From Puteibacter caeruleilacunae (lineage in GTDB: Bacteria > Bacteroidota > Bacteroidia > Bacteroidales > Prolixibacteraceae): a DNA stretch of 64,000 bases. Below are positions 1 through 64,000 of this stretch, piece by piece. Under the pieces are notes generated by a model, which saw only the letters and a program-made list of their open reading frames with translations, did no database searches and was not told the DNA's origin. How positions within the stretch are numbered: position 1 is the stretch's first letter; the number at the start of each line of letters is the position of its first letter. The position numbers and the translations under genes were made by a program. The stretch spans positions 186,001-250,000 of the forward strand of contig SJCO01000001.1 of NCBI GenBank assembly GCA_005217565.1, written 5' to 3'.

Positions 1-1
1 A

Positions 2-280
2 ACAGCTACATGGGCATATTATGCGGCTACTCAATATCTGTTGGGTATACGTCCCGATGTTGATGGCTTGGTTGTTGATCCTTGTATACCAAAAGACTGG
101 GATGGTTTTAAAGTGACCCGAAAGTTTAGAGGTGCTACCTATATCATTACTGTTTGCAATCCAGATCAGGTGATGAAAGGAGTTGCAAGTATAACAGTAA
201 ACGGGCAAAAGGTGAAAGGAAATAAGCTGCCTGTAGGTCTTCCTGATGAAGTTTATACTGTAGCAGTGATAATGGGATAA
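2..280 (+). CDS. GH94 cellobiose phosphorylase family, C-terminal fragment (5' end outside window)
   Basis: The reading frame is open from the window edge to the TAA at 278-280, so this is the last 92 codons of a longer gene. The visible peptide has the C-terminal pattern of GH94 phosphorylases: LLGIRPD, then [11 protein letters not shown], then a FRGATY strand and a closing segment ending in MG. GH94 enzymes cleave cellobiose or related beta-glucosides with phosphate, normally in the cytoplasm after import. A GH5 endoglucanase starts 17 bp downstream and is probably in the same operon, which supports a cello-oligosaccharide role. The catalytic domain is not visible, so the exact acceptor (cellobiose, cellodextrin, laminaribiose or another) cannot be judged. 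Confidence 0.85.
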
Positions 281-297
281 AGCATAAAAGGAAAATT

Positions 298-1248
298 ATG
301 AGACAGAAATTAGTTGTTTTGATATGTGCCATATTCATTGTTGGATGTGCCTGGGCAAAAGGTCCTGTGAAGAAATATGGTAAATTGAAGGTTGTTGATC
401 GTCAACTTTGCAGTGAGGAAGGTGAAGCGGTGCAGATAAAGGGTGTCAGTTCACACGGATTGTATTGGTTTGCTCACTGTATGAATCGCAGTTCAATGAA
501 GGTGCTGGCAAAAGATTGGAAGGTTGATGTGGTACGTTTTGCTTTATATCCAAAGAATTACAAAGATCTTCCTGAATATTATATGAAAGAGGTTGATGAG
601 TTGGTCAATTTAGCAGAGGAACTAGGAGTGTATTGCATAATCGACTGGCATGTGATGGATTCTTGTAATCCAAATAATGTATTAACGGAAGCCAAGGTTT
701 TCTGGGAACATATGTCGAAGAAACATGCAGGTAAAGATCATGTGATTTATGAGATCTGTAACGAGCCAAATAAAACGCCTTGGAGTGAGGTGAAAAAGTA
801 TGCAGAGGAGATTATTCCATTGATTCGAGAAAATGATCCCAAGACTGTTATCCTGGTGGGTACACCTAATTGGAGCTCTGATTTAGCTGCTGCGGCGAAA
901 GATCCTTTGTCGTTTGATAACATCATGTATACGTTTCATTTTTATGCAAAAAGTCATAAGAACAGAAAAGCCTTTATTGATGCTACAAAGCAAATACCTG
1001 TATTCGTCTCAGAATGGGGAACGAGCAGTTATAACGGAGATGATGGTAATGATTATGAGAGCTCAGCCATTTGGTTGGATATCTTAAGCGGAAATAATCC
1101 GGATCGAATAAAGATCAGTTGGGTGAACTGGAACTTCAGTGATAAGCCTGAAGCATCTTCAATATTGCTACCAGGCAGTGGAGTGCGACAGGAATGGAAT
1201 CGTTTGACTCGCTCGGGGGAATGGATTAAAAAGCAATTTTCAAAATAA
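298..1248 (+). CDS. Secreted GH5 endo-beta-1,4-glucanase (cellulase)
   Basis: 316 residues, normal for a single-domain GH5 enzyme without binding modules. The N-terminus is a signal sequence; IVGC at residues 14-17 could be a lipobox, or cleavage may follow AWA at 18-20. The barrel shows VVRFALYP near 78-85, DWHVM at 116-120, the acid/base Glu156 in the motif YEICNEPN and the nucleophile Glu239 in VFVSEWG; this set is typical of GH5, most like subfamily 2. It hydrolyses internal beta-1,4-glucosidic bonds of cellulose or mixed-linkage glucan outside the cytoplasm. It follows the GH94 fragment by 17 bp, so products could feed that phosphorylase. The fold assignment is strong; the true substrate (cellulose, glucan, glucomannan) is inferred. 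Confidence 0.9.
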   Translation: MRQKLVVLICAIFIVGCAWAKGPVKKYGKLKVVDRQLCSEEGEAVQIKGVSSHGLYWFAHCMNRSSMKVLAKDWKVDVVRFALYPKNYKDLPEYYMKEVDELVNLAEELGVYCIIDWHVMDSCNPNNVLTEAKVFWEHMSKKHAGKDHVIYEICNEPNKTPWSEVKKYAEEIIPLIRENDPKTVILVGTPNWSSDLAAAAKDPLSFDNIMYTFHFYAKSHKNRKAFIDATKQIPVFVSEWGTSSYNGDDGNDYESSAIWLDILSGNNPDRIKISWVNWNFSDKPEASSILLPGSGVRQEWNRLTRSGEWIKKQFSK

Positions 1249-1286
1249 TCTGGTTAATAGATTGATGTTAGTGTTTGGTCATGGGT

Positions 1287-1314
1287 GTGTTGTTCGGGAT
1301 TTCCTGAACAACAC
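1287..1314. terminator. Hairpin terminator between convergent GH5 and response regulator genes
   Basis: A 12 bp stem (1287-1298 with 1303-1314, one G-U pair) has a 4-base loop and is followed by ATTTTA. It lies in the 80 bp between two convergent genes, so it probably stops transcription from both sides. Confidence 0.7.
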
Positions 1315-1328
1315 ATTTTATCAATACA

Positions 1329-2015
1329 TTACAATATCAGTTTATATCCTATTCCCCTGATATTCACAATCTGAATTGATGCGTCATCGCGTAAGTATTT
1401 TCGTAGACGAGTGATGAATACATCCATGCTTCGGGCATTAAAGAACGAGTCGTCACCCCATAACTTATCGAGTACCAGTTTGCGTTCAAGTACCTGATTG
1501 CGCTTCTCAAATAACATGAACAAAACCTCAGCCTCACGATGGGTAAGGGTACGTTCCTTGTCCTCAAGGGTAAGTGTTTGATTGGTATAGTTGAAATGAT
1601 AACGGCCAATGAAACATGCTTCAACTGCTGTGGGAGTATTGGTGTTATTTCTGCCTGCAAGAGCCTTAATGCGGACAATCAATTCTTCTATGCTGAAGGG
1701 CTTTTTCAGGTAGTCGTTACCTCCAAGCTCAAAACCTTCAACAACATCTTTCGTTTGTGATCGGGCCGTTAGGAAGATAATTGGCGTGTGCTGATTGAGT
1801 TTTCTGAATTCACGTGCAATTGAGAATCCATCCATTTTAGGAAGCATCACATCTAGTACCAACACATCGTAGTTGTTGGTTATTGCTGCCTGATAACCTG
1901 CAGCTCCATCGGTGTGATAATCCACCTGAAATCCTCTACTTTCCAGACTGTCAGTAACGACCATGCCTAAGGCTTCTTCATCTTCTACAAATAATATATT
2001 GATTGATGTTTCCAT
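1329..2015 (-). CDS. OmpR-family response regulator, RprY-like
   Basis: 228 residues from the ATG at 2015. A TTG nine bases further upstream (2024) is also possible but would overlap the kinase gene, and the ATG lies just after the kinase stop codon. An N-terminal receiver domain has the acidic cluster VEDEE, phospho-acceptor Asp55 in LVLDVMLP and the conserved Lys in LKKPF. A C-terminal winged helix carries FNARSMDVFITRLRK and a final GYKL, as in the RprY group of Bacteroidetes. It is co-transcribed with the histidine kinase upstream and should be phosphorylated by it. The likely role is transcription control of envelope or stress genes; the divergent GLPGLI/ABC/peptidase genes are plausible targets, by inference from the phased repeats between the two units. 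Confidence 0.93.
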   Translation of the reverse strand: METSINILFVEDEEALGMVVTDSLESRGFQVDYHTDGAAGYQAAITNNYDVLVLDVMLPKMDGFSIAREFRKLNQHTPIIFLTARSQTKDVVEGFELGGNDYLKKPFSIEELIVRIKALAGRNNTNTPTAVEACFIGRYHFNYTNQTLTLEDKERTLTHREAEVLFMLFEKRNQVLERKLVLDKLWGDDSFFNARSMDVFITRLRKYLRDDASIQIVNIRGIGYKLIL

Positions 2016-2017
2016 AA

Positions 2018-3475
2018 TTAACAAGGGATAATGATTGTAAATGTTGTTCCTTTTGTTGGCTCACTGCTCACCGTAATTTTACCATTGTGCTTCTCTATGA
2101 TGTTTTTCACATAATGGAGTCCTAATCCAAAACCTTTCACATTGTGAATATCGCCAGTAGATACACGGTAGAATTTCTCAAAGATCTTCTCTTGATGTTT
2201 TTTCGCAATACCGATACCATTGTCGGTAAACTTCAAGGCCACCTCATGATTTTGCTTGTCACAACTGATATTAATCTTCAATTGTTCTCCTGAATATTTT
2301 ATGCTGTTCTCAATGAGATTTTGTACTACGTTAACCATATGAAAACGATCTGCCCTAAAGCGACAAGCATCAGGTGAGATGTTGAGTTTTATGTCGACTT
2401 CCTTATCGAAGTGACTGAATTTTTTACTGTGAATAATGTTGTTGCATAGCTCATTGAAGTTGATCTCTTCAGGATTCATCCTCATTGGTTCCCGCTCTTC
2501 GCGAGCCATATTCAACACCTTTTCTACCAAGTCTGACAGGCGACCTAATTCTCGCTGAGAAACGTTGAGGTAGCGTTCCGATTTTTCTTTGTCCTCTAAA
2601 GCTCCAAAGCTTTGCATCGACTCAACTACTGCCGATACTGTGGCAATTGGCGTCTTGAGCTCATGCGTCATATTGTTGATGAAATCATTCTTAATCTGCG
2701 ATAGCTGCTTTTGTCGAAAAATAGTACTTAGCATGTAGAAAAAGCAGGTCATAATCAAGATGAAGAGGATGACGGTAATACTCAGACTAACGCCCATTTG
2801 GGTGAAGATAACCTGATTTTCATTCTGTATATAGGCGCGAATCATTCTGTCGCCTGTTATGGACGTTGCGAATGCTCTAGTGTGTAGGAAATCTGTTGTA
2901 TCTGCTACTGCAATATTATTAGGATTGATTAAGACTGAGTCATTCTCACTGCTGGTGACATGCATGAAGTAGTCGAGTTGCAAATTACGACTTTTTAATT
3001 CACTGCGAAACAGTGTGTCAATCATGGTCATATTGATTGCAGGAGTTTCAGCAGATTCTTTCTGAAGTAAAGCAGTTACCATTTCCCTGATCCTTAATTC
3101 AATTTTCTCAGGAATGGAGTCAAGCGAAGCTGTAGCCTCATCCATTGATTCAAATTTCATGGAAAATTCGGCATGACCTCCCATTGGATTATTGGTGTTG
3201 ATCGATTTCAATAGAGAATCTAAATTGGCCCCATTTGCTGAAGAACTGATGGTCACAACTTTGGCTGATCCTCCCTTTAGCAATGTTTGCATATCCTCCT
3301 GATAGCGATTGGTGAGTTCGGTTTTTACGCTGTTTTCCATTGCCAGATTGAGTTCTTTCAATAGCTGTTCACGGTTGTTCTTGTAAAACTTTCCAATCCA
3401 ATGAACCTGTAATGAAATAAGTCCGATGATGGATATTACAACCAGAAACAATATGATTCTAATTCTTCGTGTCAT
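2018..3475 (-). CDS. Membrane sensor histidine kinase, RprX-like
   Basis: 485 residues. Transmembrane segments at about 7-25 and 228-252 flank a ~200-residue periplasmic sensor region. After the second segment comes a dimerisation/phospho-acceptor helix with His271 in FINNMTHELKTP, then an ATP-binding domain with N box around Asn390, G1 box DNGIGI at 418-423, F box EKFYRV and G2 box GFGLGL at 448-453. All catalytic boxes are intact. There is no HAMP domain, as in many Bacteroidetes kinases of this group. It autophosphorylates and passes phosphate to the adjacent OmpR-type regulator, whose gene begins 2 bp after the stop codon here. The ligand is unknown. Confidence 0.93.
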   Translation of the reverse strand: MTRRIRIILFLVVISIIGLISLQVHWIGKFYKNNREQLLKELNLAMENSVKTELTNRYQEDMQTLLKGGSAKVVTISSSANGANLDSLLKSINTNNPMGGHAEFSMKFESMDEATASLDSIPEKIELRIREMVTALLQKESAETPAINMTMIDTLFRSELKSRNLQLDYFMHVTSSENDSVLINPNNIAVADTTDFLHTRAFATSITGDRMIRAYIQNENQVIFTQMGVSLSITVILFILIMTCFFYMLSTIFRQKQLSQIKNDFINNMTHELKTPIATVSAVVESMQSFGALEDKEKSERYLNVSQRELGRLSDLVEKVLNMAREEREPMRMNPEEINFNELCNNIIHSKKFSHFDKEVDIKLNISPDACRFRADRFHMVNVVQNLIENSIKYSGEQLKINISCDKQNHEVALKFTDNGIGIAKKHQEKIFEKFYRVSTGDIHNVKGFGLGLHYVKNIIEKHNGKITVSSEPTKGTTFTIIIPC

Positions 3476-3525
3476 GATACGAAAATAGTACTATTCTCGA
3501 TCAATTTTCATTGTTATGTAAACCG

Positions 3526-3561
3526 TTAACACACGTTAACAGTAGATAACAGACCATTAAC
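3526..3561. promoter_or_regulatory. Four helically phased TAAC-ending repeats, candidate OmpR-type operator
   Basis: Between the divergent kinase and GLPGLI genes lie GTTAAC (3525-3530), GTTAAC (3535-3540), GATAAC (3545-3550) and CATTAAC (3555-3561), ending at 3530, 3540, 3550 and 3561. The 10-11 bp period places all on one face of the helix, as known for tandem binding of OmpR-family regulators. Assignment to the adjacent regulator is inference. Confidence 0.45.
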
Positions 3562-3583
3562 CAGCAATCTCCAAAGTGCCCAA

Positions 3584-3591
3584 TACTTTTG
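3584..3591 (+). promoter_or_regulatory. Candidate -7 element TACTTTTG
   Basis: TACTTTTG fits the Bacteroidetes -7 consensus TAnnTTTG exactly. It lies 23 bp after the phased TAAC repeats and would give a leader of about 150 nt for the GLPGLI gene. No clear TTTG -33 element is seen, which suits an activator-dependent promoter. Confidence 0.35.
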
Positions 3592-3748
3592 TTGCAGAGA
3601 TTATAGGTCAAAGGAATGTGAATGATAGATGAATAGTTTTACCCACCGGTTTCTTAATAGAGGTAGAAATGATTCTTTAGCACACAGGTCTGGAAATCGA
3701 TATATCATCCAATAATCTTTAAATCAGGTAATCTAAAAAACAAGAGGT

Positions 3749-4432
3749 ATGAAGCAGATATTTATAATAGCACTGGTAATTGGAATCGCATTAACCAATG
3801 CAATGGGACAAAAACAGGGGGGGATTGTTTTTGAGCAGGTGATCAATATTCATAAGAATTTGAGTCCGGAGCAGCAGGCATACATAGCCATGTTGCCGGA
3901 ATTTAGTAAGCGTAAATATCAGTTTGTATTTAATGAGAAGCAGGGTGTGTTGAAGGTACTTCCTCAAGAACAACCAGAAGGAATGATGATCATGACTTCT
4001 GGAGGTGGAAACGATGCATTCGTCGATTTCAAAAAACAGGTTTATAGAAATTATATAGAAGTTGATGGAGAGGTCTTCTGTACTGAAGTGCCTATAATTC
4101 CTGTATCGGAAATAAAAGCTACTGGTAAAACAAAAAAGATTCTGAATTACGAGTGTAAAGAATATAGAGGGGAAGGAACAGAGTTTAGTTTATGGATCTG
4201 CGAGAGTCTTCCTGCTGGAATTTCTCCTATGCCGCCAATTTTCGGAAATGGTGCAGTTTTGTCTATGGAAAGTGACAAACTTTCATTTACAGCTGTATCA
4301 TTCAGTAAGGGTATTGATGCAAAAGAGTTGACACCTAAAGAAGCACAAGTGATCACAGCAGAGCAATACAAGGATCTGCAAGAAGAGAAAATAGGCGAGA
4401 TGAAAGCAATGAGTGGAAGTAAGGTTAACTAG
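3749..4432 (+). CDS. GLPGLI-like secreted protein
   Basis: 227 residues with a signal peptide (first ~20 residues, cleavage after NAMG). The body has short beta strands in the GLPGLI-family style: a GIVFEQ start strand, a central FVDFKKQVYRN strand where the substrate-like Y-rich hairpin is usual, a LNYECKEYRG strand with Cys, then LWICESLPAGISP, which corresponds to the proline/glycine-rich signature of the family but is degenerate here. Function of the family is unknown; members are secreted and often next to metallopeptidases, peptidase-fused transporters or TonB receptors. Here it precedes an ABC ATPase by 116 bp and an ABC permease/M1 fusion, probably in one operon divergent from the two-component pair. 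Confidence 0.65.
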   Translation: MKQIFIIALVIGIALTNAMGQKQGGIVFEQVINIHKNLSPEQQAYIAMLPEFSKRKYQFVFNEKQGVLKVLPQEQPEGMMIMTSGGGNDAFVDFKKQVYRNYIEVDGEVFCTEVPIIPVSEIKATGKTKKILNYECKEYRGEGTEFSLWICESLPAGISPMPPIFGNGAVLSMESDKLSFTAVSFSKGIDAKELTPKEAQVITAEQYKDLQEEKIGEMKAMSGSKVN

Positions 4433-4528
4433 TTGATTTTACAGTCAACCATAAAAGATTGATCAATGCGAATTAATTATCTATTATTCCAATCTTCCTT
4501 TAATCCGGAAATCATCTACTAATTGTTT

Positions 4529-4542
4529 AATCTAAAAATCTA
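4529..4542 (+). promoter_or_regulatory. Repeated leader motif AATCTAAAAATCTA
   Basis: An A-rich 14-mer ending 6 bp before the start codon of the ABC ATPase gene. The same or nearly the same motif precedes the genes starting at 18425, 25792 and 56865. It takes the place of a Shine-Dalgarno sequence and may be the translation-initiation signal. Confidence 0.45.
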
Positions 4543-4548
4543 CGAAGT

Positions 4549-5412
4549 ATGAGATTACAAATTAAAAATATAACTAAGAAATATCCCAATGGTGTATTGG
4601 CCCTCAATAGGTTTTCGCTTAATATCGGAAGCGGTATGTTCGGCTTATTAGGACCAAATGGGGCTGGTAAATCAACCTTATTGCGTACAATTGCAACCTT
4701 ACAGGATCCTGATGAGGGAACTATTACTTTCGATGATACAGATGTACTTGCATGTAAAGATGAGATTAAAAAAAGTCTTGGATATTTACCACAGGATTTT
4801 GGAGTGTATCCTAAGATTAGCGCAAAGGAATTGCTCAATCATTTTGCTGTGTTGAAAGGGATTCACAATCGCAATGAACGTAAAGATATGGTCGATTTTT
4901 TGCTGAAGCAGGTTAATCTATATGAGAAGCGGAAAAAGAGTGTGCATACCTTTAGTGGAGGAATGAAACAGCGCTTTGGTATTGCACTTGCTTTATTGGG
5001 CGATCCTAAGTTGATCATCGTTGATGAACCTACTGCAGGATTAGATCCTGCTGAGCGAAATAGATTTAATAATCTGCTGAGTGAGATTAGTGAGCAGAAG
5101 GTGGTGATTTTATCAACTCATATTGTCGACGATGTGAAGGATTTATGTAACGATATGGCTATCATTAATCAAGGGGAATTATTGGTAAATGGTAGACCAA
5201 CAGATTTGATAAAAGAGCTTAATGGAAGAATTTGGGAGAAGCGAATAAGCAAGCAGGAACTTCCCGCATATCACGATAACTACCAAGTGATCAACGCTCA
5301 TCTTAATGAAGGTAAACCATTGATCCATATTCTTCAGGATGAGCATCCTGAGTCTGGTTTTGAACAGGTAGCTCCAAATTTGGAGGATGTTTATTTTTCA
5401 GCAATTCGCTAG
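4549..5412 (+). CDS. ABC transporter ATP-binding protein
   Basis: 287 residues, single nucleotide-binding domain. Walker A GPNGAGKST at 35-43 (Lys41), signature FSGGMKQ at 135-141, Walker B LIIVDEP with catalytic Glu160, D-loop AGLD and an H-loop His in LSTHIVDD are all intact. The ~70 residues after the ATPase core are poorly conserved, as in exporters of the ABC-2/CcmA/DrrA type. It powers the membrane protein encoded 10 bp downstream, the permease/M1 fusion. The transported substrate is unknown; such pairs in Bacteroidetes are usually annotated as ABC-2 exporters. Confidence 0.92.
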   Translation: MRLQIKNITKKYPNGVLALNRFSLNIGSGMFGLLGPNGAGKSTLLRTIATLQDPDEGTITFDDTDVLACKDEIKKSLGYLPQDFGVYPKISAKELLNHFAVLKGIHNRNERKDMVDFLLKQVNLYEKRKKSVHTFSGGMKQRFGIALALLGDPKLIIVDEPTAGLDPAERNRFNNLLSEISEQKVVILSTHIVDDVKDLCNDMAIINQGELLVNGRPTDLIKELNGRIWEKRISKQELPAYHDNYQVINAHLNEGKPLIHILQDEHPESGFEQVAPNLEDVYFSAIR

Positions 5413-5422
5413 ACTAACTTAA

Positions 5423-8400
5423 ATGAAGTGTGATATGTTGTATGAGATATTTCGATTTGAATTGAAAAGAGCATTTCAGCGCCCGGCAATATTCCTTTAT
5501 TGGAGCATCATGTTTTTGATTGCTTTTGCCTTTATAAATGCCACAGGAGGAGCCTTTAAAAGTGTTAACATTCATTTGGCTGGCGAAAATGTATATGTCA
5601 ATGCTCCAGGTGTGATAGATATTGTAATGAGTTCATTCTCGTACCTTGGAATTTTTGTGATCGCGGCGGTGTGTGCCAATATAGTTTTGAAGGATTTTCA
5701 GCACAATACCCTTGAGTTGATGTTTAGTACGCCTTTGCAAAAGGTACATTATATCGCAGGACGATTTGCTGCTGCGTTTGTTTTGTGTGTATTTGTGTTT
5801 TCTGCCGTTGGCGTGGGATTATATATAGGTACACTCATGCCTTATTTGAATCATTCACTGATTGGGCCTAATGAGTTTATGACTTATATAAAGCCGTATC
5901 TTACACGTATTCTTCCCAATATCTTTTTCGTAAGTGCCGTCTTTTTTAGTCTGAGTTTATTGTTGAGGAGTGTGGTCGTTAACTGGATTTCTATCATTGG
6001 CTTATATATCATGTATGTGATAGCAATGATTTTGTTCCGCGACCTGGAAAACCAGACATTAGCTTCATTACTCGATCCATTTGGTATTGCAGCTTCGTTG
6101 AAGGTGACAACAGCCGACTCTGCATCAGATATGAATAAGGCAGGGGCTGGCTTAGTGGATGTATTTCTCTATAATCGCTTATTATGGATTGGTCTAGGTA
6201 GTCTGTTGCTGATATTTACTTATTTCCGTTTCCGATTTGCTTATAATCTGCGATCGATAAAGTTGCTGAGTAATAAGAAATCAAATGATTTAGACTCTGG
6301 TGATGGGACAATGTCGGACAAGGATATGCTGATTAAAATAAGTAATCAAGTTGCCCCGGAAATCAATACAAGCAATGGTAATAAGCCGTTGGCAACGTTG
6401 TTGCATCTTATTGGTTTTGAAACACGCAAGCTGTTGGGTAATACCTATTTCTTGTTGATTTCTCTTCTGATGGTTGTCTTTATTTTTGTTGCCTCTAAAG
6501 GTATTGGTAAAATGTATGATACCACAACGTATCCGGTGACTTACCAAGTATTGTCGATCCTTGGAGGTAGTATTCAGTTGGTGCTGTTTGTTATAGTACT
6601 GCTTTTCTCAGGCGAGATGATTTGGCGTGATCGTGATCGTAAGATTCATGAAATTTGTCTCACCTATCCTACGTCACGATGGATTCAGTTTGCTAGTAAA
6701 TTCACTGCATTAGCCTTGGGGATTGTATTTCTCTTACTGATTATGATATTAAGTGGGGTGATTGTTCAAGCCATGGCCGATTATCATCATTATGAGTTAG
6801 GATTGTATGTTAAGTCGGTATTTGGAGTCAGTTTTATAAACTATTTATTGCTGATGGTTGTCGCATTTTTGATTCATATTGTGGTGAACAATAAGTATCT
6901 GGGACATGTGTTTATTATCCTCTATTGGGTGATCGATAGCTATTTTGCCTATGATCTTTTTAAGCATCATCTATTGGTCTATGGAGGAGGTCCTGGAGTG
7001 GCTTATTCCGATATGAATGGCTATGGATTTGGTATGCTTCCTTATTGGATTTTTAAACTTTACTGGATTTGCATTGCTGTTGCCTTAATGATTATTGGTA
7101 ATCAGCTGTTGGTTACGCAGACTGAAGATCATTGGCGCAAACGAATGCAGTTATTAGGTAATAGACTAAAGGGACGAACCATTGTATCATTAACAGTGGT
7201 GGTGTTAATTGCCGTATCGCTTGGTTCATTTATTTTCTACAATACCAACATTAAGCATGATTTTAAAACCTCGTATAAGGGTGAACTTGAAGCTGTGGAA
7301 TATGAGAAGAAATATAAAGAGTATGAGGATCTGAACCAGCCTAAGATTACCGATGTGAAGCTACATGTGGATCTATATCCTGAAAGTGGTAATGTGATGG
7401 CCAAAGGGACATATATTCTGAAGAATCTCACTGATCAACCTATCGATACGTTATTGATTAATGGGAATAAGAATCTGAGCAACTACTCTTTCACTAAATC
7501 TGTTGAGTTGATTGAGGAGGATAGTCAATACAATATGAGCTTTTATCGTCTTACAAAGTCGTTGCAGCCTAATGATGAGGTGAAGATATCATTTGAATAT
7601 AATGGTGTAAACGATGGTTTTAGTCATAATGGAGCAAGGAATATCTGTGAGAAAAATGGAACATTCCTATACAGCTCGTTGTTCCCATCTTTAGGGTATA
7701 GTGATCAAGCAGAACTGAGTAGTAAACGCATTCGTGAAAAGCATGGTTTACCAGCAAAGCCAGTAGCATTAAGTCGTGATGACCAGCAGGGGATTCAACG
7801 TAATTTTATTAGTCGCGATGCCGACTTTATCAACTTTGAAGCTGTGGTAAGTACATCGAGTGATCAAACTGCTCTTACTCCAGGAGCATTGGTGAAGCAG
7901 TGGAAGGAGGGAGAGCGTAATTATTTCCATTATCGTTCTGAGCATCCGATGTTACATTATTATGCAATACTTTCGGGGCGCTATGAATGTAAGCAGTCGC
8001 AATGGCAATCGCCCGGAGGACAAACGGTGGAGTTGAGTATTTACCATCATCCGGGACATGAATATAATCTTGACAATATGATGTTAGGGGTAAAAACTTC
8101 ATTGGATACTTACTCCAAGTGTTATTCTCCTTACCAGTTTGGTCAGTTACGTATTGTAGAGTTTCCACGATATGCCTCTTATGCACAGTCGTTTCCTAAT
8201 ATGATTCCGTTTTCTGAAGGTATTGGATTTATTGCCGATCTGCGAGAATTAGATAAGGAGGATGTGATATTTGACAAGCAGATCATCGATTATCCGTTTT
8301 TTGTGACTACTCACGAAATGGCGCATCAATGGTGGGCGCATCAAGTGGCTGCAGCTGATGTTGAGGGATCGCAGATGTTGATGGAATCGCTAACACAGTA

Positions 8401-9082
8401 TAGTGCCTTGCAGTGTATGGAAGCGTATTATGGAAAGGATCGGATGAAGAAATTTCTGAAGAATGAGAATTCACGCTATGTGATGTCACGAAAGAACGAA
8501 AATCATGGCGAACGTTCTTTAGCTTTGGTTGCTCCTCACCAGAGTACTACTTATTATAATAAAGGAGCATTGGTGATGAATGCTTTGGGTAACTACCTGG
8601 GAAAGGATACCCTTATAAGTGTATTGCGAGGATTTGTTAAGGATTACGCATTTAAAGGCGCTCCATATCCTACAACCAACGATTTGATTGGAAGGATAAA
8701 AACAGCTGCTCCCGACAGTATGCAGTATTTTGTGGAGGACGCATTGGAGAAAATAACCTTTTATAAAACCAATGTGGACTCGGTATTCTACAAGCGACGA
8801 AAAGACTTTACTTATGAGGTAGACGCTTATGTCAATATCGATAAGTATTATGTGGATGAAAAGGGTAATGAGTCAGAAGCTAGCTGCGATGATTATATCG
8901 AAGTAGAGGTATATAATTCGACAAAGGAAGCCTTGCTAACACGGAAGTTCAAGTTGAAGTCGGGGCGCAATCACCTGCATTTTGTAGTGAAACGTAAACC
9001 ATCATCAATAATTGTCGATCCTAATTACTATATCATGACCAAGGACTTTAATCGCTTTGGTACCGAAATGAAGAAAGGATAA
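5423..9082 (+). CDS. ABC-2 permease fused to M1-type zinc aminopeptidase domain
   Basis: 1219 residues in two parts. Residues ~1-600 hold about a dozen hydrophobic segments in two ABC-2-like sets, separated by a charged linker around 280-330; a last transmembrane helix near 585-610 leads out of the membrane. Residues ~630-1219 form an extracytoplasmic M1-like metallopeptidase: zinc motif HEMAH (His964, Glu965, His968), a third ligand Glu988 in MLMESLTQYS, and a downstream catalytic-like Tyr region (STTYYNKGALV). The spacing from the second His to Glu is one residue longer than in classic M1 enzymes, a feature I associate with the Bacteroidetes fusion group. Partner ATPase is immediately upstream. 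A likely role is peptide release or processing coupled to transport; substrate unknown. Confidence 0.88.
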   Translation: MKCDMLYEIFRFELKRAFQRPAIFLYWSIMFLIAFAFINATGGAFKSVNIHLAGENVYVNAPGVIDIVMSSFSYLGIFVIAAVCANIVLKDFQHNTLELMFSTPLQKVHYIAGRFAAAFVLCVFVFSAVGVGLYIGTLMPYLNHSLIGPNEFMTYIKPYLTRILPNIFFVSAVFFSLSLLLRSVVVNWISIIGLYIMYVIAMILFRDLENQTLASLLDPFGIAASLKVTTADSASDMNKAGAGLVDVFLYNRLLWIGLGSLLLIFTYFRFRFAYNLRSIKLLSNKKSNDLDSGDGTMSDKDMLIKISNQVAPEINTSNGNKPLATLLHLIGFETRKLLGNTYFLLISLLMVVFIFVASKGIGKMYDTTTYPVTYQVLSILGGSIQLVLFVIVLLFSGEMIWRDRDRKIHEICLTYPTSRWIQFASKFTALALGIVFLLLIMILSGVIVQAMADYHHYELGLYVKSVFGVSFINYLLLMVVAFLIHIVVNNKYLGHVFIILYWVIDSYFAYDLFKHHLLVYGGGPGVAYSDMNGYGFGMLPYWIFKLYWICIAVALMIIGNQLLVTQTEDHWRKRMQLLGNRLKGRTIVSLTVVVLIAVSLGSFIFYNTNIKHDFKTSYKGELEAVEYEKKYKEYEDLNQPKITDVKLHVDLYPESGNVMAKGTYILKNLTDQPIDTLLINGNKNLSNYSFTKSVELIEEDSQYNMSFYRLTKSLQPNDEVKISFEYNGVNDGFSHNGARNICEKNGTFLYSSLFPSLGYSDQAELSSKRIREKHGLPAKPVALSRDDQQGIQRNFISRDADFINFEAVVSTSSDQTALTPGALVKQWKEGERNYFHYRSEHPMLHYYAILSGRYECKQSQWQSPGGQTVELSIYHHPGHEYNLDNMMLGVKTSLDTYSKCYSPYQFGQLRIVEFPRYASYAQSFPNMIPFSEGIGFIADLRELDKEDVIFDKQIIDYPFFVTTHEMAHQWWAHQVAAADVEGSQMLMESLTQYSALQCMEAYYGKDRMKKFLKNENSRYVMSRKNENHGERSLALVAPHQSTTYYNKGALVMNALGNYLGKDTLISVLRGFVKDYAFKGAPYPTTNDLIGRIKTAAPDSMQYFVEDALEKITFYKTNVDSVFYKRRKDFTYEVDAYVNIDKYYVDEKGNESEASCDDYIEVEVYNSTKEALLTRKFKLKSGRNHLHFVVKRKPSSIIVDPNYYIMTKDFNRFGTEMKKG

Positions 9083-9943
9083 AGGGAAGGCAGGTAGAAG
9101 ATAGAAAAGACGAGAGGTTTGGGACAGCAGCATTTAGCAGGGGCCTTAACCTCTCTTGAGAGTTAGATTGACCATGAAGTGTGTGACTGGGAGAAAACGT
9201 TAGGACTGGAGGGTTTGACTTGATGGAAGCTCTGTTGGTCTGAGATATTACCAGTTCGAATTTTTGACTCTGTTTGTTTTGGTAAATCCAATATCGACAG
9301 GGTACAAAAGGGTGTACGAATAAGGTGTGAATTTGGGCTAAATCCGTTGTCATTTTGTTGTGTTATTATTGTTCTGTTGGGAATAAAATTGGAAGAGTAG
9401 ATAAGTAATCACTACCGATACCTAGCTAAGACCGAGAGGGAACAGAATGCGAGAATCTTCGATTACCCTTCGATTTCTTTCGACATCCTTCGATTTCAGA
9501 ATCTAAATGTCTGGTTTCAGGAAACATTTTTTAGTAAATGTCCGATTTTTAGAAACACTTAGAGAAGAACATATGGTTGATTACCACAATTGTAAAGGTA
9601 ATCAAATTGCCGAAATAGCCCAATAAGAATCAGTGTTTTCGAGGTGTGCACTTTGTCTCATTTATTCATCAAGTCACTGCATTTTTGAAAATGCTATATC
9701 AAAAAGAAACAACCTTGTTTCTTAATAACCAATAATGAGAAGCCTTGTTTGATGCTGTTTTGTAACATCCCATCAACCAGTGATTTGAATAAATGAGTGC
9801 AAATAAAAATCAAGAGAGTACACCTCCAAATTTCCCTTTCGCTAACCTTGTAACAGAAAAATATTAAAAAAAGTTAAAAATCTCATTAGGGTGTTTCAAG
9901 GTTCATTTGTTTATGATGTAAAGAGAGGGAAAACAATAAGATT
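9083..9943. other. 860 bp non-coding region before the first fecR
   Basis: No convincing gene. The first part holds a weak inverted repeat (9112-9119 with 9148-9155, 28-base loop) just after the M1 fusion gene. The middle (9458-9600) is a composite repeat also found at 47150-47294. At 9619-9639 there is a partial match to the start of the ~85 bp box of the enzyme genes. The last 200 bp are A/T-rich and hold the fecR leader. An ECF sigma gene, expected here by analogy with 51172-51798, is absent. Confidence 0.6.
9458..9600 (+). repeat. Composite intergenic element, copy A (phased TTCG, AAATGT dyads, ATGGTTGA)
   Basis: TTCG occurs at 9458, 9469, 9479 and 9489 (10-11 bp period). Two dyads follow, 31 bp apart: AAATGT 9505-9510 with ACATTT 9524-9529, and AAATGT 9536-9541 with ACACTT 9555-9560, both with 13-base spacers. 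Then comes ATGGTTGA at 9573-9580 and TACCAC; a TTG-N19-TA pair (9577-9600) has promoter-like spacing. The same order recurs in copy B at 47150-47294. Function is unknown; a regulator-binding region with a promoter is my inference. Confidence 0.6.
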
Positions 9944-10966
9944 TTGAAAGTGAAGATACATCAAGATATAATAGGAAGGATAATCAAAGGGGAGGCAACA
10001 GAGGCTGAGCAGTTAGCTTATTTCGAGCACTTGGAAAACAATAAGGAAGAGAAAGAAGCCTATATTGAAACGCGCAACCTTTGGGTTAAGACTTCAATGT
10101 ACGACCGAATTGATCCTACAGAGATGGAGAAGGGATTTAATCAATATTGGAATTTGATTAATCGCTCAGGAAAGAAGGTTCGCCAACTCACTATGACCTG
10201 GTTACAATATGCTGCAGTTATTGCTATTGTAATTACGGTAGGTGGATTAGGTGGATATTTCCTAAAAGAGTCTATTAGCCCACAACTAGTAGAACGCATT
10301 TATACTGGAGCTCAGAAGTTCTCAGCACAAAAAGGAAGTATTGCGGTATTTGAATTAGCTGATGGATCAAAAATATGGTTGAACTCAGGTTCAGAATTAA
10401 GCTACTATAACGATCCTTTTACCAACGAACGTCTGGCTGATCTACAGGGTGAAGGATATTTTGAGGTAAAACACGACGATGAGAGTCCGTTTGTGGTGTC
10501 GGTAGGAGAATTGGTAATTCATGATTTGGGTACAACATTCAACATTAAAGCATACGATCAGGATGACTATATCGAGACTACGTTGGTAGAGGGAGAGGTG
10601 ATGATCAAGGATAAAAATAAACGTGATTTAACGGGATTACAGCCATTAGAACAGGCTTATTATGACAGGATTAAAAAATCATTAACAATATCAAAAATTG
10701 ATCCTGCCAGTACGTTAGCATGGAAAGATGGCAAGTTCATGTTTGTAAAAATAGAGTTGAGAAAGATCTGTGAGGAGTTGTCGAAATGGTATGATGTGGA
10801 GTTTGTTTTTGAGAACTCTCAGGTGGGAAATCAGCAGTTTACGATAAAGAATGTTAGTCGATCTACAACAATTGATCAGTTGCTAAAAATGATGCGAATA
10901 TCAACAGGACTTACATATACCGTAGAAAGTACGACATTAGGAAAGGATAAAATAATCATTCATTAA
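9944..10966 (+). CDS. FecR-family anti-sigma factor (orphan)
   Basis: 340 residues. There is no ATG near the start; the frame opens with TTG at 9944, or GTG at 9950. A short cytoplasmic helical region (1-80) precedes one transmembrane helix (~86-106). The periplasmic part has the FecR domain, including GSIAVFELADGSKIWLNSGSE and a DLGTTFNIKAY strand, and a C-terminal secretin/TonB-like repeat domain (YDVEFVFEN onward). FecR proteins hold an ECF sigma factor inactive until the partner TonB receptor reports substrate binding. The SusC next door carries the matching N-terminal STN domain. No sigma factor gene lies nearby, so the partner must be encoded elsewhere or be shared. Confidence 0.9.
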   Translation: MKVKIHQDIIGRIIKGEATEAEQLAYFEHLENNKEEKEAYIETRNLWVKTSMYDRIDPTEMEKGFNQYWNLINRSGKKVRQLTMTWLQYAAVIAIVITVGGLGGYFLKESISPQLVERIYTGAQKFSAQKGSIAVFELADGSKIWLNSGSELSYYNDPFTNERLADLQGEGYFEVKHDDESPFVVSVGELVIHDLGTTFNIKAYDQDDYIETTLVEGEVMIKDKNKRDLTGLQPLEQAYYDRIKKSLTISKIDPASTLAWKDGKFMFVKIELRKICEELSKWYDVEFVFENSQVGNQQFTIKNVSRSTTIDQLLKMMRISTGLTYTVESTTLGKDKIIIH

Positions 10967-11025
10967 TAGAAACCACAAATAGAAAAAAGATGAAGTGCCT
11001 ATGATAGAAACCTAAACATGAAAAA

Positions 11026-11070
11026 AAAACCGGTTAAGGCGGCAACCTGTCCCGGTTTTCTAGACTTTTT
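11026..11070 (+). terminator. Branched hairpin with U-tract after fecR
   Basis: AAAACCGG (11026-11033) pairs with CCGGTTTT (11052-11059). An inner 3 bp stem (AGG/CCT) closes a CGGCAA loop at 11040-11045, and a T-rich tract follows. This looks like an intrinsic terminator or attenuator in the fecR-susC gap. A second hairpin with the same loop follows at 11082. Confidence 0.55.
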
Positions 11071-11081
11071 GAAAATAAACC

Positions 11082-11106
11082 GTTGAGCGGCGGCAACCGA
11101 CTCAAC
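11082..11106 (+). promoter_or_regulatory. Second CGGCAA-loop hairpin in the susC leader
   Basis: GTTGAG (11082-11087) pairs with CTCAAC (11101-11106); CGG/CCG extends the stem, with a one-base A bulge, around the loop CGGCAA (11091-11096). No U-tract follows, so it is a leader structure rather than a terminator. It ends 27 bp before the susC start codon. Confidence 0.5.
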
Positions 11107-11133
11107 AATTGTACAACAAAACATTACAAAACT

Positions 11134-14100
11134 ATGAAGAAAATTCAACATTTCCCAGATCTGAGGTCTGGGGTTGGGAAAGTTTTACGTATTATGAAAA
11201 TTACGACTTTAATTTTACTTGTTTGTATAACAACAATTTCGGCGAATACATTCTCGCAAAACAAGAAGATTAGTCTTGATGTGAAGAATGCAACAATTGA
11301 GGAAGTATTCAATGAAGTGGAGAAGATTTCTGACTATGGCTTTTTCTTTAAAAGCGACCAGTTAGATACGGAAAAGCGATTCAATTTAAAGATGAAGGAT
11401 GCTTCAATCGAAGCAATTCTTGATAAAGTATTAAGCAATAACAATTACAACTACACAATTGTAGATAACAATATTGTTATTTCTCGCGAGTCTATTACAG
11501 CAGTTAAGCAAGGAGCAAAGATTACAGGTAAAGTAACCGACTCTGATGGAGAACCATTACCAGGAGTCTCAGTGGTTGTAAAAGGAACTACTGTTGGTAT
11601 TACTACCGATTTGGATGGTAACTATACATTAGATGTGCCTGCAGGAGCAGAAGTATTGATTTATTCATTCGTAGGTATGAGGTCACAGGAAGTTGTGATC
11701 GGTGGTCAGTCGGTTATCAATATTCAACTTGAGGAAGATGCTATTGGTTTGGATGAAGTTGTGGCTGTAGGTTATGGTGTTCAGAAGAAGGTGAACATGA
11801 CAGGTTCGATTACTTCAGTGAAGACTGAAGAGTTGACTAATATTCCTGCTGGTAACCTTTCAAATACTATGGCAGGTCGAGCTCCAGGTGTACAGGTGGT
11901 TGGAAATTCAGGATTATCTGGCGCGTCATCATCTATTCGAATAAGAGGTAGTTTTGGTGATCCTTTGTTTATTATAGATGGTGTTGAAGCAGATAAAACT
12001 GCATTTGATGCATTGGATGCCAACGAAGTTGAGAGCATTAACTTCTTGAAAGATGCGGCAAGTTCGGCAATCTATGGATCGAAAGCGGGTAATGGAGTTG
12101 TTCTTGTAACGACAAAGACAGGAGAGCAGCGTGCTACACGAATTAGTTTCAAATCTTCATTTTCAACGTCACGTACTACAGAAGGTGTTCAGAGCTATAC
12201 TGCGACAGAAGAGTTGAATTATGTGAATAATATGAACATAACTAAAGGGCAGCCAGCTCCTTATGGAGATGATATTTTTGCATATTTTGCTGATAAAAGT
12301 TATGATATTAATGATTTAATCTGGCAGAATCCATCGGTACAACAACACAACGTTAGTGTTGACGGAGGTAATGAGAAAATGAACTATTATATCTCATTAG
12401 GATATCATAACGAAGAAGGATCTTATCACAATACTGGATATGACCGCTATAACTTTCGATCTAATGTGACTGCCAAAATTACAGATCGCTTTAAGGTGAA
12501 TTTTAATCTTAGTGGTAATCAGCGTGATTATAATCGTTGGTATTGGCCATATGATGGTGCTGAAGATTTTACAGTGAGCGATTGGTATAGAGCAACATTT
12601 AACTGGACTCGTTTATATCCATTTTATACTGACGAGCAAGGAAATCCTACAAATGATCCGAATGATATTCCTGTGAAGCCTGCAGGAGGATATCATCCGG
12701 TTGAAGTAATGTTAAATGGAGGTTATCGAGATACACGCTATAGAACGTTTGATGGAATATTAAAATTTGATCTAGATTTAAGTCAGTATATTGATGGATT
12801 ATCAACAAGTGTTCAGGGACATGTTAGTGCTAATGATGGTAACATGAAGTCGTTGGTAAAGCATAACAAGTGGTATATACTACAAACACCAGATACAAAC
12901 AATAAGTTTATTCCTGGACCGGTGGATTTCACGAAAACAGCTTCACATACGTTAAGTTCAGGATATGAGAATATTCAAGAGAATGTTAGTTTGTCTACTT
13001 CATACCAAATTAACTGGTTTTTGAATTATGCGAAGACTTTCGGAAAACATGATGTATCAGGATTAGTTGTATTTGAACAACAAGGTTCAGATGGCAAGAA
13101 TCTTTCTGGTAAAGCAGAACAATTACTTTCATCTGATATTGACCAGATTTATAATACGTCGAGTGATACTGAAAGAAGATATTTCTCTGGATCAGAATAT
13201 GAGAATGCTCGTTTATCGTGGATTGGTCGAGCAACTTATAGCTATGCATCGAAATATATGGCTGAGTTCTCATTTCGCTATGATGGAAATTACAAATTTG
13301 CTCCTAAAAAACGCTGGGGATTCTTTCCTTCAATTTCAGCAGGATGGCGTATGTCAGAAGAAGCATTTATGAAAGATATCGACTGGTTGACTAACCTGAA
13401 GATTCGAGGATCGTATGGTGAAACAGGGGATGATGGTGATATAGGTGCATGGAAATGGACAAATAAGTATCAAAAGACAACTGGTTATGTATTTGGATCT
13501 ACATTGCAAGATGGATTAAAGCCTGGATCAATGCCTAATCCTGATATTACATGGGCAACTGTTTCTAACTGGAATATTGGATTTGAGTATGGTTTATTCA
13601 ATAATAAACTGACTGGAGAATTTGATATTTGGGGAAAGACAAAATCTGATATATTGGGTTCCAGATTAGGTTCTACACCTACAACCTTGGGAGCTTCATT
13701 ACCAAAGGTGAATTACGCAGAACAGGCATGGAATGGTATCGAGGTTTCTGCGAGCTATAAAACCAATATTGGAGAGGTGAAATTTGAGGCATATGGAAAT
13801 CTTGGATATGCAATTGATGAGTGGAAAAAGATTGACGAGGCAGAAGCTTTGCATGATGGTACTTATAAAGACAACTGGCAGAGTGCACTAGGAAAACCTA
13901 ATAATCGTTTGAAGGGATTGATTAGTAAGGGTATTATTCGTACGCAAGAGCAGTTGGATGCTGTCCCTGAAGGTTATACTGTATATGGACGCGAAGCTAA
14001 GATTGGAACTATCTTGTTTGAAGATATTAGAGGTCCAAATTTATCCGAAGGTCCTGATGGAAAAATTGACGGTAATGATGTTACTTATCTGAGTGATAAT

Positions 14101-14589
14101 GGTGCTCCACGTATTAACTTCGGTTTCGGTTTTAATTTCGAGTGGAAAGGATTCTCTGTAAATACTCACTTCCAGGGAGTAGGAGCTTATGATCGTATGG
14201 TTGCAACTCGTAACTCAACAGGTGGAGGTGTATTCCAGGTTGACCGTCCTTATTTCGAATTGTGGGCAGATAACTATTGGACTCCTGAGACTCCAGATGC
14301 GAAGTATCCAAGGGTTGCAGGTAACTGGATGCAAGCTGAGTATGGTGGTGCGGCATCAACGTTCTGGATGAGGAATGGTGCATATGTTAGATTGAAGAAC
14401 TTGAATGTGGGTTATACCTTGCCTAAAAGATGGTATAAATCGCTTGGTATTGGGGATATTCAGTTATTTGCTAATGGAACAAATTTATTTGTGATTACAG
14501 GATTTGATGAGCATGATCCAGAGCAGGAGACATTAGATTCATATCCTATCATGAAGACCTTTACCGGTGGTTTAAGTATTAACTTCTAA
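11134..14589 (+). CDS. SusC/RagA-family TonB-dependent receptor with STN domain
   Basis: 1151 residues from ATG 11134 (the frame extends back to a TTG at 11083, but that would run through the leader hairpin). After a signal sequence ending near FSQ, an STN domain (~45-115) is followed by a carboxypeptidase-regulatory-like beta sandwich (~128-205, ITGKVTDSDGEPLPGVSV), a plug (~205-325, with IRIRGS, FIIDGV and SAIYGSKAGNGVV) and a 22-strand barrel ending in the aromatic C-terminus GGLSINF. It imports oligosaccharides across the outer membrane using TonB energy. The STN domain indicates signalling through the upstream FecR. The SusD partner starts 1 bp after its stop codon. Confidence 0.95.
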   Translation: MKKIQHFPDLRSGVGKVLRIMKITTLILLVCITTISANTFSQNKKISLDVKNATIEEVFNEVEKISDYGFFFKSDQLDTEKRFNLKMKDASIEAILDKVLSNNNYNYTIVDNNIVISRESITAVKQGAKITGKVTDSDGEPLPGVSVVVKGTTVGITTDLDGNYTLDVPAGAEVLIYSFVGMRSQEVVIGGQSVINIQLEEDAIGLDEVVAVGYGVQKKVNMTGSITSVKTEELTNIPAGNLSNTMAGRAPGVQVVGNSGLSGASSSIRIRGSFGDPLFIIDGVEADKTAFDALDANEVESINFLKDAASSAIYGSKAGNGVVLVTTKTGEQRATRISFKSSFSTSRTTEGVQSYTATEELNYVNNMNITKGQPAPYGDDIFAYFADKSYDINDLIWQNPSVQQHNVSVDGGNEKMNYYISLGYHNEEGSYHNTGYDRYNFRSNVTAKITDRFKVNFNLSGNQRDYNRWYWPYDGAEDFTVSDWYRATFNWTRLYPFYTDEQGNPTNDPNDIPVKPAGGYHPVEVMLNGGYRDTRYRTFDGILKFDLDLSQYIDGLSTSVQGHVSANDGNMKSLVKHNKWYILQTPDTNNKFIPGPVDFTKTASHTLSSGYENIQENVSLSTSYQINWFLNYAKTFGKHDVSGLVVFEQQGSDGKNLSGKAEQLLSSDIDQIYNTSSDTERRYFSGSEYENARLSWIGRATYSYASKYMAEFSFRYDGNYKFAPKKRWGFFPSISAGWRMSEEAFMKDIDWLTNLKIRGSYGETGDDGDIGAWKWTNKYQKTTGYVFGSTLQDGLKPGSMPNPDITWATVSNWNIGFEYGLFNNKLTGEFDIWGKTKSDILGSRLGSTPTTLGASLPKVNYAEQAWNGIEVSASYKTNIGEVKFEAYGNLGYAIDEWKKIDEAEALHDGTYKDNWQSALGKPNNRLKGLISKGIIRTQEQLDAVPEGYTVYGREAKIGTILFEDIRGPNLSEGPDGKIDGNDVTYLSDNGAPRINFGFGFNFEWKGFSVNTHFQGVGAYDRMVATRNSTGGGVFQVDRPYFELWADNYWTPETPDAKYPRVAGNWMQAEYGGAASTFWMRNGAYVRLKNLNVGYTLPKRWYKSLGIGDIQLFANGTNLFVITGFDEHDPEQETLDSYPIMKTFTGGLSINF

Positions 14590-14590
14590 A

Positions 14591-16363
14591 ATGTACACGA
14601 TGAAAAAAACATTGATACAATATACAGGTTTAAAAAATATAGTTAGTGTATTTTGTGCACTGCTGTTATTGGTTGGTTGTGATGATGCTTTGGATAATGT
14701 GAAGGATTTGAGTAGTTATCCGGGAGAGGGTACATTTGATGACCTTCAGACAACACAAGCTTATTTGTCTGGTCTGTATGGCTCAACTTTTGGAGGATGG
14801 CCCCTGAACTCCGGAAATATGGCTGATGAAAGTGGTAGTATTATTATCTCGGATTGGGTAACTACGAACAATGGTACAATGAAATATTGGCCTTATAGTA
14901 CTATTCGTAATATTAATATCTTGTTAAAAGAATTACCAGAAGGACAAGTGGATGTGGACGAGCAGGCTTTGATTATTGCTCAGGCAAAATTCTTAAGAGC
15001 TTATCATTATTTCAAAATGGTAATGTATCATGGTGGAGTCCCAATTATAACGATTCCTCAGGAAATTACTGATGATTTGAAAGTTAAGCGAAATTCTACT
15101 GCTGAATGTTTCGATTTTATTATTAAAGATCTAGATGATGCTATTGCTGCATTACCTCCAAAATATGAGGGAGATGATTTTGGAAGAATAGATAGAGCAG
15201 CAGTCTTGTCATTCAAAGGTCGAGTATTGTTATACAAAGCTTCACCTCAGTTCAACTCATCAAACTACTATGATAATCAGTATTGGGCAGACGCTTATGC
15301 TGCGAATAAAGCTGCTATTGATTTCCTTAATGCAAACGGATATGGTTTATTGGAGAACTATACTGATATATTCGAGACTGAAAAACACAAGGAAAATGTG
15401 TTGTCTGTAGTATACCAGGATCCAATTAAAACTAATGGTCGTTCTGAACCTCATGTACGTCCGTTGTCTGAAAGTAAGAATGCTGTAGGTGGTGATCAAC
15501 CAATTTGGGCGCTTGCAGAAGCCTTCCCAATGAAAGATGGTAAACAACCTGGAGATGCTACTTCAGCATACGATTATGATGTACAGACTTTCTGGGAGAA
15601 TCGTGATCCTCGTTTTGCTGCGACTATTGTATGGAATGGTGCTTTGTATGAGTTAAGTGGCAAGGCTGGTCGTCGCCAGTATACCATGACTAATGTTGCT
15701 GCTTCTGTTGATGCATTTGGATATGTTATCCAGGGAGAGAGCCACTATCGTACTGGTTTGTACTGTAGAAAAGGTATTAATGAGTCATTAGAAGCTGGAT
15801 TAGCTTCCACTAATGACTATGATTGGCCAGAAATTCGTTATACCGAAGTATTGTTTAATTATGCAGAGGCTGCAAACGAAACAGGTCATTCTGATGTTGC
15901 AGTTCAAGCGTTGAAAGATATTCGTGAGCGTGCAGGTATTGAAGCTGGAACCGATGGAATGTATGGTTTGAAAACAGGAATGTCAAGAGCTGAACTTCGT
16001 GAAGCTTTGCTGCAAGAGAAGTACATTGAAATGGTTTTTGAAGGAAAACGTTTCTGGGATCTTCGTCGCCATCGCATGTTAGATCGTTTAGATGGTATGC
16101 GCAAGTATGGTATTATGGCAATGAAAGTCAATGGATATACCTACGATAATCTTCCTGATGGCTTTAATGATAAGGTAAAAGCTTATGAATTGCTTCCTGA
16201 AGATTTTGAATATTCAGTTGAAGAGTTGATCACCAATGGTCCTAAGGAAATGGTGATGCCTGAGTCTTATTACTTCTTCCCAATCAGATTAAGCGATATT
16301 GAGAAGAATCCTAACCTTGATCAGAATGCTGACTGGGGTGGAAGCTTCGATCCAGAATTATAG
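14591..16363 (+). CDS. SusD/RagB-family surface glycan-binding lipoprotein
   Basis: 590 residues; ATG at 14591, with a second in-frame ATG at 14600 equally possible. Lipobox LVGC gives lipidated Cys30, followed by two Asp, a pattern linked to surface export of Bacteroidetes lipoproteins. SusD features include the helical TPR-like region with AQAKFLRAYHYFKMVMYHGGVP near 135-155, the RAAVLSFKGRVLLY helix, and the C-terminal LQEKYIEMVFEGKRFWDLRRH motif. It caps the SusC barrel and captures glycan. It forms a unit with the fecR-susC genes upstream and is followed by a terminator ~95 bp downstream. Confidence 0.95.
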   Translation: MYTMKKTLIQYTGLKNIVSVFCALLLLVGCDDALDNVKDLSSYPGEGTFDDLQTTQAYLSGLYGSTFGGWPLNSGNMADESGSIIISDWVTTNNGTMKYWPYSTIRNINILLKELPEGQVDVDEQALIIAQAKFLRAYHYFKMVMYHGGVPIITIPQEITDDLKVKRNSTAECFDFIIKDLDDAIAALPPKYEGDDFGRIDRAAVLSFKGRVLLYKASPQFNSSNYYDNQYWADAYAANKAAIDFLNANGYGLLENYTDIFETEKHKENVLSVVYQDPIKTNGRSEPHVRPLSESKNAVGGDQPIWALAEAFPMKDGKQPGDATSAYDYDVQTFWENRDPRFAATIVWNGALYELSGKAGRRQYTMTNVAASVDAFGYVIQGESHYRTGLYCRKGINESLEAGLASTNDYDWPEIRYTEVLFNYAEAANETGHSDVAVQALKDIRERAGIEAGTDGMYGLKTGMSRAELREALLQEKYIEMVFEGKRFWDLRRHRMLDRLDGMRKYGIMAMKVNGYTYDNLPDGFNDKVKAYELLPEDFEYSVEELITNGPKEMVMPESYYFFPIRLSDIEKNPNLDQNADWGGSFDPEL

Positions 16364-16459
16364 TATTACAGATTAGGATAGGATTTTTGATCATGAAAAG
16401 GAAATTTTAAGAGTTAATTATTCGATCTATCCTAAAATTGAAATATTAGTTGTCGATAT

Positions 16460-16491
16460 AAACGGGCGTGCAGTAATGTACGCCCGTTTTT
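16460..16491 (+). terminator. Intrinsic terminator after susD
   Basis: A 10 bp stem (AAACGGGCGT 16460-16469 with ACGCCCGTTT 16480-16489) has a 10-base loop and ends in a T-run. It ends the fecR-susC-susD unit. A near-identical terminator lies at 21382-21414. Confidence 0.85.
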
Positions 16492-16621
16492 GATTGTGTG
16501 CTGATTCTTCAATTCCGAATAACGTACAATTAAGGTGGTGTTATTGTATATTATTTGTTGTGGGAAATGAAGGTTTTAAGGACAGTGTGTTTGGTAAGTG
16601 TCAGGTAGTTAGGGGGATGAA

Positions 16622-16703
16622 TAATAGAGTGCACAAAAAGAAGATTTGAGTATAACGGTTTAGCACTGGAATCGTACCATTGTACTGGATGATCACAAGA
16701 ATA
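16622..16703 (+). promoter_or_regulatory. ~85 bp repeated regulatory box, copy 1 (sulfatase)
   Basis: It contains GAGTGCA, then 21 bp later GAGTATAACGG, then CGTACCATTGTACTGGAT and an AAGAATA end. Three other copies precede the genes at 18425, 43530 and 48054. The box ends 84 bp before the sulfatase start. An 8-mer CAATTTTG, one mismatch from TAnnTTTG, begins 16 bp after it. The rest of the 424 bp gap (16364-16787) holds the terminator and nothing else I recognise. Confidence 0.75.
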
Positions 16704-16787
16704 GTCTGGCTCAGGTCTCCAATTTTGTGAGAGTTTAGCAAGGCTATCCTACTTAACTGAAAATCTAATGACAAAAAAAATAATGAA

Positions 16788-18215
16788 ATGAAGTATTCAA
16801 TGAAACTGTCTCTTGCTTTAGTCTTAGGTATTTCGTCTTCCGTTGGACTGTGTAGCAATGATAAGGCGAAACCGAATGTGGTTTTATTTCTGTTTGATGA
16901 TATGGGCTGGAAAGATCTGGGTGTTTATGGAGCAGAAATCTATGAAACGCCTAATATTGATCAGTTGGCCGAAGATGGCTGTAGGTTTACTCAGGCTTAT
17001 ACCTCAGCACTGATATGTTCTCCGGCAAGAGCTTCCATAATGACGGGTAAGCATCCATTGAAACTCGAAATGTGGAATCATTTACAAACCATTAAAAAGA
17101 AGGATGCAACTGATTTGTTACCTCAGCTCTTAAGTGACGCAGGGTACTCAACCTGGCATGTTGGGAAATGGCACATGGGCAATCCTAAAGATCAGACGAT
17201 GCCAACTGATTTGGGATTTCAGAAGAATATTGGTGGCTGGATTAGCTGGGGACCTGGGTCTTACTTTTGGCCTTATAATTGGAAAGAAGAAGGAGGTTCG
17301 ATGGGGCATCCGAATGACTGTATCCCATTGAGAGAAGGAGGACAGGAGGGAGAGCAGATTACTGATCGGTTAACACGGGAGGCTATTTCTTTAATTAAGA
17401 ATAGGGCAAAAGATAAACCATTTTTCCTAAACTTCTGGTACTACTCGGTTCATAATCGTAAAGAGGCAAAATCAGAATTGATAAGAAAGTATGAGAACAA
17501 GATTAAAGATGCAGGTTTAAAACCAACGTATAGAAAGCATCAGTATACAGGGGATAGTATCGTAACTTCGGAAACGAATGCAGTTTATGCGGCGATGTTG
17601 GAAACAGTAGATAATTCGGTAGGTGAGGTTGTCAAATTATTGAAAGCCATTGGAGAATATGAAAATACGCTATTTATTTTCTATTCAGACAATGGACCAA
17701 CAACGAATGATGTGCCGTGTACACCTTTAATGGGAGGAAAGAATACTACATATGAAGCGGGCGTACGAATGCCTGCATTCTTTACCTGGAAAACTGAAAT
17801 TGAATCAGGCACAGTAAGTAATGACCGGATCATCATCATGGATATTTATAATACGGTGCTAGAAGCTTCTAACATTGATATTCCAGAAGGTTACCATGGA
17901 GATGGTGTTTCTCTGATTTCTCATTTTCATGGTAAATCAGTTCCGGACAGAGATTTTTATTGGTATTTTCCATGGAACAGACCTATGTATGCTGGTCGAT
18001 CGAGTGCAGCATTACTAGATAAGAATGGGATGAAGTATATTCACTTCTTTGAAGGTGACCACCCTGAGTTATATAATCTCAATGTGGATATGGCAGAGGA
18101 GAATGATTTGATCAGAAATCATTCAAAGAAAGGAGAACATATGGCTCAAAAGCTAGCACATTATCTTGATGAGGTGGGTATTTCAAGAATGAAGAAGCAA
18201 CTGGCAAAGGAGTAG
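16788..18215 (+). CDS. Secreted S1-family sulfatase
   Basis: 475 residues, a normal length. A signal peptide covers about 1-24; a second ATG at 16800 is an alternative start. The active-site motif is ICSPARASIMTG with Cys77, the residue converted to formylglycine, and the CxPxR core complete (Pro79, Arg81). Metal ligands are Asp37-Asp38 in FDDMGW and the Asp-Asn pair in FYSDNGPT. HVGKWHMG and the GGK segment (LMGGKNTTYEAGVRMP) are typical of S1 enzymes. It removes sulfate esters from glycans in the periplasm or outside. The subfamily and position specificity cannot be set by eye. A dedicated copy of the repeated box stands upstream, and it is probably monocistronic. A formylglycine-generating or anaerobic maturase gene is not in this window. 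Confidence 0.93.
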   Translation: MKYSMKLSLALVLGISSSVGLCSNDKAKPNVVLFLFDDMGWKDLGVYGAEIYETPNIDQLAEDGCRFTQAYTSALICSPARASIMTGKHPLKLEMWNHLQTIKKKDATDLLPQLLSDAGYSTWHVGKWHMGNPKDQTMPTDLGFQKNIGGWISWGPGSYFWPYNWKEEGGSMGHPNDCIPLREGGQEGEQITDRLTREAISLIKNRAKDKPFFLNFWYYSVHNRKEAKSELIRKYENKIKDAGLKPTYRKHQYTGDSIVTSETNAVYAAMLETVDNSVGEVVKLLKAIGEYENTLFIFYSDNGPTTNDVPCTPLMGGKNTTYEAGVRMPAFFTWKTEIESGTVSNDRIIIMDIYNTVLEASNIDIPEGYHGDGVSLISHFHGKSVPDRDFYWYFPWNRPMYAGRSSAALLDKNGMKYIHFFEGDHPELYNLNVDMAEENDLIRNHSKKGEHMAQKLAHYLDEVGISRMKKQLAKE

Positions 18216-18256
18216 TTAAACCTGCATTGATATTATATCTTTAGTAAATGCATTGA

Positions 18257-18353
18257 AATCAATGTTTTGATTATCTGAGTGCATCAAATAATGATATGAG
18301 TATAACGGTTTAGCACTAGAATCGTACCATTGTACTGGATGATTGCAGAAATA
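18257..18353 (+). promoter_or_regulatory. ~85 bp repeated regulatory box, copy 2 (977-residue glycosidase-like gene)
   Basis: This and copy 3 are the best-matched pair, alike from AATCA through TTTTGATTATCTGAGTGCATC to the AGAATA-like end. Two TGAGT half-sites are 21 bp apart; an imperfect dyad AACGGT-N16-ACCATT follows. It ends 71 bp before the start codon at 18425. Confidence 0.8.
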
Positions 18354-18405
18354 TTGATTAACTCTTTGCATATAGGAAACCAAATCGGAAAACCGAATAA
18401 TATAA

Positions 18406-18418
18406 AATCTAAAAATCT
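18406..18418 (+). promoter_or_regulatory. Repeated leader motif AATCTAAAAATCT
   Basis: It ends 6 bp before the start codon, the same spacing as in front of the ABC ATPase gene at 4549. Probably part of the initiation region. Confidence 0.4.
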
Positions 18419-18424
18419 TTTAAG

Positions 18425-21358
18425 TTGATGAAATATTTGATAAAACAAAGTCTGGTCATAATGGTTGCCTTAGTGGGGGTACTACCATCGGTTTATGGGC
18501 AGAATTACAAAGCAGCAGTAGAAAAATTGCCAATAATTAGTGGAACTTATGAGAGTGGGATTAAAACAGATTGGCTTATCGAAAAGCCTGTCGAAAAGGC
18601 TAAAGTATTCAGAGACGAAGACAGTAAAGAATTGATTATTTCCAATGGTATTATTTCTCGTACATTTCTATTGAGCCCTAATGCGGCAACGACAAGTTTA
18701 AAGGTGCTAAGTAAGCAACAAGAACACATTCGAGCAGTTAAGCCTGAGGCTGTAATTTCAGTAAACGGTTTTACTGTTAATGTTGGTGGATTAACCGGTC
18801 AACCTAACTTGGCATTTCTGTATCCCGACTGGTTAAGCGATTTAAAAGCAGATCCGCTTTCGTTTAAATTCTCAGGCTTCAAAATTAGTGAGCCAGAGAA
18901 GCGTTTCGAATGGAATAAAGTACGCCACTGTGCACCTGATTCAGACTGGCCTCCAAAAGGTGTAAAGCTTCAAATGAATTATCAGTTAACAGATGTAAGT
19001 CCTGAAGAGCTGATCAGCATTGCTGAGGGAAGTAGTGTGGGACGAAAAGAGATTTATCATGACGATTTTGCAACCATGAAAAATGTTTGGAAAATCCGTA
19101 CTAGTCCAACTCATGAAAGAAGCTCTTTCTTTAACGAAGGTAAACCAGGAGAAATATATACGCCAAACAATACAGCTGTATATGCCGAATATAATTTGCC
19201 AGAAGGAACTGGTTTGGTGGAAACTTCAATCGATGCAGGAACCGATGTAAGTGGATTCTGGGGACCCGGTATTGCATTGGTATGGAAAGATCGTATCATT
19301 AAATTTAACATGCGTCCAGGAAACGAATCAGGTGCAAAGAATAACGGTGCATGGAGATTTACAGTATTTGACGGAAAACGTGAAAATACACGTGCTGGGG
19401 GAAAGGATAATGTTGATTTTAGTGGAACATGGTTTATGCGTCTTAGAATTGATAGTACTAAAGTGTATTGTGAAGCTAAGCCCAAAGGAGGTAAATGGAA
19501 AACCTATCAGGCCGTTGAATTTGGAACAGAAGTACCAGATCCACTTTCTGTAAGAATAGGAAAGTTGGGAAAAAATGCTTCGGGTGAAGATCATACTACT
19601 CCGGGGGAGTTGGTGCGTTTAACCATGAATGAATTTTCAGCATATGGCAAATTGGATGAAGCTGAAGTTCAGAAAATAAAATCTAGATTGAGCGACTTGC
19701 AGAAGTTGGTGGTTTCTGTAAACTACGAATTGTACGATGGTGTTCCTGTACTATCGAAATGGGTGGAGTTAAAAAATAATTCTGGAAAAGATGTAAAGGT
19801 CGATCAGATTATTTCTGAATATCTGGGTATTGCCGATCATAACCCTTACGGAGGATATCGTGGTCGTGAAGATCTGAAAATAAAGCCTAACATTCATTTT
19901 GAGACAGATATGGCTTTTTCTTCTATGTCAGCAAAAGTATCCAATAGTCATGCTGTACATTGGGGTACTGATCAGGATTATGTTACTCAGATATCCTGGA
20001 TTCAAGATATTAAAAACACCATGCGAATTTATCCGGGAAATGGTTATCATTTGAATGTCGCTGCAGGCAAATCATTTGAGTCTATTCGATCTTTCATGAT
20101 TCCTTATGACTCCTATGATAAAGAACGTAATGGTTTGGCACAACGGAAAATGTACCGCACCATTGCGCCATGGGTTACTGAAAATCCAATGATGTTTCAT
20201 ATTACTCGTTCAAAATGGGATGAATATAGTAATGGAATTGATCAGGCTGCTGAATTGGGATTCGAAATGGTAAACTTCTCTTTTGGTAGTGGTTTTAATC
20301 CTGAAGATGATAGTGATAAAAATATCGCTAAAATGAAAAGATATGCCCAATATGCTAATAGTAAAGGAATAAAAATTGGGACCTATTCGTTGCTTGCTTC
20401 ACGTCGAATAAGTGATAAAGACGATGTTGTTAATCCGAAGACAGGAAAACCGGGGGGCTTTGCTACTTTTGGAAATTCTCCTTGTTTGGAAAGTGAGTGG
20501 GGACAGGAATATTTTCGTAAAATGTACAAGATGTTTTCTGAAACAGGTTTTCTAACCTTTACGCATGATGGGAACTATCCGGGTGATGTTTGTGCATCAA
20601 CAGAGCATCCTGGTCATGAAGGTTTGGGCGATTCTCAATATAAACAATGGAAAAAGATTACAGATTTTTATAAGTGGTGTAAAGCGAAAGGTGTTTATCT
20701 ACGTGTTCCTGACTATTATTATTTATCAGGTTCTAATCAGCAAGGTGTTGGTTATCGTGAGAATAACTGGAGTCTGCCACGTCGTCATCAACTCATTCAT
20801 ACACGTCAGAATATTTACGATGGTACTTGGGAAAGTACACCAAGTATGCGTTGGAGTTTTATTCCTCTAACACAATATCATGGAGGTGGTGCAGCGGCAA
20901 CAATTGAGCCTCTAAATGAGCATTTGGTACATTACGAAATGATGTTGGTAAGTAATATTGGTCTTGGACTTCAATCAGTATTGCGAGGTCCTCGTTTATA
21001 TGATACTGATAAAACCAAGCAAATGGTATCACGTGTTACCAAATGGTTTAAAAAATACCGAAATATTCTGGAAAGTGATCTTCTTCATCTACGTCGTGCC
21101 GATGGTCGCGACATTGATTATATGATGCATGTAAATCCAGATCTTAAAGAAAAAGGTTTCTTATTAGTATTTAATCCAACGGATAACGTAATTCGGAAGA
21201 AAATAACTGTGCCTTTGTATTACACTGGCTTAACTGATAATGCTAATATTCGCGAGCAGGAAAATAAGGCAAAATCGTATAAATTAAATCGTGCCTACGA
21301 AGTAGAAATTGAAGTAGAAGTACAACCTAATTGGTATAATTGGTTTGTGATTGAATAA
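18425..21358 (+). CDS. Large secreted glycoside hydrolase-like protein, GH36-clan-like barrel with an inserted beta-sandwich domain
   Basis: 977 residues, signal peptide 1-25 (cleavage near VYG/QNY). Three parts can be seen. Residues ~60-190 and ~420-560 look like two halves of a supersandwich domain as in GH36-type enzymes. Between them (~205-410) is an inserted concanavalin-like module with FWGPGIALVW and strands ending in TMNEFSAYG. Residues ~575-880 look like a TIM barrel with repeated beta/alpha units; FLTFTHDG (Asp near 714) sits where a clan-D nucleophile would be expected. A small C-terminal beta domain closes it. I cannot place it in a numbered CAZy family. Box copy 2 and the sulfatase neighbour argue for a role in sulfated-glycan breakdown. 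A terminator follows at 21382. Confidence 0.6.
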   Translation: MMKYLIKQSLVIMVALVGVLPSVYGQNYKAAVEKLPIISGTYESGIKTDWLIEKPVEKAKVFRDEDSKELIISNGIISRTFLLSPNAATTSLKVLSKQQEHIRAVKPEAVISVNGFTVNVGGLTGQPNLAFLYPDWLSDLKADPLSFKFSGFKISEPEKRFEWNKVRHCAPDSDWPPKGVKLQMNYQLTDVSPEELISIAEGSSVGRKEIYHDDFATMKNVWKIRTSPTHERSSFFNEGKPGEIYTPNNTAVYAEYNLPEGTGLVETSIDAGTDVSGFWGPGIALVWKDRIIKFNMRPGNESGAKNNGAWRFTVFDGKRENTRAGGKDNVDFSGTWFMRLRIDSTKVYCEAKPKGGKWKTYQAVEFGTEVPDPLSVRIGKLGKNASGEDHTTPGELVRLTMNEFSAYGKLDEAEVQKIKSRLSDLQKLVVSVNYELYDGVPVLSKWVELKNNSGKDVKVDQIISEYLGIADHNPYGGYRGREDLKIKPNIHFETDMAFSSMSAKVSNSHAVHWGTDQDYVTQISWIQDIKNTMRIYPGNGYHLNVAAGKSFESIRSFMIPYDSYDKERNGLAQRKMYRTIAPWVTENPMMFHITRSKWDEYSNGIDQAAELGFEMVNFSFGSGFNPEDDSDKNIAKMKRYAQYANSKGIKIGTYSLLASRRISDKDDVVNPKTGKPGGFATFGNSPCLESEWGQEYFRKMYKMFSETGFLTFTHDGNYPGDVCASTEHPGHEGLGDSQYKQWKKITDFYKWCKAKGVYLRVPDYYYLSGSNQQGVGYRENNWSLPRRHQLIHTRQNIYDGTWESTPSMRWSFIPLTQYHGGGAAATIEPLNEHLVHYEMMLVSNIGLGLQSVLRGPRLYDTDKTKQMVSRVTKWFKKYRNILESDLLHLRRADGRDIDYMMHVNPDLKEKGFLLVFNPTDNVIRKKITVPLYYTGLTDNANIREQENKAKSYKLNRAYEVEIEVEVQPNWYNWFVIE

Positions 21359-21381
21359 TTAATCAATCTAAATAATATAGG

Positions 21382-21414
21382 AAAACGGGCGTGCAACAAT
21401 GTATGCCCGTTTTT
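21382..21414 (+). terminator. Intrinsic terminator, near-copy of the one at 16460
   Basis: AAAACGGGC (21382-21390) pairs with GCCCGTTTT (21405-21413), and the T-run continues. Loop and stem are almost the same as at 16460-16491. It separates the glycosidase-like gene from the HTCS gene. Confidence 0.85.
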
Positions 21415-21562
21415 TATGATACTTTTTCCGTTGCCCTTAACGGAGTATTGTCTGCATTAATTTTATGTGAATTGACAAAAGAATTATGGTATTGTACCCG
21501 ATCTTTATTAATTTCCCGAGTCTTTTTAATTAAGCCTAAAAAATCGAACTAACATACTAACT

Positions 21563-24500
21563 ATGGGAAAGATTTCCTGCGTGATCATTCTACTATTTCT
21601 TATACTCGCTAAAACGATGGTATTTTCGGCTGAGAGGGAAATCGTCTTAACTTCTCCTGTTGGGAAAAATACACCAATTAGCAACTATATCCTCTGTATC
21701 AACCAAGATTCACTAGGAGTAATGTGGATTGGTACCAATGAAGGTGTTTGTAAATATGATGGAAGAAAGACACAGTTAATTGATTTCAAAGAAGACTATA
21801 GGGATAAACGCGAAACAAGAAGTTTATTTGTTGATTTAGACGGTGATATGTGGATTGGCCGTCAAGGGAAACTCTACCTCCATCATTACAAAACTGATTT
21901 AATGTCGGAGGTGTCGTTAACCAGTCTGAACAAGGATATTTCATCTATTTATCAGCAAAGCGATTCCATATTCTGGCTGGGGAACACCGAAGGAGGGGTG
22001 ATTCGATATAATAAGGTTAGTGGTAGGTCGACAAATTATGAATTGCCAGAGAAGGATAGAATATCCAGTTTACATGCTGTTAATGATTCTACACTCTTTG
22101 TTGGACTGCATAATTCTGGGATCTATTATTTTAATATTCCAACGGGGAAATATCAGGCAATGAATGAAAGCTTGCTGAAGGGGGATAAAACTGTAAGAGC
22201 AGGAATCAGCACAGCAAATCATGGCTATCTGTTTTGTTCCAATAAGGCGATCTATTGTTTGAAAGATAATGCGATAACGTTTTGTTCTTTCCTTGGTAAG
22301 GATCAAGAAACAAAGCTGCCCTATAGGGTTACTTCTGTTGAACAGGTAAGTGATTCTACGTTTTGGATAGGGACCGATGGAAGTGGTATTTTAAGCTATA
22401 ATATTGATCAGAATAAGATTGAAATATTAACACTTAACTATGAACGTCCGGTGGAGGCGATTACTTCGCTGTATAAATCGAAAGATAAGATTGTTTGGAT
22501 TGGAACAACTAATAACGGATTGCTACAGTATAATCCACTAAAGACCGAATTTGTACATTGGGGCTATGAAAAAGGAGGAGTGTGGGGGTTAGGTAATAGT
22601 GCAGTATTGCATATCGCACCGCTAAATGGTAATCGTTTGCTTGTGGCTCTCGATGGCAGTGGATTAGATATCTATAATCGTGAAACCAATCACTTTGATC
22701 ACCTTAGTGAAAAGCAGCTTAACTTTGGTATTATCCGATGTACTTATCAGTCGTTGGATGGAAAACTTTGGTTTGGAACGTATAGTAAAGGACTAAAATG
22801 TTGTCGGATAAATGAAAGAAACAAGATGACTCCTGTTGATATCCCTTTTTCATTTGATAGTGGCCCAACAATCAATGTTTTATATGAAGATAAGGCAGGG
22901 AATCTTTGGATCGGTACTGGAACAAAAGGTGCATTTATGTATAATCCACAGTCAAACCATATAAGAAGTTTTTCTCCTAGTGGTGAAGAGGAAAAGATCT
23001 CTTCTGATCTTATTACTGTTTTTGCTGAAGATTCGGATGGTAATATTTGGATCGGAGGATATCACGGTTTGGATAAATATATTGTTGAAGAGGATCGACT
23101 GCAACCTATAACCTTGTGTGAATGGGATGGCGCGCCTATTTATATCACCAGTATTACGGAAGGAAAAGATGGGAATATTTGGATTGCAAGTAAAAAGGGA
23201 TTATGGCGAATTCTAAAATCAGGTCAGGAAAGCTTTTTATATACTGAAAAGGATGGGTTGCCAGATGCGAGTGTTAATGCTATCTGTGCTGATGACTTTG
23301 GTGATTTTTGGATAACAACTGACCATGGTATTGCCTTGTTTAATCCGGAAACTAATAACTTTCGTGTGTTTAATATTGATGATGGAGTTGAAGGTATACA
23401 GAATCCTGGGGCCATTTTAAAGGTAGATGATGGGAAAATATTCTTTGGTGGTACTAATGGATTATATGCAGTGAATCCTTCGCATGTTAAGACGAATCCT
23501 TTTAAACCAGAGGTGATTCTTGAGGACATGAAGATTCTTTCTGATTTGAGTAATAAGCGTAATGGAAACCCGACGATTAATCTTCATGGTCAAGATAATG
23601 TAGTATTGTCCCATAAGGAGTCGACATTCTCTATCGACTTCGTTGCTGTAAACTATACGCTTCCAGAGAAGAATCGGTATGTTTATCAGTTGCAAGGGTA
23701 TGATAGTGATAAAATAACTAAAGTTGATGGAGGAAGAGTTCGGTATACCAATGTACCTCCAGGTACTTATCAGTTTAATGTAACAGCTTCAAATAATGAT
23801 GGGGTCCTGAATAAGGAGGGAAAAACACTAACAATAGTGATTAATCCTCCATGGTATATGACCTACTGGGCTCTTGCGATTTGGATAGTGTTGGCGGTTC
23901 TGGTTATTCTACTTCTGAATAGATACATTTTACTTCAAGCCCGGTTGAAGGATGAACTGAAAATGGAACGTTTGGAGAAAGAAAAACAGAATGAGATTGT
24001 ACAGAATAAGCTTCGCTTTTTTACCAATATTACACATGAACTGCGTTCACCTCTAACATTGATTTTTGGTCCTTTGGAGAAGCTACTAAAGGAAGAACAA
24101 CAAGGTACTGTAGGATATAAAAGTTTATTTCAAATTAAAAATAGTGCAAACCGACTGCTACGCTTGATTAATCAGATACTTGAGTTTAGAAAGGCAGAAC
24201 AAGGTATGAGTCAGTTAAAGGTTAGTCGTTGCGATTTCGTGTGGTTAACCAGTGAAATTTGTAATTCTTTCCGTGAGCTTGCCGAAGATAAACAGGTCGA
24301 TTTGATAGTTTATGCTCCTGAGAAGTTGGAGGTATGGATTGATCAGTCAATGGTGGAGATTATTCTTATTAACCTATTGTCGAATGCTTTTCGTTATACT
24401 CCCCGAAAGGGAAGAATCGATGTGAGTATAAGGATTAATGATGTCGAGAAAACAGTGGTGCTCACTGTTAAGGATAGTGGTCGTGGAATTTTAGAGAAGG

Positions 24501-25555
24501 ATTTGCCTAACATATTTGATCGTTTCTATCAGGCAGATGAAGATCATCAAGGGGGGACAGGTATTGGTTTAGCACTAACCAAGAGACTTGTAGAATTGCA
24601 TCATGGTATGATTTCGGTGGAGAGTGTTTATGGTGAGGGAGCGACTTTTAGTGTAATATTTTTACAAGGGAAAGAACAGTTCAATGCAGATCAGTTGGTA
24701 GAAACAGATAAGAATTGTCTACGGTCGGCAGTCGTGATTGAAGAAGATGTTAATCTGGTACCAGCTTTGGTTGAAGCGAGAAGAAATAATGAAAAGATCC
24801 AAACTGTACTTTACGTTGAGGATGAGCCGGAACTTCAGAGTTTTGTTACTGCTGAGCTAAGTAATCTATTTCATGTTGAAGTGGCTTCTGACGGTAAAGA
24901 AGGCTACGAAAAGGCCATTAAGCTTAATCCTGATCTCATTATATCAGATGTGATGATGCCCAATATGACAGGATGGGAGTTGTGTGAAAAGGTGAAGAAG
25001 AATTTTGATACCAGTCATATTCCTGTAATATTACTTACTGCCCTGGGGAGTGAGAGTCACCAGCTACAAGGTCTGGAGATTGGTGCGGATGATTACATTG
25101 CAAAACCGTTTGGTGTTCAGGCTTTATGCTTGAAGGCCTGCAATTTGCTGGAAACACGACAGCGCCTGGTAAGTCGCTTTACATCCAAAGATGCATTGAA
25201 GGTTGAGGTTGGTGAGTTTGAATCACCTGATGAGGAGTTCCTGAATAAAGCAACGCAGATTATTCAGGATAATGTAGGCGATCAACAGTTCAGGATAGAG
25301 CGACTTATCCAGGAACTGGGAATTAGTCGTACCTTATTCTTTAAGAAGATTAAAGCCCTCACAGGATTAGCTCCAAGTGATTTTATTCGTACTGTGCGAT
25401 TAAAATATGCTGCTGAGTTGCTAATAAAAAGCCCTAAGAATATCTCAGAGGTTGCCTTTGATACTGGATTTGCCTCCCCAAAACATTTTAGGGAACATTT
25501 TAAGAAGCAGTTTGGTGTTACACCAAGCGTCTACATTCAGGAAAATAAATCATAG
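21563..25555 (+). CDS. Hybrid two-component system sensor/regulator (HTCS)
   Basis: 1330 residues combining sensor and regulator. After a signal sequence, the periplasmic part holds a double beta-propeller with repeated LWIGT/IWIGG motifs (~30-690) and a Y_Y_Y domain (~695-770). One transmembrane helix (~775-800) leads to a HisKA domain with His825 in FFTNITHELRSP, an ATPase domain (NLLSNAFRYT, DSGRG, GGTGIGLAL), a receiver domain with Asp1129 in LIISDVMMPNM and Lys in AKPFG, and a C-terminal AraC-type helix-turn-helix (~1225-1325). HTCS proteins bind oligosaccharides in the periplasm and switch on nearby PUL genes. The enzyme-free surface operon that starts 236 bp downstream is the natural target; the repeated ~85 bp boxes are a second candidate. 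Confidence 0.96.
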   Translation: MGKISCVIILLFLILAKTMVFSAEREIVLTSPVGKNTPISNYILCINQDSLGVMWIGTNEGVCKYDGRKTQLIDFKEDYRDKRETRSLFVDLDGDMWIGRQGKLYLHHYKTDLMSEVSLTSLNKDISSIYQQSDSIFWLGNTEGGVIRYNKVSGRSTNYELPEKDRISSLHAVNDSTLFVGLHNSGIYYFNIPTGKYQAMNESLLKGDKTVRAGISTANHGYLFCSNKAIYCLKDNAITFCSFLGKDQETKLPYRVTSVEQVSDSTFWIGTDGSGILSYNIDQNKIEILTLNYERPVEAITSLYKSKDKIVWIGTTNNGLLQYNPLKTEFVHWGYEKGGVWGLGNSAVLHIAPLNGNRLLVALDGSGLDIYNRETNHFDHLSEKQLNFGIIRCTYQSLDGKLWFGTYSKGLKCCRINERNKMTPVDIPFSFDSGPTINVLYEDKAGNLWIGTGTKGAFMYNPQSNHIRSFSPSGEEEKISSDLITVFAEDSDGNIWIGGYHGLDKYIVEEDRLQPITLCEWDGAPIYITSITEGKDGNIWIASKKGLWRILKSGQESFLYTEKDGLPDASVNAICADDFGDFWITTDHGIALFNPETNNFRVFNIDDGVEGIQNPGAILKVDDGKIFFGGTNGLYAVNPSHVKTNPFKPEVILEDMKILSDLSNKRNGNPTINLHGQDNVVLSHKESTFSIDFVAVNYTLPEKNRYVYQLQGYDSDKITKVDGGRVRYTNVPPGTYQFNVTASNNDGVLNKEGKTLTIVINPPWYMTYWALAIWIVLAVLVILLLNRYILLQARLKDELKMERLEKEKQNEIVQNKLRFFTNITHELRSPLTLIFGPLEKLLKEEQQGTVGYKSLFQIKNSANRLLRLINQILEFRKAEQGMSQLKVSRCDFVWLTSEICNSFRELAEDKQVDLIVYAPEKLEVWIDQSMVEIILINLLSNAFRYTPRKGRIDVSIRINDVEKTVVLTVKDSGRGILEKDLPNIFDRFYQADEDHQGGTGIGLALTKRLVELHHGMISVESVYGEGATFSVIFLQGKEQFNADQLVETDKNCLRSAVVIEEDVNLVPALVEARRNNEKIQTVLYVEDEPELQSFVTAELSNLFHVEVASDGKEGYEKAIKLNPDLIISDVMMPNMTGWELCEKVKKNFDTSHIPVILLTALGSESHQLQGLEIGADDYIAKPFGVQALCLKACNLLETRQRLVSRFTSKDALKVEVGEFESPDEEFLNKATQIIQDNVGDQQFRIERLIQELGISRTLFFKKIKALTGLAPSDFIRTVRLKYAAELLIKSPKNISEVAFDTGFASPKHFREHFKKQFGVTPSVYIQENKS

Positions 25556-25571
25556 TTAAAGCTTCATATAT

Positions 25572-25611
25572 AAACAGGTCTCGCCTCCATAAATAGCGTT
25601 GAGACCTGTTT
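25572..25611 (+). terminator. Hairpin after HTCS gene
   Basis: An 11 bp perfect stem (25572-25582 with 25601-25611) has an 18-base loop. The T-run is short, so termination strength is uncertain. Confidence 0.6.
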
Positions 25612-25659
25612 ATACCCGCATATGTGTCAGTATATACCCCTTTAAAACTATTTTTACCC
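25611..25659 (+). promoter_or_regulatory. Three TATACCC-like half-sites spaced ~21 bp
   Basis: TATACCC at 25611-25617 and 25633-25639 and TTTACCC at 25653-25659 are 22 and 20 bp apart, two helical turns, all in the same orientation. Direct repeats with this spacing suit the AraC-type domain of an HTCS dimer. They lie 45 bp before a TAGTTTTG -7 element. The regulator assignment is inferred. Confidence 0.5.
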
Positions 25660-25703
25660 TTTCTTGTAACTATGTAGTCCCCAGTCTTTAATATCTCTCA
25701 TTG

Positions 25704-25711
25704 TAGTTTTG
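25704..25711 (+). promoter_or_regulatory. Candidate -7 element TAGTTTTG for the surface-protein operon
   Basis: It matches TAnnTTTG exactly and gives a leader of about 75 nt. No -33 TTTG is seen, consistent with activator dependence. Confidence 0.45.
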
Positions 25712-25773
25712 ATTGTCTGTTTTTGTGGATGCTTTACCTTTTCACATAATACAGAGATACTAACACTTTTTTA

Positions 25774-25786
25774 AATCTAAAATCTA
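25774..25786 (+). promoter_or_regulatory. Repeated leader motif AATCTAAAATCTA
   Basis: Ends 5 bp before the start codon at 25792. One A shorter than the copies before 4549 and 56865. Confidence 0.4.
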
Positions 25787-25791
25787 AACTA

Positions 25792-26946
25792 ATGAGAGGA
25801 AAAAAACTTCTATTGTTTTTAATGTCCCTATTGGTGTTTAGCTGCAACAATGATGATTTCGATGTAGGCTATATCGGAATAAAGCAGGTACAACATATGC
25901 ATGCCGATGGGAAAATCAAACTAATGGTCGATGTGGCTAGTGAAGCAGTCAAACTAAATGTTGATGCCGAAGACCAGAAAATCAGCCAAAATGTTGCTTC
26001 AGGAGTAGCGCAAACAATAGTTATTGAAGGTATGGAAGAAGGAGATCATGTATTGACTTTGACAACTGAAGATGCGCATGGAAGAATATCTGATCCTTTG
26101 ATTCATTACATTCATGTTTATGGTGAAGAGTATTGTAAAACATTGAAGGTGCGTACCCCTGTAGGTATGGATTATCAGGATGGGAAAATCATCTTTAAAT
26201 TCAATGCCGCATCGGCAGATCACAAGTACTCATTGTGTTCTTACATTAAAACAGGTGATCAGCCAACCGTAGATACCCTGAAAGCAGATGCCATAGAATT
26301 ATCCTTGAGAGATGTTGATTTTACTAAAGGTTATGAGTTTCATAGCTATTATGCTCCAACTGACCGTACCTATGAGTTCTTTGATGGAGGCTCAGAGCAA
26401 ATGGAGTGGGGAAAAGTAAAGGTTCAACATGCTAAAGATATGGTGACTGAAGTACACTTGCAAACTGATGATGCAGGTGATGCCTGGGGGGGAAGTATAG
26501 CCAAATTGTTCGATGGTATAGTTGATGGAGGTAATTTCTATCATGCAGGAACAGAATCTGTTCTTCCTTTAACTTTTACTGTAGACCTTGGAAAAGAGGT
26601 TGAATTGCTTCAAATGGATATTGATGCACGACCTGGTTTTGGTCACCGACTATCGAAGCGTTACGATATCTATGGACATGTTGATTTGATCAATGCAGAA
26701 ACCGAAACTTCTTGTGCGGATTTGGATGCCTGGGAAACTGAGATGTTCAGCAAAGGATGGAAGAAGATAGGCTATATTGATGTAGCCTTGGCTCAGACAG
26801 GTAATGCAAAAACTGTTATCAAGTTTGATGATGGTGTTGATGGTGCCAGATATATACGTATTCGTTGCGATAAAAACTGGGAGAATTCACAATACCTAAA
26901 CTTAGGTGAAATCACCTTTTATGTGAATGCGATTTATAACAACTAA
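25792..26946 (+). CDS. Surface lipoprotein, DUF4998-like with C-terminal discoidin-like domain
   Basis: 384 residues. Lipobox VFSC gives Cys18, followed by Asn-Asn-Asp-Asp, an export-signal-like acidic stretch. The N-terminal half (~20-120) resembles the DUF4998 beta-sandwich found in PUL lipoproteins. The C-terminal half (~225-380) reads as an F5/8-type-C (discoidin) jelly roll: WGGSIAKLFDG, LPLTFTVDLGKEVELLQ, and the closing ARYIRIRCD...LNLGEITFY strands. No catalytic motif is visible. It is the first gene of the eight-gene operon and probably a surface glycan-binding protein of the PUL. Domain names are by eye and need a profile search. Confidence 0.7.
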   Translation: MRGKKLLLFLMSLLVFSCNNDDFDVGYIGIKQVQHMHADGKIKLMVDVASEAVKLNVDAEDQKISQNVASGVAQTIVIEGMEEGDHVLTLTTEDAHGRISDPLIHYIHVYGEEYCKTLKVRTPVGMDYQDGKIIFKFNAASADHKYSLCSYIKTGDQPTVDTLKADAIELSLRDVDFTKGYEFHSYYAPTDRTYEFFDGGSEQMEWGKVKVQHAKDMVTEVHLQTDDAGDAWGGSIAKLFDGIVDGGNFYHAGTESVLPLTFTVDLGKEVELLQMDIDARPGFGHRLSKRYDIYGHVDLINAETETSCADLDAWETEMFSKGWKKIGYIDVALAQTGNAKTVIKFDDGVDGARYIRIRCDKNWENSQYLNLGEITFYVNAIYNN

Positions 26947-26960
26947 AGGATTATTTCATA

Positions 26961-29156
26961 ATGAAAATAAAATATGGATTTTATGGGATCTTGCTGATTC
27001 TATTGATACTCAGTGTGTCATGTGAAAAGGAGTTGCACGAACGTTACAAAGACCCAGACAATTTAAATTCAACAATATATAAGGAGTTGAAGAATAATGA
27101 ATCGTTCTCCTTATTTGTCGAAGCATTAGATCGTTTAGAGCTTGCCCGAAGTTGTGATGGTAGGGCTGCCTTGACTGTCTTTGCTCCAGATAATGATGCG
27201 ATAAATCGATGGATGACAGCTAACTCATATAATAAAATTAGTGATATTCCTTTGGAAGAACTAAGTCTAGCAGTGAAGAGTCATGTCATTGAGAATATCT
27301 TTAATGAAGAGCAGGTTAACCAACTCGATTACGATGTGGTTTACCGATTAATGTCGTTGGCACAGAAATCTATTGTTGCGGAAACACAAGCCTCTACAGG
27401 AAAATCGTTTCATGTTTACAATGAGAAGAAAATGATGCCTGTATTTACGCCAACGATGTTTGCAGCTGAGAAAATAAGCGATCCTGCTTTTAATTACAAA
27501 TACATCTTTGGGAAGGATTATAACGATAGAATGATGTTTGCCAATGCAAAGGTTACAGAGTTCAGTATTCCTTGTACCAACGGATACCTTTACCATGTGG
27601 ATGATGTGGTGACCAGCATCACTAATTTTGAGGATATCCTGAAGGAGAAAAACGATTATTCGCTTATGGCAAGTATGTATGACAGATGCAGTAGCTATGA
27701 GTATGACAAGGCTATGAGTGAGGAGTATGTTGGGATTGCAGATAGTATCTTTACTAAAACTTACTCTAATTCTCCAGAAATCAATACTGAACAGTATGGT
27801 ACCCTATTGGCTGAAAAGATGAAAGCCAGTGCTACCTATTTTGCTGTGAAGAATACGGTTCTTGAGAATTACTTAATGCAAACCTTCTTTAATGAAAAAG
27901 TATCAGCCATTGATGATATCAGTATTATTAGTATAGGTTTTGTATTGAAGTATTTATCAGGTGAAAATCTGATAGGATGGCCAGAGAAGATTCAGGGAGG
28001 TACCTTTAGAAATAACTTCGGTAGCTATATCAATTTCGATATTAATAGTGATGTTGATTTTGTAAACTATGCTTCCAATGGTTTGGTTTATGGATTGAAT
28101 AGGATGCCTGAAATAACGCTTTTCAGTAGTATAATGAAGATTCCATTTACCGATCCTGATTATTCGTACTTCTTATATGCTGCTCAGTTTGCTAATATTC
28201 TTGATCTGTTAGTAAATAATCGTTACGATTATACCGCGTTTCTGCCTAAAAATGAAGATTGGGAAGATGCCGGAATTAAATTGGATGTTGGAGACCCTAA
28301 TCTATTGGGTGATGAAGAATTCCAGATCTGGAACTTTAATAACTCTCGTTGGGAAGGTGCTTCCCAGGCTGCCATTCGTCGTTTTGTGAAGAATCATATT
28401 GTAAAGAACTTCACCAATTTAACTAATGATATGGTATTAGCTGAAACTTTGAATGATTTCGGCTTAGTATTTTTGAGTAATCAAGGTGTTGTAGGTGGTG
28501 GTAATCAATATGCTGGAGAAGTTGCTGAATTTACTAGCGATGAAACAAATGCATCAAATGGTCGCTATTATACAACCAATAAGGTAGTTAAATTGATGCC
28601 TTATAGTTACGGTGAAGTGATGAAAACCAATCCTGAATTTCAGGAATTCTACAAGCTCGTTGATAAGACTGGAGGGTGGAGAAAATCCGGTGGAAAAATT
28701 ACTGGGATTAATTGGCTTCCTCCTAATACTTATAACATATTTATTCCTTCCAATGAGGCTATTCTTGCTGCTCTCGAGGAAGGTAAAATTCCTGTTGATC
28801 CAGATCCTTCACTCAGCGAGGAAGAAATCAATGATCCTGATATCAGTAAAGCTGTGAAATTTGAACCACTTGTCGACTGGTTGAAATATTATTTTGTAGG
28901 ACTCAACGGATTAGTGCGTACTCAGTTTATTCTACCTACCGAGCAGTTTGATGCAGGAATGGATACTCCGTTGGTTGATGAGGAAAATAGCACTAACGAA
29001 GAAGATGTGTATCATCAATTGCATATTAAGTTTAGTTCAGAAGAGCTTAAAATTATTGGTAAAGATGGAGATGAAGCAAATGTGCAGTTAGATGGAACAG
29101 CTTTAGGTGCCAATGCTTTAATCTATAAGGTAGACCATGTAGTAAGTTATCAATAA
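26961..29156 (+). CDS. Fasciclin-domain lipoprotein 1
   Basis: 731 residues with lipobox SVSC (Cys21) and Glu-Lys-Glu after it, suggesting surface export. At least two fasciclin (FAS1) domains are visible: residues ~45-215 with LTVFAPDNDAINRWM and a closing NGYLYHVDDVV, and ~390-560 and beyond with TAFLPKNEDWEDAG and the KNHIVKN strand. A further FAS1-like stretch with NIFIPSNEAI lies near 590-730. FAS1 domains mediate adhesion or glycan/protein binding; none is a known enzyme. It starts 14 bp after the previous gene and ends 13 bp before susC, so it is part of the PUL operon and likely a surface glycan-binding protein. Confidence 0.85.
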   Translation: MKIKYGFYGILLILLILSVSCEKELHERYKDPDNLNSTIYKELKNNESFSLFVEALDRLELARSCDGRAALTVFAPDNDAINRWMTANSYNKISDIPLEELSLAVKSHVIENIFNEEQVNQLDYDVVYRLMSLAQKSIVAETQASTGKSFHVYNEKKMMPVFTPTMFAAEKISDPAFNYKYIFGKDYNDRMMFANAKVTEFSIPCTNGYLYHVDDVVTSITNFEDILKEKNDYSLMASMYDRCSSYEYDKAMSEEYVGIADSIFTKTYSNSPEINTEQYGTLLAEKMKASATYFAVKNTVLENYLMQTFFNEKVSAIDDISIISIGFVLKYLSGENLIGWPEKIQGGTFRNNFGSYINFDINSDVDFVNYASNGLVYGLNRMPEITLFSSIMKIPFTDPDYSYFLYAAQFANILDLLVNNRYDYTAFLPKNEDWEDAGIKLDVGDPNLLGDEEFQIWNFNNSRWEGASQAAIRRFVKNHIVKNFTNLTNDMVLAETLNDFGLVFLSNQGVVGGGNQYAGEVAEFTSDETNASNGRYYTTNKVVKLMPYSYGEVMKTNPEFQEFYKLVDKTGGWRKSGGKITGINWLPPNTYNIFIPSNEAILAALEEGKIPVDPDPSLSEEEINDPDISKAVKFEPLVDWLKYYFVGLNGLVRTQFILPTEQFDAGMDTPLVDEENSTNEEDVYHQLHIKFSSEELKIIGKDGDEANVQLDGTALGANALIYKVDHVVSYQ

Positions 29157-29169
29157 CAAATAATGAAGT

Positions 29170-32100
29170 ATGAAATCAAAAAGTATATTACTCAATATAT
29201 TCCTTTTTCTCTTCACACTTACAGCTTTTTCACAGAATAGTAAAACGGTGCGTGGTGTTGTAACCGACATCAATAAGGCACCTATACCTGGAGTGAATGT
29301 TGTAGTTGTTGATGAAAATAACCGCTTCCTAGAAGGAACCGTTACAAATTTTGAAGGAGAGTATGTTTTAAAGGTACGGGATTCCAAGAACCGTATCCAG
29401 TTTAGTTTTATTGGTTATAAAGATCAGACTTTCGATGTAAAATCGGGCATTATCAATGTGACTCTAAAGGAAGATGTTCTGACTGTTGAGGGGATTGATG
29501 TAGTGGCCCGTAAAAAAGATGATATCAGTCTTTTTAGTATTCCTAAAGCTGATTTAACGACCAGTAACCAGAGCGTAAAGATGGAAGAGATGGAAGGTGT
29601 TCCTGCCGTTTCTGTTGAGGATGCGCTTCAAGGGCGTTTAGCTAATGTTGATATGATTAGTAACTCTGGTGATCCAGGAGGTGGAATGTCGATTAGAATT
29701 CGCGGTACAGGCTCGTTAAATGCGAATACAGAACCACTGATTGTGGTTGATGGTATGCCATATAACACTGACTTTGGTGCTGACTTTGACTTTAAAACTG
29801 CCAATGCTGAGGATTATGGGTCATTGGTGTCTATTGCTCCTGAAAATATTGAAAGTATTGAAGTGCTAAAGGATGCTGGAGCTACTGCGATTTATGGAAG
29901 TAGAGGAGCTAACGGAGTTTTAGTAATCAAAACCAAAAGGGGAGCTATGGGTAAAACTCGTTTTGGTTATAGTTTACGTGCCTCTTACAAAGTGGAGCCT
30001 GATCCTATCCCTATGTTGTCGGGTGATGATTACATAGGGTTAATGTCTGAAGCACTATGGAATAGCTATCTGTATACCGATCGTGAGGATGAATCATACA
30101 TTAAGAAAAAGGAACAGTATCCTGAAATTAATGGAGATAGAAATTATCGCTACTTCAACGAGTATGATGTTGATACTGACTGGTTGGATGAGATCTCACA
30201 GAATCCTTTTAGTTTCGATCATAACTTCAATATGAGTGGAGGAGGTCAAAAGGCTCGTTACAGGGTATCATTGGGATATCTTAATGAGGTTGGTAACACT
30301 ATCAATACCGATTTTAAACGTCTAACAACCAAGATTAACCTTGACTATCAGTTGAGTGATAAGTTCACCGTAAGTACCGACTTTAGCTATACGACTAACA
30401 CCAAGAATGGTTCCTATGATGGTGTAAGAAATATTGCACTTAGAAAGATGCCGAATATGAGTCCTTATGTGTTGGATGAAGATGGTAATCGTACCGAAGA
30501 ATACTTCCAGCCTCGTGAGAACTGGCAAGGGAAAGGTGAAAGTATCTACAATCCTGTTGCAATGGCCGAGGAAGCCGTTCGTCGTGTTAAGGGAGAACGT
30601 ATTCGCTCTATTTTTCGTGTAAAATACCGAATTATAAACGGACTGAATTACCAGTTTAATGTAGCATTCGATAAGAATGTGGCTAAGACTCGTTCTTTTG
30701 TGCCTCAAACAGCGTTGGGAACCAATTGGGATAACTCAGCTACTAATAGAGCAAGTGAATCAACCAGTGAAAGCTTCAATGTGGAAACTGATAATAAGTT
30801 GATTTATACGCCAACCATTAACGAGAATCATCAGTTGATGTTGCTGTTGAATGTGCATACTGCTCAGTTTATTAATGATGCTTACTCTGCTTCGGTATCA
30901 AATATTCCATCTACATCAACAATCGATGTAAATGGTAATGGTGTGGTAAGTGGAATAAATAGTGGATCAAGCGAAAACCGCTCAGTAGGTTATATGACAC
31001 AGTTTCACTATAAACTTATGAAGCGCTACCTGTTTGGTGGTGGTTTACGTATCGATGGAAGTAGTCGCTTTGGTGAAAACAGTCGCTTTGGATATTTCCC
31101 TAACGTAAGCTTTGGATGGAATATCAATGAGGAGAGTTTTATGGAGGACTTAACCTGGATCAACCAGTTTAAATTACTGGTCAACTATGGTAGAACAGGT
31201 AATCCACCTTCATCAAGTTATGCGTATTATGGTACTTACCAGTCGTTCGGGTCTTACATGGAGAACACTGGTCTTTATCCTCAATCCATGACGTTGAGTA
31301 ACCTGAAATGGGAGATGACTGATCAGTTCAACATTGGTTTCGACCTATTCCTGTTTAACGACAAGTTAAATATTTCAGCGAACTATTACCGCAAGGATAC
31401 TCAGGATCTGTTGCAGCGTAATGCAGCACTTCCTTCATTTACCGGCTATAGCAAAATGAGTTGGTACAATGGTGGAGATCTAACCAACGAGGGTATTGAG
31501 GTATATGGATACTGGAATCCTGTTCGCAATAAGAAATGGAATGTACAGATCGATTATAACCTGGGACGAAATATCAATAAGATTACACGTTTACCAGAGA
31601 ACGTAAAATCCACTAAGTATACTTATGCTAACGGAGAATATGCTGAGAAAACTGTTGTTGGTGATGCAGTAGGTTCAATCTACGGTTATCGTTGCGATGG
31701 TGTTTATAGCACCACAGAAGAGACAAAAGCATTGGATGCCAATGGCAATGTAATCATGACTCCGCTTGGTGAAGAGTTGATCATGTCCGACAAGAATCAT
31801 AATGAATTTCATGCGGGCGATGCTAAGTATCGCGATATCAATAACGATGGTGTTATTGATGAGAATGATATTGTATACCTGGGTAATGTAAATCCAATCC
31901 TTACCGGTGGTTTCGGTCCTTCTTTACGTTACAAGAATTTTAGCTTCCGTATGTATTTCCACTACCGTATCGGTCAGAAGATCATCAACCGAACAAGGAT
32001 TGATACCGAAAACATGCGCGGGACTGATAACCAGAGTAAGGCAGTATTGCATCGCTGGCGTAAGGAAGGTGATGTAACTGAAGTTCCTCAGGCATTGTTT

Positions 32101-32370
32101 GGTTTAGGATTCAATACTTTAGGAAGCTCACGTTTTGTAGAGGATGGTGGATTTGTCCGCTTGAAGAACCTAACCGTTGGTTATGACTTACCTAAGAATA
32201 TTACTTCGAAGCTAAAGCTGAACAAGTGTAAACTGTTTTTAACAGGGTATGATTTATTTACCTGGACTGATTATAGCGGACAGGATCCTGAGGTGGGTAT
32301 TGATGGTATCGATCGCAGTTATACTCCTCGTCCTATCAGGTTTTCAGGAGGATTAAATATTGAATTTTAA
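29170..32370 (+). CDS. SusC-family TonB-dependent receptor (pair 1 of the HTCS operon)
   Basis: 1066 residues. Signal peptide 1-22, no STN domain, then a carboxypeptidase-regulatory-like domain (~25-105, VRGVVTDINKAPIPGVNVVV), plug (~120-255, with MSIRIRGTGSLN and TAIYGSRGANGVLVIKT) and a large barrel ending GGLNIEF. Lack of STN fits control by an HTCS rather than by a sigma/FecR pair. It overlaps nothing; the SusD partner starts at 32381, 10 bp after its stop. Role: TonB-driven import of glycan fragments. Confidence 0.95.
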   Translation: MKSKSILLNIFLFLFTLTAFSQNSKTVRGVVTDINKAPIPGVNVVVVDENNRFLEGTVTNFEGEYVLKVRDSKNRIQFSFIGYKDQTFDVKSGIINVTLKEDVLTVEGIDVVARKKDDISLFSIPKADLTTSNQSVKMEEMEGVPAVSVEDALQGRLANVDMISNSGDPGGGMSIRIRGTGSLNANTEPLIVVDGMPYNTDFGADFDFKTANAEDYGSLVSIAPENIESIEVLKDAGATAIYGSRGANGVLVIKTKRGAMGKTRFGYSLRASYKVEPDPIPMLSGDDYIGLMSEALWNSYLYTDREDESYIKKKEQYPEINGDRNYRYFNEYDVDTDWLDEISQNPFSFDHNFNMSGGGQKARYRVSLGYLNEVGNTINTDFKRLTTKINLDYQLSDKFTVSTDFSYTTNTKNGSYDGVRNIALRKMPNMSPYVLDEDGNRTEEYFQPRENWQGKGESIYNPVAMAEEAVRRVKGERIRSIFRVKYRIINGLNYQFNVAFDKNVAKTRSFVPQTALGTNWDNSATNRASESTSESFNVETDNKLIYTPTINENHQLMLLLNVHTAQFINDAYSASVSNIPSTSTIDVNGNGVVSGINSGSSENRSVGYMTQFHYKLMKRYLFGGGLRIDGSSRFGENSRFGYFPNVSFGWNINEESFMEDLTWINQFKLLVNYGRTGNPPSSSYAYYGTYQSFGSYMENTGLYPQSMTLSNLKWEMTDQFNIGFDLFLFNDKLNISANYYRKDTQDLLQRNAALPSFTGYSKMSWYNGGDLTNEGIEVYGYWNPVRNKKWNVQIDYNLGRNINKITRLPENVKSTKYTYANGEYAEKTVVGDAVGSIYGYRCDGVYSTTEETKALDANGNVIMTPLGEELIMSDKNHNEFHAGDAKYRDINNDGVIDENDIVYLGNVNPILTGGFGPSLRYKNFSFRMYFHYRIGQKIINRTRIDTENMRGTDNQSKAVLHRWRKEGDVTEVPQALFGLGFNTLGSSRFVEDGGFVRLKNLTVGYDLPKNITSKLKLNKCKLFLTGYDLFTWTDYSGQDPEVGIDGIDRSYTPRPIRFSGGLNIEF

Positions 32371-32380
32371 TCGGGTGACT

Positions 32381-33820
32381 ATGAAAAGAATATATATCAT
32401 ATTAGCTGCCTTAATGGTTTTTACCAGCAGCTGTAATTCCTGGCTTGAATTAGAGCCGGAGAATGAAGTTATTAAGGAGGATTTCTGGAATACCCAGGAG
32501 GATGTTGAAAGTGTTCTGTGGAGTGCCTACAGTGGCATGCAGAAACTACATACAGAGATGCTTACCATGGGCGAAGCAAAAGGTGATGGTGTGGATGTTT
32601 TTAATAATGCAACGCTACAGGCGGTGAGACTGGGCATGATCACAGCAGATAACGAAACTGCATCGTGGGAAGACTGGTACCAGATTATTAACTTCTGTAA
32701 CCTAATTATAGCTGAGAGTGAGGGCGTACTCGACCGTGATATCAATTATCATATGGAAGAGCATCATTCACTTATTGCTGAAGCCAAGACCATCAGAGCA
32801 TTTTGTTATTTCTATATCGTAAGATTATGGAAGGAGGCTCCTTTAGTTACAGAGGCTTACGATACCGATGATCAAACATTTCTGAAAAAGAAAGATACTG
32901 AAGAGACGATCCTTGAATTCTGTAAGCAGGATTTAATTGATAACTTGGAGTATCTGAAAGATTCTCATACCAAAGAGTGGGAAATTTATGGTCGTATTAC
33001 CAAAGTGGCAGGTCAAACGCTTTTAGCTGACATATGTTTGTATAAAGAGGATTATCAGGAGGCCATAACGTACTGTGATCAGGTATTGAACAATCGCTTT
33101 AAAGCTTTGGAAGATGGTGAAGACTGGTTTGAACTGTTTATGGATGAATTCAGTAATGAATCTATCTTCGAGATCGCCTTCGACAAGTCTAAAGATCAGA
33201 AGAATGGTCTTTACGGTATCTTCTATAACAATAATAAGCCTGTGTTTACTTATGCTGAGCACTGGAGTCGTAAGAAACTTTTTGCCGATAATGATATTCG
33301 TGGCGAAAAAGCATCTTACAATAAGGCCAATAGCTACATCTTGAAGTATGTATCAACTTTGCCAACTAAACCCGTTTACATAAGTTCCTCTGCCAGCGAT
33401 TTTAACTATAAAATCTATCGTTTGGCAGAGGTTTATTTCATGAAAGCCGAAGCGCATGTAATGCTTGAGCAGTATGATCAGGCCAAACAATTGATGGGAG
33501 TTATCCGAGAAAGAGCAGGCTTGGGAAATGCGGTATCAGTAACATCTAATGTTGAGCAATGGCTTGACTTCCTGCTGGAAGAGAAGCTTAGAGAGTTCTT
33601 AGGCGAAGGAAAGCGTTGGTTCGACTTGCTGCGCATTGGTAAAAAGAATAACTGGCAGCGGAAGGATTTGATTATTCGCACACTTATGGAGTATGTGCCT
33701 GGTGCTGATGCAGCAAAGGTAGAATCGATGTTGCAGAATCCGTATGCCTACTATCTACCAATTCATAAGAATGAATTGGAATACAACAATTTGCTTGAAC
33801 AAAACCCATACTATAAATAA
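32381..33820 (+). CDS. SusD/RagB-family lipoprotein (pair 1)
   Basis: 479 residues from ATG 32381; the frame runs back into the susC end but the first ATG is here. Signal with Cys18 in TSSC. SusD signs are the EDVESVLWSAYSGMQ helix, the AEAKTIRAFCYFYIVRLWKEAPLV segment near 130-155, and the C-terminal LLEEKLREFLGEGKRWFDLLR motif. It is shorter than the SusD at 14591. The fasciclin gene that follows starts 7 bp downstream. Confidence 0.94.
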   Translation: MKRIYIILAALMVFTSSCNSWLELEPENEVIKEDFWNTQEDVESVLWSAYSGMQKLHTEMLTMGEAKGDGVDVFNNATLQAVRLGMITADNETASWEDWYQIINFCNLIIAESEGVLDRDINYHMEEHHSLIAEAKTIRAFCYFYIVRLWKEAPLVTEAYDTDDQTFLKKKDTEETILEFCKQDLIDNLEYLKDSHTKEWEIYGRITKVAGQTLLADICLYKEDYQEAITYCDQVLNNRFKALEDGEDWFELFMDEFSNESIFEIAFDKSKDQKNGLYGIFYNNNKPVFTYAEHWSRKKLFADNDIRGEKASYNKANSYILKYVSTLPTKPVYISSSASDFNYKIYRLAEVYFMKAEAHVMLEQYDQAKQLMGVIRERAGLGNAVSVTSNVEQWLDFLLEEKLREFLGEGKRWFDLLRIGKKNNWQRKDLIIRTLMEYVPGADAAKVESMLQNPYAYYLPIHKNELEYNNLLEQNPYYK

Positions 33821-33827
33821 AGACGAT

Positions 33828-35396
33828 ATGAAAATAACGGTGTATAATATATTGTTATTGATCCTCGTGATTCTTGTGTCTTGTGAAGATAAGAATGTTG
33901 ATGGGGATTTTGTAACAGCTGAAGTGTTTCCGTTCTCTATGACACTGGAGAAGGATACCGAGCATTATGGATTATGGCTGGAAATCATTGATAAAGCGGA
34001 TATGAGGGCTAGTCTTAATTCCTTCGGACAGTTCACCTTTTTTGTACCTAACAATGAAGCTGTGACTGCCTGGTTAGGATCTAATTCAATCGATAATTTA
34101 ACAAAGGAAGAGGCGGTTACACTTGTGCGTAATCATATGGTAAACGAGGTGATTGAGAGTGTTGATTATCGCGAAGGATGTGTGCAGGATACTAACTTGA
34201 TTGGGGACTATTTGGCGGTTTCGTTTGGCGATGATGGTTTTAACACAATCATCCTGAACCATCATTCAACAATAGTTCATAAGGATATTGAACTGCTTAA
34301 CGGTGTAATGCATGAGGTGGATCAGGTTATTGCCCCTCATCAGGAAACAGTATATGATTATGTGGTTAATACAAGTCAATTGTCGATACTTAAAGAGGCC
34401 TTACAGCAAACAGGCTTAATAGATAAGTTAAAGGTAATTGAAGAGGTTAATAAATACGATATTACCCGCAGAAAGTATAATACAGTAATGGCCATTGCCG
34501 ATACTACGTTTAATCGTTTAGGTATCCAGTCGTACGATGACCTTAAGGCTAAATACAGCACCGAAAGTGACGTAACCGATAAAAACAATGGACTTAATAA
34601 ATGGGTAAGATACCATGTATTGTATGGCGCTTATTTTACCAGTAGTATGCTCGATTATGATGAAATGGCCGATGCTGTAAACCTTGAATCATACTGTCTG
34701 GGTGAAGGTATTCAAATTACCGAGAGTCGCGGACGTATACGCATTAACTATAACGAGGTTGTGGATGGCGAAGAGGTTACTGAAGAGTATACATCAATAT
34801 TGAAAGAGCAACGTAATATTCCTATGAAAAATGGATGTGTTCAGTATGTGAATACCTTACTTGATATAACTCCGCTTAAGCCTGCATGGGTAGATTTTGA
34901 TCCTACTAATGTAAATAATACTTCCGTATTGCCTCACTGGGCTGCAAATAAAGCCTGGGTTTATTCAAACTGGATATACGATGAGGTAGAACCGGGAGAA
35001 ATAGAAGAATGGAACTGGGAAACATTTCCTGAGCAGACTACCATGCGATATGTTATTTGTAATGGATGGTTTTACAACAACGCAGCTGTTTGGTTTGATA
35101 TAGGTAATAATGATGGAGGTTATTTCGAAGTCGAGAGTCCGCTTGTGGCAAAAGGAAAGTACAGGATAAAAGTTTATGATCGTCGCTGGAAAGGTGGTGG
35201 TACTTTCAAGATCTACATCGATGGTAAATACATCACTACTCAGAACCAGTATTATGGTGCAGGTGATATTATTGGAGCACCGGCCTGGATCAATGGAATT
35301 GAGTTTGAAGACACCAAAAAGCACACCTTCAGAATTGAATACAAAGAGGGAAATAGTGGATTCATCTTTGGTAGAGTGAGTTTTGAACCAGTATAA
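33828..35396 (+). CDS. Fasciclin-domain lipoprotein 2 with C-terminal beta-sandwich
   Basis: 522 residues from ATG 33828 (a longer frame from 33744 would overlap susD). Lipobox LVSC gives Cys19 followed by Glu-Asp-Lys. Residues ~40-165 form a FAS1 domain (FTFFVPNNEAVTAWL, LLNGVMHEVDQVI), residues ~170-350 a second, weaker one. The last ~150 residues (YFEVESPLVAKGKYRIKVYDRRWKGG to HTFRIEYKE) look like a carbohydrate-binding-type jelly roll. The end resembles that of the next gene product, suggesting duplication. Likely surface glycan capture. Confidence 0.82.
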   Translation: MKITVYNILLLILVILVSCEDKNVDGDFVTAEVFPFSMTLEKDTEHYGLWLEIIDKADMRASLNSFGQFTFFVPNNEAVTAWLGSNSIDNLTKEEAVTLVRNHMVNEVIESVDYREGCVQDTNLIGDYLAVSFGDDGFNTIILNHHSTIVHKDIELLNGVMHEVDQVIAPHQETVYDYVVNTSQLSILKEALQQTGLIDKLKVIEEVNKYDITRRKYNTVMAIADTTFNRLGIQSYDDLKAKYSTESDVTDKNNGLNKWVRYHVLYGAYFTSSMLDYDEMADAVNLESYCLGEGIQITESRGRIRINYNEVVDGEEVTEEYTSILKEQRNIPMKNGCVQYVNTLLDITPLKPAWVDFDPTNVNNTSVLPHWAANKAWVYSNWIYDEVEPGEIEEWNWETFPEQTTMRYVICNGWFYNNAAVWFDIGNNDGGYFEVESPLVAKGKYRIKVYDRRWKGGGTFKIYIDGKYITTQNQYYGAGDIIGAPAWINGIEFEDTKKHTFRIEYKEGNSGFIFGRVSFEPV

Positions 35397-35410
35397 TCAA
35401 AGGAAATAAC

Positions 35411-36925
35411 ATGAGAAAAAAGAATATAGTACTATTACTCATTGTGGCTTGTATTGGTACTTGCTGCACTAAGCATTTCAATGAGTTTTACGAAGATAAA
35501 CGAGGAGATATCCGTGCCAATACGGTTTATGAATATCTCGATAATACCGCAAAGTTCTCTGACTTTGTTGGCTGTTTAAAGCAAACTAAGCTTGATAGTG
35601 TGTTGAAAGAATCGGCTACTGTTACCGTGTTTGCCGTGGAGAATGATGACATGAACAAGATCAAAAGTCTTCCTGCAGATAGTATGAAGCTGTATATGCA
35701 ATTTCATGTGGCTATAGGTAAATATTTCAGTAGCGATATGAACTATACAGAACGAATTAAAAGCTTGAATGGTAAATATCATGCTATTGGACCTAAAAAT
35801 GGGACCTTTCAAGTGGACAAGGTTGATGTATCGGAAGAAGATATTACTTGTGGGAATGGAGTAGTACAGGTAATGGATGGCGCATTAAAATTGCGTGATA
35901 ATATTTACGAAACCATCTTGAAATTACCTGAAGATTATAGCATCATACGTGAATATATCCTTGATGCCGATACCATGATCTTTGACCGTTCAAATAGTAA
36001 GCCTGTGGGAATCAACGAGACTGGTAATACAGTTTATGATACTGTATGGATTCATTCTAATAGCATCTTACAAGGTGAGGGAGATGTAACAAAAGAGGAT
36101 GATTTTTTCACTGCTTTTATTCCAACAAACGAGGCTGTGACGTATGCGGTTGACAAGGTGCGTCAGGACTACGAGAATGCTACCGGTGCTCCTTTTGAGC
36201 CAGAGGTAGATAAAATGCTATATGAGTGGTGTCATGAGTCGTTGTTCTACAAAGGTGAGGTAGCGGACGTGACGGCTGATACAATGTTAACGCTAACTAA
36301 TAAGGCCAAGTTTAAACTATCAGTTCAACAGGTTGAAGAGGCCTCGAAGCAGGCTACCAGCAATGGTGAATTGTATTCAGTGAATTACCTTCAGGTACCG
36401 AAGTACATGTACATGGAGGAAGTAAAAATTACCCCTCGCTTCATTGCACGAATGGATGCCGCTACGCGCGACAAGTATCGCACAAGAAGTGGTGGTTATG
36501 AAGAGTTAGGTCCTGGTGTAGGTTGGTATAACCTGTATAGTTTGATTGATTCGAATCATAATCACTGGGCATCATTTAAAACCTTTATCTATGATGAGAA
36601 TGATGAATTGAAGGATGTGTCAATTATTCCTGGAGAGTACGATATCTATGTGAAGAGTACCGTGGAAAGTTATGGTATCTGGACAGGTGGAGGATGGCAT
36701 GAAATATGGCTAAACGAGAAGCGTTTATGTGATCGTGAATATCCTGCTTATGAATATGAGAATTGTACCAATACAGGTTATTACCTTGGAAGGGATGAAT
36801 TACCGGAAGAGTGGGGAGTTAAACAGGGTGATCTAAAGATTGTCTTCAAACGAAATGGTAACAAGAACTGGAATCGTATGATGTTCGACTGGATTAAATT
36901 CGTCCCAACTAGTAACAACTATTAA
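35411..36925 (+). CDS. Fasciclin-domain lipoprotein 3 with C-terminal beta-sandwich
   Basis: 504 residues. Signal with adjacent Cys18/Cys19 (IGTCC), so the lipidated Cys is ambiguous. FAS1-like regions are at ~40-170 (VTVFAVENDDMNKI, NGVVQVMDGAL) and ~175-340 (FFTAFIPTNEAVTY). The C-terminal ~130 residues (PGEYDIYVKST to LKIVFKRNGNKNWNRMMFDWIKFVP) form a beta-rich module with the layout of the previous protein's tail. It starts 14 bp after the preceding gene and ends 9 bp before the second susC. It is probably the third surface binding protein of the operon. Confidence 0.82.
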   Translation: MRKKNIVLLLIVACIGTCCTKHFNEFYEDKRGDIRANTVYEYLDNTAKFSDFVGCLKQTKLDSVLKESATVTVFAVENDDMNKIKSLPADSMKLYMQFHVAIGKYFSSDMNYTERIKSLNGKYHAIGPKNGTFQVDKVDVSEEDITCGNGVVQVMDGALKLRDNIYETILKLPEDYSIIREYILDADTMIFDRSNSKPVGINETGNTVYDTVWIHSNSILQGEGDVTKEDDFFTAFIPTNEAVTYAVDKVRQDYENATGAPFEPEVDKMLYEWCHESLFYKGEVADVTADTMLTLTNKAKFKLSVQQVEEASKQATSNGELYSVNYLQVPKYMYMEEVKITPRFIARMDAATRDKYRTRSGGYEELGPGVGWYNLYSLIDSNHNHWASFKTFIYDENDELKDVSIIPGEYDIYVKSTVESYGIWTGGGWHEIWLNEKRLCDREYPAYEYENCTNTGYYLGRDELPEEWGVKQGDLKIVFKRNGNKNWNRMMFDWIKFVPTSNNY

Positions 36926-36934
36926 TCAAACGCA

Positions 36935-39739
36935 ATGAAGAATAAAATATTCATATTAGTATTCACCTTGCTGTATATGTCGGCTCCATTATGGGCTCAG
37001 GTTGATAGTACTGCGATGAGGAATACACACAAGAGTATCCACAAAACAGAAAAGAATATTCTGAACTTTGAGGATCAGCTGAAAGGAAAACTTGCAGGCG
37101 TAAAGGTTACGCGTCGAAGTGGTATGCCTGGCGAGGGAAGTAATGTTCTGGTGAATGGTTTTAAATCACTTATTCCTGGTGTGAAACCGCTTTATGTGAT
37201 CGACGGTATCTTATATGATATTCAGGCTAATGAAAGTCCTGTTATTGAAGGATTGGTGAATAATGCACTGGCACAAATTGATGGGAATGATATTGAATCG
37301 ATTAAGATGTTATCAGGTGCTGAGGCATTGAAATATGGTTCGCAAGCTGGTAGAGGTGTTATTGTTATCAATACAAAGAATAACGACCACTTGAAAACAG
37401 CGATCTCTTTTAACACTGCAATGGGTGTTAATACCCTTTATCGTGAAAAGGATGTGCTTTCTGCACAGCAGTTCAATTCTTATGCAATCGATGTGTTAAA
37501 GTCGAAATACGAGCTTTACGAATTCCAGGATGAGTATCCTTACTTGTTCTATAATTCTGATGATGTAGCTTATAACAACTTTAACCGCAATACCAATTGG
37601 CAGGATGAGGTGTATAAAACATCATTTAGTCAGAACTACAACCTGCAGGTGCAAGGGGGGGACGCTATCGCGAAATATTACCTGTCGGTAGGTTATCTCG
37701 ATGACAAAGGGATCGCTGAAGAGACCAACTACAATAAGTTTAGTATGCGATTTAACAGTAATATCAACGTAACTAGAGATTTTACGATCGACGTGATTGC
37801 TACACTAAACGAGTTTAAAAGTAATGCAATCGAGTCAGGATATAGCTTTAACAATAATCCGCTAATGAGTGCTTTAACCAGAACTCCAATGTTGGGTGTT
37901 CGTGATTTGAACAGCGATGGCATTGAGCAATTGGCTTACACCCGTGTTTATGGTTTTGGAGTAAGTAACCCTATTGCTATTCTCAAGGATAATGTGACCT
38001 ATTCTAAAGGACATTACATCAGCGCTGGATTGACGTTTAACTATCGTTTCGATGAGCAATGGAGTACCAGTCTTGGATTGGCATTAAACTCCACTAAAAA
38101 CCGTCAGAATAACTTTATTAGTGGACGAACAAGCAAGGCTATTGCTCCTAGCTATTACTATAATAAGTATGCCGAGAATATGACAAAACATTTTCTTGGG
38201 GAGCAATTCTTTACTCAGTTCGACTATGAACTTACTTATCAGCAGAAGGATATTCTTCGCGGACTGAAAGCTACTATCGGTGCACGTTATAAGGAGAGTG
38301 AGTATGAAAACGACTATGCAGTTGGTATCAATACGCCTAACGATGATTTCGTAACTCTTAACCAAGCTTCAACCAACGATATTCGAGAAGTACTGGGTGA
38401 TTTCTACGGATTTAAGTTGATGCAGTTCTACGGAAATGCGTCTATAGGTCTTACCGATAACCTTAGTGCTACTGGATATGTGAGTATTGATGGTAATAGT
38501 AATGTTGGTGAGAATACCGATCGTTATGGTGTATTCTATGGTGGTGAATTGGATTATGATATCCTTCAGAATAACGATGGCTTTATGAATGAACTTAATT
38601 TTTCTCTAAGCTTCATGAAGACTGGTAATACTGAAATTGGTAACGAGATGACCAATCGCTACTTTAAAAGTACGCCTTTTGTGAATATTGCAGGATTGCA
38701 ACCATTAAACCTTGCTAACACGCGCCTGAAGTGGGAGGATGTTTACTCTACTCAGTTTAATGTGGGTACCCGCTTGTTTGGTTTGGTTGATGTTGAGTTC
38801 TCAGCTTTTCAGAATAAAATCAAGGATATGATTGTCTTTGAAAAACAAGAGGAATACACAGGTTTCGAAGGTATGTTCGTCAATGGAGGTGAGATGAAAT
38901 CTACTGGATTTAATCTTAGTGCAATTGCTGACTTTAACGTGAACAAGGTGAATGTGAACTTGTATGCAAATGTAGCACACAGTAACGAAGAGATCACTAA
39001 ACTTCCTGGTGGTAATGATATCATTACTGCAATACCCGGAGGAACGGTGATCAGTAGAGTAGGCGGATCAAGCTATGAGTTCTATGGTCTTGAAATGGAA
39101 AAGGTGATTGCTACTCAGCAGGAGGCCGATGGTTATAATTTACAAGCTAGAAATGGTAATCGCTACCAGGCTGGTGATGTTAAGTTTGCCGATAATCAGA
39201 AAGATAGTATTATCAATGATAACGACCGTACATTAATTGGTGATGCAAATCCAGACTTGTTTGGAGGATTCGGTATGTCGTTGGCTTATGCAAAATTTGC
39301 ACTTGATGTAAATTTCTCTTATAGCGTAGGTAACGACGTGTTCAACTACTCGAGAATGATTACCGAGGGACAGGATGCATTGTTCAATCAGACTAGCAAT
39401 GTGTTGAATGCCTGGACTAAAGATGGAGATATAACTGATATTCCTCGCTTAAACTATGGCGATCCTGTCTTCAATAACAGCTTTAGTAGTCGCTTTATCG
39501 AAGATGGTAGTTTCTTGAAACTATCGGATGTTAAAGTCTCATACGACTTTGGAGTTAACAACAAATTCATCAAATCGATGAAGGTATATGCTCGTGGATA
39601 TAACCTTTGGTTTACTAGTAAATATTCAGGATATGATCCGGAGTTTAGTTATAGCGATAATGCAGCGTATCAAGGAGTGGACTATGGAAAAATGCCTAAT
39701 CCCCGATCGTTTATTGTTGGATTACAAATAGGATTATAA
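36935..39739 (+). CDS. Short SusC-type TonB-dependent receptor without N-terminal regulatory domain (pair 2)
   Basis: 934 residues, shorter than the other three SusCs because the signal peptide (1-22, ending LWA) is followed almost directly by the plug (~45-155; LYVIDGILYD, LSGAEALKYGSQAGRGVIVI). Both STN and the carboxypeptidase-regulatory-like domain are missing. The barrel is of normal layout with the NADRYF/NRYFKS, DVKFADNQKD and SRFIEDGSFLKLSDVKVSY elements. The plug lacks the usual RIRG motif and has VNGF instead. The cognate SusD starts 1 bp after its stop. It may be specialised for a second glycan or a non-glycan ligand; I cannot tell which. Confidence 0.9.
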   Translation: MKNKIFILVFTLLYMSAPLWAQVDSTAMRNTHKSIHKTEKNILNFEDQLKGKLAGVKVTRRSGMPGEGSNVLVNGFKSLIPGVKPLYVIDGILYDIQANESPVIEGLVNNALAQIDGNDIESIKMLSGAEALKYGSQAGRGVIVINTKNNDHLKTAISFNTAMGVNTLYREKDVLSAQQFNSYAIDVLKSKYELYEFQDEYPYLFYNSDDVAYNNFNRNTNWQDEVYKTSFSQNYNLQVQGGDAIAKYYLSVGYLDDKGIAEETNYNKFSMRFNSNINVTRDFTIDVIATLNEFKSNAIESGYSFNNNPLMSALTRTPMLGVRDLNSDGIEQLAYTRVYGFGVSNPIAILKDNVTYSKGHYISAGLTFNYRFDEQWSTSLGLALNSTKNRQNNFISGRTSKAIAPSYYYNKYAENMTKHFLGEQFFTQFDYELTYQQKDILRGLKATIGARYKESEYENDYAVGINTPNDDFVTLNQASTNDIREVLGDFYGFKLMQFYGNASIGLTDNLSATGYVSIDGNSNVGENTDRYGVFYGGELDYDILQNNDGFMNELNFSLSFMKTGNTEIGNEMTNRYFKSTPFVNIAGLQPLNLANTRLKWEDVYSTQFNVGTRLFGLVDVEFSAFQNKIKDMIVFEKQEEYTGFEGMFVNGGEMKSTGFNLSAIADFNVNKVNVNLYANVAHSNEEITKLPGGNDIITAIPGGTVISRVGGSSYEFYGLEMEKVIATQQEADGYNLQARNGNRYQAGDVKFADNQKDSIINDNDRTLIGDANPDLFGGFGMSLAYAKFALDVNFSYSVGNDVFNYSRMITEGQDALFNQTSNVLNAWTKDGDITDIPRLNYGDPVFNNSFSSRFIEDGSFLKLSDVKVSYDFGVNNKFIKSMKVYARGYNLWFTSKYSGYDPEFSYSDNAAYQGVDYGKMPNPRSFIVGLQIGL

Positions 39740-39740
39740 A

Positions 39741-41303
39741 ATGAGACAGATAATAAACTATAAAAAGTTCCAATGGATATTAGTTTCATTACTGGTGTTG
39801 TTCAATGCTTGTGATGATTCGCTGGACGTTAATAATGATACAATCCTTGAGGGATCGAAGAACTACTCTACACAGGCAGAGCTAAGTAGTAACATGCTTG
39901 GTATTTATAGTCTGATGCAGGAAATTACTGACGATTTGGTTGTACTGAATGACCTTCGTAGTGAGCAGTTGGAGCCAACAGAACAGGCATCGGCCGACTT
40001 GCTTAATATCAAAAGTCATAACTATACTGCCGATAATCAGTACTGTAATAGCCTGAAGTACTATCGAATTGTGAATGCATGTAACGACTTTATTGCTTCT
40101 TCCAAACGGTTCCTTCGAGATAATCCTAAGGCCGACTGGACCATCGTGGGAAACCATATTGCTGATGCTATTAAGGTGCGTTCGTATATCTTCTTTACAA
40201 TTGGTAAATTGTATGGTCATGCGCATTACTATACCCTTCCAATTAACACCGATTTGGACGTAGAGAAGGTGAGTGAGATGCCTGACCTTACTCTTGATGC
40301 ACTTTTACCTCTTTTAATTGACGACATTGAATCATCGGATGTTGATATGTTTAACGAGCTAGACTGGGAATCGCTGATTAAGGTTTCAGCTAACTTCAAC
40401 TTTTATAATTTCGATGCTAATGTATTGTTGGGCGATCTGTATTTGTGGTCAGAGAATTACCCGCGTGCACTTTACTACTTTAAGCGTGCTATCAATGCAG
40501 CTAACGGAAAATATGCGTTGAAGAAGGACCTTTTTGATGATGGTGACTATACCAAGATTTTCTCGTCGGTACTTACAGGTGCCGATCGTGAGATTATCTC
40601 AGCTATCGAGTTTGAGGAAAAGAATGTGCAGATCTTTGAAATTCATAAGTTGTTTAAGCATAACGATAATGATTATCAGCTTAAACCTACCAATGAAATC
40701 ATCGAAGAGTTTAAGAATGAGATACCTAAGCTGATTGTTAACGAAGGTGATGTATATCGTGGAGAGAAGTGTGCCTTTGCTAAAGGTGATCATCCTCGGG
40801 TAATGAAGTATGAGCGCATGAATGTACCTCGCTTTGTATTCTATCGAGTTGCTGAATTGCATCTGAAATTCTGCGAAGCACTGGCTATGAATGGCGATTT
40901 TGATATGGCTTATATCTTCTTGAATGATGGTGTCTCGCCTGATAAAACTCCACAGAAATACTGGGATGGTAACAAAGGTGAATTTTTACCTCCTTTTGAT
41001 AGTAGTTGGCATAGAGAATTGCGTTTCAATCAAGGTATCCGAGAGCGTGTAAGTCTTGAGAATATTGAGCTTCCTGAGGAGGCTGTCGACTGGACAGATG
41101 AGGAGAAGCAAGCACATATGCTTGAGTGGATTTTCCATGAGAATAATCTGGAGTTATGCTTTGAAGGAAAACGTTACGAAACAGCGTTGCGCTATGCTCG
41201 TCGATCGGGCAATTTCTCAAAGTATGCCAGCATTATTGCTCCTGGCGATCAGAGTGTACAGAGCAAGTTAAGTACTGAAGCTGGTTGGTATATCAACTGG
41301 TAA
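39741..41303 (+). CDS. SusD/RagB-family lipoprotein (pair 2)
   Basis: 520 residues. Signal with Cys24 in FNAC followed by Asp-Asp. SusD-type helices are seen: LRSEQLEPTEQ region, HIADAIKVRSYIFFTIGKLYGHAHYY near 135-160 and the C-terminal MLEWIFHENNLELCFEGKRYETALRYARR motif. It is the last gene of the eight-gene operon; two hairpins follow. It pairs with the short SusC upstream. Confidence 0.92.
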   Translation: MRQIINYKKFQWILVSLLVLFNACDDSLDVNNDTILEGSKNYSTQAELSSNMLGIYSLMQEITDDLVVLNDLRSEQLEPTEQASADLLNIKSHNYTADNQYCNSLKYYRIVNACNDFIASSKRFLRDNPKADWTIVGNHIADAIKVRSYIFFTIGKLYGHAHYYTLPINTDLDVEKVSEMPDLTLDALLPLLIDDIESSDVDMFNELDWESLIKVSANFNFYNFDANVLLGDLYLWSENYPRALYYFKRAINAANGKYALKKDLFDDGDYTKIFSSVLTGADREIISAIEFEEKNVQIFEIHKLFKHNDNDYQLKPTNEIIEEFKNEIPKLIVNEGDVYRGEKCAFAKGDHPRVMKYERMNVPRFVFYRVAELHLKFCEALAMNGDFDMAYIFLNDGVSPDKTPQKYWDGNKGEFLPPFDSSWHRELRFNQGIRERVSLENIELPEEAVDWTDEEKQAHMLEWIFHENNLELCFEGKRYETALRYARRSGNFSKYASIIAPGDQSVQSKLSTEAGWYINW

Positions 41304-41316
41304 ATAATATTAATTC

Positions 41317-41396
41317 CCCCTTGTAATATTTTAGATTTATTGTTAGCCACAAGGGGTTATGGTGGGATAAGGGCCCGTTGGATGACGGGCCTTTTT
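41317..41396 (+). terminator. Tandem hairpins between susD (pair 2) and the DUF4838 gene
   Basis: First hairpin: CCCCTTGT (41317-41324) with ACAAGGGG (41349-41356). Second: GGCCCGT (41372-41378) with ACGGGCC (41385-41391), 6-base loop, followed by TTTTT. The second has the form of an intrinsic terminator yet ends only ~17 bp before the next start codon, so it may act as an attenuator inside the leader of the DUF4838 gene. Confidence 0.65.
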
Positions 41397-41413
41397 AATT
41401 TAGCTTAAAGAAA

Positions 41414-43228
41414 ATGAGAAAGTTAATTGTTTTACTGATCTTGCTATGGCAAGGCATCGGATGCGTAGAAGCCAAAGAAAAGACTTGTCTGACTTCTGCT
41501 ACGGAGGTTGTTATTGTTACTCCTGCGCAAACAAATCTAAGTGTTAATCTTGCAGCATTGGAGTTACAGTTGTGGTTGCAAAAAACGATGGATTTAGAAG
41601 CTGAGATTAGGCATACTGTTGGTAATGGATTTCCAATTTATGTAGGAGCATCTGTTGCATGTAATGAGTTAATCGACGGTCTATCGGGCCAGGAGTATGT
41701 GGTTGATGTTAATGATCAACGAATTATTCTTTGTGGTAGTGATGTCGGTAGTATTGACGGAGCAGAGACAATTAACTATTCAAAGGCTAACGGATTGGCA
41801 GGTGATGCAGTAAAGGTTACCCTGCCTGGTATGCATGAGAATGTGACTACATGTTATGCTGTGTACGACTTTATTGAGCAGTATCTTGGAGTACGTTTCT
41901 ATGGCCCAGATCCTCGAAATGTTGTGTACGATAAGGTTGAGCAAATTTCATTGAAAGAAGTATCAATTAAAACAAAACCGACCATGAAATATCGTGTGGG
42001 TACCATCTATAACTGGCCAATCGAAAAGGAGCAGCATTTCTCTCCATCAAACGATATGAGTCAGCTATACATGCGCCGACTGCGAGTGGGCGGATTGAAG
42101 TTTAATACCAATCATGCATTGACTAGCTTCCAGGATCGTTTCCTGAATAAGGATAGTGAGATATTTGAGTCGTATCATCCTGAGTTTTTTGCTGAGGGCC
42201 AAAAAGGAGGAGCAGATAGACGTCAGTTGTGCTACTCCAATAGGAAGTTAATTGAGCAGGTAGCACAGGATGCTATCGACTACTTTCAAAAGGGGATCCT
42301 GAAAGGGAAGGCTATTGCATCGGGCGACTATTTTAATATTACTCCAATGGATAATAACTACTGGTGTAAATGTGACGAGTGTCAGAAGCTCATTAATAAG
42401 GATAAAGGGAATATTGAAAAAGGTCATTTTAACAGTGGTATTGCTACTAATTATATCTGGAATTTTGTAAACGAAGTTGCCAAGATTGTTAAGAAGGAGT
42501 GCCCCGATAAGTATATCGTCGGACTATCATATCATGATTATGCTTACCTTCCTTCTGATGTACAACTGGAAGATAATGTAGTGGTTGATCTTTGTACTCA
42601 TGCTCGTCATTGGGGCTGGAGTAAAGAGGTGCGTAAGGTTGAACAGGGCTTTTACAACGACTGGGTAGATTATGCAAATAAAAACAATAGCGATGTGTTT
42701 ATGTGGAACTACTATTGTTTTCCTATGGAACGTGGTGTAATCCAGAAGTTCGGTGTTTTCCCTGGCTTTAGTGCTAATCTGTTGGGTGATATCATTCATC
42801 AGTACACAAAAGATGGTATTGATGGTGTATTTCTTTGTGGTATTGGTGAACAGCTTGATTATTATCTTACTATGAAAATGTATTTTGATGGTAACCTGAA
42901 CTATCATCAACTGATTAGTGAATTCTTCGATCGCTATTTTGGTCCAGCTTCAAAGCCTATGTTGGAATTTTATTCATTGATTGAGAAGCGCTATAATGAT
43001 CCTAATTCCTACCCTATAAGTGCTTTGAAAGGACATAAACACATGACAGAAGAGATTGCTTGGGATTATCTGGGAACCGATGAGGTGATGCAGCAGCTTG
43101 AGAAGCTTATGTCTGAAGCTACTAAACTGGTGTCTGATGGCGTTTATGCCGAAAGAGTTGAAAGCTGGAACGAAGGTGTCCTTGATTACATGAAGAAAGG
43201 AAAACAGAATTACGAAGCGAAAAAATAA
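41414..43228 (+). CDS. Secreted DUF4838-family protein
   Basis: 604 residues with an N-terminal signal sequence (cleavage probably near VEA, residue 20). An N-terminal GH67/GH115-like alpha/beta region (~30-170, ending CYAVYDFIEQYLGVRFYGPD) is followed by the DUF4838 barrel-like region (~175-560) with a diagnostic Cys cluster CKCDECQ around 322-328, inside NITPMDNNYW. DUF4838 proteins are found in PULs and thought to be glycosidase-like or metal-binding; activity is not established. The gene ends with a strong terminator at 43252, so it is either an extension of the surface operon through the 41372 hairpin or a single-gene unit. Confidence 0.8.
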   Translation: MRKLIVLLILLWQGIGCVEAKEKTCLTSATEVVIVTPAQTNLSVNLAALELQLWLQKTMDLEAEIRHTVGNGFPIYVGASVACNELIDGLSGQEYVVDVNDQRIILCGSDVGSIDGAETINYSKANGLAGDAVKVTLPGMHENVTTCYAVYDFIEQYLGVRFYGPDPRNVVYDKVEQISLKEVSIKTKPTMKYRVGTIYNWPIEKEQHFSPSNDMSQLYMRRLRVGGLKFNTNHALTSFQDRFLNKDSEIFESYHPEFFAEGQKGGADRRQLCYSNRKLIEQVAQDAIDYFQKGILKGKAIASGDYFNITPMDNNYWCKCDECQKLINKDKGNIEKGHFNSGIATNYIWNFVNEVAKIVKKECPDKYIVGLSYHDYAYLPSDVQLEDNVVVDLCTHARHWGWSKEVRKVEQGFYNDWVDYANKNNSDVFMWNYYCFPMERGVIQKFGVFPGFSANLLGDIIHQYTKDGIDGVFLCGIGEQLDYYLTMKMYFDGNLNYHQLISEFFDRYFGPASKPMLEFYSLIEKRYNDPNSYPISALKGHKHMTEEIAWDYLGTDEVMQQLEKLMSEATKLVSDGVYAERVESWNEGVLDYMKKGKQNYEAKK

Positions 43229-43251
43229 TATCACCTAAAGCAAAAATGTAC

Positions 43252-43289
43252 AAAACAGGGGGTACTTTTAAATAAGTACCCCCTGTTTT
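43252..43289 (+). terminator. Strong 16 bp hairpin terminator after the DUF4838 gene
   Basis: AAAACAGGGGGTACTT (43252-43267) pairs perfectly with 43274-43289; the loop is 6 bases and the right arm ends in TTTT. Confidence 0.85.
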
Positions 43290-43342
43290 CATTATATTTC
43301 CTTCTTGCTGAAAAATAAAACCACCTTTGTTAATGTCCCAAT

Positions 43343-43439
43343 AATCAGTGTTTTGATTATCTGAGTGCATCAAAAAATGATTTGAGTATAACGGTTTAGT
43401 GCTAGAATCGTACCATTGTATTGGATAATCGCAAGAATA
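43343..43439 (+). promoter_or_regulatory. ~85 bp repeated regulatory box, copy 3
   Basis: Nearly the same as copy 2, from AATCAGTGTTTTGATTATC through TGAGTGCATC, TGAGTATAACGG and CGTACCATTGTATTGGAT to AAGAATA. It ends 90 bp before the start codon at 43530. CGACTTTG, a poor -7 match, begins 16 bp after the box, the same distance as CAATTTTG behind copy 1. Confidence 0.8.
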
Positions 43440-43529
43440 CATTGGAAATAAACACCGACTTTGATGCGTGGAATAAAACCAACGTATTCTAGCAATCCAC
43501 TAATCGAATAATCAATAAATATCAAAAGA

Positions 43530-45869
43530 ATGAAGCAAACCATCATTATTTTAGCTTTGCTGATATCCACCCTCTCGGGTATCGCACAAAAAACAAATGA
43601 GTTGTCGGTAAATGGCTTGACACTTTCGTTTAATAATAAATTACAACTTACAAGTCTGAAAGGAAATCAGGAATATCTTCCATCAGGAGCAGAAGGATAT
43701 CTTATTTCACTACGTGTGAATAATGATACATTATATCCGCAGAGTGCTACCTGGAAAAAGAATAACATTACTGCCAAATTTGAGCAGGGGATTGAAATCA
43801 CCCTGAGATATGAGCAAGAGAAGAATTACCTAAAATTCACTATTGCAGAGGTAAAGAATGAAAAGCCTATTGATGCAGTGCTATATGGTCCTTTCCCTAC
43901 AACAATTAATGAAACAATAGGTGAGATTGTTGGTGTAGTAAGAGAGCAGGGGTATGCTATCGGAATGCAGAGTTTGAACGCCAAAACTACAGGTGGGAAA
44001 TTACTAAAGCGTGACGGTAGCGATGAGGCGCGTGGTACTGCTGCGACCGAAGAGTCATATGGTAGTAGTCTGCAAGCATATTGTATCAACCGTAACAAAG
44101 ACCGTGTGCACACAATCTGGAACAATCGCATTCCTAATGCTGTTATTCAAGCTAATCCTGATGGGAAATTGCAAGGAAGTGCAATCGCATTGTTTGGCTG
44201 TAAAGAGGTCGATGTATTGTCACGCCTTGAAGAGATTGAGTTGAAGGAAGGTCTTCCTCATGCAACAATCAACGGTGTTTGGGCCAAGGTGAGTCCTGAA
44301 GCTAACAAACCATATTTTATTACTTCATTCACTGAGTCAACCATCGATGAATGTCTGGAGTATACCCAGAAGCTTGGTTTTACGACACTTTACGATGGCG
44401 GTCCGTTTTCTAATTGGGGACATTTCGATCTTCATAAAAATGCGTTCCCTAATGGATGGGAGGGGATGAAAGCGTGTGTAGAGAAAGCGCAAGCTAAAGG
44501 TATTCGTTTAGGAGTACATACGTTGACTAATTTTATTACTACAAACGATGCGTATGTGTCGCCTATTCCTCACAAAGGATTGATGACTTATTGTAAAACT
44601 GTACTAACAAAGCCTATTTCAGCGACAGATACTGAGATCTATGTGGAGAATATCGATGGATATGATTTTAAAGATGCTTGTCAGGCGTTACGTATTGGTG
44701 ATGAAATCATTCGCTTTGCAGGAGTGTCGAAAGATAAACCATATCGCTTGATTAATTGTAAACGAGGACAATACAAAACCAAGGCCCAGTCGCATGATAA
44801 AGGTGCAGTGACTGCTCGTTTGGCTGACCATGGTTACAAGACGCTGTTCCCAACATTTGAGTTCCAGAAAGAGATCATCAACAATCTGGCTAATTTCTTG
44901 AATCATACAGGTGTAGGACAGATTGATTTCGATGGGCATGAAGGAGGCTGGGGAACTGGCGAAGGAGAGTTTGGCATGGATTACTTCAGTGAGCAGCTGA
45001 CTAAGCAATTGAATCACGAACTACGCAATGGATCCAGTCGCTCGAATCACTACTACTGGCATACTGTATCGTACCTAAACTGGGGAGAACCTTGGTATGG
45101 CGGTTTTACCAAAAGTCAGGGACATTATCGCTATAAAAATCAGGCGTTATTGAAGCGAAACTATATTCCTAATGGCTTGGGATGGTTCTTACTGACTCCT
45201 ACCACAACGCTACAAGAATTTGAATATATGTTGGCTCGCTCTGCAGGATATGATGCCGGTTATGCGTTATTTAGTAAAGTTGAGAATTTTAAGAAGAATC
45301 CAGAGTTTGATGCAATTGCTCATGCAATTAATATCTGGGAAGAGGCTCGTTTGAAGAAGGTGTTCAGTGAGAAGCAATTAAAGCTATTGCAGGATGTGAA
45401 CAGAGATTTCTCACTGGAAAAAGTAAGCGACAAGGAGTTCAAGTTACAGTATTATACCAAGGAGAAGTTTGAGTTGTTGAATGAAATGGTACAACCTGGG
45501 CAGCCTAACGATGTGAGTGTAGATTTTAATGTAAAAAGCGATCAACCTTTCTATATGGTGATTGGTGCTATTGGTGAGTCGGGATCTATCAATAAGATCA
45601 TGATCGATTTTAATGGTTTTGATTCTTTTGAAATTGAAACTGAGTTAAAGTCTAATTGGGCTGTGACTTACCGAGGTGATGATAAGCTATTGGTATACGA
45701 TAACAAAGGACGTTTCAAGAAAGCTATCGAGTTTGGAGCAAAGGAGACGTTGTTGAAGGTTGGTGCAAATAATATTCGTGTTAGCGCTGAATTCAGCGAT
45801 GGTGCCGAATTAAAACTAGAAGGCTACATCAGGCTAAAAGATAAAGTAGAAACAGCGAAAGCTAAATAA
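43530..45869 (+). CDS. Secreted TIM-barrel glycosidase-like protein (paralogue of the 48054 gene)
   Basis: 779 residues, signal peptide 1-19 (GIA/QKT). A beta-sandwich (~22-245) precedes a probable TIM barrel (~255-620) with TLYDGGPFSNWGHFD, GIRLGVHTLTNFITT, IDFDGHEGGWGTGEGEFG and YLNWGEPWYGG; a C-terminal beta domain closes it. Acidic residues shared with the paralogue at 48054 are Asp468 and Glu471 (FDGxEGG) and Glu520 (WGEPW), candidates for catalysis. An extra module (~355-430) sits inside the barrel. I recognise no CAZy number. It is driven by box copy 3, and the esterase gene 76 bp downstream is probably in the same transcript. Confidence 0.65.
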   Translation: MKQTIIILALLISTLSGIAQKTNELSVNGLTLSFNNKLQLTSLKGNQEYLPSGAEGYLISLRVNNDTLYPQSATWKKNNITAKFEQGIEITLRYEQEKNYLKFTIAEVKNEKPIDAVLYGPFPTTINETIGEIVGVVREQGYAIGMQSLNAKTTGGKLLKRDGSDEARGTAATEESYGSSLQAYCINRNKDRVHTIWNNRIPNAVIQANPDGKLQGSAIALFGCKEVDVLSRLEEIELKEGLPHATINGVWAKVSPEANKPYFITSFTESTIDECLEYTQKLGFTTLYDGGPFSNWGHFDLHKNAFPNGWEGMKACVEKAQAKGIRLGVHTLTNFITTNDAYVSPIPHKGLMTYCKTVLTKPISATDTEIYVENIDGYDFKDACQALRIGDEIIRFAGVSKDKPYRLINCKRGQYKTKAQSHDKGAVTARLADHGYKTLFPTFEFQKEIINNLANFLNHTGVGQIDFDGHEGGWGTGEGEFGMDYFSEQLTKQLNHELRNGSSRSNHYYWHTVSYLNWGEPWYGGFTKSQGHYRYKNQALLKRNYIPNGLGWFLLTPTTTLQEFEYMLARSAGYDAGYALFSKVENFKKNPEFDAIAHAINIWEEARLKKVFSEKQLKLLQDVNRDFSLEKVSDKEFKLQYYTKEKFELLNEMVQPGQPNDVSVDFNVKSDQPFYMVIGAIGESGSINKIMIDFNGFDSFEIETELKSNWAVTYRGDDKLLVYDNKGRFKKAIEFGAKETLLKVGANNIRVSAEFSDGAELKLEGYIRLKDKVETAKAK

Positions 45870-45876
45870 TTCCAAC

Positions 45877-45928
45877 AATATTTTACTTCGCGAGGATGGA
45901 GGATCTCTTTCCTTGCGAAGTAAATATT
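45877..45928 (+). promoter_or_regulatory. Intercistronic hairpin
   Basis: TTTACTTCGC (45882-45891) pairs with GCGAAGTAAA (45915-45924), extendable by A/T pairs. No T-run follows, so it is probably an mRNA-processing or stability stem between the glycosidase-like gene and the esterase gene, not a terminator. Confidence 0.5.
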
Positions 45929-45945
45929 AAAGCAAAAGTTGAAAA

Positions 45946-46872
45946 ATGAATTATATAGAAAAGTATCTCTTTGTTATTTGTCTCCTAATTGGTTTGTCAG
46001 GAATCTCAATCGCGAATGGGCTATCTGCAGAAGGTAGTGATCAAGAGGAGGTTGTAGATGTGTTTATCCTTGCCGGTCAGTCGAACGCTGTGGGATATAA
46101 CAATATTAACACTTACACTCCTACACCTTTCCCTGAGACATTGCGTTCGCAACCAGAAGTGATGTTTTGGCCCGGAAGTAATGCTGCTGAAGAATTTAAG
46201 AATCAATGGATCCATTTACGAGTAGGAGCGTCTTACGTTGGCAAACACTCCTTTGGTCCGGAAATAGGTTTTGGAAAAGCAACGACAGCAGGAAATCCGC
46301 AGAGAAAAATAGCGATTCTAAAGTATGCTGTTGGAGGAACAGGTATTGCTCGTTCTGCTGATTATGATGATTTTATTCCTCAATGTAAAGATTTCAATGA
46401 TAAAGGGAAAAATTGGTATCCTGGTGCTGATAAAAAATCATCCGGGGTGTTATATCAAAATTTGATTGAAAATATCACCAAAGGATTGAATGATTTAAAA
46501 AAACACGGGATTTCATTTCGAGTAGCTGGATTCATCTGGATGCAAGGAGAGCATGAGGCTGGTTTAAGTTTGAAAATGGCCAAGGATTATGAACTTCTAT
46601 TAACCAATTTTATAGATCAAGTGAGATTCTATCTGGAGAATGATGAATTACCCGTGGTAATCGGACAGGTATCAGACAAGTGGTGCTACAAGAATATTGT
46701 GCAGACTGCTCAATTTAATGTTTGTGCTCAAGACCCTTTTGCATCGTTGGTAGTGACTAAGGATTTGCCCCGCACTCCAACCGATGATGCACATTATACT
46801 GCAAATGGAATGGTAATGCTGGGTAATCGCTTTGCAAAAGCAATGCATGGTTTAATTTCTTCCGGCAAATGA
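45946..46872 (+). CDS. Secreted SASA-type (sialate O-acetylesterase-like) carbohydrate esterase
   Basis: 308 residues; signal sequence 1-24. An SGNH-like alpha/beta fold is shown by the nucleophile motif LAGQSNAVG (Ser46), the oxyanion/support motif WMQGEHEA near 198-205 and the Asp-x-x-His pair in DDAHYTANG near 285. This is the SASA (DUF303) family, which covers O-acetylesterases acting on sialate, xylan and other acetylated glycans. In this PUL an acetyl ester on the target glycan is the likely substrate; sialic acid is not implied. The gene follows the glycosidase-like gene by 76 bp and is closed by a terminator at 46947. Confidence 0.85.
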   Translation: MNYIEKYLFVICLLIGLSGISIANGLSAEGSDQEEVVDVFILAGQSNAVGYNNINTYTPTPFPETLRSQPEVMFWPGSNAAEEFKNQWIHLRVGASYVGKHSFGPEIGFGKATTAGNPQRKIAILKYAVGGTGIARSADYDDFIPQCKDFNDKGKNWYPGADKKSSGVLYQNLIENITKGLNDLKKHGISFRVAGFIWMQGEHEAGLSLKMAKDYELLLTNFIDQVRFYLENDELPVVIGQVSDKWCYKNIVQTAQFNVCAQDPFASLVVTKDLPRTPTDDAHYTANGMVMLGNRFAKAMHGLISSGK

Positions 46873-46946
46873 TATTATTACTCCCTTGAAGGGAATGTAT
46901 CGAATATCTTGATTGTATGAAAATGTCGGATTAAAGAATACTTTAC

Positions 46947-46984
46947 GCTGGTAGATTCTATGAATTATGCCAGCTTTTTTTTAT
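46947..46984 (+). terminator. Terminator after esterase gene
   Basis: GCTGG (46947-46951) pairs with CCAGC (46970-46974), followed by eight T. The short stem can be lengthened with a bulge by the TA pairs inside. Confidence 0.65.
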
Positions 46985-47149
46985 TTTATCTCAAAGATAG
47001 CATATAGCAGAAGGTGTGTAAAATGAAGGGAGAGTTTGAGTAAACTTTGTTTTAGTATCAATGAAGTTTTTAATATGAATGGAACAGTGACCAATGCCAG
47101 TCGCGGTCTTGTTGGAGTTTTGTCAAATTTTAGTTGGAGTCTTCTCTTC

Positions 47150-47294
47150 TTCGGTTCCTCTTCGCATCCCATTCGGTCCCCCTTTACCTGAGCTATTAAA
47201 ATATATAGCTTTTGGAAACCTTTTATCATGAAAATGTCTTCTTTTGGAAACATTTGAAAAAGTACGATGGTTGAATACCACTGTTGTAAAGATA
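47150..47294 (+). repeat. Composite intergenic element, copy B
   Basis: TTCG at 47150, 47161 and 47172 (11 bp period); CTTTTGGAAAC occurs twice about 32 bp apart; dyad AAATGT 47232-47237 with ACATTT 47250-47255 (12-base spacer); ATGGTTGA at 47267-47274, TACCAC and TTGTAAAG; TTG-N19-TA at 47271-47294. Order and distances match copy A at 9458-9600. Confidence 0.6.
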
Positions 47295-47730
47295 GTGAAA
47301 AGTGTGGTTTTTGCTGTAATTATCAGGGTAAATATCTTTTGCTATAACTTACAAGATTTTATGACTAGTTGTAACCGATACATTATTCGATAATAAAAGA
47401 TTGTGTCTAATACATGTTGATTGACTTTTATTATTATTGATACCTATTGGTATCCATTGAAGAAGTTAGGGATTATCTGTTTTGGTTGTTATACAAAACA
47501 GGTAAAGACAATATAACGCGATTTTATTGTGAGACATCAAGTACAACGTGAGAATAAATAATTAATCTTTTTCCCTTGTTTAAATATCCTGTTTTTTTCG
47601 TTGAAAGGACAACTAGGTTCGTTTAAAAATGTACAAAAATATAGGTGCTAATTGTACATTATTGATCGGACTAACATTTTTGTTGACAATAAAACCAAAG
47701 AAGGTGCTTCGTTAATGTGTACATAATTAG

Positions 47731-47821
47731 GTGGTTGATTGTCTGAGTACATAATAAAATGATATGAGTAAAGGGGTTTGTCGTTAGATTCGTACCATTG
47801 TGTTAGATAATTGCAAGAATA
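47731..47821 (+). promoter_or_regulatory. ~85 bp repeated regulatory box, copy 4 (most diverged)
   Basis: Keeps TTGATTGTCTGAGT, the second TGAGTA 21 bp later, TCGTACCATTGT and the TTGCAAGAATA end, but the middle is altered (AAAGGGG instead of ATAACGG). It lies 232 bp before the start at 48054, much further than the other copies. Confidence 0.7.
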
Positions 47822-48053
47822 AAATAATTACAAGTTTAGACCATAACACTTCGGATAAATTCAGGCCATTTTGGTAATAGACTATTCGAATTATCAAATG
47901 ACATTAAATGAATGACACTGTGTTTGGGGTAAAGTACTGTAAGATAGTTTATCGGAGTACGCAATGGAGTCGTTGTTGAATATTGAAAAACGGCTAATCG
48001 TTATGCTAAAAATAGTAAAATATGAGTTTTATTAATATTTAAAATTGTAAAAA

Positions 48054-50513
48054 ATGTTAAGTAAATTAATTGGAACATTGTTATGTGCAATGTGTTTGAT
48101 TGTGCTGGTTAGTTCTCAGGAAAAGAACCTTATTGAGAATGATTTCTTCAAAATTACTTTAGACAAGGAGGGGAAAATGGTAGAATTATTGGAAAAGAGG
48201 ACTGGAAAGAATATTTTACTTCCGGATTATAATTCATTCCTTACTGTCAGAAATAAAGGTGTTAGTTATCCAAGTACAAGTTGGACGAGTTCAGGCGAAT
48301 TATTAAAATTTAATTTTGGAGGATTGGGGGCAGAAGTTAAAGTGAAGATGGTTAGAAAAAGTAATTACATAACTTTTGAAATTATTGAGGTTAAAAGTGA
48401 AACAAAAGTTGAAAAAGTTGTTCTCGGACCATATCACGTTCTTCCATCCCAAAAAATTGGAAAATCAATAGGAATAGCTTACGATGATAATTGCGCTATC
48501 GGTTTGATGGGATTAAACCTTAAGAGTCGTGGTGGATTTGAAATTGTAAATAGAGAAAGATTTGGAAATGCTGCAAAGAAGATTGAAGGTGGTGCAAGTT
48601 TAACCGGATTTGTTCGCAATCGATCTTATGAGCGAGTAGTTGACAATTACATTCAAAAAAAAGGACAAGCAGTACCTGTGAACGATGGTGATGCAAAAAT
48701 TGAGGGAGCAAGATATGCGCTTTATTGTGTGCCAACTAGTGAACTAAGAGCTGTCATTGAAAAAATAACAAAGGAAGAGAACTTACCATACATAAAAACC
48801 GATGGGGTTTGGAATAAGGTTTCGAAATATTCAAGTTCATCAAAATTCATTATATCCTATAATGTTGAAAACATTGATGCATGTATTGATATTGCAAAAA
48901 AAGCTGGAATTACATGTGTTTATCATGGCGGTATTTTTAAGACTTGGGGACATTTTGAAGTTGATGATGAAGCATTCCCAAATGGATATAGTTCAGTTCG
49001 CGTATGTTCGGAAAAAGCAGCTAAGAGTGGTATAAATTTGGGTGCTCATACACTAACAAACTTCATTACTACAAGTGATTCATATATTAGTCCAAAGCCC
49101 CATGCTGATTTGGCATTAGCAGGTGTAACTAGGCTTGGGAGAAGCGTTTCAAAAACTGATACTGAACTGTTACTTGAAGATGAGGATGTTCGGTCTGCCT
49201 ATTACGATCCAAATAGAAGAGAAGCTAATCCAAGGTGGTTAAAACATGCTGCTGTTAAAATCGGTAATGAGATTATAGAGTATGTTACTACTACAACTGA
49301 TGGTAAGTTGACTTTGATAGAATGTAAACGTGGCGCTTTTGGTACTAAGGCTGAAGCACACAATAAGGGCGAAAAAGTTGGTAGGCTTATATCTCATGGT
49401 TATAAGGTTTTTTTCCCTAACATTAATTTACAAGATGAGATGGCGATAAATTTGGCAAGATTCTTTAATGAGACTAAGCTGAAAAGAATAAGTTTTGATG
49501 GTATTGAGGGCGGACTAACATCTGGACATGGTCGCTATGGCTGTGATAGGTTTGTTAAGGTGTTCTTTGATAACTTAAAAGATCCGAATATATTGGCTAA
49601 TTCTTCAGATGTTACTCATTTTGGTTGGCATTATTTTGCAAATGAAAGTTGGGGTGAGCCTTGGACTTCCAAAAATTTTAGAGAGGCACATCTTAGTCAC
49701 CGATTAAATGTTCAGAAATCATTAAAAGAGGATTTACTACCACGCAAAATGGGACAGTTTAGAATTGATAAAAATACCACAGTACAGGATATAGAATGGG
49801 TTATGGGATTGTGTGCAGGTTATGATGCAGGTGTGGATTTTTATATCAGTCCTAACTTTGAAGAGATAAATAAAGAAGCCATTTCTATTTTAGCTGAAAT
49901 AAAAAAATGGGAGGAGGCAAGAATGAAAGGTATGTTTTCTGAGAAGCAAAAAGAAAAGCTTCGCGATCCATTTACTTTCTATGGACTAATTCAAGGTGAA
50001 AATGGAGTAAAATTGAAATTCATTGAATCATGGGCACCGGAAAGTGGTAAAGCAGGAGGGGTACATGATGCTAATACTTTATCTTCCTCAATAATGAAAA
50101 CGACCCAAGAACTGCGTGTATCTTTAGATTATAAACATACAAATATGATTACTGAACCAGGACAACCAACAGCCTCTATATGGGAATATTTTTGTGCAGG
50201 TCCGAGGCAAGAGTTGCAGTATGTAATTCGTCTTCCTAAAGTTGCAAAAGAGGCGGTTAAAGGCATTTATTTAAGAGTAGGAGCTCAGAAAATTGCAATG
50301 CCCTTTGTTCTTGAACCTGGAGATTATATTGTTCATAAGGATAGTAAATTTTGTCTGCATTATTCCAAAGACCACCAAGTTAAGAGTAAAATGAAATTGT
50401 CAGAGAATTGTATAAAAGTTAGTGAAGGTAAAAACCTTATAGAATTCGATTACAAGGGAAAAGGAAGAGTTGCAGGTCCTGAGGTAATAGTGAATTTTTG
50501 TACGAAGAAATAA
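48054..50513 (+). CDS. Second TIM-barrel glycosidase-like protein, diverged paralogue of the 43530 product
   Basis: 819 residues, signal peptide ~1-21 (VLVSS/QEK). It shares with the 43530 product the order of domains and the motifs CVYHGGIFKTWGHFE, HTLTNFITTSDSYISP, FDGIEGGLTSGHGRYG, ESWGEPW and LCAGYDAG, so the candidate acidic residues are kept. It differs by a longer inserted module after KPHADLA and a rewritten C-terminal domain. Codon use is more A/T-rich than in neighbouring genes (many TTA, AAA, ATA), and it stands alone between long non-coding stretches, which suggests later acquisition or relaxed selection. No CAZy number can be given from inspection. Confidence 0.65.
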   Translation: MLSKLIGTLLCAMCLIVLVSSQEKNLIENDFFKITLDKEGKMVELLEKRTGKNILLPDYNSFLTVRNKGVSYPSTSWTSSGELLKFNFGGLGAEVKVKMVRKSNYITFEIIEVKSETKVEKVVLGPYHVLPSQKIGKSIGIAYDDNCAIGLMGLNLKSRGGFEIVNRERFGNAAKKIEGGASLTGFVRNRSYERVVDNYIQKKGQAVPVNDGDAKIEGARYALYCVPTSELRAVIEKITKEENLPYIKTDGVWNKVSKYSSSSKFIISYNVENIDACIDIAKKAGITCVYHGGIFKTWGHFEVDDEAFPNGYSSVRVCSEKAAKSGINLGAHTLTNFITTSDSYISPKPHADLALAGVTRLGRSVSKTDTELLLEDEDVRSAYYDPNRREANPRWLKHAAVKIGNEIIEYVTTTTDGKLTLIECKRGAFGTKAEAHNKGEKVGRLISHGYKVFFPNINLQDEMAINLARFFNETKLKRISFDGIEGGLTSGHGRYGCDRFVKVFFDNLKDPNILANSSDVTHFGWHYFANESWGEPWTSKNFREAHLSHRLNVQKSLKEDLLPRKMGQFRIDKNTTVQDIEWVMGLCAGYDAGVDFYISPNFEEINKEAISILAEIKKWEEARMKGMFSEKQKEKLRDPFTFYGLIQGENGVKLKFIESWAPESGKAGGVHDANTLSSSIMKTTQELRVSLDYKHTNMITEPGQPTASIWEYFCAGPRQELQYVIRLPKVAKEAVKGIYLRVGAQKIAMPFVLEPGDYIVHKDSKFCLHYSKDHQVKSKMKLSENCIKVSEGKNLIEFDYKGKGRVAGPEVIVNFCTKK

Positions 50514-51171
50514 ATTGAAACGTGATAACATATTGTAAGCGAAAAATATCCGTTCGATGATAATCCGTTAACTAAAGTTGATAAGTGACTAAATGTAATT
50601 AAAAAATATATTAAAACGATTCTAGCTGTTTAGCTTGATTTTGTTAAATAGGTAACAAATGTGTAAAACTATATTGCTTTAAGAATTTAGCAGATCATAG
50701 AAATATAATGGGTAGAATTTGAGATTAATAAGTTTTGTGTGTTTGCTTAGAACCTTGGTGTTTGTGTTAAGCAGTTGATATTGTATATTGATTGTAATAA
50801 TTGCAGACACCAAGGTTAATCATAAAGAAAATGAATTGTCCAAGTTATCCCAAGTAACTCGAGTTTAGATTTGAAACATGAATTGATTGAATTCTGATTA
50901 TTATAAATAATTATATTCGGATAGTACTGCTTTGATTTGTAAGGGTGGATTGTTTTATGTGGTTGTATATTAAGTGTTTACATGAATTTAATTCTCTAGT
51001 CTATCAAATATTCTCGAAAGATCTCTTAATTGAAAATGGTTCACTATTTTTTATTCATTTTAGCACGAAGCAGGTGTTTTTTATTATTTATCTCTATTTT
51101 TGAGTCTCATTTTGTCTTAAGGTAGAATGAGACCTAACGAAAAATAACAATAAACGAACCTAAGCTAACTG
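50514..51171. other. 658 bp A/T-rich non-coding region
   Basis: Contains a perfect 11 bp inverted repeat (AACCTTGGTGT 50751-50761 with 50807-50817, 45-base centre) and, near the end, a candidate promoter for the sigma factor gene at 51095. No gene, box copy or terminator with a T-run was recognised. Confidence 0.6.
51095..51102 (+). promoter_or_regulatory. Candidate -7 element TATTTTTG of the ECF sigma gene
   Basis: Exact fit to TAnnTTTG, giving a ~65 nt leader. No clear -33 TTTG is present at 19-21 bp. Confidence 0.35.
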
Positions 51172-51798
51172 ATGACGATTGATGTGGATATCGACAGAAA
51201 ATTGTGGGATGAAATCATTACTGGTAATGAAACATCCTTTCGTCAGTTGTACGATAAGTATGTGGGGCATTTACTTCATTTCGGACGCCAATATTGTCAG
51301 GATATTTCGTTGATAGAGGATTGTATTCAAGATCTGTTTGTTGATTTGTTTTATTATCGGGCTCGATTGAGCCGGACGGATAATGTTAGGTATTATTTGT
51401 ATCGATCGTTACGGCGCAAATTGGCGAAGGCAGTTAAAGGAGCGAAGAATTTTCAGCATACCGATGATGATACTGGATATGCTTTCTTTATTGAATATTC
51501 CATAGAAGATACGATTGTCGATACAGAGCAAAAAAAGGAACTGGCAACGCTGGTTAAAAATGAACTTGAATCCTTACCGTCTAAACAGCAAGAAGCCCTT
51601 TATTTGAGGTTCTTTCAGTCGATGTCGTATGATGAGATTGCCGAATTGATGCAGATTGAAAAGCAGTCGATTCGTATGTCGGTTTATCGTGCGATAAAGA
51701 CTATTCGAGAGAATATCTGTAAAAAGTTGCCAAATAAAACAGCGTCTTTATTATTGGTTTTACCGTACATCAGAATACAACAATTCGAAAAGAATTAA
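51172..51798 (+). CDS. ECF sigma factor (SusC/FecR-associated)
   Basis: 208 residues. Region 2 (~18-85) includes FRQLYDKYVGHLLHFGRQYC, the IEDCIQDLFVDLF helix and RYYLYRSLRRKL; region 4 (~130-188) has LPSKQQEALYLRFFQSMSYDEIAELM and the recognition helix QSIRMSVYRAIKTIR. A short tail follows. It directs RNA polymerase to PUL promoters when released by the FecR encoded 276 bp downstream, which in turn responds to the STN-containing SusC at 53341. It could also be the missing partner for the orphan FecR at 9944, but that is speculation. Confidence 0.94.
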   Translation: MTIDVDIDRKLWDEIITGNETSFRQLYDKYVGHLLHFGRQYCQDISLIEDCIQDLFVDLFYYRARLSRTDNVRYYLYRSLRRKLAKAVKGAKNFQHTDDDTGYAFFIEYSIEDTIVDTEQKKELATLVKNELESLPSKQQEALYLRFFQSMSYDEIAELMQIEKQSIRMSVYRAIKTIRENICKKLPNKTASLLLVLPYIRIQQFEKN

Positions 51799-52074
51799 TA
51801 ATTCCGTTTATTTAGAGTTACTTCGACGGGAGGAATTAAAACTCTTCACTCTTGCCAGTTTTTTGGTCCATTAGCTTTTGTGAATCAGCAATTTTGAAAC
51901 TATAGTGCCCCTTAAAGTATTTTTTTGTAATACATCTGGAAAGAAAAGTTGTAAGTGTAATGTGTTGTTATTTAGGTGTTAATGGGGATTGTTTGAGTTT
52001 TTTGTGAAAAAAGTTCATTTTTTCTGTAGATAAAATTGAAATAGTTTCCTTTTAAATGGTAGAAACTAAAAATC

Positions 52075-53247
52075 GTGAAGAAGAAATTGAATTTAGAAGA
52101 TATATTGTCGAACGAGGAGAAGTTCTCCAAAGATCAGGGAAAACTTTTTAATGGAAGGGACGTAAATCGGCGAACACGTACGTTGGGAAAAATACTGATA
52201 AGTTTGTTGGAAAGTCAGAAAAACAACAACGTTACCAATCCCAATGAACTATATAGTCGTATTGAGCGACAGTTATACAGGAAGCGGATGTTCGCGAGAT
52301 TAAGAATTGCCTCAGCAGCATCGATACTGGTTGCTGCAATGCTTACCATTTATCTGATAACCTCTTATAATATGCCTGAAGGAGTTGCTGAACTTCCTAT
52401 GAGTGACACCCTTAAATACACAACGATTATCTCTCATGATGATCAGATGGTGATTAAAGAGAAGGTTTCAACCTTACACGTTACTTCTTCTGGAAAATTA
52501 CAGGTGGCGGGAGATGAGGCTTTCAAAGGGGATAAACAAGATAATAAGACATATGAGCAGGAATCTCAGGATAAGGCTGCTCAAAAAGCTAATGATAAGG
52601 TAGGGCAACTTAAGACAATTCTAGTGCCTTATGGTAATAAAGTAACCTTGGTGTTAGCAGACAGTACCAAAGTAATTTTGAATGCCGGAAGTCAGTTGAC
52701 TTTCCCATCGCAATTTGCAGGAAATACTCGAGAGGTAAAGCTTATTGGGGAGGCCTTTTTTGATGTGACAGAAAATACCAGTCAGCCTTTTATTGTACAA
52801 ACCAATCAGGTTAATGTAAGAGTATTGGGAACTAAATTCAATATAAGTGCCTATGCTGATGATCAACAAGTAACCACTGTTCTTACCCAGGGGAAAGTGA
52901 ATGTGAGTAATCGTGACCTTAAACAATCAACAATTCTGGCACCTGGACAAATGGCAGCGTATTCTAAACAAGATAAACTGATAACAAAGAGTAAGGTTAA
53001 TACTGATATTTACACCTCGTGGACACAAGGATATTTAATTGTTGAAAAGGAATCACTTCCTGGATTGTTGAAACGAATAGGGCGTTACTATAATGTAACC
53101 TTTATTGTAGAGAATAATGAATTGGAAAAACAGTTCTATCACGGAGAAGTGATATTACAAAACGATATTGTTGATATACTAAGACTAATTGCGAAAACGA
53201 TACCTATAACTTATGAAAAGAAAGGAAATAAAATATGGATAAAATAA
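52075..53247 (+). CDS. FecR-family anti-sigma factor
   Basis: 390 residues, start GTG at 52075 as no ATG occurs before the membrane segment. The N-terminal cytoplasmic part (1-75) should bind the sigma factor; one transmembrane helix spans ~80-100 (ASILVAAMLTIYLIT). A Lys/Gln/Asp-rich linker (~150-180, DKQDNKTYEQESQDKAAQK) precedes the FecR domain (LVPYGNKVTLVLADSTKVILNAGS, VLGTKFNISAY) and the C-terminal domain contacting STN (YNVTFIVEN). It lies between the ECF sigma gene and susC, the standard order. The linker is longer than in the 9944 product. Confidence 0.93.
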   Translation: MKKKLNLEDILSNEEKFSKDQGKLFNGRDVNRRTRTLGKILISLLESQKNNNVTNPNELYSRIERQLYRKRMFARLRIASAASILVAAMLTIYLITSYNMPEGVAELPMSDTLKYTTIISHDDQMVIKEKVSTLHVTSSGKLQVAGDEAFKGDKQDNKTYEQESQDKAAQKANDKVGQLKTILVPYGNKVTLVLADSTKVILNAGSQLTFPSQFAGNTREVKLIGEAFFDVTENTSQPFIVQTNQVNVRVLGTKFNISAYADDQQVTTVLTQGKVNVSNRDLKQSTILAPGQMAAYSKQDKLITKSKVNTDIYTSWTQGYLIVEKESLPGLLKRIGRYYNVTFIVENNELEKQFYHGEVILQNDIVDILRLIAKTIPITYEKKGNKIWIK

Positions 53248-53272
53248 CCTAACAAAACTGATAAAATAAAAA

Positions 53273-53304
53273 GAGTCGGTACCACGCCACATGATTACCG
53301 ACTC
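53273..53304 (+). promoter_or_regulatory. Perfect hairpin in the fecR-susC gap
   Basis: GAGTCGGTA (53273-53281) pairs with TACCGACTC (53296-53304) around a 14-base loop. There is no T-run, and it sits 36 bp before the susC start, matching the position of the hairpins at 11026-11106 in the other fecR-susC gap. Possible attenuator or small-RNA target. Confidence 0.55.
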
Positions 53305-53340
53305 AAGTAAACATACAATGTAAACTTAAAATTCAAATTT

Positions 53341-56300
53341 ATGAAAAAAATTGTTCATTGCGAATTCTTCCAATGGCACAGGAAGAACTTTGCGAAAACA
53401 TTTCTAGTTATGCGTCTAATTATCTGTTTAATCTTCAGTGGAATAATGGTAGCTAACGCCAGTGTTTATTCCCAGAATAAAAGGATGTCGTTAAAGCTAC
53501 ATGACATCACATTAGAGCAGTTTTTGAAGGAGGTTCAGAATCAAAGTGAATTCTCTTTTCTATACAATGTAAATCAGATTGATCTTTCACAAAAGGTGAA
53601 TGTCAACCAAAAGAAGGCAACTATTGAGCGTATTCTAGATGAGGTGTTAAAGGATAAACAGCTGGGATATCAGGTGTATAATAAACAAGTGGTGTTGTTC
53701 CCAAAGGCTAATCCTATAGCTCAGAGTAATGCGCAGCAAGCTGATACAAAGATTAAAATTCATGGGGTGGTGCTTGACAATGAAAAGAAACCTGTTCCTA
53801 TGGTGACGGTTGTTGAAGAGGGAACAACCAATGGTGTGACTACCGATATTGATGGTGTATATGATATTGAAGTTTCCAGTAAAAAGTCGGTACTTACATT
53901 CTCGTTCATCGGTTTTAAGAAGACGTCGGTAGAGGTGAGGAATCAGCGCCTGATTAATGTCTCGCTTGAACCAGATGTAAGTAAACTAGAGGAGGTGGTA
54001 ATTGTTGGATTTGGCCAACAAAAACGTGCCAGCGTTATTGGATCTATGTCGACCATTGAAGTAGATAACCTTAAGACTCCAAGTAGATCGATAACCAGCA
54101 GTCTTGCAGGACAGCTTTCTGGTATTATTGCTGTTCAACGAAGTGGTGAACCTGGGTACGATGGGGCTGATTTTTGGATTCGTGGTATCAGTACCTTTAA
54201 GGGAGCTTCAAGTCCGTTGGTATTAATCGATGGTGTTGAACGTGGTATTGGTAATATTGATCCTGAGGAAATTGCATCATTTTCCATATTAAAAGATGCA
54301 TCCGCAACAGCTGTGTATGGTGTACGCGGGGCTAATGGTGTTATCCTGATTAATACGAAGCAAGGAAAAACAGGTAAGATTAATATTAAGTTTCGCACCG
54401 AGCATGGCTTCTCAGAGCCGACTAAACTACCTGAATTTGTAGATGGTGCACGCTATAAAGAACTTTACAATGAGGCGTTGATAGCAACAGGTCAGCAACC
54501 TGTGTTTACTGAAGAGGAAATTGCCATCACTCGTAGCGGTGAGGATCCTGATCTATATCCTAGCGTAAAATGGTTGGATGTGGTGACCAATAATCGTTCA
54601 ACAAACAGTCGCTATAACCTTTCGTTATCGGGAGGTAGTGCAAAAATTCGATATCATATGGTGGGGTCTTATTTTCAGGAAACAGGTATGTTTAAAGAGG
54701 ATCCTTTGGTTGATTATGATACAAATATTAAACTGAAACGATACAATTTCCGTAGTGACGTGACGATTGATGTGACAAAATCGACAAGTGTTCGCTTAAA
54801 TATTGGAGGATACCTGTCTGATCGTAATGCCCCTGGACAACCAGTAGCTAATATCCTTAGTAACTCAATGCGCGTGAATCCAATCTCTTTTCCTTCCCGT
54901 TATAGCGATGGAACTTTGGCCATGACAGCAGGTGCTGATGGTAATCCATATACTATGGCAACACAGACTGGTTACCGTCAGGAATGGAAAAATAAACTAG
55001 AGAGTATGATTCAGGTAAAGCAAGACCTTGACTTCCTTACTAAAGGATTGAAGGCTAAAGCAAAATTTGCTTTCGATACCTATAATACAAACTCAATCAA
55101 TCGTACAAAGAATCCAGATCAGTTTATTGCCCAAGGACGTGATGAGGAAGGAAATCTTGAGTTTGTTCAAACAGTTGAAGGACAACCTTTCCTGGGCTAT
55201 AGTAAGAGTCTTTCTGGTAATCGTGCTACTTACATCGAGGCTTCAGTGAATTATTCTCGCAATTTTGGTAATCATCGAGTTGGTGGACTGCTACTCTACA
55301 ATCAGCGTGAATATGTTTCTACTAGTGCTGGAAGTGCCATTTCTTCTCTTCCATACTTGAACCAGGGTTTTGCAGCACGTGCTACTTATGCATACAACGA
55401 TCGTTATTTTGCAGAATTTAACTGTGGTTATAATGGCTCTGAGAATTTTGCAAAAGGTAATCGCTTTGGTTTCTTCCCTTCTGTAGCTATTGGTTGGATG
55501 GTAACCAATGAAAGCTTTATGCAAGGCTTGCAGAATGTGATTGATAAGTTGAAAATTAAAGCTTCTCATGGATTGGTTGGTAACGATAATATCGGTGGGC
55601 GTCGTTTTGCTTATATCACCACAATTAATACTGGTGCAGGAGGTTATAAATATGGAGAGCCTGGAAGTTACTATAACTGGGGAGGTAATGCCGAAGGTCA
55701 ATTTGGAAATAATGACCTGACTTGGGAAACGGTAAGAAAGACCAACTTGGGAGTTGAATTGGGGCTGTTTAATAGTCTTGAAATTCAGGCTGATGTTTTC
55801 TATGATTATCGCTCTGATATCTTTATTCAGCGTACATCGTTGCCAGGTTCCAGTGGGTATACCAATGCTCCTTGGGCAAACTATGGAGAGATGTCGAATA
55901 AGGGACTTGATGTGTCAGTTAACTACATGAAGCAAATCAATAAGGATCTACAACTAGGGGTACGTGGTAACTTTACATATGCGACTAATACTGTTGAAGA
56001 GAAAGATGAACCAGAACGCAAATATGCTTATCAAATGCGAACAGGTAAGCGAAACGGACAGCAGTTCGGTTTGATTGCTGAAGGATTGTTTACTTATGAT
56101 GATTTTGCGGATGTTGAAGCAGGAACTCTAGTTGGTGAAATCCCTGAACATACTTTCGGACCTGTACGTCCGGGTGATATTCGTTATCGCGATATAAATG
56201 ATGATGGTGTTATCGATTCATATGATGAGGTTGCTATTGGTAAAGCAACATTGCCAGAAATTACCTATGGTATGGGATTCAATATGAATTATAAGAATTT

Positions 56301-56739
56301 TGATCTAGGAGTATTCTTCCAGGGAGTAGGTAATACTACTCGTGTGATGACTGGTACAGATTTCTTTCCTTTCAATAATGGGGTGCGTGGTAACATTTAT
56401 ACGAGTATTGAGAATAGGTGGACTGAAGAGAATCAGTCGCAGGATGTGATCTGGCCTCGTCTTTATTCTGGCCCTAATGGTAACAATTACCGTGCTTCTA
56501 CATGGTGGCAACGCGATGCGAGCTTCATTCGTTTGAAGAACGTTGAGTTGGGATATCGCATTAGTAAGGATATGGCTCGAAAAATTCGATTACGTTCATT
56601 GAGAATCTTTGCTCGTGGGGTTAATCTTTATACCTGGAGTAAAGAGATTAAGATGTGGGATCCTGAGTTGGGAACAAGCTCAGGAATGAAATATCCATCA
56701 TTGAAATCTATAACCTTTGGATTAGAGATCAATTTATAA
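53341..56739 (+). CDS. SusC-family TonB-dependent receptor with STN domain
   Basis: 1132 residues. After the signal sequence (ending VYSQ, ~42) come STN (~45-120, ISLKL-like strand then LEQFLKEVQNQSEFSFLYN), carboxypeptidase-regulatory-like domain (~135-215, GVVLDNEKKPVPMVTVVEEG), plug (~220-345, DFWIRGIS, LVLIDGV, TAVYGVRGANGVILINT) and barrel ending FGLEINL. The STN domain fits signalling to the adjacent FecR and ECF sigma factor. The susD partner starts 125 bp downstream, an unusually long gap for such a pair. Confidence 0.95.
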   Translation: MKKIVHCEFFQWHRKNFAKTFLVMRLIICLIFSGIMVANASVYSQNKRMSLKLHDITLEQFLKEVQNQSEFSFLYNVNQIDLSQKVNVNQKKATIERILDEVLKDKQLGYQVYNKQVVLFPKANPIAQSNAQQADTKIKIHGVVLDNEKKPVPMVTVVEEGTTNGVTTDIDGVYDIEVSSKKSVLTFSFIGFKKTSVEVRNQRLINVSLEPDVSKLEEVVIVGFGQQKRASVIGSMSTIEVDNLKTPSRSITSSLAGQLSGIIAVQRSGEPGYDGADFWIRGISTFKGASSPLVLIDGVERGIGNIDPEEIASFSILKDASATAVYGVRGANGVILINTKQGKTGKINIKFRTEHGFSEPTKLPEFVDGARYKELYNEALIATGQQPVFTEEEIAITRSGEDPDLYPSVKWLDVVTNNRSTNSRYNLSLSGGSAKIRYHMVGSYFQETGMFKEDPLVDYDTNIKLKRYNFRSDVTIDVTKSTSVRLNIGGYLSDRNAPGQPVANILSNSMRVNPISFPSRYSDGTLAMTAGADGNPYTMATQTGYRQEWKNKLESMIQVKQDLDFLTKGLKAKAKFAFDTYNTNSINRTKNPDQFIAQGRDEEGNLEFVQTVEGQPFLGYSKSLSGNRATYIEASVNYSRNFGNHRVGGLLLYNQREYVSTSAGSAISSLPYLNQGFAARATYAYNDRYFAEFNCGYNGSENFAKGNRFGFFPSVAIGWMVTNESFMQGLQNVIDKLKIKASHGLVGNDNIGGRRFAYITTINTGAGGYKYGEPGSYYNWGGNAEGQFGNNDLTWETVRKTNLGVELGLFNSLEIQADVFYDYRSDIFIQRTSLPGSSGYTNAPWANYGEMSNKGLDVSVNYMKQINKDLQLGVRGNFTYATNTVEEKDEPERKYAYQMRTGKRNGQQFGLIAEGLFTYDDFADVEAGTLVGEIPEHTFGPVRPGDIRYRDINDDGVIDSYDEVAIGKATLPEITYGMGFNMNYKNFDLGVFFQGVGNTTRVMTGTDFFPFNNGVRGNIYTSIENRWTEENQSQDVIWPRLYSGPNGNNYRASTWWQRDASFIRLKNVELGYRISKDMARKIRLRSLRIFARGVNLYTWSKEIKMWDPELGTSSGMKYPSLKSITFGLEINL

Positions 56740-56836
56740 AATGGTTAAAAGGTATACGGTAGAAAGGTTGAACTGAACGGTATTTTAAGACATCAGGCAA
56801 TTGTGAAAGTGCCGTATTATATTTCAACGATCTATC

Positions 56837-56850
56837 AATCTAAAAATCTA
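56837..56850 (+). promoter_or_regulatory. Repeated leader motif AATCTAAAAATCTA
   Basis: Identical to the motif at 4529-4542. It ends 14 bp before the susD start, with a partial AATCTTTAG repeat between. Confidence 0.4.
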
Positions 56851-56864
56851 ATAATCTTTAGAAC

Positions 56865-58631
56865 ATGAAGCTTAAATATACATATTACATTATCCTTGCT
56901 TTGTTGACTATGTCTTGCGAGGATTTTCTGGACAAGAAACCAGATGACTCAATGACCATGGATATGGTCTTCAAGAATAAAAATGAGGTTCGCAAATGGC
57001 TATCTAATACTTATTCTTACATGCCAGATGTCGAGCTTGATCCGCTACATAATGGAGAATTTTGGTCTTACATATCAGATGAAGGAGATATCTCTGCGGG
57101 TAACGGAGGTACCGGTGCCTCAGCGATTAACCTTGGTAACATTAATCCAAATAGTAGCTGGAATGGAACCAATAATTGGAATAAGTACTATAAGGCAATT
57201 CGTTCTATTCATATCTTCCTTGATAATGTTGAACCAATTCCTGACCAGTTAACGCAAGATGAGGTTGATGGAATGATGCTGGAAGCGCGTTTTATGCGAG
57301 CATTTTACTATTTCTTATTGGTTCGTCAATATGGTCCAGTGCCATTAATTTTAGAGGAAATACCTGCAGATGCTGATTCTGAAACTATGCAGCGTCCGCG
57401 TACTCCATTTGATGAAATTATTGATTGGTTTGATACAGAATTGAGTGATCTGGCACAGTTGTTACCTAATGAGGTAGAGGAAATTTGGACTGGTCAACCA
57501 ACCAAGGCTGTTGCCTTGGCATTACGTGGACGTATTTTATTATATGCAGCTAGTCCGCAATTCAACGGGAATAGTGCTTATGCTAATGTGAAGAATCTTG
57601 ATGGAACTACTCTTTTCAATACTACTTATGATGTATCGAAATGGCAAAAGGCTGCTGATGCCAATAAGGCATTGATTGATCATGCTGAAAGTACAGGTTT
57701 ATATAAGCTGCATAAGGTATACGATGGAGCAGGTAATCTTGATCCTTTAGCGTCATATCAGGATCTATTCTTGGAACACACTGAAGAGGCTATTTTCTAT
57801 GGAAAACCAGGAAGTGCTTCAAGTCATGATCGTAGTCGTTTGCCTCGTCATGCTGCTGGATATAGTCGTGTGTGTGTTACGCAGGAAATGGTTGATTCCT
57901 ACTTTATGAATGATGGACTTACCATTGATGCGAGTCCGATTTATTCGGAGACTGGAAAAAGTACTGCTGCCGATGCTTATACCGAGGCTAATACTTTCAA
58001 TATGTATGTGAACCGTGAACCACGTTTCTATGCGTCGGTAACCTACTCAGGAAAGAAGTGGGCTGTGACCAAGAAGATTGTAGACTTCTCATTGAAGGGT
58101 AAAGATGGATCATCAAAGAATCCAACTACAAGTACCACTGGTTACCTTGTGTTTAAACGTGTAAATCCTGCCTATAAAGTAAATGGTGCTAATCCAGGAT
58201 TGCGAGCAATGCATATCCGTTTAGGTGAGGTTTATTTGAACTATGCAGAAGCATTGAATGAGGCCGTAGGTCCTGATCATGCTGATGTGAGAAAGTATAT
58301 CGGAATGATTCGTGAGCGTGCAGGATTAACAGTTGATAGCTATTATCCTGCTGGTCTTTCTAAGGATGAAATGCGAGAGCACATTCATCATGAGCGTAAA
58401 GTGGAGCTCGCTTTTGAAGGATTACGCTATTTTGATATCAAACGTTGGCTGATTGCTGAAGATATTATGAATAACGATTTCCATGGAATGAAGATGGTAG
58501 GTATTGGTGATGATTTCTTTAATCGAACTACATTTGAGACTCGTGTCTTTAAGCCTGCATATTATCTTTTCCCAATTCCACAATCAGAAATTGATAGAAA
58601 CGAAAATCTGGTACAGAATCCAGGTTGGTAG
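56865..58631 (+). CDS. SusD/RagB-family lipoprotein
   Basis: 588 residues. Signal with Cys18 in TMSC followed by Glu-Asp. SusD motifs include FKNKNEVRKWLSNTYSYMPD, EARFMRAFYYFLLVRQYGPVPL near 140-160, the KAVALALRGRILLYAASPQFNG helix and HHERKVELAFEGLRYFDIKRW near the end. It is more like the 14591 SusD (both have the SPQFN signature) than the two in the HTCS operon. It pairs with the STN-SusC upstream and is followed by a terminator, then GH2. Confidence 0.95.
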   Translation: MKLKYTYYIILALLTMSCEDFLDKKPDDSMTMDMVFKNKNEVRKWLSNTYSYMPDVELDPLHNGEFWSYISDEGDISAGNGGTGASAINLGNINPNSSWNGTNNWNKYYKAIRSIHIFLDNVEPIPDQLTQDEVDGMMLEARFMRAFYYFLLVRQYGPVPLILEEIPADADSETMQRPRTPFDEIIDWFDTELSDLAQLLPNEVEEIWTGQPTKAVALALRGRILLYAASPQFNGNSAYANVKNLDGTTLFNTTYDVSKWQKAADANKALIDHAESTGLYKLHKVYDGAGNLDPLASYQDLFLEHTEEAIFYGKPGSASSHDRSRLPRHAAGYSRVCVTQEMVDSYFMNDGLTIDASPIYSETGKSTAADAYTEANTFNMYVNREPRFYASVTYSGKKWAVTKKIVDFSLKGKDGSSKNPTTSTTGYLVFKRVNPAYKVNGANPGLRAMHIRLGEVYLNYAEALNEAVGPDHADVRKYIGMIRERAGLTVDSYYPAGLSKDEMREHIHHERKVELAFEGLRYFDIKRWLIAEDIMNNDFHGMKMVGIGDDFFNRTTFETRVFKPAYYLFPIPQSEIDRNENLVQNPGW

Positions 58632-58675
58632 TTGCTGTGTACAAATAATTTAATACTCATTACGGAGTGTTTCAC

Positions 58676-58701
58676 CTGGCAGGATCATATGGTCCTGCCA
58701 G
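58676..58701 (+). terminator. Hairpin after susD
   Basis: CTGGCAGGA (58676-58684) pairs perfectly with TCCTGCCAG (58693-58701), 8-base loop, then GTTTGTTAAATTTT. It probably separates the susD transcript from the GH2 gene. Confidence 0.75.
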
Positions 58702-58825
58702 TTTGTTAAATTTTCATTTTTTCTCTAATCTGTATCGTAAACGTTTTATACTAGATTAAATACTCTTTGGAAAAGCTGTAGATGGTATTATTTTTGTGGT
58801 GTATTGCAACTTTACCAGATTATAA

Positions 58826-62158
<3,333 letters not shown>

Positions 62159-62161
62159 TTC

Positions 62162-62197
62162 CCAATAGATCGGGCTTTTTAAAGCCCGATCTATTGG
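62162..62197. terminator. Perfect 17 bp bidirectional terminator
   Basis: 62162-62178 pairs exactly with 62181-62197 with a two-base loop and A/T-rich ends at both sides of the top of the stem. It lies between the convergent GH2 gene and the PPR-like gene, serving both. Confidence 0.85.
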
Positions 62198-62203
62198 ATA
62201 ATC

Positions 62204-64000
62204 CTAAGCTCCCTGGTAGACTAGCTTCTCCATCATTTCTTTCCTAAAGTTGATGTGTCGTAAGAAGCTATTAAAATGCTTGAAGAATGCTTCACGATCT
62301 CCTGCAAATTCTATTTGTTTTACCACATCATATACTTGCGGATAACGCTTCCAAGTGCCCAAGTGCTCGAAGACAAATATCGCATCATCTAAATTATCAA
62401 TGCTACCAATAACATTGTGGTACCATTTCTGATTCCACGGGAGACTATTTTTAGAGATGGTAATCTGATACCTTCTGTATTCTTTAAACATTGCTCTGAA
62501 TTCCTGAATATTCTCAAGCCCGTACAGCCAGGGAATAGCCATGTTAGTGTGTTCATTCTTGATGTAGGTGTTGAATTCAAACTTCTCAGATAAATCGCTT
62601 ATTTGGTTTTCTAGTGCTTGAACCTGTATAATGCCCTTCCAGTTTCCTAAATGCTCGAAAAAGAATATGGCTTGATTGGCAGTATCAATACTAGCAATTA
62701 CTTCACGATACCATTTCTGTTCCCAAGGTTTTTTAGCTTGGTCAATCTTATTGTCAGGAAAGTATTGAATGATCTCTTTATACTGATCTAATGAGGAACA
62801 TTGACTTAACCAGGTATTAATGGTGTTTTTGAATTTATCAAGATTATTGGAGTTTTTATTGTTCTGTGATTTCTTTAAACTTATCAGTGTTTTAGATAGA
62901 TTAAAGGAAGTCTTCTGTTCAAATGTCCTCATTACATTGCCAAAATAGTGGAAATGGTTGTTCCCCTCCTCTAATGTAGTTACCCTATAAAATAAGTTCG
63001 AAATGGTGGTTATGTTTGCTTCTGCTTTGTAGTCCGACATAACACTATCATAAATGGCAATAGCATCATTGGCTGTTTTGCATTTTCTGAAGATAGAATT
63101 ATATGTAGTCGTGTTCCTGTAATCCGACTCCCGAATATAGTCAAGGGTTTCTTTTACTGTTTCAAATTCATAATGACAAACATGTGATAGTCGATATTCT
63201 TCGGCTCTGAATCCATGCTTTTTTTCGTTGTATTTGCGTTCCTCTCGTTCCTTAATTTTCCGTTTCTCATCGGGTAATTTTTCTACAAGTTCATACCATT
63301 TATTGAAGATCGAATTAATGTCTTTCTGTTTAATTCCATGGAAATGCTCATTCAAAAATAGTTCCTCAAATTCGCTAAAGTATTTCTTCAAAGTACCCAA
63401 ATCTTCTACTTTGTTCAGTAGGTTGATGAAGACTCGGTGATTGGGAGACAATCCTGATCGTTGGAATGCATTATATGCATCTAATGCTTCTTGATAGTTC
63501 TTACAGGCTGTTATTAAGTAGGAATAGGTTGCAGCATCAGGCTTAATACGAGACTCAGGTTGGGAGAAGTGATCGATTACCTGTTTGGTAATATCGTACT
63601 CTTGGTTCTTTGGTACCAGATCGCTATTGTGAATTACCAGGTTCATATCCCAACATTTCAATAAATGTTGATTGTCCAATCTAATTAACTCCTCTACAAT
63701 ATTTACATGTTCTGAATTGTTTCTTCTGAATTCGATAATATTGCTGATTAGTTTACCTGGTAAGGTGCGATTGTGATGCTTGAAAAATTCTGTAATGGCC
63801 TCAATATCGGCATAACTTGTGATGTTGTTATTTCGTTCGAAGAAGTAATTAGCCAGTTTGTTGATTAGGTGACTAACTCTCGATAGCTTTTCTTGAATAG
63901 TGAAGAATCCTTGTGTGTTGGATGTATAGTTCTTAATTACCAACTCATCAAATTCAATATCATCATTTAATAATGAATCGACATACTGTTTGAAGTATTG
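62204..64000 (-). CDS. Unrecognised protein with PPR-like helical repeats (5' end outside window)
   Basis: The frame stays open to the window edge, so at least 598 residues are encoded and the N-terminus is missing; the TTG-initiated frame at 63943 is not the real start. The visible protein is all-helical and hydrophilic, with no signal peptide or membrane segment. Two stretches read like pentatricopeptide (PPR) units: PDAATYSYLITACKNYQEAL followed by DAYNAFQRSG, and TTTYNSIFRKCKTANDAIAI. Near the C-terminus a ~35-residue unit is duplicated: WEQKWYREVIASID...FFFEHLGNWK and WNQKWYHNVIGSID...FVFEHLGTWK. No catalytic motif is seen. PPR proteins bind RNA in organelles and are rare in bacteria; similarity here is by eye only. 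It is unrelated to the PUL and stands convergent to GH2. Confidence 0.55.
   Translation of the reverse strand, partial: QYFKQYVDSLLNDDIEFDELVIKNYTSNTQGFFTIQEKLSRVSHLINKLANYFFERNNNITSYADIEAITEFFKHHNRTLPGKLISNIIEFRRNNSEHVNIVEELIRLDNQHLLKCWDMNLVIHNSDLVPKNQEYDITKQVIDHFSQPESRIKPDAATYSYLITACKNYQEALDAYNAFQRSGLSPNHRVFINLLNKVEDLGTLKKYFSEFEELFLNEHFHGIKQKDINSIFNKWYELVEKLPDEKRKIKEREERKYNEKKHGFRAEEYRLSHVCHYEFETVKETLDYIRESDYRNTTTYNSIFRKCKTANDAIAIYDSVMSDYKAEANITTISNLFYRVTTLEEGNNHFHYFGNVMRTFEQKTSFNLSKTLISLKKSQNNKNSNNLDKFKNTINTWLSQCSSLDQYKEIIQYFPDNKIDQAKKPWEQKWYREVIASIDTANQAIFFFEHLGNWKGIIQVQALENQISDLSEKFEFNTYIKNEHTNMAIPWLYGLENIQEFRAMFKEYRRYQITISKNSLPWNQKWYHNVIGSIDNLDDAIFVFEHLGTWKRYPQVYDVVKQIEFAGDREAFFKHFNSFLRHINFRKEMMEKLVYQGA

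Follow-up and report, generated by a model that had tools for sequence, protein, structure and literature searches.

For 16 hybrid two-component regulators (HTCSs) of B. thetaiotaomicron, the motifs predicted by Ravcheev et al. 2013 (PMC3878776) are direct repeats with an average spacing of 21 bp. The locus described here shares with the operators presented in that work a direct repeat of conserved sites with a spacing of about 21 bp, and their location before several transcription units of the polysaccharide utilisation locus (PUL) that encodes the HTCS; the comparison covers the repeat geometry. The operators as described there (PMC3878776) are alike only in the two sites, whereas the four boxes found here are alike over 77-115 nt. 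The sigma-ABfr promoters of Bacteroidota have the -7 consensus TAnnTTTG and a TTTG near -33, and a promoter motif of this kind precedes 81% of the primary starts reported for B. thetaiotaomicron (PMC7366714).

The window, a stretch of 64,000 nucleotides from Puteibacter caeruleilacunae, carries four copies of a box (Table 1), each in front of a sugar-degrading gene; the box is most likely a further example of this known kind of switch, with an HTCS operator beside a Bacteroidota start signal. We consider it quite probable that the box is a complete activator-dependent promoter copied within one PUL, composed of a predicted HTCS operator and a sigma-ABfr-type -7 element. All four copies reported in an earlier note were recovered, each alignable over the length given above and in the orientation of the following gene; the AAGAATA-like end is AGAAATA in copy 2 and AAGAATA in the other three. 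An unguided repeat search returned the box as the top direct-repeat family of the window (four 115-nt copies, with starts at 16589, 18239, 43325 and 47707 and 75-100% identity to the reference copy). When the pattern of invariant columns was searched through the whole 7.97-Mb genome with up to three mismatches, exactly the four box places upstream of genes were matched and the reversed control pattern gave none, so the box is not a chance repeat. A BLAST search of 61 genomes with the 115-nt copy 3 returned the four copies of the genome itself and one 23-nt match in one relative. That the box is a dispersed, MITE-like mobile repeat lying before genes by accident is hardly credible: similar copies with rather sharp edges do precede unrelated genes, and in copy 2 only, an 11-nt inverted repeat (91%) lies near the two ends, but no terminal inverted repeat is common to the copies, every copy follows the orientation of its gene, and neither a further copy in the genome nor, for a shorter box pattern with up to three mismatches, any match in the other 392 genomes of the order and 139 of the family that were searched was found.

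Table 1. Positions of the boxes, the fifth site and neighbouring features in the window.
Feature	Position	Strand	Description
Fifth site	9794..9850	+	TGAGTGCA-N13-AGAGTAC; TAACCTTG 9843-9850 at the same 28-nt distance
Operon behind fifth site	9944..16363	+	Pfam: FecR-like anti-sigma, SusC-like, SusD-like
FecR-like anti-sigma gene	9944-10966	+	Pfam
SusC-like gene with STN domain	11083-14589	+	Pfam
SusD-like gene	14591-16363	+	Pfam
Terminator-like hairpin	16460..16489	+	between susD-like gene and box 1
Box 1	16622..16703	+	half-site 1 AGAGTGCA 16626-16633; half-site 2 TGAGTA 16647-16652; -7-like TACCATTG 16675-16682
Sulfatase gene behind box 1	16788..18215	+	Pfam PF00884
Box 2	18257..18353	+	half-sites 18276-18283 and 18297-18302; TACCATTG 18325-18332
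977-residue protein gene behind box 2	18425..21358	+	no Pfam match at E 1e-3
HTCS, proposed box regulator	21563..25555	+	Pfam: Reg_prop, Y_Y_Y, HisKA, HATPase_c, Response_reg, AraC-type HTH
Terminator-like hairpin, 16 pairs	43252..43289	+	just upstream of box 3
Box 3	43343..43439	+	half-sites 43362-43369 and 43383-43388; TACCATTG 43411-43418
779-residue protein gene behind box 3	43530..45869	+	no Pfam match at E 1e-3
SASA esterase gene	45946-46872		probably with box 3
Box 4	47731..47821	+	half-sites 47744-47751 and 47765-47770; TACCATTG 47793-47800
819-residue protein gene behind box 4	48054..50513	+	no Pfam match at E 1e-3

The half-sites of the boxes formed a direct repeat of TGAGTGCA and TGAGTA, exactly 21 bp apart in all four copies as the earlier note had stated, with AGAGT in copy 1. 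Counted from where the second half-site begins, TACCATTG followed at 28 nt; it resembled the -7 element TAnnTTTG, matching five of its six fixed positions; matches of at least this quality occurred at 1.2% of the intergenic plus-strand positions of the window (71/5818). The usual distance from TTTG to the -7 element in sigma-ABfr promoters is 19-21 nt. No TTTG was present at this spacing in the boxes; instead, ATAA (copies 1-3) or AAAG (copy 4) was located 23 nt before the TA of the -7 element in the aligned sequences. The boxes thus resemble sigma-ABfr promoters in TACCATTG, and the fifth site in TAACCTTG, each at a fixed distance from the operator, and the boxes differ from them by lacking TTTG, with the second half-site extending into the -33 place, an arrangement that would be expected of an activator-dependent promoter. 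The half-sites and -7 element were more constant than the rest of the box (23/26 against 32/60 invariant columns, Fisher p 0.0016, with the elements picked after the data had been seen), and the longest invariant run, 12, was within chance for the overall identity (p 0.12).

A half-site matrix built from the four boxes alone located a fifth site, absent from the earlier note, before the FecR-SusC-SusD operon, with 19.5 bits against 10.1 for the next match. This site had no mismatch to the pattern of half-sites plus -7 element, its TAACCTTG matched TAnnTTTG at five of six fixed positions, and its spacer showed no similarity to the box spacers in a segment comparison. The SusCD operons therefore lack the full box, as stated earlier, but the first of them does not lack its working part, the half-site pair and -7 element at 9794-9850. 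Because the fifth site, with the same half-sites and the same -7 spacing, precedes this operon, the restriction of the switch to catabolic genes that had been proposed does not hold. Among the best 14 matrix matches (down to 6.6 bits), none lay before 25792, 45946, 51172, 53341 or 58835, which include the SusCD operons at 25792 and 51172. Five promoters of the locus, one of them that of a SusCD operon (FecR-SusC-SusD), carried the motif.

The locus encodes an HTCS with an AraC-type DNA-binding domain (21563-25555), and the receiver domain in its translation carries a SHIP motif of the type described in PMC11253607. About 50 HTCS genes are present in the genome: a search at E up to 1e-10 gave 76 matches, and 51 of these, HTCS 21563 itself among them, cover most of the query. 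The cognate HTCS was therefore chosen by position. The published form of the operator with its 21-bp spacing and the five sites around the gene make a regulon of HTCS 21563 the best reading; of the dedicated regulon suggested earlier, this assignment is the probable one and the restriction to catabolic genes does not hold. In the proposed mechanism, the two half-sites would be the operator of an HTCS, most likely that at 21563. A glycan signal bound by the sensor domain would lead to the phosphorylated HTCS binding as a tandem dimer on one face of the DNA. The operator would adjoin the core promoter, with the second half-site starting 28 nt before the T of TACCATTG and reaching into the expected -33 place, and the bound HTCS would recruit RNA polymerase. 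The genes switched on would be those of the sulfatase, the 977-residue protein, the 779-residue protein (probably with the esterase) and the 819-residue protein and, via the fifth site, the FecR-SusC-SusD operon. This gives a candidate regulon for an uncharacterised HTCS, made up of five promoters of a single locus and possibly some sites elsewhere. Assignment of the motif by similarity of DNA-binding domains was also attempted and failed: over 41 of 42 loci, one locus having no match to this domain, the score of the best site was not predicted by similarity to the domain of the window HTCS (Spearman 0.06, p 0.73).

Outside their working elements the long boxes also resemble one another, most plausibly because all four derive from a single promoter cassette; only the working elements would have been retained at the fifth site and at the other loci. 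The earlier note had seen in this length a sign of two proteins or an RNA element, for which little was found. Its AACGGT-N16-ACCATT dyad is visible (9, 9, 8 and 6 complementary positions in 11-nt arms of copies 1-4), but dinucleotide shuffling of copies 1, 2 and 3 produced an equally good dyad in 19, 38 and 150 of 200 cases, and its right arm overlaps the -7-like element. A second factor acting at the box in combination with the HTCS signal, either an ECF sigma reading ATAAC-N16-CGTA or a repressor at the dyad, is improbable. ATAAC-N16-CGTA, readable in copies 1-3, resembles ECF promoters. The FecR-like gene at 9944 has no sigma-sized ORF in the preceding 860 bases, the spacer and downstream columns are alike beyond the needs of the half-sites and -7 element, and control by a distant ECF sigma has a reported precedent in B. 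thetaiotaomicron, where it concerns part of a sulfatase-containing PUL (PMC12596196). Against such a factor, the AAC part is lost in copy 4, where the motif is no longer readable, the dyad is at chance level, and the fifth, C9 and C184 sites do not share the spacer (3-9 of 21 positions identical to the boxes). Moreover, the pattern of spacer plus -7 element had one match with one mismatch and four with three mismatches outside the boxes, compared with five for the reversed pattern. The one-mismatch match, at C47, was discarded as it lies inside a coding frame. It is quite improbable that the long boxes are two-input promoters on which the HTCS occupies the half-sites while another factor reads the conserved spacer and TCGTACC; this factor might be an ECF sigma retained by the FecR of the first SusCD operon. 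If they were, the enzyme genes would need both glycan sensing and a transport signal, and the transporter operon behind the fifth site the HTCS alone.

An RNA element in the 5' leader is very improbable. The alignment fold paired AGTATAACGGT with ACCATTGTACT, most pairs being kept through G-U changes in copies 3 and 4 and one being broken in copy 4, and the leader of copy 3 folded better than its shuffles (z -2.54, 1/200), that of copy 1 slightly better (z -1.84, 11/200). However, leaders 2 and 4 were unremarkable (z 0.16 and 0.01), the 77-nt boxes folded no better than shuffles (z -0.16, -0.11, -0.26 and -0.57), the leaders diverge after the box, and an Rfam scan of the window gave no matches. 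If TACCATTG is the -7 element, just 15-20 or so of the shared nucleotides would be transcribed. A tRNA scan of the window was likewise negative. A core promoter together with common descent explains the long similarity more simply than two proteins or an RNA would.

Outside the window, the pair TGAGTGCA-N13-nGAGTnC was found at three further places of the genome, two at C9 (46-49k) and one at C184 (81k), each without the rest of the box. With up to one mismatch the half-site pair occurred at 10 genome places, two of them outside the loci named here, compared with two for the reversed pattern. The half-site plus -7 pattern with up to three mismatches gave 39 matches against 35 reversed, so that only those with zero or one mismatch stand out. 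At exactly the 28-nt offset, TAnnTTTG was matched at five or more of six positions at the fifth site and at one of the two C9 sites, and at only four of six at the second C9 site and at C184. A weaker form of the pair was present at C9 (139k), with the -7-like element at another offset. The C184 pair precedes an alpha-N-acetylglucosaminidase gene, in a locus that also encodes a sulfatase and a homologue of the 977-residue protein (44% identity). Since the pair occurs at these three other places, the regulon may include genes outside the window, or other regulators may share it. That the operator is the same and its main regulator lies elsewhere or is shared, be it the C9 HTCS, the AraC-type regulators of different layout at C184, or several HTCSs of one specificity, is unlikely; the regulon would then span several loci. 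The C9 and C184 pairs, the weaker C9 form, the similar gene content at C184 and the excess over the reversed pattern all favor this alternative, but five sites, including all four long boxes, surround HTCS 21563, and regulators are encoded within the C9 and C184 loci themselves.

Matches to HTCS 21563 with 31-39% identity and E up to 1e-180 were found in 11 of 140 family genomes, its own included, with only four candidates scored per genome, and a search of genome contigs with the same query gave seven distant loci (21-33% identity). These searches yielded no close relative of the HTCS and no orthologous locus for footprinting. Homologues of the 779-residue protein were present in 49 of the 140 family genomes, its own included; in 19 fetched loci of other genomes (37-48% identity), one having only 139 bases upstream, no such half-site pair was found (best 10.3 bits).

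The repeat spacing was also analyzed without the box motif in 42 loci of the same genome, excluding the window (40 stretches around HTCS matches, L010, which has one HTCS match, and L013; 41 have an HTCS). An 8-nt repeat with at least seven identities was sought, starting 26-40 nt upstream of TAnnTTTG-like candidates before ORFs. Lag 21 was found for 26 of 423 candidates, which overlap in part and are not all independent, compared with an average of 5.2 and at most 15 for lags 10-18 and 24-32. In 40 control loci away from HTCS genes, lag 21 was also the top lag, with 15 of 566. A spacing of 21 bp was thus the strongest upstream of -7-like sites, with a weaker form in the controls, where the best site scores reached 19.9, 17.0 and 15.8 bits. 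A separate listing with a slightly different offset range comprised 22 upstream regions. The results suggest a simple geometric rule, in which a 21-bp repeat directly precedes a TAnnTTTG element; it could aid the prediction of HTCS operators where related genomes for footprinting are lacking.

In sequence searches of the PDB, no match to the 779- or 977-residue protein was better than E 0.59, and structure prediction of the former from a two-row alignment had a mean pLDDT of 31.6, too low to be of use. As the 977-, 779- and 819-residue enzymes have no Pfam match at E 1e-3, the candidate regulon would tie them to a testable glycan response. The 779- and 819-residue proteins are paralogues with 35% identity. 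The box-3 gene stops 76 nt before the start of the esterase gene at 45946, and no terminator-like site is listed in this interval, so the esterase is probably carried by the box-3 transcript.

The four-copy box proposed in the earlier note was present in the sequence as described, and in an unguided repeat search it formed the top direct-repeat family of the window, with four copies of 115 nt each at 75-100% identity to the reference copy. The genome scan called for there was run with the invariant-column pattern at up to three mismatches, and exactly the four box places were matched in the 7,968,869-base genome; the reversed control gave 0 matches in the same genome. A scan of relatives, likewise proposed, was run with a shortened pattern at up to three mismatches, and the own genome was the sole match, both among 393 genomes of the order and among 140 of the family, two partly overlapping sets that list no other member of its genus. 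Judged from the sequence, the box is most likely a predicted operator of the hybrid two-component regulator (HTCS) type joined to a core promoter, with five such promoters in a single locus, four of them being copies of one cassette. It is an ordinary but well-defined element.

Promoter boxes, related sites and neighbouring features (window positions, or positions in places C9 and C184 of the same genome)
Feature	Position	Match	Gene context
Box 1	16622-16703 (+)	repeat copy 1, start 16589	sulfatase gene
Box 2	18257-18353 (+)	repeat copy 2, start 18239	977-residue gene
Box 3	43343-43439 (+)	repeat copy 3, start 43325	779-residue gene
Box 4	47731-47821 (+)	repeat copy 4, start 47707	819-residue gene
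Fifth site	9788-9824	TGAGTGCA, AGAGTAC 21 bp downstream, TAACCTTG at the same 28-nt distance (ending at 9850, beyond the matrix match)	FecR-like, SusC-like (STN domain) and SusD-like genes
Half-site pair	C184:80922	33.6 bits	upstream of alpha-N-acetylglucosaminidase gene
Half-site pair	C9:46564	25.0 bits	upstream of 558-residue DUF2961 gene; locus has own HTCS
Half-site pair	C9:49189	22.2 bits	upstream of 824-residue gene; locus has own HTCS
Weaker half-site pair	C9:139210	16.7 bits	near another HTCS
HTCS gene	21563-25555		
FecR-like anti-sigma gene	9944-10966		followed by SusC-like gene with STN domain
Fasciclin-domain proteins (3)	26961-29156, 33744-35396, 35411-36925		among SusC/SusD-like genes

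Each box contained half-site 1, TGAGTGCA (variants AGAGTGCA in copy 1 and TGAGTACA in copy 4), half-site 2 (TGAGTA) exactly 21 bp after it, and TACCATTG 28 nt downstream of the start of half-site 2, ending at 16682, 18332, 43418 and 47800 in copies 1-4. The last element agreed at five of six fixed positions with TAnnTTTG, the -7 element of the Bacteroidota primary sigma factor (PMC7366714). Invariant columns made up 23 of the 26 in the half-sites and -7 element and 32 of the 60 in the remainder of the 86 columns (Fisher p 0.0016, with the elements picked after the data were seen), and the longest invariant run, 12, was not beyond chance on its own (p 0.12). The -33 TTTG usually lies 19-21 nt from the -7 element, and none was found in the boxes at this spacing. 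Copy 4 alone carried an extra half-site-like stretch, TGTGTACATAAT, 28 bp upstream of TGAGTACATAAT (47716-47755), and in copy 3 a stretch 70% similar to AATCGTACCATTGTATTGGA lay 21 bp after it (43406-43446).

The fifth site emerged from a scan with a weight matrix of the four boxes' half-site region and scored 19.5 bits; the next best place in the window reached 10.1 bits. Its 21-nt spacer showed no similarity to those of the boxes (only 3-5/21 identical), indicating that the shared part was the operator with the -7 element and that the remaining box was specific to the four promoters. Genome-wide, the pattern of half-sites plus -7 was matched exactly at five places, each of them within this cluster, which show uniqueness but no independent discovery because the pattern was derived from all five sites; one place matched at one mismatch (C9), two at two mismatches, and at three mismatches background was reached (39 in total against 35 reversed). 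A regulon restricted to catabolic genes was therefore a mistaken idea, since the fifth site precedes FecR-SusC-SusD. The reported lack of the box before SusCD operons held at this operon for the full box but not for the half-site pair and -7, which were present. None of the 14 best matrix matches in the window lay upstream of the esterase gene, the GH2 gene or the two further SusCD operons (25792 and 51172-53341). No ORF longer than 101 residues was found in the 860 bases upstream of the FecR-like gene, so its partner sigma factor must be elsewhere or lost.

The length of the box had been taken to suggest two proteins or an RNA element. Between boxes, 13-20 of the 21 spacer nucleotides and 15-19 of the 23 nt downstream of -7 were identical, and between a box and the fifth, two C9 and C184 sites the values were 3-9/21 and 5-12/23; the borders of similarity among boxes were rather sharp. 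Descent of the boxes from a single promoter cassette, the half-sites and -7 being kept by constraint, would account for this length without a second factor, and the alternatives fared worse. A second factor acting at the box was unsupported: the dyad was equalled in 19, 38 and 150 of 200 shuffles for copies 1-3. Elsewhere, the spacer plus TACCATTG pattern gave one near match (one mismatch, at C47, within a coding frame), and at three mismatches four matches against 5 for the reversed pattern, which is background. In favour of such a factor, an ECF-like motif, ATAAC-N16-CGTA, could be read in copies 1-3 but not in copy 4. An RNA element was likewise unsupported, as the boxes folded no better than shuffles, although the copy 3 leader was more stable than shuffles (z -2.54) and the alignment fold mostly kept the dyad pairs via G-U changes.

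Predicted HTCS motifs in B. thetaiotaomicron are direct repeats with sites 21 bp apart on average (PMC3878776). This geometry was examined independently of the box motif in 42 loci of this genome, window excluded: 40 stretches around HTCS matches, L010 (a stretch holding one) and L013 (C184:70001-90000), with 10 further full-length matches left out. TAnnTTTG-like candidates upstream of ORFs (n=423) were self-compared at lags 10-32, counting those with an 8-nt repeat that began 26-40 nt upstream and had 7 or more identical positions. Lag 21 gave 26 of 423 candidates, and the other lags (10-18, 24-32) a mean of 5.2 and a maximum of 15 (lag 11). In 40 control loci away from HTCS genes, lag 21 was again the top lag (15/566); we read this weaker signal, without proof, as operators distant from HTCS genes.

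The HTCS of the window had the expected domains and the SHIP motif, which most HTCSs carry (PMC11253607), and because the five sites lie around it, it is the leading candidate for their regulator. The dedicated regulon suggested by the earlier note is thus probably right, given five sites around this HTCS and a 21-bp direct repeat as in published HTCS motifs. A one-to-one picture of HTCS and site was opposed by the pairs in C184 and C9. At up to one mismatch the pair occurred at 10 genome places against 2 for the reversed pattern (four in the window, two at C9:46-49k, one each at C9:139k and C184, two elsewhere); box 1, with two mismatches, was outside these. The C184 locus contained a sulfatase gene and encoded a homologue (44% identity) of the 977-residue product behind box 2. 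Similarity of DNA-binding domains did not predict which loci had the pair (Spearman 0.06, p 0.73, 41 loci), and 3 of 40 control loci scored 19.9, 17.0 and 15.8 bits, so that weak sites by themselves prove little.

Within C9:139210-143553, an HTCS gene was the best full-length match (32%) to the window HTCS among those scored in the own genome; the match included a single in-frame TAG close to its end, which may simply be its stop codon, and beside the gene a site of three half-sites (GTGTACA, GAGTACA and GTGTACT) stood in 21-bp steps. In L013, adjoining regulators (5153-6970 and 7038-8591) next to sulfatase and alpha-N-acetylglucosaminidase genes each combined concanavalin-like (Laminin_G_3) domains with an AraC-type DNA-binding domain, a layout unlike that of HTCS. 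Within the window, three fasciclin-domain proteins were encoded among SusC/SusD-like genes. The large proteins at 18425-21358, 43530-45869 and 48054-50513 had no Pfam or NCBIfam match at E 1e-3, and homologues of the 779-residue protein occurred in 49 of 140 family genomes, own included. Two hairpin sequences that were almost the same (89% identity across 35 nt) followed the susD-like gene (16460-16494, also listed as terminator-like) and the 977-residue gene (21383-21417).
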